IMG/VR virus record: IMGVR_UViG_3300007038_000020 | Coordinates: 1 to 21,616 of that record | DNA length: 21,616 nucleotides | Source: a virus | Strand: one strand, 5' to 3' | Shown: positions 1-21,616 of the stretch, in pieces | How positions within the stretch are numbered: the stretch's first letter is position 1 | How the letters are laid out: every line of letters begins with the position of its first letter | The notes under the pieces: model-generated | The model's input: the letters and a program-made list of their open reading frames with translations, nothing else | What the model was told of the DNA's origin: nothing | Database searches by the model: none | Position numbers and translations under genes: made by a program

Positions 1-230
1 GACGGGTAGTGGACCGCGTTCTTACGAACGGGACCGCGGGTCGAGAACCCGTAGGGGTCCGAGTAGAGGACCTTATCCGCGTCCGGGTTCCCGGTTTCCT
101 TTCGGACCGTCTCGTGGAGATCTCCGAACGCGGACCTGTGGGCGGAACTCGGGGACTGATAGTAGGCGGGCCGGTTCTTGACGACCTTTCGTTCAGCCGG
201 GAGTCCCTGTCCCTGTGCGGTAGCGGACAT
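1..230 (-). CDS. Putative major capsid protein, N-terminal part (runs off the window)
   Basis: An open frame begins at the ATG at 230, which overlaps the TAA of the protease/scaffold gene (TAATG), and stays open for 76 codons to the window edge. The protein begins MSATAQGQGLPAERK and has no domain I can recognise from this fragment. The assignment rests on position: in HK97-type viruses the gene immediately after the prohead protease/scaffold is usually the major capsid protein, and the tight overlap suggests coupled translation. Glu before C is written GAA here too (GCT GAA CGA). It could instead be a decoration protein or another head protein. The open frame is clear; the product is inference. 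Confidence 0.5.
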   Translation of the reverse strand, partial: MSATAQGQGLPAERKVVKNRPAYYQSPSSAHRSAFGDLHETVRKETGNPDADKVLYSDPYGFSTRGPVRKNAVHYP

Positions 231-1882
231 TAGTTCACCCTCCCCGCGGCGGTGATACCCTCCGCGGAGGTCGAGATCTTACCCGAGTCCTTTTCCACGT
301 CGTCGGGACCCGTCCCCGACTTTGAAACTTTCCGTTCCACGTCCTCCTCGTCGTCCTCGTCCTCACCGTCCGCGGACTTTTCGAGGAGTCCAGCCTCCGC
401 GAGGTCCTCGCGGAGGGACTGAATTTCGGACGCGGCGTCCCCGTCCGACTTTTCAGCCTCCCCGTCTGCCTCGTTCCCGTCGGGATCGTTCTCGGGGGAC
501 CCGTCCGCGTCCGCCTCCTCCTCCTCCGTGAGTCCGACCGCTTTCCGCGTCTCGTCCAGATCCTCTCGGAGGGAGTCGAGACGGTCCCCGTGTTCGTTCA
601 CCGACTTAGCGATACTCTCCGTCGTGTCTCGGATCTCTCCGAGAGTGTCTTTCAGTTCGTCGTCCATGTCCGTGTCCGCGTTCGCGTCCGTGTTTTCAGT
701 CTCCTCGTCCTCCGGAGACTCGTTTTTCTCCTGTTCCTCGTCGTCCTCCTCGTCCTCGTCGTCCTCGTCGGACTCCTCCTCTACCTCCTCGTCCTCGTCG
801 GAGTCCTCGGGCGGTCGGATCGGGATAACGACTCCTCCGACCTCCACCTCGTCGTCCATGGCGTCGAGTTCGGCGTCCGCCGCCCACTCGAACATTTCAG
901 CCATGTCCGTATCTGTAACGGTGGAGTTCGGGTTCTCGTCAAAGTAGGCGCGGAGGGCCTCCGCGAGGTTCGCCAAAGCGTCCGCGCCTAGCTGTTTGAG
1001 TAGATCCTGTCTACCGTCTCCCATTTGAAGGGAAACCCGCCTCGTTCCGAGTTCTACCCGGGGCGGGACGGGCTGTGATTCACCCGCCGATTTAGCCGCG
1101 GCGTCCGCGTCCGGGCTGTGTCGGCGGAGGGCGTCTCTTTGCTTTTCCGTGAGGAGGGCGGCGGGGTCGAGGGACGCCGCCCCTCCGTATATCGAGAACC
1201 CTGTGAGGTCCCCGGACTGGACTCGTTTCCACGCGTCCGCCCCGAGTTCCACGCCCATTATCCACGTCCCTTCGGGATATTCGACACTCCCACCGTCGGG
1301 CGTCTCGAACTCCTCGGGACCGTTCCGGATAATGTAGGACTCTATCGGAGTTCCCTCTCCCTCGAAAAGGGAGTGGTCCGCGTCCACTTTCCGATAGTGT
1401 TTCATGTAGTCGTGGGCGGCGGACTCTATCTCGGGTTCGGGGATTAGATCCCCGTGGGCGTCCGCCCGACCCGGGACGAGGACAGCCGCCCATACTTTCC
1501 GTTCGGGCGTCGAGTCCTCCTCGTCGTCCTCGGAGTCCTCGTCCTCGTCCTCGTCCATGTCCTCCTCGTCCTGCTTTCGGAGGAGGAGTTCACGCGTGTC
1601 CCCGAGACGGTTCTGTCCCGGGGTCCAGTTCGCCTCGTCCGCGTCCGCGGATTTAGCTAGTAACCACTCGGAGTCCTGTGCGGGTTCGTCCACGACGGAG
1701 ACATACTCGACCTGTAGTCCCGCGAGGATAGAGTCCGGGTCCGCGTTCTCTATCGCCTCGAACCCGTGTTCCTGTAACCACCCACACAGTTTTTCGGGGT
1801 TATCTACGGAGGGTTCCTGTCCGAGGGTCGAGACACACTCCTCGAACCCTCCCGGAAAAGCCTCGTCAAAGGACTGTGGCAT
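230..1882 (-). CDS. XkdF-like prohead protease fused to acidic coiled-coil scaffold
   Basis: This 550-aa protein probably builds and matures the procapsid. Residues about 128-240 match the XkdF-type serine protease family (Peptidase_S78_2): RKVWAAVLVPGRADAHGD, then DADHS with His170, IESYII, GTWIMGV, and SGDLTGFSIYGG with Ser230. His170 and Ser230 are the likely catalytic pair by analogy with HK97 gp4; the acidic third residue is not assigned. Short Asp/Glu runs occur near residues 105-123, a long one near 355-400, and a heptad-like helix (DELKDTLGEIRDTTESIAK onward) near 410-450. This composition suits a scaffold that is cleaved away during maturation. The acidic tail is long, partly a haloarchaeal trait. 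It sits directly upstream of the putative capsid gene, as expected. No strong ribosome site is visible, only GAGGG about 10 nt before the ATG. Confidence 0.85.
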   Translation of the reverse strand: MPQSFDEAFPGGFEECVSTLGQEPSVDNPEKLCGWLQEHGFEAIENADPDSILAGLQVEYVSVVDEPAQDSEWLLAKSADADEANWTPGQNRLGDTRELLLRKQDEEDMDEDEDEDSEDDEEDSTPERKVWAAVLVPGRADAHGDLIPEPEIESAAHDYMKHYRKVDADHSLFEGEGTPIESYIIRNGPEEFETPDGGSVEYPEGTWIMGVELGADAWKRVQSGDLTGFSIYGGAASLDPAALLTEKQRDALRRHSPDADAAAKSAGESQPVPPRVELGTRRVSLQMGDGRQDLLKQLGADALANLAEALRAYFDENPNSTVTDTDMAEMFEWAADAELDAMDDEVEVGGVVIPIRPPEDSDEDEEVEEESDEDDEDEEDDEEQEKNESPEDEETENTDANADTDMDDELKDTLGEIRDTTESIAKSVNEHGDRLDSLREDLDETRKAVGLTEEEEADADGSPENDPDGNEADGEAEKSDGDAASEIQSLREDLAEAGLLEKSADGEDEDDEEDVERKVSKSGTGPDDVEKDSGKISTSAEGITAAGRVN

Positions 1883-2021
1883 TTACTGGAACCCTCTACC
1901 GTTCCTCGAATATCCGCCATGACTTACGTATAAGGGAGAGTTAGTCCCTATACAGTCCGCTATACACTACAGTCCATTAGCCCCCCGGTATCTTTTTATA
2001 CCGCCCCGTAGTAGATCGGGT
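1883..2021. promoter_or_regulatory. Divergent promoter region between protease/scaffold and the plus-strand gene
   Basis: For the plus-strand gene a TATA box, TCTTTTTATA at 1991-2000, is centred about 26 nt before the ATG at 2022, which predicts a leaderless mRNA. For the minus-strand protease gene a candidate TATA, CTTATACG (about 1937-1928), would give a leader of about 20 nt. Between them lie CTATACAGTCC (1948-1958) and CTATACACTACAGTCC (1960-1975). The second is 15/16 identical to a copy at 12696-12711, so it may be an operator or activator site. TATA spacing follows the archaeal rule; the operator role is inference. Confidence 0.6.
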
Positions 2022-2041
2022 ATGGTTCGAGGAACCACCGA
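2022..2041 (+). repeat. 20-nt repeat at leaderless 5' end, copy 1
   Basis: ATGGTTCGAGGAACCACCGA is the first 20 nt of the plus-strand gene and is identical to the first 20 nt of the minus-strand gene at 21022. It contains GGTTC-GAG-GAACC, a short inverted repeat just after the start codon. The two proteins diverge after MVRGTT. Confidence 0.85.
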
Positions 2042-3140
2042 CGAGTTCGACGCCGCCCGCTACCTGTCCGACGACGCGGACAGCCCCTACTACGTGGACG
2101 CGGAGACGGACGGAGGCGACGACTACCCGCGGACCTACGGGGGCGACTCCGAACACGGGACGGTCGTGGACGCTATCACGGAACTCCAGCCCGGGGACCG
2201 CGTTCTGTGGGGCGACAGGTCCGTCCCCTGTGTCGTCGCCCGCGTCGTGGACAGCCTGAACGACCGGATCGGCTACTCCCTTACCGCCTCCGTCGTCCGA
2301 CCTGTTATCAAAAATGCGTCCGACCGCGAACGGTGGGAGGAGTCGGACCTCCGGGCGGGCGACGTGTTCATGTCCCCCGACCGCTACGGTGGACTCTACC
2401 GCGTCCCGTTCGCTATCGTTCAGGGTCCCCGAGGTGGGTTCTACGCTATCGGAGTCGGGTTCCAGAACGGTCGAAAGCGCCCGATCCTGTTCCGGGCGGT
2501 CCGGACGTTCCACTCCTCGAAACTCGGACAGCCCGGAAAGGGCGCGTGGACGTTCCAGAAGTGGGGACCGGAGACGCTGGAGGTCGTGGAGTCGGGCGAC
2601 GCCCCCGAGGAACTCGACCCCGTCGGGGACCTCCCCTCCTACGAGGAGATCCGGGATAGCCGCCTCGTAACCTACGACAAAGAGGCGGACGAACACTACG
2701 CTGTCGCGGAGACGGTGGAGGAGGCGTTCGACCGCGGACTCCGGACCGCCTACGACGAGGCGGCGTCCGACCGCGAGGCGGAGAAAGTCGAGGAGACGGG
2801 CGAAACGTCCGCGTGGAGGGCGGTCCCCGACCCGGAGGACGTGAACGCCGCCGGGACCCCCTCGGGACACTCCCACTCGGGCGTCTACGTTACGGACCTG
2901 TTCGAGTCCGAATATGGAGACGTGAAAGCGGTCCTCGACGCGCCTGCCCCGTGGGAGACGCCCGACGGTGAGACGCCGTTTAACGAGGCTATCAAGAAAG
3001 CCCCGTGGGAGGACACTCACCGAACCTTTGACTCCGACCGCGAGGCGTGGACCATAGACGCGGAGGAACTCGTCCGCGTCGCCTCACTCCTCGCGGACTT
3101 TGGGTTCTCCACCTACGACGAACGGGCGGACGAGGAGTAG
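2022..3140 (+). CDS. Unknown 372-aa protein, the only confident plus-strand gene
   Basis: I do not recognise this protein as a whole. It is hydrophilic and acidic with no signal peptide or membrane segment. Residues about 58-190 look like a beta-rich domain (LQPGDRVLWGD, LRAGDVFMSPDRYGGLYRV, GGFYAIGVGFQNG). Residues about 210-265 are charged and probably helical. The C-terminal 80 residues (GVYVTDLFESEYGDVKAVLD, then KKAPWEDTHRTFDSDREAW) resemble the short W-containing modules found next to some viral helicases, a weak resemblance only. The ATG at 2022 follows a TATA box by about 26 nt, so the mRNA is probably leaderless. It is transcribed against the surrounding head operon, so it may be separately controlled. 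Its first 20 nt are identical to those of the minus-strand gene at 21022. All seven Glu codons followed by C are GAA, while nearly all the rest are GAG. Confidence 0.85.
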   Translation: MVRGTTDEFDAARYLSDDADSPYYVDAETDGGDDYPRTYGGDSEHGTVVDAITELQPGDRVLWGDRSVPCVVARVVDSLNDRIGYSLTASVVRPVIKNASDRERWEESDLRAGDVFMSPDRYGGLYRVPFAIVQGPRGGFYAIGVGFQNGRKRPILFRAVRTFHSSKLGQPGKGAWTFQKWGPETLEVVESGDAPEELDPVGDLPSYEEIRDSRLVTYDKEADEHYAVAETVEEAFDRGLRTAYDEAASDREAEKVEETGETSAWRAVPDPEDVNAAGTPSGHSHSGVYVTDLFESEYGDVKAVLDAPAPWETPDGETPFNEAIKKAPWEDTHRTFDSDREAWTIDAEELVRVASLLADFGFSTYDERADEE

Positions 3141-3346
3141 AGACAGCCGGTTCACGCGGTCGTGTGGAGAGGTTCTCTTTTGCCGGGGTCGGGGCGACGA
3201 GAGAAAAGCCCGCCGCCCCTCCTATGGAGTTCACCGTCGATCCGGACGCTGTGGGGGGGAAAGAGGAACGTGTGTCCTCTACTGGACGTGGGTCCAGCGT
3301 GTGTCCGGTGGAGAGTCGGCTACTTAGTTCCGTCGTTCGTCTAACA
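3141..3346. terminator. Convergent intergenic region with T-rich tract and hairpin
   Basis: No convincing gene lies here between the convergent stops. A pyrimidine-rich tract, TTCTCTTTTG (about 3175-3184), follows the plus-strand stop and could terminate that transcript, as archaeal termination often uses T-rich tracts. CTGGAC-GTGG-GTCCAG at 3282-3297 is a perfect 6-bp-arm hairpin and could serve as a terminator or processing site on either strand. Confidence 0.4.
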
Positions 3347-3601
3347 CTACCGGAGGCGGTATTTGTCTAACCACTCGTAGAACGTGGGCGGGGAGACGTT
3401 CTCCTCCATTTCGACCTCGTCCAGCCTCGCGTTCAGTTCGCGGAGGGCGGGTCGAACCGCCCCGTGTTTCTCCATGAGACGACGGAGGAGTCCGGGCATA
3501 CTCACCCGGAGGGCGGACTCGACCTCGTCCTCTCGGGAGGTCCGGGCTTTCCGCGACGCCGCCATTTTTGCTATCGCCTCGCGGTAGTCCTCACGACTCA
3601 C
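3347..3601 (-). CDS. Small helical protein with C-terminal HTH-like segment
   Basis: This 84-aa basic/acidic helical protein has a C-terminus, NVSPPTFYEWLDKYRLR, that resembles the recognition-helix end of small helix-turn-helix proteins. I chose the GTG at 3601 (MSREDYREAIAKM) because GGAGGTGG lies about 7 nt upstream. The GTG at 3610 falls inside that ribosome site. It overlaps the preceding membrane-protein gene by 11 nt, so translation is probably coupled. It could bind DNA or be a small head-completion or regulatory protein; the sequence does not decide. Confidence 0.65.
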   Translation of the reverse strand: MSREDYREAIAKMAASRKARTSREDEVESALRVSMPGLLRRLMEKHGAVRPALRELNARLDEVEMEENVSPPTFYEWLDKYRLR

Positions 3602-3905
3602 GGGACCCACCTCCGCCGCCGCGGATCTCTCGAACGTCCCGGAGTATGTCCGTCCCGATAGAGTAGCCGATCCCGGATAACCATGAGAGGACGAGGACCG
3701 AACTCGTCGCGGTCCCCGGGCTGGAGATCTCCCCCGCGAGAGAGAGGAACACGACCGCCGGATAGTAGAGGACGAGAAAGACAGCTACGAGAGTCGAGAG
3801 GGCTTTCCATCTATACCGTGGAGTGTTCGTCCCGTAGCCGATCTCCCACCGTCCAGCGTCGCCTCCGCCCGCCTCGTCGGACGCTGTCGCGTCGCCCGTG
3901 GACAC
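3591..3905 (-). CDS. Small membrane protein with two predicted membrane helices
   Basis: The 104-aa protein has an acidic N-terminus (about 30 residues), then two hydrophobic segments: LSTLVAVFLVLYYPAVVFL (about 36-55) and SSVLVLSWLSGIGYSIG (about 68-84). It ends in a charged, glycine-rich tail (IRGGGGGSRES). The GTG start lies 4 nt after the TAG of the upstream gene, with GCGGAG as a possible ribosome site. Two-helix membrane proteins in viral head operons include holin-like lysis proteins, but nothing specific supports that here. It may instead be a host-membrane accessory protein. Confidence 0.65.
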   Translation of the reverse strand: MSTGDATASDEAGGGDAGRWEIGYGTNTPRYRWKALSTLVAVFLVLYYPAVVFLSLAGEISSPGTATSSVLVLSWLSGIGYSIGTDILRDVREIRGGGGGSRES

Positions 3906-3909
3906 GGTC

Positions 3910-4203
3910 CTACTCCGCGCCTCCAGCCGAGATAAGAACGTCTGTCGTCCCGCCGGACCCGGCTGTGTTCACCGACACGCGGACGAACCGTTCGGTGAGG
4001 GTGAGTTTCAGGTCCGTGTCTCCGGACAGTCCCGTGTTCTCGTCTAACCATGAACCCTCACGGTCCGAGACAGTTACGTCGAACGTCTCTCCGTTCCCCG
4101 GCGGGCGGATCCGTATGTTACAGGAGTCGTCCCCGGGCTTTTCGAGGACGAGTTCCGCGGAACCGTCGGTCGAGTCCAAAGCCTCGTCTCGGATCTCGTG
4201 CAT
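3910..4203 (-). CDS. Small beta-rich protein, possibly virion-associated
   Basis: This 97-aa acidic protein is predicted to be mostly beta strands (AELVLEKP, CNIRIRPPG, TFDVTVSDREGSWL, LKLTLTERFVRVSVNT, TDVLISAG), like many small decoration or head proteins. I prefer the ATG at 4203 over the in-frame GTG at 4212 because the TATA box GAACTTTAAG is centred about 26 nt before 4203, giving a leaderless mRNA. It lies between the 471-aa structural gene and the membrane-protein gene. A virion role is inferred from fold type and position. Confidence 0.6.
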   Translation of the reverse strand: MHEIRDEALDSTDGSAELVLEKPGDDSCNIRIRPPGNGETFDVTVSDREGSWLDENTGLSGDTDLKLTLTERFVRVSVNTAGSGGTTDVLISAGGAE

Positions 4204-4220
4204 ACTCGACACTCCGACCG

Positions 4221-4235
4221 TCGTTTCTTAAAGTT
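4221..4235 (-). promoter_or_regulatory. TATA box for the 4203-3347 minus-strand genes
   Basis: On the minus strand, GAACTTTAAGAAACG contains a TATA-like core, CTTTAAG, centred about 26 nt upstream of the ATG at 4203. The spacing fits a leaderless transcript covering the three small genes downstream. Confidence 0.5.
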
Positions 4236-4251
4236 CGCCTACGGAGGCGGA

Positions 4252-5667
4252 CTACTGGACGCCCGGGAACGGATAGTTAGCGGTGAATGTAGCGGACGTT
4301 CCGTCCGGCGTCGTAGCTACGAGAACGACCGGGTTATTTCTCACGAACTGGAGGCGGAACGAGTCCGTAGATCCGACGGTGAATTTATTTGTCTGTCCGC
4401 CGCCCGCGACGAGATCTCCTCCCCACGACTTTCCGAGGAGTCGCGTCCGTCCATCTATCGTAGCCGTGTCTATCGTTACCCGAGTCGGCGTGTCCGGCTG
4501 TGCGTCCTGAACGACGTAGGTACTTTCTCCATGAGTGTCCGACGGTTCGTTATACTCCAGCGTTCCCGAGAGATCCGACTCGGGAATCACTCTCGCGTGA
4601 ACCTGTATATCGTTATTCGACCGGAACCCGAGACGCCCGATAGACACAGCCGTCTCCTCGTTATCCGTCTCCCGCTTGAATACGGCTATCACATACCACT
4701 CCCGAGTAGTCCCGTCGGGGAGGTCCACAGTAGCCCCCGTCCCGTCCATGGGGATAGACATTTGCTGTGTTTGATGGGTTACGTCCTCTCGACCCCCGGT
4801 AAAGTCCCCGTTAAACGAGAACTGTCGTCCGCCCGTGTCTATCTGGAGTCCCGACCCGGATCCCGGGGCGGACCCTCCGTTCGACGCCCGGAAAAGCCAT
4901 GGTTCATTAGGTCGGGTGATTAGCGGTTCTCCGAGAGGCTGTATTATACACAGGTCGAACGTCCTCTCCCGAAAATTTCCGGCTACGTCTCCCACCGTCG
5001 AGACGTAGGGGACCGTCGTGGAGGGTCCATACCACCCGAGTTTAAACCCGGAGACGTAGCCGAGTGAACCGTTAAAATCTATGTTCGAGGGTCCGTTCCC
5101 GTCCAGCGGGTCGAGTCCGATCACTCGGAGAACCGCGTCCTCGGGATCGTCCACCTCGTTAGACCCCCCGTCGAGGAAAGTCACGTTCCCGTGGTCGAAA
5201 TGTCCGGCGGACCGGGAGAGGGTTTTCTCTCCGGAGATCTCGTTCGCGGGACGTATCTGGAGGTCGTCCGCGGTCCGTCTCCAGTAGACGTGTGACTCTC
5301 CACCCGACCGCCCGTAGCCCCACTCGTAGAACTGTGAGTCTACGGGGTCGTCCCACCCGGTCCAGCCCCCCGCGGTTACGACTTTCGTCCCGGACTGATA
5401 GACGCCGATAGCCGCTGTCTCCAGAACCGCCTCGGACGCCGCCTGTGTCCCGTCGGTCGAGAGGCGGTTCAGGTTCGAGACGAGGGAGAGTGTCCCTCCG
5501 TTCAGTTCGTCCCACGCGTTCACTACGTCAAAGTCCTGTAGGTCCGTGAACGGGTCCCCGGGAGTCACGTTCCACATTTCTTGTAACGACGCGACGGGGA
5601 CGGAGGCGTTCACCGCGGCGGGTCCACGGAGAACGTCGTCCAGTTCGGAAAAGTCTCCGCGTCCCAT
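4252..5667 (-). CDS. Large beta-rich structural protein (unknown, 471 aa)
   Basis: I do not recognise a named family. The protein is Gly/Ser/Thr-rich, acidic, and reads as repeated beta strands. It has aromatic glycine turns (GGWTGWDD, YEWGYGRSGGESHVYWRR) and a C-terminal domain of about 130 residues ending FRLQFVRNNPVVLVATTPDG and TFTANYPFPGVQ. This suits a head fibre, decoration protein or host-surface-binding virion protein. It contains a single Cys (about residue 240). The ATG overlaps the portal TAA (TAATG), so it is probably made with the portal. No signal peptide or membrane segment is seen. A virion role is inferred from position and composition. Confidence 0.75.
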   Translation of the reverse strand: MGRGDFSELDDVLRGPAAVNASVPVASLQEMWNVTPGDPFTDLQDFDVVNAWDELNGGTLSLVSNLNRLSTDGTQAASEAVLETAAIGVYQSGTKVVTAGGWTGWDDPVDSQFYEWGYGRSGGESHVYWRRTADDLQIRPANEISGEKTLSRSAGHFDHGNVTFLDGGSNEVDDPEDAVLRVIGLDPLDGNGPSNIDFNGSLGYVSGFKLGWYGPSTTVPYVSTVGDVAGNFRERTFDLCIIQPLGEPLITRPNEPWLFRASNGGSAPGSGSGLQIDTGGRQFSFNGDFTGGREDVTHQTQQMSIPMDGTGATVDLPDGTTREWYVIAVFKRETDNEETAVSIGRLGFRSNNDIQVHARVIPESDLSGTLEYNEPSDTHGESTYVVQDAQPDTPTRVTIDTATIDGRTRLLGKSWGGDLVAGGGQTNKFTVGSTDSFRLQFVRNNPVVLVATTPDGTSATFTANYPFPGVQ

Positions 5668-8174
5668 TAGCTAGCCCCCGGGACCCACCGTCTAAAGGTA
5701 TGTCTCTCGTTCGGGTGGATCGTGTGCTTTCTGAACTGGAGGTCCGGGAACCCGATCTCCCCGTCGTTATGGACCTCGCGTTCGAGGCGGACGAGGTCGG
5801 GCATACTCCGAGGCTGTCCGTCTCGACCCTCGAACGACCGCCGCGGATCGGTGAGGTCCTTTAGTCGTTCACAGGCGTCCGTCGTCCGAGAGTCGTCCGG
5901 TCCGGTCCAGATAAATTTGAGAGTCGCGGCGTCGTCGCGTTCCTCGTAGCCCTTTTCCCTAGCTGTGTTTAGAACGGACGCCGTCTCCGTCCGAACGACG
6001 ACCTCCGCCTGTTCCTCGGAGACGTTTCCGAACCTGTCCATAACGTCGTCTCGGATCTCGCGGAGACTCCAGCCGTGTCCACCGTCCTCCGTGAGGTTCT
6101 CCAGTAGGACCTCCTCCAGTTCCTCTTTCACCCGGGTAAACTCCTCTCCGAGGGAGTCTATCCCGTCGAACACAGCCCCGTCCTCGATAGCCTCGCGGAT
6201 CTTATCCACGACGTAGTCCGGGACCTCCGACGGACTGAACGCGACTTTTTCTATCTCCTCGACGGACTCGGGGAATATTTGAGACTTGAACGAGGAGAAC
6301 AGGATCTCGTCCAGTTCCTCGACCTGTTCCTTAGTGAGTCGCGTCTCCTGTTCCGCGCCCGTTCCGTCCGCCCGGATCCCGTTTCCCGAACCACCCGACC
6401 CGTTCGCTTTCGCCTGTTCCACAGGTCCATCTACGACGCGGAGGTAGACGTTCTCGAACGAGTTTAGGACGCCTCGGACTGTCGCCTCGTCCAGCCCGTG
6501 AACCGCGAGGATCGGATCGTGACTCTCGGGGAGTGTCGGTGGATAGACTCTCTCGTTCCCGTTCCGTCGCCCTTTCAGGTCTACGATTTTATCCGCGCCC
6601 ATGTCGAGGAGGCGGTTCAGGAATTTCGTCCACTCGGAGTCGTCTCCGTGTCCCTCTCCACCCGGGGGAAACGCGAGGACGACCGCGTTCCGGTTCTTGA
6701 TAGTCGAGATAGAGTCCTGTAGGTCGTCCGCCCGGAGGTCCGACTCGTAACCGTCGGGAACGGGTGGAGACGCGGACCCGAACAGGGGATCTCCGCCCCC
6801 GCTGGACCCGACGTTCCCCGCCTCCATGGGACCGTCCTCTATCACGGGCATACCGTCACGCCATGAGACGGACAGTCCGGCGTCCGCCGCCTCTTTCCCC
6901 GCTTTGATGGACTCCTGTAGGGCGGACGCTTTGGACTTTCTCTCCCCGACCGTCCTCTCCCTCTCGAACTCGAACCGGAGATCCGTCCCGAGGTCCACTC
7001 CGAGGTCCGGGACGACTCCGAGGGTTAACGCCTGTTCCAGCCGGGAGATTAGGACCTGAAACCCCCGCTGTTTGTATGCTTCTTGCTGTGACTCGTCCGT
7101 CGCCCGGTTCACGTTCTGGAACTCGAACCCGGCGTAACTCGGGTTCACTTTGAACACGCCCCCGAGTTCGGTTACTTTCGTGTGGTAGCGGTCGAGTAGC
7201 TGGAGTTCCTGATAGTTCGGAGAGAGGGCGGTATATTCGACGGGGAATTTCGTATAGGCTAACCTGTGTCTCTCCCCCTCGTTCAGCCGCATATCGTCTT
7301 TGAAGTTCTCCCAATCCGCGGAGTCTATCGGGATCTCCGTGTCCGGCGGGCGGGAGACGATCCCCGGAGGCATACCCTGAATTAGGTCGAGGATCTCTTT
7401 CTCGGCTATCTCCTCCAGAACCTCTATCGAGTCGCGCCCTTTCTCGACGGGTCCCTCTCCGTAGGGCGTGTTCCCTCGACGCGCCCACGAGGTCCACACG
7501 ACCTCGTCCATGTCGAGAGGCGTTCCGTCGAACTCTCCCACGCCCCCGGCGTCCGGTTTTTTCGTGAACTGGACGTAGCCCTCCGTAAACCCGCGGTCGT
7601 CCAGCCGCTTGAACATAGTCGCGGAGTCCACATGGACGATCTCTCCGACGGGGTTCTGTGAGTTCCCGCCCGGAAAGTGTTTCACGACCGTCCCGTCTCC
7701 GAGGCGGAGGAGTGTCCGACTCCACTCCTCCAGAAACTCCGAGAACGTCGAGTCGGGAACGAGGTCCCGGAGTTTCCGTTCCGCCCCGGAGATAGCCTCC
7801 TCCGACACGTCCGCCTCCTCGTCGGTCGGGACGAGTCGCCATTTAGCGGACGCGGCGTCCTGTGCTAAGGTGTCTACATACGTCTGTGGGACCGTCCCGG
7901 AGGAGAGATCTCGGAGGAGTTCAGGATCGTAGGGCTTTGGGGCGGCGTCGTTCTCGTCTAGCGCCTCCTGTAACGCCTGTGGGAGAGTCGCCTTTCGGTC
8001 CACGTCCTGTTTTTGGACCGTTCCCCGGGCGTCGAGTTTCTTTTCCACAGCCCGCGACGCCCGGAGTTTCTCCTCGAAAGGTAGATCGGAGGGGACGGAG
8101 GAGACGGCGTCGTTCCCCTCCTGTGTGTCGGGAACTCCCGCGACGCCCGACAGTAGAGTGTCCAAAGTTCCCAT
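5667..8174 (-). CDS. Portal protein fused to MuF/SPP1-gp7 head-morphogenesis domain
   Basis: This 835-aa protein carries two head functions. The N-terminal ~460 residues have portal features (VPQTYVDTLAQDAASAKWR, DGTVVKHFPGG, TSWARRGNTPYGEGPVE, long helices around LISRLEQALTLG). The portal forms the dodecameric ring through which TerL packages DNA. The C-terminal ~150 residues are a MuF (Phage_Mu_F) domain: RTETASVLNTAREKGYEE from residue 728, IWTGPDDSRTTDACERL, and a final TIHPNERHTFRRW. MuF proteins are minor head proteins, usually encoded just after portal; here they are joined. Between them (about 480-600) is a small alpha/beta segment (NAVVLAFPPGG, FLNRLLDMGADKIVDLKGRR, PILAVHGLD, NVYLRVVDGP) that I cannot name. 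A TATA-like box lies about 33 nt upstream. Confidence 0.88.
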   Translation of the reverse strand: MGTLDTLLSGVAGVPDTQEGNDAVSSVPSDLPFEEKLRASRAVEKKLDARGTVQKQDVDRKATLPQALQEALDENDAAPKPYDPELLRDLSSGTVPQTYVDTLAQDAASAKWRLVPTDEEADVSEEAISGAERKLRDLVPDSTFSEFLEEWSRTLLRLGDGTVVKHFPGGNSQNPVGEIVHVDSATMFKRLDDRGFTEGYVQFTKKPDAGGVGEFDGTPLDMDEVVWTSWARRGNTPYGEGPVEKGRDSIEVLEEIAEKEILDLIQGMPPGIVSRPPDTEIPIDSADWENFKDDMRLNEGERHRLAYTKFPVEYTALSPNYQELQLLDRYHTKVTELGGVFKVNPSYAGFEFQNVNRATDESQQEAYKQRGFQVLISRLEQALTLGVVPDLGVDLGTDLRFEFERERTVGERKSKASALQESIKAGKEAADAGLSVSWRDGMPVIEDGPMEAGNVGSSGGGDPLFGSASPPVPDGYESDLRADDLQDSISTIKNRNAVVLAFPPGGEGHGDDSEWTKFLNRLLDMGADKIVDLKGRRNGNERVYPPTLPESHDPILAVHGLDEATVRGVLNSFENVYLRVVDGPVEQAKANGSGGSGNGIRADGTGAEQETRLTKEQVEELDEILFSSFKSQIFPESVEEIEKVAFSPSEVPDYVVDKIREAIEDGAVFDGIDSLGEEFTRVKEELEEVLLENLTEDGGHGWSLREIRDDVMDRFGNVSEEQAEVVVRTETASVLNTAREKGYEERDDAATLKFIWTGPDDSRTTDACERLKDLTDPRRSFEGRDGQPRSMPDLVRLEREVHNDGEIGFPDLQFRKHTIHPNERHTFRRWVPGAS

Positions 8175-8201
8175 TTGCTTACCTACGTCTATCCCGGTCG
8201 T

Positions 8202-8214
8202 CTCTTAATGGTTA
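8202..8214 (-). promoter_or_regulatory. TATA-like box upstream of portal
   Basis: The minus strand reads TTAACCATTAAGA in the 52-nt gap before the portal gene. Its centre is about 33 nt before the ATG, so a start a few bases upstream of the ATG is plausible. This would let the portal/head genes be transcribed separately from the accessory block. Confidence 0.4.
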
Positions 8215-8226
8215 ACTACGGAACCC

Positions 8227-8889
8227 CTACTCCGTCTCGGGAGGCGTCGAGGCGGGTTCAGTCTCGACCTCACAGGAACAGTAACCGAATAGGTGAGAGG
8301 CGGCTACCTCCAGCCGCATACTCATAGCGGTAGCGACAGCGTGGACGCCGACGTTCGCGTGTCCAGCGTAGACCTCGCGGAGACGGTTACACTCTCGCGG
8401 TTCCACGTCGTCTCGGAACACACTCCGCGGGTGGTTCTCGTGACTACAGCGTCCGAATATGTGTCTCGTGATAGTGTTCTCCGAACGGTAGAACTCGTCC
8501 GCTATCTCCGCGACGGAGTAGCCCGCGGTAAATCGTTCCCTGAATATCCGACACTCCGTAACGCGGATCGTCGGAGAGGCGGTCGGGGGGACCTCGTGTT
8601 CGTGAGAACAGTCTCCATAGGCGTGTCTCATTATCTCGGAGGTCGTCCTCGCGGGATAGTTCTCCATTACCTCGCGGACTGTCTCCGCCTCGGACATAGC
8701 CTCGCGGATCCGCCGACAGGTCGAGGCGGGCGTCCCCGTCCGCGTCCCCGTCTCCGCCGCCCCGTCGGGCAGGAGGTCGTTCGGGTTCCGGTCCTCGGGG
8801 GCTTTCGAGGCGAACGCCTCTATCCGGTCGTAGTCGTCCTCCGTGAGGTTCCCCCGCCGCCCGGGAGAGTCCCCGGACATGGAACTCAT
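8227..8889 (-). CDS. Protein with three Cys-His-Cys-His helix-turn-helix repeats
   Basis: The 220-aa protein has three tandem repeats of about 40-55 residues. Each starts with a Cys followed by an Arg-rich helix (CRRIREA, CRIFRER, CNRLREV), continues through a segment reading like a helix-turn-helix (for example AGYSVAEIADEFYRSENTITRH), and ends H-x4-C-x-[HC]. The putative metal ligands are C58/H89/C94/H96, C113/H143/C148/H150 and C167/H199/C204/C206. The constant spacing suggests each repeat is a zinc-stabilised DNA-binding unit. The ATG at 8889 overlaps the upstream TGA (ATGA). Sitting just before portal, it could be a transcription regulator or a DNA-recognition part of the packaging machine. 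Repeats and spacing are seen; zinc and DNA binding are inferred. Confidence 0.75.
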   Translation of the reverse strand: MSSMSGDSPGRRGNLTEDDYDRIEAFASKAPEDRNPNDLLPDGAAETGTRTGTPASTCRRIREAMSEAETVREVMENYPARTTSEIMRHAYGDCSHEHEVPPTASPTIRVTECRIFRERFTAGYSVAEIADEFYRSENTITRHIFGRCSHENHPRSVFRDDVEPRECNRLREVYAGHANVGVHAVATAMSMRLEVAASHLFGYCSCEVETEPASTPPETE

Positions 8890-9371
8890 GTCCTCGACGC
8901 CTCTACCACACGGTCCGGATCGATCTCCTCCTGTTCGTCTCGACAGGCTGGACAGCGTCGTTCAGTCCAGTCCAGTTCGTCCTCCAGCGTGAGTTTATGA
9001 CACGACCGACACGGGGAGACGCGAGGGTGAGGCGGGAGATCCGAGGCGTCTTTCAGATAGCGGAGTCGCGCCCGGAGTTCCGAGTGATTGAACCCTTTGG
9101 GATTTATCCCCTGTTCCGAGGCATACCGCTGTAACTCGTTCCAGTCCTCGGGGAGATCGTCGTCGCCCTCCTGAAACCGGAGAACCTCTTTCGCGTGGTC
9201 CGGACAGACGTAGAGACGCGTCCCACCCTCGCGGTCGAACCACGTAACCGCCTCCTCTCCACAGCGGGCGGGGAGTGTCTCTCCCGACCCCCCGACCTGT
9301 GTCCCCGCCTCGGGGACCCGGCGTCCACAGGTCGAGTCTATGGCGTTCCGATCCGGGTAGTCGAGGTTCAT
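8886..9371 (-). CDS. Zinc-binding protein with SAP/HeH-like helix pair
   Basis: This 161-aa protein has two probable metal sites. The N-terminal one is C15, C37 and VCPDH (C56, H59); the C-terminal zinc ribbon is CRSCH...CPAC (C121, C124, C140, C143). Between them DWNELQRYASEQGINPKG followed by SELRARL resembles a SAP or HeH-type helix-extended-helix motif, a fold that commonly binds nucleic acid. I use the ATG at 9371 because it forms an ATGA overlap with the preceding gene and follows GGGGGAA; an in-frame GTG lies at 9383. It probably works in nucleic-acid binding, but no specific role can be given. Confidence 0.7.
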   Translation of the reverse strand: MNLDYPDRNAIDSTCGRRVPEAGTQVGGSGETLPARCGEEAVTWFDREGGTRLYVCPDHAKEVLRFQEGDDDLPEDWNELQRYASEQGINPKGFNHSELRARLRYLKDASDLPPHPRVSPCRSCHKLTLEDELDWTERRCPACRDEQEEIDPDRVVEASRT

Positions 9372-9592
9372 GGTTTCCCCCACAGGTCACTCCTCGCGTT
9401 CGGAGGGAGTTCCTGTTCGTCCTCGCGTTCTTTCTGTTCCACGAATAGGACCGCGAGGAGGATCCCTGTCGCTACGATAGCGAGTCCCATAACGAACACA
9501 GGGACTCGATAGTTCGGGACCGCGAGGGCTACCCGGGCTATACCGATCCCCACGAGGAGGAACACTAAGGTAGCTGAACCTGTGAGGTTCAT
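9368..9592 (-). CDS. Small two-helix membrane protein
   Basis: The 74-aa protein has two clear membrane segments, TLVFLLVGIGIARVALAV (about 8-25) and VFVMGLAIVATGILLAVLFV (about 32-51). A charged cytoplasmic-type tail follows (EQKEREDEQELPP). Size and topology fit a holin-like protein or a small inner-membrane accessory factor, but no family can be assigned. It is the first gene after a TATA box and overlaps the next gene by ATGA. Confidence 0.7.
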   Translation of the reverse strand: MNLTGSATLVFLLVGIGIARVALAVPNYRVPVFVMGLAIVATGILLAVLFVEQKEREDEQELPPNARSDLWGKP

Positions 9593-9612
9593 ACCGCGAG
9601 AACAGTTAGGAG

Positions 9613-9626
9613 TCTCTTAAAAGTAT
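9613..9626 (-). promoter_or_regulatory. TATA box upstream of the small membrane protein
   Basis: The minus strand reads ATACTTTTAAGAGA here, centred about 28 nt before the ATG at 9592. This predicts a near-leaderless mRNA and an internal promoter within the accessory block. The 46-nt gap holds no other signal. Confidence 0.5.
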
Positions 9627-9638
9627 CTTAGACTACCG

Positions 9639-10124
9639 CTACTGTGTCGCCTCTCCCCCCTCCCGCGACGAGGAGATCTCCCCGCGGAGGCGGTCCGCCC
9701 ACACGCCCGACTCCGTGTCCTCGACGGACATAGGTTCGGAGGAGAACTCCGAGATAAGCGCCTCCTCGTTCGAGACGAGTAACTCCGCTATCTGTTCCGC
9801 CTCCGTCTCCGTGAGAACGACCGTCCCCGTCTCGTTCGCCCACTCGTGGAGAGTGGACAGGAGGTCCGCGTGGAGTTCGTCCTCGACAGGGTCCCACGTC
9901 GAGGACAGTAACGCCCCCATTTCCTCGGGCGTCGCCTCACACTCCGGACGGTGGTTCAGAAACGCCGATCCGAGTCCAGCCCGGACGACCCACGCGACTA
10001 TCTTTGTCTGTAGGTCGTCGGAGATCCTCGACGCCGCCGCTATGGACTGTGATCGCTTTACCCGGCGGTTCAGGGTTATCTCCTCGCGGTTCTCCTCGTC
10101 TCCCTCGGGTTCGTCCGCCGACAT
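9639..10124 (-). CDS. Unknown acidic helical protein (161 aa)
   Basis: I do not recognise this protein. It starts with a charged segment (MSADEPEGDEENREE) and a basic patch (LNRRVKRSQS), then continues mainly as helices (DDLQTKIVAWVVRAGLGSAFL, ADLLSTLHEWANET, EAEQIAELLVSNEEALI). One Cys (PECEA) is present and no membrane segment. Its ATG overlaps the upstream TAA (TAATG). The segment AWVVRAGLG is only mildly hydrophobic and is probably buried core. Confidence 0.65.
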   Translation of the reverse strand: MSADEPEGDEENREEITLNRRVKRSQSIAAASRISDDLQTKIVAWVVRAGLGSAFLNHRPECEATPEEMGALLSSTWDPVEDELHADLLSTLHEWANETGTVVLTETEAEQIAELLVSNEEALISEFSSEPMSVEDTESGVWADRLRGEISSSREGGEATQ

Positions 10125-10342
10125 TAGTTCTCCTCCTCACGTTCCGCGACTCGTTTCCAGTCTCTTAACTCAAGCGTCCGGATAAACGCGGGCTGTCTAT
10201 TCGGTTCGTGGAACAGACAGCGGACCTCTCCCCGGGGTTCGAGGACGCAAAAACCCGGGGCCTCACACTCACCGAGATCACACGAGGGGCGGTCGTACCT
10301 CCAGCGGATCCACAGTCCCCGGAGGCGGTCGAGGAGTTCCAC
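10124..10342 (-). CDS. Small Cys-containing protein (72 aa), GTG start
   Basis: This 72-aa protein has four Cys in a short stretch (SCDLGECEAPGFCVLEPRGEVRC, residues about 20-42) and an N-terminal amphipathic helix (MELLDRLRGLWIRWRYD). The Cys spacing is compatible with a small metal site, with His in FHEPN nearby. The start is GTG, overlapping the upstream TAG (TAGTG). Function unknown; a structural zinc protein is the simplest reading. Confidence 0.6.
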   Translation of the reverse strand: MELLDRLRGLWIRWRYDRPSCDLGECEAPGFCVLEPRGEVRCLFHEPNRQPAFIRTLELRDWKRVAEREEEN

Positions 10343-10563
10343 TACTCCTCCTCCGCGGCGTTCCGGCGTCCGAACCCGTTACAGCGGGGACACTCTCGAA
10401 CGCCCTCGTGAGTCCAGCCCCCCGACCGGAGTTTCTTTAGCGCCTCGACCCCGCGGACGACCTCCTCGCGTCCGTCCCTCTCTCGACGGAGGACGACGCG
10501 TTCCCCGCCGCCTCCACAGGTCGAACACTCCACCGTCTCGGACTCCAGAAAGTCTCTACTCAT
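10342..10563 (-). CDS. DnaJ-type zinc-ribbon miniprotein
   Basis: The 73-aa protein has two zinc-knuckle halves, CSTCGGGGE (C13, C16) and CPRCNGFG (C58, C61). They follow the CxxCxGxG pattern of DnaJ-like cysteine-rich domains. A charged linker (RRERDGREEVVRGVEALKKL) separates them. The ATG at 10563 makes an ATGA overlap with the gene before it; the upstream in-frame start would run into that gene. Such ribbons bind nucleic acid or proteins; the partner here is unknown. Confidence 0.7.
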   Translation of the reverse strand: MSRDFLESETVECSTCGGGGERVVLRRERDGREEVVRGVEALKKLRSGGWTHEGVRECPRCNGFGRRNAAEEE

Positions 10564-11036
10564 TTCGTTAGCCTCCGACCCGACTCCCACGTTCCGACGA
10601 GTTCCACGACGACCTGTCCAGCGTGGGGTTCGTCCTCGGGGATCCGGACCTCGCGTTCGGAGAACCCGTCGAGTTTCTCCCGGAGGTTCGCCCCGGAGAG
10701 GAACTCGGAGACGACGTTCGTGAACACGACCGTCGGATCCTCGTCTCCACAGAACCGCCGGACGACCGCGTTCAGTAGCGTCGAGAACTCTCCCGAGACG
10801 TAGGACTTAGCGTGGAACACGCGGAGATCTCCGTCGTCCAGTTCCGCGGGGAGACACGCGAACGTGAGAAACGAGTCGTTCTCCGAGACGACCGCGAACA
10901 CGGGCGTTCCCGCCCCCTCTACCTCCGGGTCGAACTCTCCGACCTCGTGGAGAGTAACCTCCGGAGACTCGTGGATCACTCCGTAGGACTCCCTCGGGTA
11001 GAACGGGATCCTCGACGTAGCGTCCGTCTCACTCAT
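10560..11036 (-). CDS. Unknown acidic alpha/beta protein (158 aa)
   Basis: No family recognised. The sequence alternates strands and helices (YGVIHESPEVTLHEVG, TPVFAVVSENDSFLTFACL, LRVFHAKSYVSGEFSTLLNAVVRRF, TVVFTNVVSEFL, GQVVVELVGTWESG), so it is probably one globular domain. The ATG at 11036 gives an ATGA overlap with the upstream gene; the longer open frame upstream is Arg/Gly-rich shadow sequence. Confidence 0.65.
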   Translation of the reverse strand: MSETDATSRIPFYPRESYGVIHESPEVTLHEVGEFDPEVEGAGTPVFAVVSENDSFLTFACLPAELDDGDLRVFHAKSYVSGEFSTLLNAVVRRFCGDEDPTVVFTNVVSEFLSGANLREKLDGFSEREVRIPEDEPHAGQVVVELVGTWESGRRLTK

Positions 11037-11377
11037 GGGTCCCTCCACGAGTCCAGCGTTTTGTGAGACGCGGCGGACTGTTCGCCCGGTTCGCGGGCGT
11101 CGATGACCTCGTCTACCACCTCGTGAACGAACTCTCGGAACTCCTCGTCCGTCCACAGCCCCTTATGGTTCTCGGCTACCCACCCGATTATGTCCTCCAG
11201 CCCGTCGAGATCCGGTCCGACAGGTTTCCGGACCTTTTCTTTCCACCCACAGTCCGGACACTCCTCCACCTCGACGGTCGTCTCCGGAGTGAGTCCCTCG
11301 CGGAGTGTCTCCCTAGCTACGTCTTTCACCTCCGCGTCCGACGGACGGTAATAGCCCTCGGGATAGCTGGAGGACAT
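11033..11377 (-). CDS. Unknown small acidic protein with a CxxC pair (114 aa)
   Basis: The protein contains one zinc-knuckle half (EECPDCGWKEKVRKPVG, residues about 38-54), followed by helical segments (GLEDIIGWVAENHKGLW, EEFREFVHEVVDEVIDA). One CxxC alone may need a second chain or His residues (H70, H86 region) to bind metal. The ATG directly abuts the TAG of the upstream gene with no gap. Function unknown. Confidence 0.65.
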   Translation of the reverse strand: MSSSYPEGYYRPSDAEVKDVARETLREGLTPETTVEVEECPDCGWKEKVRKPVGPDLDGLEDIIGWVAENHKGLWTDEEFREFVHEVVDEVIDAREPGEQSAASHKTLDSWRDP

Positions 11378-11968
11378 CTACGATCCTCCTCCATGTCGGT
11401 AGGCGCTACTCCCCGAGAGTCCGTTCTCGAACCCGAACCGCGGGAGTCCGACCCCTATCTTACCGACGTGGATCGTCCGTTCCTCGAATTGACTCGTCCG
11501 GACCGTTACGAGTCCCTCCTCCGGATCCGCCCCGGTTACGAACACGAACACGACCCTCTCGTCCACCTCGACCGCGTCCGGATCCACGTCGGGCGACTCG
11601 GAGACGAACGCGGTCGTGGAGGCTACCTGTAGCCGCATATATCCGTAACCGATCCGTTCGAGGACCTCCGCTTTCTCCCGTGGACTGAACGAGTCCAGCG
11701 GACTCATGGAGTAGACAGTCTCCGCTTTTACCTCGTAGGACCGTCGTTTCTCCTCGTGGAGATACTCCGAGAGGTTCGTGTGGGGGCGGAGTCGGTTCGG
11801 GTCGAACCTTCCGAACGAGATAGACTCCAGTTCGTAGCGTGAGAGGGTGAGGTCGTCGTCCTCCTGAACCCACTCGACAAAGTGAGGGAGGAGTCCGTGT
11901 TCGGCTACGTATGCCCACAGGAGACGAGACGCCCGCGTGTCGTTCGCCCACTCGTCTATGTGGTACAT
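11378..11968 (-). CDS. Unknown 196-aa protein
   Basis: I use the ATG at 11968 (MYHIDEWANDTR), which overlaps the upstream TAA (TAATG). The longer open frame to 12457 is a shadow of the neighbouring gene. The N-terminal half is helical (RASRLLWAYVAEHGLLPHFVEW, SPREKAEVLERIGYGYMRLQ). The second half is beta-rich (VVFVFVTGADPEEGLVTVRT, ERTIHVGKIGVGLPRFG). No Cys and no membrane segment. The family is not recognised. Confidence 0.65.
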   Translation of the reverse strand: MYHIDEWANDTRASRLLWAYVAEHGLLPHFVEWVQEDDDLTLSRYELESISFGRFDPNRLRPHTNLSEYLHEEKRRSYEVKAETVYSMSPLDSFSPREKAEVLERIGYGYMRLQVASTTAFVSESPDVDPDAVEVDERVVFVFVTGADPEEGLVTVRTSQFEERTIHVGKIGVGLPRFGFENGLSGSSAYRHGGGS

Positions 11969-12465
11969 TACTCGTCCTCCTCCTCGGAGTCCGCTGTGTC
12001 GTCCTCGTCGTCTCCTGTGGGATCTCTCGTGGACTCTCGCGTCTCCGCGCCCTTTGGCCCGGAGATAGCGTCGAACTCGTCGGGAACCTCGATAGCCCCC
12101 GTGTCGAGGAGGTCGAAATACTCCTCCCGGGTAAGACGCTTGAGAGTCACGATCCGGGACCCGCTGTAGTAGCGGGAGGGATCGGGCGTCGTCCCCTCCG
12201 TCGGGTAGCGGTAGACTTTCAGGGTCGGACGGACGTGTGGAGTCCCGCCGCCGGGACGCGACTCCACTATGTCCACCGTCTCGACCTCCGTCCAGTCCGT
12301 CTCCCATATCTGTCTGTCCACCCACTCGTTTTGTCTCCGGACCTCGCGTTCCACGAGTTCGCGGAACTGTTCCAGCGTCCCGGAGATCTCTATTCGGTTC
12401 TCCATGTCCGAGAGAACGCGGCTGTCCGCCTCGGACGGGTCGTCGTTCAGGAACCACTTTCCCAT
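11968..12465 (-). CDS. Unknown acidic protein, first gene of an operon (165 aa)
   Basis: The protein begins MGKWFLNDDPSEADSR and has a helical region (GTLEQFRELVEREVRRQNEW) and a beta region (PTLKVYRYP, GSRIVTLKRLTREEYFDLL). The last 30 residues are disordered and acidic (GDDEDDTADSEEEDE). SRIVTLKRLTREEYFDLLDTGAI-type segments occur in small viral head proteins, but I cannot name a family. It is the first gene after a strong TATA (AGCTTTTTCT) about 30 nt upstream, so it probably heads the operon running to about 9639. Confidence 0.65.
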   Translation of the reverse strand: MGKWFLNDDPSEADSRVLSDMENRIEISGTLEQFRELVEREVRRQNEWVDRQIWETDWTEVETVDIVESRPGGGTPHVRPTLKVYRYPTEGTTPDPSRYYSGSRIVTLKRLTREEYFDLLDTGAIEVPDEFDAISGPKGAETRESTRDPTGDDEDDTADSEEEDE

Positions 12466-12483
12466 ACGACCGCCTATTGAGAA

Positions 12484-12515
12484 CGGGGGGAGAAAAAGCT
12501 ACCTCTCACGTATGG
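12484..12515 (-). promoter_or_regulatory. Promoter module A (TATACGTGAG-type) before the 12465 operon
   Basis: The minus strand carries ATACGTGAG, then GTAGCTTTTTCT and a C6 run. The TATA core at 12491-12500 is centred about 30 nt before the ATG at 12465, so the mRNA would be almost leaderless. The 32-nt module matches the one at 12711-12742 at about 25 positions, which points to common regulation. Confidence 0.65.
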
Positions 12516-12543
12516 GTATTAGCGTCCGATAAAACGAGTCGTG

Positions 12544-12681
12544 TTACCGCGTGATAGCAACGAACAGGGACAGCCCGATTAGCATTAGGGCGATAGCCCC
12601 GAACACTACCGCGAACATTACCTCTCCAGCGGAGAGGGCGGTTCCGAACAGTTCCAGCGTCGCGGGCGTGAGGTCCATCAT
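12544..12681 (-). CDS. 45-aa single-helix membrane miniprotein
   Basis: A short open frame begins ATGATG at 12681 and ends TAA at 12544, giving MMDLTPATLELFGTALSAG followed by a membrane helix (EVMFAVVFGAIALMLIGLSLFVAITR). It is preceded by its own TATA box (12718-12725). A palindrome, TAGGTGTAACACCTA, lies immediately before the start. The helix is about 22 residues and the tail is basic (ITR), so the N-terminus is probably outside. Size suggests a holin, pinholin or small regulator of a membrane process. Choice between the two adjacent Met codons is open. The dedicated promoter and strict hydrophobic pattern argue that it is real. Confidence 0.7.
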   Translation of the reverse strand: MMDLTPATLELFGTALSAGEVMFAVVFGAIALMLIGLSLFVAITR

Positions 12682-12695
12682 AGGTGTTACACCTA
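12681..12695. promoter_or_regulatory. 15-bp palindrome at predicted start of transcription
   Basis: TAGGTGT-T-ACACCTA is a perfect inverted repeat with a single central base. It lies about 26-40 nt downstream of the TATA core at 12718-12725, so it overlies the predicted transcription start and touches the start codon of the 45-aa gene. This is where a dimeric repressor would block transcription. Confidence 0.55.
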
Positions 12696-12711
12696 CTATC
12701 CACTACAGTCC
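12696..12711. repeat. 16-nt motif CTATCCACTACAGTCC, second copy at 1960-1975
   Basis: This motif differs by one base from CTATACACTACAGTCC at 1960-1975. Both copies sit in promoter regions, one next to the TATA box of the 45-aa gene and one in the divergent region at 1.9 kb. A partial copy, CTATACAGTCC, is at 1948-1958. It may be the binding site of a virus-encoded or host regulator. Confidence 0.6.
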
Positions 12712-12742
12712 GGGGGGTAATAAAGTTACTCCTCACGTATAG
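12711..12742 (-). promoter_or_regulatory. Promoter module B before the 45-aa membrane gene
   Basis: The minus strand carries TATACGTGAGGAGTAACTTT followed by ATTA and a C6 run. The TATA core CTTTATTA is at 12718-12725, giving a predicted start near 12695 and a leader of about 14 nt. It matches the 12484-12515 module closely. GGACTAAC further upstream (12745-12753) recurs before the TATACG element at 1.9 kb. Confidence 0.65.
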
Positions 12743-12761
12743 TCGTTAGTCCGGTGGTAGT

Positions 12762-12783
12762 CTCCCCGCTATACAGGCGGGAG
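12762..12783 (-). terminator. Hairpin over the stop codon of the 129-aa gene
   Basis: CTCCCCGC and GCGGGAG flank a 7-nt loop (TATACAG), with one bulged base in the left arm. The hairpin spans the TAG at 12769-12771. On the minus strand it lies at the end of the terL-side operon, just before promoter B, so it could reduce read-through. Confidence 0.35.
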
Positions 12784-13158
12784 TTCGGCTGGAGGCGTTC
12801 CGATCACTCGGGCGGGTTCCACGTCCTCCCACATACAGGGTCCGGGATCCGCCTCGTCGTGATAGCAAATTTGGTAACGGATCCGCGCCCACACAGCGGG
12901 CGACGAGAGGGCGTTCTCTAGCGGGTCGAGGAGGTTAGCCCTCTCCGTCGCGTCTGTGGGGTCCCCCGGGAACCTCCACAGTCCGTGTCGGTAAGCCTCG
13001 TTCAGGGGTTCCGTCGGAGTGGGTTCTGTGAGGGTGAACGCCTGTTCCTGTTCCTGTAGCGTCCGCGTTCTCCCGGACAGGTAATTATCTATTACTGTGT
13101 CCAGCGGGACCCCGTTCGAGATCTCCGACGTTTCGACCCGGATAGCGTGGACAGCCAT
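12769..13158 (-). CDS. Unknown 129-aa protein following TerL
   Basis: The protein starts MAVHAIRVETSEISNGVPLD and is mostly helical with loops (EPLNEAYRHGLWRFPGDP, RANLLDPLENALSSPAVWAR). Two Cys lie near the end (YQICYHDEADPGPCMWED), possibly with a nearby His. It begins 25 nt after the terL stop and probably belongs to the terL operon. No family recognised. An accessory packaging role is possible from position only. Confidence 0.65.
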   Translation of the reverse strand: MAVHAIRVETSEISNGVPLDTVIDNYLSGRTRTLQEQEQAFTLTEPTPTEPLNEAYRHGLWRFPGDPTDATERANLLDPLENALSSPAVWARIRYQICYHDEADPGPCMWEDVEPARVIGTPPAELPPV

Positions 13159-13183
13159 ACGCCCCGAGAGGCGACGCTACGGT

Positions 13184-14677
13184 TTAGGCTTTCTCGACGG
13201 AGGAACTCCCACCCGAGGCGTCGCCTCCGGAGGGTCCCTCGTCGTAACCCATGACAGCATATCTCATAGCGTCGAGGGCGTGGTCCTCCGCCCGTTTCGT
13301 CCCTACGTCTTTCGACTTATAGGACTGTATTTCGGAGATTAACTGTTCACAGCGGTCCGAGATTATCAGCCCCACGCGCCCGGTCGAGTCCGTCCCGAGG
13401 CGACGCCGGACCGCGGGGATCCCGGCGTTCAGGGACTTATTCGCGGGGACCGCCTGAAAGCCCGCTTTTCGGAATTTCGTTATGTCCTCGGGTTCGTGTT
13501 CCGAGTGGATCACTCCCGTCGGTTTAGCCTCGTTCCCGAGGTTCCCCTTCAACCATGAGATAGCGTCCTCGACGTGTGACTCCTCGCGGTAATACTCGTC
13601 CAGAACGAGTAGCTGTCCGTAGGGGTTCGTCGTGAGTTCCACGACGACGCGAGGATCCGTCCACCCGGCGTCGTAACCGTAGAACCTGAACTCTTCGTCC
13701 GCGAGAACGTCCGCCTCCGCCGCGGGGAGGACATGGTCGTTCCTATTGAATTTCGAGTAGACGAGATCCCTAGCCGCCGCATACCCGCCATAGAGTCCCT
13801 GTTCCTCTAGGTGAGTCCCCTCGTATTGTCTCCGGAGTTTCCGCTTAGTCGAGGGGGCGATAAACGGGTTCAGGAGGACGTTCAGTTCTACGACGTGGAT
13901 ATTCGAGGACAGCGGTTCCTCGTCCTCGTCCACGCGCCTCTCCATTATCTCGTAGGCGGCGTTCCCGCCCATACCGTTCCCCGTATAGGTCCATAGCTGG
14001 ACCGCGGGCGGACCCGTCGAGAGACGACTCCCTATCATACGCCGAATTTGGTGGAGGTCGTCTCCGTAGAGAGACGGTTCGTCTAACCACGCCGCGTGGA
14101 ACTCGTCTCCAGCGTGTCGCCCGGGGTCGTCCGCGGACCCGAGGACGACCTGTGATCCGTTCCGGTAGGTGAGGATATTGTCCCGTCGAGAGTAGTCCTC
14201 GATTATCGGACTCGTCTCCGGACCGTTATGGTTCGCGGTGAGGACGTGAGTCATTTCCCCCGGGAGGTTCTGGAACAGAACCTTATACGTCGTCTTTTTC
14301 GCTTTCGCAAAGTCCTGTCCCATACACAGGAGACGGACGCCCGGTCGTTCGAGGGCTAAGTTATGAATAAACCTCGCGCCCGTCGTGGACTTTCCAGAAC
14401 GGTAGCCGCCTAACGCCCCGACTATGTCCCACCCGTCCGCGGGGACCTCCACGTCGATATACTCTCCCGTGAGTCGGTAGTAGAGGCGGTTCAGCCCGTT
14501 CCGGCGGACGAGAGGCTGATTAAGGTGGTAGAGAACTCGGACCTGTTCACTCCAGAACTTGTATTCTAACGCGGGGTCCGCGGTCGGGTCGTAGGCGAGT
14601 CCATCTACCTCACCCTCGGGTTCGACGCCGCCGACAGCCGGTCCCTCCGGATCGTTCGGAGAGGCTACGGTAGACAT
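13184..14677 (-). CDS. terL: Terminase large subunit (packaging ATPase and nuclease)
   Basis: TerL powers DNA packaging into the procapsid through the portal and cuts the concatemer. The 497-aa length suits the family. The N-terminal ATPase has a Walker A motif, GGYRSGKSTTG (about 90-100), and a Walker B, DEFHAAWLDEP, with D199/E200. The preceding GSADDPGRHAGDE is typical. The C-terminal RNase H-like nuclease has YGYDAGWTDP (D336), LVLDEYY (D360) and EDHALDAMRYAVMG (D465/D469), which are likely metal ligands. I use the ATG at 14677 (MSTVASPNDPEGP), since upstream sequence is the shadow of the zinc-ribbon gene and GATAAAC (14704-14710) supplies a TATA-like box 30 nt before it. Unusually, about 5 kb of accessory genes separate it from portal. 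Confidence 0.95.
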   Translation of the reverse strand: MSTVASPNDPEGPAVGGVEPEGEVDGLAYDPTADPALEYKFWSEQVRVLYHLNQPLVRRNGLNRLYYRLTGEYIDVEVPADGWDIVGALGGYRSGKSTTGARFIHNLALERPGVRLLCMGQDFAKAKKTTYKVLFQNLPGEMTHVLTANHNGPETSPIIEDYSRRDNILTYRNGSQVVLGSADDPGRHAGDEFHAAWLDEPSLYGDDLHQIRRMIGSRLSTGPPAVQLWTYTGNGMGGNAAYEIMERRVDEDEEPLSSNIHVVELNVLLNPFIAPSTKRKLRRQYEGTHLEEQGLYGGYAAARDLVYSKFNRNDHVLPAAEADVLADEEFRFYGYDAGWTDPRVVVELTTNPYGQLLVLDEYYREESHVEDAISWLKGNLGNEAKPTGVIHSEHEPEDITKFRKAGFQAVPANKSLNAGIPAVRRRLGTDSTGRVGLIISDRCEQLISEIQSYKSKDVGTKRAEDHALDAMRYAVMGYDEGPSGGDASGGSSSVEKA

Positions 14678-14705
14678 GGTCGAGTTCTGTATAGCGACAT
14701 ATGGT

Positions 14706-15032
14706 TTATCGTTCGTTCCATGTGAACTCCTCGGACCCCGGTCCGCGGTCCGTCCCGTCCAGCGGATCTCCACAGCGGGGACAGTCCCCGCCCGCCTCCT
14801 CGCGTTCCTCCTCCGTGAACTGGACGAGTTCGACCCCACAGGTCCCACACAGGAGACGACTCTCACAGGAACCGCATATCTCCGGGTCGTCTCCGCCCGG
14901 TCGGACTCGGATATGTCCTCGACAGTCCGGACAGGTTACGATCCGCGCCTCTGTCTCACCCGTCCGCTGTCGTTTCCGACGAGTGAGGTTCCTCTCCCGG
15001 GCGTCCGACCGATCCCGGCGTCTCGGACTCAT
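14706..15032 (-). CDS. Double zinc-ribbon protein (108 aa)
   Basis: A basic N-terminus (MSPRRRDRSDARERNLTRRKR) is followed by four CxxC pairs: C34/C37, C53/C56, C62/C65 and C84/C87. These could form two zinc sites. The sequence CPDCRGHIRV...ICGSCESRLLCGTCG resembles archaeal zinc-ribbon nucleic-acid binders. The tail is acidic. The ATG at 15032 overlaps the upstream TGA (ATGA). It immediately precedes terL, so a packaging-linked DNA-binding role is possible but not shown. Confidence 0.75.
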   Translation of the reverse strand: MSPRRRDRSDARERNLTRRKRQRTGETEARIVTCPDCRGHIRVRPGGDDPEICGSCESRLLCGTCGVELVQFTEEEREEAGGDCPRCGDPLDGTDRGPGSEEFTWNER

Positions 15033-15433
15033 GCCTCGGGCGTCCCCGGGCTGTCGAGGTGAGACGACGACGCCCTCCACTCTCGGACGAACGCCTCCGC
15101 CGCCTCGCGGTCGGACGAGGAGAGTCCCTCGGGGACGACGTAGATCCCCTCGACGTGGACGGACTGTCCGCCGCCCTCGCGGGGGGCGTGTCCAAACCGC
15201 ATTTGGACGCCCTCGGGGAGGATCTCCTCGTAGAGGGTCCGCGCCTCCTCGTCGCGTGGGAGGTAGGTTTTCGCTAGGATCTCCGGGGCTATCGGGTAGA
15301 CCTCTCCCTCGACGCCCGTGATTATGAGATCTCCCTCCTCCGCGGTGAGGGTCCCCTCTCGCGTCCGGATCGTCTCTCCAGCCTCCGCCCGACGGACCTC
15401 GACCTCCACAGGTCGTTTCTGAAATGTCGCCAT
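15029..15433 (-). CDS. PGDYG-like protein (134 aa)
   Basis: The N-terminal half (KRPVEVEVRRA, LTAEEGDLIITGVEGEVYPI, PEILAKTY, residues about 6-58) matches the PGDYG-type family common in phage genomes, whose core is a short beta barrel. The C-terminal half (PEGVQMRFGHAP, VHVEGIYVVPEG, REAAEAFVREWRASS) is less familiar. The family's biochemical role is unknown. It starts 4 nt after the TAG of the upstream peptide gene. Confidence 0.75.
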   Translation of the reverse strand: MATFQKRPVEVEVRRAEAGETIRTREGTLTAEEGDLIITGVEGEVYPIAPEILAKTYLPRDEEARTLYEEILPEGVQMRFGHAPREGGGQSVHVEGIYVVPEGLSSSDREAAEAFVREWRASSSHLDSPGTPEA

Positions 15434-15436
15434 GGA

Positions 15437-15625
15437 CTACCCTCCGTAAGCGGGCGGTCCCCCATAAATCCCGCCTCCGAACCCGTCCTCCTCCCCGCCT
15501 CCGTAGGGGACCTCTCCGTAGCCGCGTTCTCCGTAGCCCGTCCCGCCGCGGTCCCGCCCGTCCTCGACGGGGAACGAGTGGACGGAGTCCAGCCCGGTCC
15601 AGCGTGGATCCCGGTGAAACTCCAT
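15437..15625 (-). CDS. Gly/Tyr-rich small protein (62 aa)
   Basis: The C-terminal half is a low-complexity Gly/Tyr/Glu stretch (GTGYGERGYGEVPYGGG, then FGGGIYGGPPAYGG). The N-terminus (MEFHRDPRWTGLDSVHSF) is ordinary. It starts 1 nt after the upstream TGA. Such Gly/Tyr-rich segments occur in virion glue or flexible linker proteins. Its position, between a beta-rich protein and the PGDYG-like gene, suggests a structural part, but no family is recognised. Confidence 0.55.
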   Translation of the reverse strand: MEFHRDPRWTGLDSVHSFPVEDGRDRGGTGYGERGYGEVPYGGGEEDGFGGGIYGGPPAYGG

Positions 15626-15626
15626 A

Positions 15627-16040
15627 TCAGAACGCTTTGACTACAGCGTAGTCGAGGTTCTGATTAGACCCCGGGTCGTTCCCGTTCCAGTAGAACTCCA
15701 CGGTAGGCGTGTCCTCTCCGTCCGCCCACACGAGATCCGCCCGGAACTCCTCGACGGGCGTCCCTGTCCCCTGTGTCTGTCCATCTACGAGTAACCACGA
15801 CGCTTTGAACGGGAGGGTTACGGACCCGGCTGGAGTCTCTCCCGAGGTGAGAGTAACGGTCGTCTCGAACGCTGGAGAGTCGTAGTCGCCTCGGATCTCG
15901 TCCTCCGTCGGGAACCCGGAGAGGTTCTCCGCCCCGGAAAAGTCCACCTCACCCGTCGCGGTGAGGTCCTCGAACGATCCCACCCGCGCCCGGACCGCCC
16001 CGAGGACGAGTTCCACAGCCTGCCATACGAGTTTTGGCAT
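15627..16040 (-). CDS. Small beta-rich protein, possible virion component (137 aa)
   Basis: A short helical N-terminus (MPKLVWQAVELVLGAVRARVG) precedes a beta domain (FETTVTLTSGETPAGSVTL, ASWLLVDGQTQG, EFRADLVWADGEDTPTVEFYW, LDYAVVKAF). The composition suits a head decoration or tail-associated protein. A TATA box centred about 28 nt upstream suggests a leaderless start and a new transcription unit continuing to terL. Confidence 0.65.
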   Translation of the reverse strand: MPKLVWQAVELVLGAVRARVGSFEDLTATGEVDFSGAENLSGFPTEDEIRGDYDSPAFETTVTLTSGETPAGSVTLPFKASWLLVDGQTQGTGTPVEEFRADLVWADGEDTPTVEFYWNGNDPGSNQNLDYAVVKAF

Positions 16041-16059
16041 AGGCTAACTCCGAATAGCG

Positions 16060-16075
16060 GACAGATAATAATTTG
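16060..16075 (-). promoter_or_regulatory. TATA box for the 16040 to terL unit
   Basis: The minus strand reads GCAAATTATTATCTGT, an AT-rich island in otherwise GC-rich DNA, centred about 28 nt before the ATG at 16040. This fits an archaeal TATA box for a leaderless transcript. Confidence 0.55.
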
Positions 16076-16085
16076 CGTCCTCTCA

Positions 16086-16235
16086 CTATCCGCCGACAGC
16101 CGTGTCCCGTCCGACGGAGTTCGTGTCCCCCACCAGTAGTTTCCCACACTCCGAACAGGCATAGCACTTACTGGAGAGTTCTCCACAGACGGGACAGGGT
16201 CCGTAGCGGGGAGTCCGGATCGGGTCGAACGCCAT
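16086..16235 (-). CDS. 49-aa zinc-ribbon miniprotein
   Basis: The frame runs from ATG at 16235 to TAG at 16086, two nt after the upstream TAG. The protein (MAFDPIRTPRYGPCPVCGEL onward) has C14/C17, C24/C27 and C30. The sequence CPVCGELSSKCYACSECG is a rubredoxin-like or zinc-ribbon knuckle. It is probably a metal-binding scaffold for nucleic-acid or protein contact. It ends the operon that begins near 19675, before the TATA box at 16060. Confidence 0.7.
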   Translation of the reverse strand: MAFDPIRTPRYGPCPVCGELSSKCYACSECGKLLVGDTNSVGRDTAVGG

Positions 16236-16237
16236 AG

Positions 16238-16531
16238 CTAGTGGACCTCTACGTGTCCGTTTCCCGGACGGGGAGGAAAGCGGACGCCTACCACCTCGTC
16301 CAGCGTGTCGTTATCCACCTCCTCCGCCCCGGAGACGTGGAGGAACAGTCCGCGGTCCTCGTGAGTGATCCCGTCCACGTCGTAGCCCTCCTCTCGGAGT
16401 CGGTTCCGGACCTCCTCTACGAGTCGCCCGACGTTCGCGTTTATCCCCGAGAACCACACGCCGCCCTCCTCGACGGTGAACACGCGGGACCGCTGGACCT
16501 CCTCTACGATCTCCGCTATCTCCCGAGTCAT
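16238..16531 (-). CDS. Unknown 97-aa alpha/beta protein
   Basis: I use the ATG at 16531, an ATGA overlap with the upstream gene. The pattern helix (TREIAEIVEEVQRSR), strand (GGVWFSGINANV), helix (RLVEEVRNRLREEGYDVDG), strand (RGLFLHVSG), helix suggests a compact fold. No Cys and no known family. Confidence 0.65.
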   Translation of the reverse strand: MTREIAEIVEEVQRSRVFTVEEGGVWFSGINANVGRLVEEVRNRLREEGYDVDGITHEDRGLFLHVSGAEEVDNDTLDEVVGVRFPPRPGNGHVEVH

Positions 16532-16947
16532 GGTTCCGCCCCACTCTCGACCTCGTTCATAACGCCCCGGACGACGAGGAGGGCGTTCACGTACCACTCC
16601 ACGTCCCCGGACCGGAGTTTCTCGCGGATCTCCTCCGTCCCCTCCCCCGAGACGATCCCATGGAAAAACGTCGTAATACGGGCTAGTTCCCGCGTGTCGT
16701 CGGTTACAGTTACGTCCTCCCATGTGAGTGTCTCCGACTGTCGGACAGCCTCGGGATAGTCCTCTCGGAGGTCCTCCATGTCCTCCTCGTAGGCCCGGAG
16801 AACCTCGACCTCGTCCCGCGTCTGTTCACGGAGGAACTCCAGCCGACTCTCGTCTACGTCGTCCTCGTAGGTCGTCCCGAACACGGTATCATACCGGGCG
16901 TTCGGGCGGACAGCCGCCTCCTCTCGCGTGTCCATAAGTTGTGTCAT
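16528..16947 (-). CDS. Unknown acidic helical protein (139 aa)
   Basis: The protein is mostly helix (ESRLEFLREQTRDEVEVLRA, EDMEDLREDYPEAVRQ, RELARITTFFHGIVSGEGTEE, VEWYVNALLVVRGVMNEVE) and resembles many small viral proteins of unknown role. It starts 2 nt after the upstream TAA. The second half may form a four-helix bundle. Function unknown. Confidence 0.65.
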   Translation of the reverse strand: MTQLMDTREEAAVRPNARYDTVFGTTYEDDVDESRLEFLREQTRDEVEVLRAYEEDMEDLREDYPEAVRQSETLTWEDVTVTDDTRELARITTFFHGIVSGEGTEEIREKLRSGDVEWYVNALLVVRGVMNEVESGAEP

Positions 16948-16949
16948 GG

Positions 16950-17384
16950 TTACTGTCTCGAAAGTCTTTCCGCCGCGTCTGTCCCACCTCCACAGGCGGG
17001 ACAGCCCGGACGGTTTCCCGCCCCGTCGCCCCGGAACTCTCCTATCGGGACGACCGCCTCACAGTCCGGACACTCCACAGCGTCGCCCTCCAGAACCTCC
17101 CGCGGCGGGTCGAGGAACTCGACTCTCGTCCGACCGTCGTGTCCGTGGACCTCGTCTACGTCGTGTTCTCCACCCGGGTAGACGTAGACGGAGTCCTCGT
17201 TCGTGTCGGGTCCCTCCTCGCGGCTATCGTTCACCCACGAGAGGACCGCTGTCCCGGCGGGGAACACGACTCCGACCGCGACGACGCCCGTCCCGGAGAC
17301 GCCCGTCTCGTCCTCCTCGCGGACGAGGCGGAACCGTCTCGGGTCCAGCCCGGACGCCGCGTCCGTGTCGTCGGTCGGAGTCAT
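16950..17384 (-). CDS. Barrel-like protein with HGHDG motif and zinc ribbon (144 aa)
   Basis: Residues about 29-92 (VSGTGVVAVGVVFPAGTAVL, SWVNDSREE, SVYVY, DEVHGHDGRTRVEFLD) match a small beta domain I have seen in many phage proteins of unknown role, with the HGHxGxTxVxWLD end. It is followed by a zinc ribbon, ECPDCEAVVP...GCPACGG (C105, C108, C128, C131). The ATG at 17384 overlaps the upstream TGA (ATGA). The combination suggests a nucleic-acid-binding accessory protein; this is inference. Confidence 0.7.
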   Translation of the reverse strand: MTPTDDTDAASGLDPRRFRLVREEDETGVSGTGVVAVGVVFPAGTAVLSWVNDSREEGPDTNEDSVYVYPGGEHDVDEVHGHDGRTRVEFLDPPREVLEGDAVECPDCEAVVPIGEFRGDGAGNRPGCPACGGGTDAAERLSRQ

Positions 17385-17560
17385 AGGTTCCACTCGTCTA
17401 ACCACTCTTTCACCTCACTATCAGATAAATCCCGCCCCTGATAGCCCCGGTTTATCTCCTCCAGTTCAGCCCGGTCGGACTCCCGGACCGCGCCCGGGTA
17501 TAAATACTGTCTTGTGACATTAGTCCTCGACCGTCTCCTCCGGGACGAGTCCGGTTCCAT
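17381..17560 (-). CDS. Small helical protein, start uncertain
   Basis: The C-terminal part (GAVRESDRAELEEINRGYQG, then RDLSDSEVKEWLDEWNL) looks genuine, ending in an ATGA overlap with the next gene. The start is unclear. The in-frame ATG at 17560 lies 41 nt inside the upstream gene and gives a poor Arg/Ser-rich N-terminus (MEPDSSRRRRSRTN). A well-placed ATG at 17520 (TAATG overlap) is in another frame and yields only 22 codons. The two frames could be joined by a -1 shift. Possibly the start is elsewhere or one base is missing in the sequence. Confidence 0.5.
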   Translation of the reverse strand: MEPDSSRRRRSRTNVTRQYLYPGAVRESDRAELEEINRGYQGRDLSDSEVKEWLDEWNL

Positions 17561-17669
17561 CACAGACGGGACAGGGTCCGTTATGGACGATCCCACCCAC
17601 CTCCGACAGACGGATCGTGTCGCCCTCACACTTTGGACAGGCGACGAGGACCGGGCGTCTGTCTCTCAT
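17520..17669 (-). CDS. 49-aa zinc-ribbon miniprotein (DnaJ-type)
   Basis: The sequence ACPKCEGDTIRLSEVGG (C11, C14) and GPCPVCDGTGLVP (C33, C36) forms a complete four-Cys knuckle of the CxxCxGxG type. The ATG at 17669 overlaps the upstream TGA (ATGA). It ends TAA at 17520. It is the same class as the genes at 10342-10563 and 16086-16235. Such minis typically stabilise nucleic-acid or protein contacts; the role here is unknown. Confidence 0.7.
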   Translation of the reverse strand: MRDRRPVLVACPKCEGDTIRLSEVGGIVHNGPCPVCDGTGLVPEETVED

Positions 17670-17905
17670 GGCGGGAACTCTCCCTCTCCGTAGCCGACTC
17701 CGTCCGTGTCCTCCGAGGAGAGGGGCTGGAGGTCTATCCCCGAGGTGAACCCGTCGTCCGGACGCTTTCGGAGGGCGTCCTCGACGCGGACCTCCAGTTC
17801 CTCCTCGGAGATCTCTCCGGAGAAATACGCCTCGTATGCCTCGTCCAGATCCTCCCTCCACTCCGGGCGGTCCGGGATCGGGTCCGGGTTATGGTTCGGA
17901 GTCAC
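17666..17905 (-). CDS. Small acidic helical protein, GTG start (79 aa)
   Basis: The start is GTG at 17905, making a GTGA overlap with the upstream gene; the longer upstream open frame is shadow. The protein has a central helical segment (RPEWREDLDEAYEAYFSGEI, then SEEELEVRVEDALRK) and an acidic tail (SSEDTDGVGYGEGEFPP). The helical part resembles SHOCT-type or short dimerising helices. Function unknown. Confidence 0.65.
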   Translation of the reverse strand: MTPNHNPDPIPDRPEWREDLDEAYEAYFSGEISEEELEVRVEDALRKRPDDGFTSGIDLQPLSSEDTDGVGYGEGEFPP

Positions 17906-18099
17906 TCGTAAACGTCCCCCTCGTAGCCGGGGTTCTCTACCTCCTCGTCCTCCCCGTCCATACGTGTGATAGTAACCTCGTTCGCCCCGTTCACGAGGGC
18001 GTGAGTCGCGGCGTGGGACGCGTCGTAGAGTGGGATAGCCTCCATACCGTCCCAATAGAGGCGTTCTCCATCTACTTCTACATAGTAGAGGTCGTTCAC
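17902..18099 (-). CDS. Small beta-rich protein, GTG start (65 aa)
   Basis: The sequence MNDLYYVEVDGERLYWDGME, then NEVTITRMDGEDEEVENPG is strongly beta in character. The GTG at 18099 overlaps the upstream TGA (GTGA), suggesting translational coupling. No Cys and no membrane segment. Function unknown. Confidence 0.6.
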   Translation of the reverse strand: MNDLYYVEVDGERLYWDGMEAIPLYDASHAATHALVNGANEVTITRMDGEDEEVENPGYEGDVYE

Positions 18100-18653
18100 G
18101 AGTCCACCTCCGGGACCGCCTCCAGTTCAGCCGCCGCCTCGGAGTCCTCGGGGATCCGGTCCCTCTCGGGTAGCCCCTCCGGGTTCGCGCCCTCCATGTC
18201 CGCCTCCACGCCTGATATGGCGACGGTGATAGGCTGTCCGTCGCCCCCGGAGAACAGGTCGTCCACGTCGTCCTCTAGGTCGAGAACGCCGAGTTTCTCC
18301 AGCGTCCCGACCCACCGACTCACGAACGAGTGATAGTCGAACGGGTCGTAGTCCTCGTCCGCCTGAATTTCAAGTAGCCCCTGTTCAAACAGGGAGACAG
18401 CTACTCCGGAAACTCGACTTACGTTCAGTTCCTCGACTAACCACTCCGTGAGAGTCGTCTTATCGTTATGGAGAGTGGATTTACTCTTACTGTAGTAGCG
18501 GGACAGACGACTCCAGTTCACCGCGTCCGGGTGTCCTTTGTCGAGGATATAGTTCTGGAGTATGTCCGCCCGTCTCTCCTGATAGGAGTAGTCCTCGGGG
18601 GCTTTGTCCGTCGGGAGAGAGAGGTTCCGGTAGTCTACGTCCATGTCGCCCAT
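18096..18653 (-). CDS. HTH protein, candidate terminase small subunit (185 aa)
   Basis: Residues about 22-75 contain SYQERRADILQNYILDKGHP and WSRLSRYYSKSKSTLHNDKTT, which reads like a helix-turn-helix with a following helix (LTEWLVEELN). The C-terminal half is acidic (PEDSEAAAELEAVPEVDS). TerS proteins combine an N-terminal HTH with an oligomerising helix and an acidic tail, and recognise packaging sites. It sits in the operon upstream of terL, and the nearest long non-coding DNA (19.7-20.1 kb) is the natural place for a pac site. It could equally be a transcription regulator. Start ATG at 18653 is 3 nt after the upstream TAA; a second ATG is at 18644. Confidence 0.5.
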   Translation of the reverse strand: MGDMDVDYRNLSLPTDKAPEDYSYQERRADILQNYILDKGHPDAVNWSRLSRYYSKSKSTLHNDKTTLTEWLVEELNVSRVSGVAVSLFEQGLLEIQADEDYDPFDYHSFVSRWVGTLEKLGVLDLEDDVDDLFSGGDGQPITVAISGVEADMEGANPEGLPERDRIPEDSEAAAELEAVPEVDS

Positions 18654-18656
18654 GGG

Positions 18657-18902
18657 TTAGATCCCTCCGGAGGGGTTCACGTTGAGGTATAGTTCAGCCC
18701 CGTCCTCCAGCGGAGAGGCGGCTACGGTAGTATAGAGGTCGAGAGGAGTTCCCTCGTAAACGAGATCGTAGTCCTGTGAGAACCACCCGACCTCGTCTCT
18801 CGCTAGGATCTCCCCGAGGACCGCCCCTATGTGGTGGTTCGGTCCGAACGCGACGGAGTGAGTGGTTCGAGGCGTTTGGACGGTGAACGAGTAGCGTTCC
18901 AT
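18657..18902 (-). CDS. Ubiquitin-fold (beta-grasp) protein ending in Gly-Gly-Ile
   Basis: This 81-aa protein reads strand-strand-helix-strand-strand like ubiquitin: ERYSFTVQTP, THSVAFGPNHHI, GAVLGEILARDEVG, YDLVYEGTPLD, then LEDGAELYLNVNPSGGI. The central part matches the ubiquitin pattern in which a hydrophobic strand, a turn with Gly, and a final strand precede a C-terminal diglycine. Gly79-Gly80 is followed by one extra residue (Ile81), so a conjugating form would need trimming; it may instead be a non-conjugated Ubl. The ATG at 18902 is 2 nt after the upstream TGA. No E1, E2 or JAB-like gene is visible in the window. Fold assignment is inferred from pattern. Confidence 0.65.
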   Translation of the reverse strand: MERYSFTVQTPRTTHSVAFGPNHHIGAVLGEILARDEVGWFSQDYDLVYEGTPLDLYTTVAASPLEDGAELYLNVNPSGGI

Positions 18903-18904
18903 AC

Positions 18905-19675
18905 TCACTCCCCGTGTTCCTCCGCGAACCTCTCGCGGACCGCCTCCAGTTCCTCCTCGGAGTGGTCGTCCCACTCGTCCAGCCCGGGGAGGACCTCGTT
19001 CAGTCCGTCGTCCGGGACGTGTAACGTCCCGCCTCCATAGCCCTCCACGTCCTCCGCGGGGACGAGAGAGACATGGGAGAGTTCCAGCCCCTCCAGTATG
19101 CCCGCGCCCTCCTCCTCGTCCACCTCTCCGGGCGGGTCGGGGAGGAGTTCCCGTTCGAGGTGGTTAGCCGCGTCCCGGTAGGCGTTAGCCGCCCCTACGT
19201 TCACGTCGTCTCCCTCTCCCTCGAACGCGTGTCTCTCGTTCGCCTCCGAGAGAGTCCTGAACGTCTCGATACACTCCGCGACTCGGGTTAGGAGTGGGCG
19301 GTCCTGTCGGTCCGCCTCGCGGGTCCGTGGATCCCTCGGACCGACGAACGCAAACCCTCGACTCCACAGCGTCTCCTCCCGAGTCCGCCCGGATCGTTTC
19401 CGGACGACCTCGTGTTTCAGGTAGCCGGACTCCTCCGCGAACCGGATCCTCTCACGGTGGAACACGGTCGTCTCCTCGTCGTCGTCGTTCGCCTGATAGA
19501 CGCTGTCCAGCGTGTGAAATGCCCGGACCTGATAGCCCCCTGTGGACCACTCCGTCGTCTCGATAGTGAACTCCCCCGAGAGTCGTTTCTCCGCGGCGTC
19601 GCGGACGAGATCTCGGACCGCGTCGAGAGGGTAGTATCCACCCGTCGCGTTCGTTCGGGACTTTTCGTCCTCCAT
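18905..19675 (-). CDS. Unknown 256-aa protein upstream of the ubiquitin-like gene
   Basis: No family recognised. The N-terminal half (YYPLDAVRDLVRDAAEKRL, GEFTIETTEWSTGGYQVRAF, ETTVFHRERIRFAEESGYL, EETLWSRGFAFVGP) suggests an alpha/beta domain with exposed basic residues. The C-terminal half has helices (LTRVAECIETFRTLSEANER, NAYRDAANHLERELLPDP) and an acidic tail (EELEAVRERFAEEHGE). It lies 2 nt before the ubiquitin-like gene and heads an operon. It lacks visible E1, E2 or deubiquitinase motifs. A functional link to the Ubl is possible but unproven. Confidence 0.65.
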   Translation of the reverse strand: MEDEKSRTNATGGYYPLDAVRDLVRDAAEKRLSGEFTIETTEWSTGGYQVRAFHTLDSVYQANDDDEETTVFHRERIRFAEESGYLKHEVVRKRSGRTREETLWSRGFAFVGPRDPRTREADRQDRPLLTRVAECIETFRTLSEANERHAFEGEGDDVNVGAANAYRDAANHLERELLPDPPGEVDEEEGAGILEGLELSHVSLVPAEDVEGYGGGTLHVPDDGLNEVLPGLDEWDDHSEEELEAVRERFAEEHGE

Positions 19676-19699
19676 GAGTGAGGAGTAGGGGTTCAGTCT

Positions 19700-19720
19700 C
19701 TCATAAAGCTACGGTAAGAC
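19700..19720 (-). promoter_or_regulatory. TATA box for the 19675-16086 operon
   Basis: The minus strand reads ACCGTAGCTTTATGAGAGAC, with TATA core CTTTATG centred about 33 nt before the ATG at 19675, giving a short leader. Upstream GTTAGTCTTACCGTAGCTTT resembles GTTAGCCTACCCGTAACTTT before the 21022 gene, so the two promoters may share an upstream element. Confidence 0.55.
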
Positions 19721-19887
19721 TAACGGGTTCTGTGTCGCGTTCTGGAGACGAGAGTAGAGTCTCTCGACTCGGGGGACGAACGTTCGACGGGTAACGGGCG
19801 TCGTTCGGGGGGACTGTTCGGGGGGTCGTTCGAGGGCGTCGAGGAGGAGTGGAGAGGTGGACCTCCGGGTAGGGGATTTTATCGAGT

Positions 19888-19903
19888 GAGGAACCACCGA
19901 ACC
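19888..19903 (+). repeat. Relic copy of the leaderless-5'-end repeat
   Basis: GAGGAACCACCGAACC matches 16 nt of the start of the gene at 21022 (and most of 2022). There is no ATG, and in the matching frame a TGA precedes the shared block and a TAG follows it, so it looks like a degenerate or non-coding copy just downstream of a TATA-like ATTTTATC. Confidence 0.6.
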
Positions 19904-20016
19904 CGGGGAGTAGCCCGAGTTCGGGTCCGATCTCCCTGAACGCACACTCCGCGGTATGCCCGCGTCGTCGTTATGGTTCGACGTTCGGCGTTTCGAGACG
20001 GTCCTCCACAGCCTGT

Positions 20017-20044
20017 GTCCCACAGCGTCGTTCTCGTGTGGGAC
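20017..20044. other. Perfect 8-bp inverted repeat (stem-loop)
   Basis: GTCCCACA and TGTGGGAC flank a 12-nt loop. The stem lies about 30 nt downstream of the minus-strand TAGCTTTTTC element, so a transcript from it would begin just before the hairpin. It may act as a terminator, an RNA structure or a protein site. Confidence 0.55.
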
Positions 20045-20107
20045 GGACTAACAGACGGAGGTGGTAATGAAAAAGCTACTGGACGCTACGGTGGTTCCGG
20101 TCGTGGA

Positions 20108-20446
20108 CTACCGCGTGACCTGAACGACGCCGCGGAGGTCCTCGTCTATCTCCCACCACATAGCCTCGGAGACGACGGGCGGGACGTGGGAGATCTCGAA
20201 CTCGTGAGTCGCCTCGTAGCCCTCGTTCGTCTCCTCGACCGCCTGTAGTGCGTAGAGGGTCCACGCGTCGTAGCGGTCGAACGTCTCCGTGTCCAGCGGG
20301 TTCTCGGGTCGGAGTCGGGCGCGGACGGGCTGTCGGGACTGTCCGATCTCGTAGACTACGTCCACGCCGTCTATCCCGTCGGGGCGGAGTCCAGCGTGGA
20401 CGAGTTCCGCGGAGTCCGCGGCGTCCTCGGAGTGTCGAGAGGACAT
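20108..20446 (-). CDS. Unknown 112-aa protein
   Basis: I use the ATG at 20446 (TAATG overlap). The protein has an alpha/beta pattern (DGVDVVYEIGQSRQPVRAR, YDAWTLYALQAVEETNEGYE, THEFEISHVPPVVSEAMWWE, GVVQVTR). No Cys and no membrane segment. It ends the operon from 21022; the family is unknown. Confidence 0.65.
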   Translation of the reverse strand: MSSRHSEDAADSAELVHAGLRPDGIDGVDVVYEIGQSRQPVRARLRPENPLDTETFDRYDAWTLYALQAVEETNEGYEATHEFEISHVPPVVSEAMWWEIDEDLRGVVQVTR

Positions 20447-20640
20447 TAGGACGTGTCCTCCTCGTCCGCGTCCATGAGTTCGCGGAGTTCCTGAACGCGG
20501 TCCTCGGAGAGGTCCTCCTCCGTGAGGATCCCGTCTTTTACTCCCTGTGCTATCATTTCGAGGTTCCGGCGGGCGTGACTGTCCACGTCTCGCGTCTCTC
20601 CGTCGCGGAGTTTCGCGGGCGTGGGGGTCCACGAGGACAT
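20446..20640 (-). CDS. Unknown small helical protein (64 aa)
   Basis: I use the ATG at 20640 (TAATG overlap). Helices are NLEMIAQGVKDGI and SEDRVQELRELMDADEEDTS. The charged N-terminus (SSWTPTPAKLRDGETRDVDS) may be flexible. Function unknown. Confidence 0.6.
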   Translation of the reverse strand: MSSWTPTPAKLRDGETRDVDSHARRNLEMIAQGVKDGILTEEDLSEDRVQELRELMDADEEDTS

Positions 20641-20882
20641 TACGCCTCCACCTCCTGTCGGCGGTCCACGAGGGCGACTTTCCAGCGGGAGACGACCTCC
20701 TCGTCCTCGTCCGTGTCGAGGGGCTGGACGGTCCACTCCACGTCGTCCACCCACGCGGTCCGGTCGAACTCTCGGAGGACCGTTCGTTTCGCCATACACC
20801 GCGTGTCGTAGGGGTTCGTCGTCTCCACGACCGCGATAGCCGCGTTCTCTCTCTCGACCTCGTAGCGGGCGACGTAGGGCAT
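20640..20882 (-). CDS. Unknown small beta-rich protein (80 aa)
   Basis: Strands include PYVARYEVERENAAIAVVET, AKRTVLREFDRTAWVDDVEW and VVSRWKVALVDRR, giving a compact beta sheet. The ATG at 20882 overlaps the upstream TAA (TAATG). No known family. Confidence 0.6.
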   Translation of the reverse strand: MPYVARYEVERENAAIAVVETTNPYDTRCMAKRTVLREFDRTAWVDDVEWTVQPLDTDEDEEVVSRWKVALVDRRQEVEA

Positions 20883-21022
20883 TACTCCGCGCCCTCCTCG
20901 TCCGTCTCGTCCTCGTCGTTCAGGAGGACCCGCTGGAGTCCAGTAGCCGGGACGCCGCGGGCGTAGACGCGTTCGGTCGTGTCGTCCGGTTCGTCCGTCG
21001 GTTCGGTGGTTCCTCGAACCAT
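20882..21022 (-). CDS. 46-aa acidic peptide with leaderless start shared with the 2022 gene
   Basis: The frame runs ATG 21022 to TAA 20882 (MVRGTTEPTDEPDDTTERVY onward, ending DEDETDEEGAE). TTTATATT is centred about 25 nt upstream, so transcription should begin at the ATG. The first 20 nt and MVRGTT are identical to the gene at 2022, but the rest differs. The protein is almost entirely disordered and acidic, which may mean the 5' end matters more than the product. Confidence 0.6.
   Translation of the reverse strand: MVRGTTEPTDEPDDTTERVYARGVPATGLQRVLLNDEDETDEEGAE
21003..21022 (-). repeat. 20-nt repeat at leaderless 5' end, copy 2
   Basis: The first 20 nt of the 46-aa gene are identical to the first 20 nt of the plus-strand gene at 2022, about 19 kb away and in opposite orientation. 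The match stops right after the shared codons. Confidence 0.85.
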
Positions 21023-21040
21023 GGGATCCGATTAGCGGGA

Positions 21041-21053
21041 CTCAATATAAAGT
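21041..21053 (-). promoter_or_regulatory. TATA box for the 21022-20108 operon
   Basis: The minus strand reads ACTTTATATTGAG, with core TTTATATT centred about 25 nt before the ATG at 21022, the classical archaeal TATA-to-start distance, so the mRNA is probably leaderless. The preceding GTTAGCCTACCCGTA resembles the element before the 19675 promoter. Confidence 0.65.
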
Positions 21054-21094
21054 TACGGGTAGGCTAACAGCGGGTAGCGTAGAAAGTCGAGGGG

Positions 21095-21616
21095 TTACGA
21101 GTCGGACTCGTCGCCCCACACAGTCCACCCGTCGCGTGGGCGGCGGGCGAACAGGTCGAGGTAGTCGGGTGGACTCGTCGCCTCTACGAGGCGGTAGAAT
21201 TTCTCGGGCTTTGTGGAGTGGTCCGTTCTCTCCGCGAAAAAGTGAGTCCGAACGTCGTTCCTAGCTGTGGAACGGTTCCCCTTTGTGGCAAAGAGGACGT
21301 GTTCGGTCGTGTTCCGGAGGTAGTGTCCCATACCTAAGCGGTCCTCCACCTCGACGCCTCCAGCCCGTTCGTGAGGGAGGTCCTCGGGTTCGTTCTGGAC
21401 TTTCACCCACGTTAGGACGGTCTTTCGGTCGAACCCCCACGCCTCCACGACCTCGAACGCCTCGCGGAGAAACGAGTTCGTCGTCCACAGCCACAAATGG
21501 GCGGACGAGGTGGTAGCCGCCCGGACCTGTGGACCCATACCCGCGACGGTCCCGCTGTGGAGAACGTCGTAGTGGGAGTTCGCCCCTCGACCCGGTCCGG
21601 GGAGGTCGTCGTCGTA
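21095..21616 (-). CDS. MT-A70-type adenine DNA methyltransferase, C-terminal part
   Basis: The frame is open to the right edge and gives 173 residues starting YDDDLPGPGRGANSHYDVL, which normally follows the catalytic DPPW motif; that motif would lie just outside. HLWLWTTNSFLREAFEVVEA, KTVLTWVKVQ, LRNTTEHVLFATKGN and HSTKPEKFYRLVEATSP are typical of the MT-A70 / DNA N6-adenine methyltransferase fold (PF05063), ending RRPRDGWTVWGDE. The enzyme would transfer a methyl group from S-adenosylmethionine to adenine in a target DNA, protecting viral DNA from host restriction or marking it. Site specificity cannot be read from this part. The stop is TAA at 21095. Confidence 0.85.
   Translation of the reverse strand, partial: YDDDLPGPGRGANSHYDVLHSGTVAGMGPQVRAATTSSAHLWLWTTNSFLREAFEVVEAWGFDRKTVLTWVKVQNEPEDLPHERAGGVEVEDRLGMGHYLRNTTEHVLFATKGNRSTARNDVRTHFFAERTDHSTKPEKFYRLVEATSPPDYLDLFARRPRDGWTVWGDESDS

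What the first reader, a model, noticed from the sequence alone, without database searches (positions are those of the whole stretch)
1..21616. GAGC and GCTC are absent from the whole window
Reading every AGC and GCT in the sequence I found none preceded by G (GAGC) or followed by C (GCTC). At this base composition each would be expected on the order of a hundred times. CAGC, TAGC and AAGC are common, so this is not a general lack of AGC. The cause is visible in the codons: in the plus-strand gene at 2022 all seven Glu codons before C are GAA, while nearly all other Glu codons are GAG. The same holds in the 46-aa peptide at 21022 and the fragment at 230. Such complete loss suggests selection against a host restriction, BREX-like or other target containing GAGC.
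Basis: seen in the sequence. Interest (0 to 1): 0.85.

Follow-up and report, generated by a model that had tools for sequence, protein, structure and literature searches.

The report
Halovirus genome purged of GAGC sites
This piece of a salt-loving archaeon's virus contains not one copy of the four-letter DNA word GAGC, and almost none of about a dozen other short words; it and its closest relatives appear to have removed, letter by letter, the target sites of their hosts' DNA-cutting defences, which points to a GAGC-reading defence not yet described in these archaea.

Summary
In detail: 0 GAGC/GCTC in 21,616 bp, against 195 (Markov), 206±10 (synonymous-codon shuffle, coding part only) or about 306 (density in 63 other haloviral loci). 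Every reading phase compensates: 120/120 Glu codons before C are GAA, 574/609 elsewhere are GAG; Leu CTC is 0/70 after G, 289/405 otherwise. So the selection acts on DNA, not on codons.

The window is a fragment of an undescribed tailed-halovirus clade (terminase 63-79% identical to the window's, against 41-45% for Humcor1, HSTV-1 and BJ1). GAGC is absent from three further members (38.4, 16.6 and 5.7 kb), nearly absent from two and partly depleted in one. In 195 non-clade loci (2.6 Mb) the lowest observed/expected is 0.56; haloarchaeal genome stretches are 0.82-0.98.

GAGC is not alone: GGCC, GTAC, GAAG, GATG, GTTG, GCAG, CCWGG and 17 of 24 testable palindromic hexamers are also purged. Other motifs switch by lineage: CTAG, GATC, AGCT, CATG, CTGGAG.

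Best reading: extreme restriction-site avoidance against many host DNA-recognising defences, one reading GAGC. Host and enzyme are unidentified. The only modification of exactly GAGC/GCTC found in the literature held is bacterial phosphorothioation. New variant of a known kind.

The parts
1..21616 (.). Whole window: no GAGC on either strand; strong depletion of GGCC (5), GTAC (4), GTTG (4), GCAG (5), GAAG (9), GATG (12), GCAC (10), TGCA (1), CCWGG (0) and most palindromic hexamers
230..1882 (-). Head maturation protease (Peptidase_S78_2)
   Evidence: Pfam PF14550 1e-24, phrog_33677 1.4e-67
2022..3140 (+). 372-aa protein of unknown function, the only long plus-strand gene called; all 7 Glu codons before C are GAA
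   Evidence: no Pfam hit; gene calls; codons
5667..8174 (-). Portal protein with C-terminal Mu-F-like domain; 53-78% identical in clade members
   Evidence: PF04860 2.5e-18, PF04233 below its cut-off; alignment A6
8227..8889 (-). Helix-turn-helix protein, weak match
   Evidence: PF13936 4.5e-4, below curated cut-off
13184..14677 (-). Terminase large subunit; likely start at the ATG that is residue 64 of the longer open frame (13184-14866)
   Evidence: invariant M64 in alignment A1
21095..21616 (-). MT-A70 type DNA adenine methyltransferase, cut by the window edge; not found in the other clade records
   Evidence: PF05063 1.6e-19, PADLOC MTase_II 4.3e-38, clade search

Best explanation
The window is part of a tailed virus of haloarchaea whose lineage has lost its GAGC/GCTC sites by point mutation, largely synonymous, because unprotected DNA carrying them is attacked by a sequence-specific host defence (restriction-modification or phosphorothioate type) that reads the non-palindromic tetramer GAGC. 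The same lineage has purged many other host-defence target words, with a set that differs between its members and so reflects which hosts or defences each has met. Shown: the absence, its DNA-level nature, its restriction to this clade among the loci examined, its independence from GATC, AGCT, CTAG and CATG avoidance. Inferred: that the agent is a host defence, and that it acts on DNA like a restriction system. Not known: host and enzyme.
For: 0 observed vs 195-306 expected and z -21 in codon shuffles. All codon phases compensate: Glu GAA before C 120/120, Leu CTC after G 0/70, Gly/Arg GGA/CGA before Ala never. Depletion on both strands. Exactly GAGC: neighbours GAGA 452, GAGG 654, GAGT 370, CAGC 135, TAGC 150 are abundant. 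Clade-wide: 0 in 38.4 kb (G005), 0 in 16.6 kb (G004), 0 in 5.7 kb (L226), 15 in 39.3 kb (G001), about 20 in 23 kb (G006), 132 in 33.5 kb (G003). Not in 195 other loci, lowest o/e 0.56; HF1-group PolB-matched stretches 0.81-0.98; not in 22 haloarchaeal genome stretches, 0.82-0.98. The co-purged words include sites methylated or predicted in haloarchaea: CTAG, GATC, CATTC, TTCGAA, CTCGAG, GGCGCC, CTGGAG (papers; counts). Motifs switch independently by lineage, as expected for different defence repertoires. Precedent: HF1-group and SH1-like haloviruses lack GATC and CTAG.
Against: No host was identified and no GAGC-recognising enzyme was found. Passages read from haloarchaeal RM surveys do not list GAGC. 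Non-palindromic 4-base targets are unusual for Type II restriction (own knowledge). Some purged units look like trinucleotides (GCA 10-fold, CAA 5-fold), broader than known restriction targets. The window encodes one methyltransferase, so it does not rely on avoidance alone.
Confidence: 0.82

Rival explanations
1. The GAGC-reading defence is specifically a DNA phosphorothioation system (Dnd, or BREX type 4) modifying G*AGC/G*CTC. This is a narrower form of the best explanation.
For: G*AGC/G*CTC is a mapped phosphorothioate motif in gut Lachnospiraceae, confirmed in work on BREX type 4 (the title of that work is). G*ATC is the motif of the haloarchaeal DndCDEA-PbeABCD system (PMC6459918), and GATC is also totally absent in G004 and G005. 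DndC occurs in 3 of 145 Halobacteria genomes.
Against: DndC is rare in Halobacteria; DUF4007 of BREX type 4 was found in 0/145, though without a positive control. Known phosphorothioate systems modify only a fraction of their sites. GAAC/GTTC, another such motif, is enriched 2.3-fold here.
Confidence: 0.2
2. Host-like nucleotide or codon composition: the host genome itself lacks GAGC.
For: The clade's codon usage differs from other haloviruses (GGA, TCC, ATA, AAA raised). The true host is not known.
Against: Synonymous shuffle with the window's own codon usage expects 206; all sampled haloarchaeal stretches have GAGC at 0.82-0.98 of expectation and there are thousands of CGAGCG per genome.
Confidence: 0.05
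3. The virus encodes its own site-specific nuclease that destroys host DNA at GAGC and other words, and lacks the sites for self-protection.
For: Would explain extreme and simultaneous loss of many words in one clade only.
Against: No shared nuclease gene was seen in Pfam scans of the called proteins of G001, G003-G006 and the window; only an Hjc resolvase in G005. Motif sets differ between members.
Confidence: 0.04
4. A mutational process (context-dependent mutation or repair) erases these words without selection.
For: Trinucleotides GCA and CAA are broadly depleted.
Against: Loss is exact to GAGC with GAGA/GAGG/GAGT abundant, is total in four records, goes with loss of many 6-base palindromes, and neighbouring members differ in which words are lost. 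GAGC is present at extra places in one of two near-identical genomes.
Confidence: 0.04

Closest known systems
Palindrome avoidance in HF1-group haloviruses (HF1, HF2, Hardycor2, Serpecor1; PMC7230728)
   Same: Complete loss of short restriction-like words (GATC, CTAG) and many 6-base palindromes in haloarchaeal tailed viruses, read there as defence evasion
   Different: HF1-group stretches have normal GAGC (0.81-0.98 over the PolB relatives, HF2 0.94); non-palindromic words were not focused upon there; the clade here purges non-palindromes too, on a large scale
GATC/CTAG loss in SH1, PH1, HHIV-2 (PMC3622292)
   Same: Total absence of a tetramer in a virus whose host genome has it in plenty
   Different: Palindromic words known as haloarchaeal targets; a different virus type
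Phosphorothioate motif G*AGC/G*CTC (gut Lachnospiraceae, BREX type 4; PMC11931770)
   Same: Exactly the same non-palindromic tetramer pair
   Different: Bacterial; no such system demonstrated in haloarchaea or linked to this virus
DndCDEA-PbeABCD of haloarchaea (PMC6459918)
   Same: Haloarchaeal sequence-specific antiviral defence reading a tetramer (GATC)
   Different: Motif GATC, which the window keeps (119 sites)

Membership tests
Restriction-site avoidance in viruses | Motif count far below expectation after controlling for composition and protein sequence | tested here: met
   0 vs 206±10, z -21
Restriction-site avoidance in viruses | Avoidance acts on both strands and all codon phases | tested here: met
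Restriction-site avoidance in viruses | Host genome not equally depleted | tested here: inconclusive
   Met for 22 sampled haloarchaeal stretches, but the true host is unknown
Restriction-site avoidance in viruses | A host enzyme recognises the motif | not testable with these tools
   Host unidentified; no GAGC enzyme in the papers searched
HF1-group type avoidance | GATC and CTAG absent | tested here: not met
   Window has GATC 119 and CTAG 15; met in relative G004 and, but for one CTAG, in G005
Phosphorothioate-defence (Dnd or BREX type 4) avoidance | Purged motif equals a known PT motif | tested here: met
   GAGC/GCTC equals G*AGC/G*CTC
Phosphorothioate-defence (Dnd or BREX type 4) avoidance | PT genes present in the host | tested here: inconclusive
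   DndC 3/145 Halobacteria, DUF4007 0/145 without positive control; host unknown
Haloarchaeal tailed viruses (Caudoviricetes) | Terminase, portal and head protease related to known haloviruses | tested here: met
   TerL 41-45% identical to five known haloviruses, portal and protease

The most novel reading that the evidence does not exclude
Haloarchaea carry an undescribed, strong antiviral system that reads the non-palindromic tetramer GAGC/GCTC (possibly a phosphorothioation system of archaeal type), and this virus clade has answered by complete elimination of the word together with dozens of other defence targets, so that each genome is a readable record of the defences of its hosts.
Probability: 0.4. 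Interest if true: 0.75.

Novelty: new variant of a known kind. Interest (0 to 1): 0.6.

Why it matters
Loss of restriction sites by viruses is known, but total loss of a frequent non-palindromic tetramer, together with most palindromic hexamers and several pentamers, across a whole virus clade goes well beyond the halovirus examples found here. It predicts a GAGC-reading defence in haloarchaea that the papers searched do not list, and it gives a list of further words (CCWGG, CACTG, CTCAG, CAGAG, GAAG, GATG and others) as candidate specificities to test. Lineage-specific switches (CTGGAG, CTAG, CATG, GATC) could be used to match viruses to hosts.

Tried and rejected
DNA search for near relatives among phage records: none. 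First genome-contig scan with the terminase: none; the second, with an alignment, gave terminases only 40-45% identical; 391 Halobacteria genomes gave 48-57% at best, and those stretches have normal GAGC. So no host assignment. Degenerate motifs that would contain GAGC (GWGC, GAGM, GAGY, RGCY, GDGCHC) were checked; none unifies the pattern. In G003, where GAGC is only partly depleted, GGAGCC and GGAGCG occur at baseline density and other contexts are low, so no crisp longer motif emerged. A PAPS-reductase-domain protein in G003 was considered as a DndC-like PT enzyme; matches are CysH-like or a weak SspD hit (22.5 bits), so it is not claimed. A shared viral nuclease was looked for and not found. 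The key paper on BREX type 4 phosphorothioation is not held.

Full report
Observation. The window has no GAGC and no GCTC. A trinucleotide Markov model expects 194.5, shuffling synonymous codons in the called genes expects 206±10 with a minimum of 180 in 200 shuffles, and the mean density in 63 other haloviral or proviral loci of similar GC (874 kb, 14.18 per kb, minimum 4.74) gives about 306. These are three different reading phases, and depletion is seen on both strands, so the pressure is on DNA.

What the window is. It is a whole 21,616-bp virus record. It encodes a head protease, a portal with a Mu-F-like end, a terminase large subunit, a helix-turn-helix protein and, at the right edge, an MT-A70 DNA adenine methyltransferase. 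The terminase is 41-45% identical to those of Humcor1, HSTV-1, DL1, HRTV-28 and BJ1, and 63-79% to a set of metagenomic viruses. This clade has no named member in the records searched.

GAGC is not alone. Against other haloviruses GTTG, GCAG, GGCC, TGCA, GAAG, GATG, GTAC and GCAC are 14-40 fold rarer in the window. CCWGG, CACTG, CTCAG and CCCAG are absent. Of 24 palindromic hexamers expected at least 5 times, 17 are absent; in Humcor1, BJ1, DL1 and five other non-clade virus loci 0-2 are, in HSTV-1 7 of 38, in HRTV-28 4 of 29, and in host stretches 0-4. Of non-palindromic hexamers expected at least 5 times, 16% are absent, against 0-1.3% in comparators. CCCGGG and GGWCC are enriched 2-6 fold across the clade, so the effect is word-specific.

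The clade. GAGC counts: window 0; G005 0 in 38.4 kb; G004 0 in 16.6 kb; L226 0 in 5.7 kb; G001 15 in 39.3 kb; G006 about 20 in 23 kb; G003 132 in 33.5 kb. Other words switch independently: GATC and AGCT are absent in G004 and G005 but GATC is present 119 times in the window; CATG is absent only in G001; CTAG is near zero in all but the window (15, of which 14 are in GCTAGN or its complement); CTGGAG is 47 in the window and 0-2 in the others. Hence GAGC avoidance does not follow from avoidance of GATC, AGCT, CTAG or CATG. Outside the clade, 195 loci totalling 2.6 Mb have a lowest o/e of 0.56, and HF1-group stretches are at 0.81-0.98. Twenty-two haloarchaeal genome stretches are at 0.82-0.98.

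Ongoing change. L002 and L003, from two samples, differ at 26 positions in 16 kb. Four loci carry GAGC (together with AGCT) in L002 and not in L003; two others carry GCAG or GCAC in L002 only; none goes the other way. At the one GAGC difference where the window aligns clearly (L002 17490) it has the GAGC-free state GAGGTC, so the word was probably gained in L002. About 4.6% of random substitutions would make the word, so four in 25 is somewhat more than neutral (p 0.03). This may be relaxed selection in the L002 population; numbers are small.

Mechanism. The simplest account is purifying selection by host defences that read these words in unprotected DNA. Several purged words are methylated or predicted targets in haloarchaea: CTAG, GATC, CATTC, CTGGAG (not purged in the window), TTCGAA, CTCGAG, GGCGCC (PMC7230728, PMC10609329, PMC6471742; counts). 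For GAGC itself the papers searched give no restriction enzyme or methylation motif; the only exact match is phosphorothioation at G*AGC/G*CTC in gut bacteria (PMC11931770). Haloarchaeal phosphorothioation is known at GATC (PMC6459918), and DndC is present in 3 of 145 Halobacteria genomes, so a PT system is possible but not shown. The host is unknown, which is the main gap.

Verdict. Observation confirmed; interpretation partly supported. The phenomenon is of a known kind, site avoidance, but a new variant by its extent and by the non-palindromic word.

Noticed in passing
window 21095-21616 (-): MT-A70 adenine methyltransferase, found in no other clade record; the window is also the only member that tolerates CTGGAG (47) and CTAG (15). 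A causal link is a guess.
   Followed up: partly
L002 vs L003, 16 kb shared: 26 SNPs; 6 loci carry purged words in L002 only (GAGCTC or CAGCTC at four), none in L003 only; looks like a population with relaxed or changed selection.
   Followed up: partly
L093 and L094 (G005), L019 (G004): GATC and AGCT are totally absent and CTAG is 0-1, along with no GAGC, in 38.4 and 16.6 kb.
   Followed up: yes
L091:5440-6483 (G003): 347-aa protein with a PAPS reductase domain (8.4e-19) in the clade member with the weakest GAGC avoidance; CysH-like or weakly SspD-like, function unknown.
   Followed up: partly
L091:2400-4067 (G003): 555-aa protein matching PADLOC mad8 (5.8e-15) and HerA helicase models, in a virus record.
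   Followed up: no
window 1-21616: GCA/TGC trinucleotide about 10-fold and CAA/TTG 5-fold rarer than in other haloviruses, broader than any single tetramer.
   Followed up: partly
window and clade contigs: CCCGGG is 4-6 fold and GGWCC 2-3 fold enriched in all clade members relative to other haloviruses.
   Followed up: no
L119, a 20-kb haloarchaeal genome stretch: GATC is almost absent in host DNA (2 observed, 79 expected).
   Followed up: no
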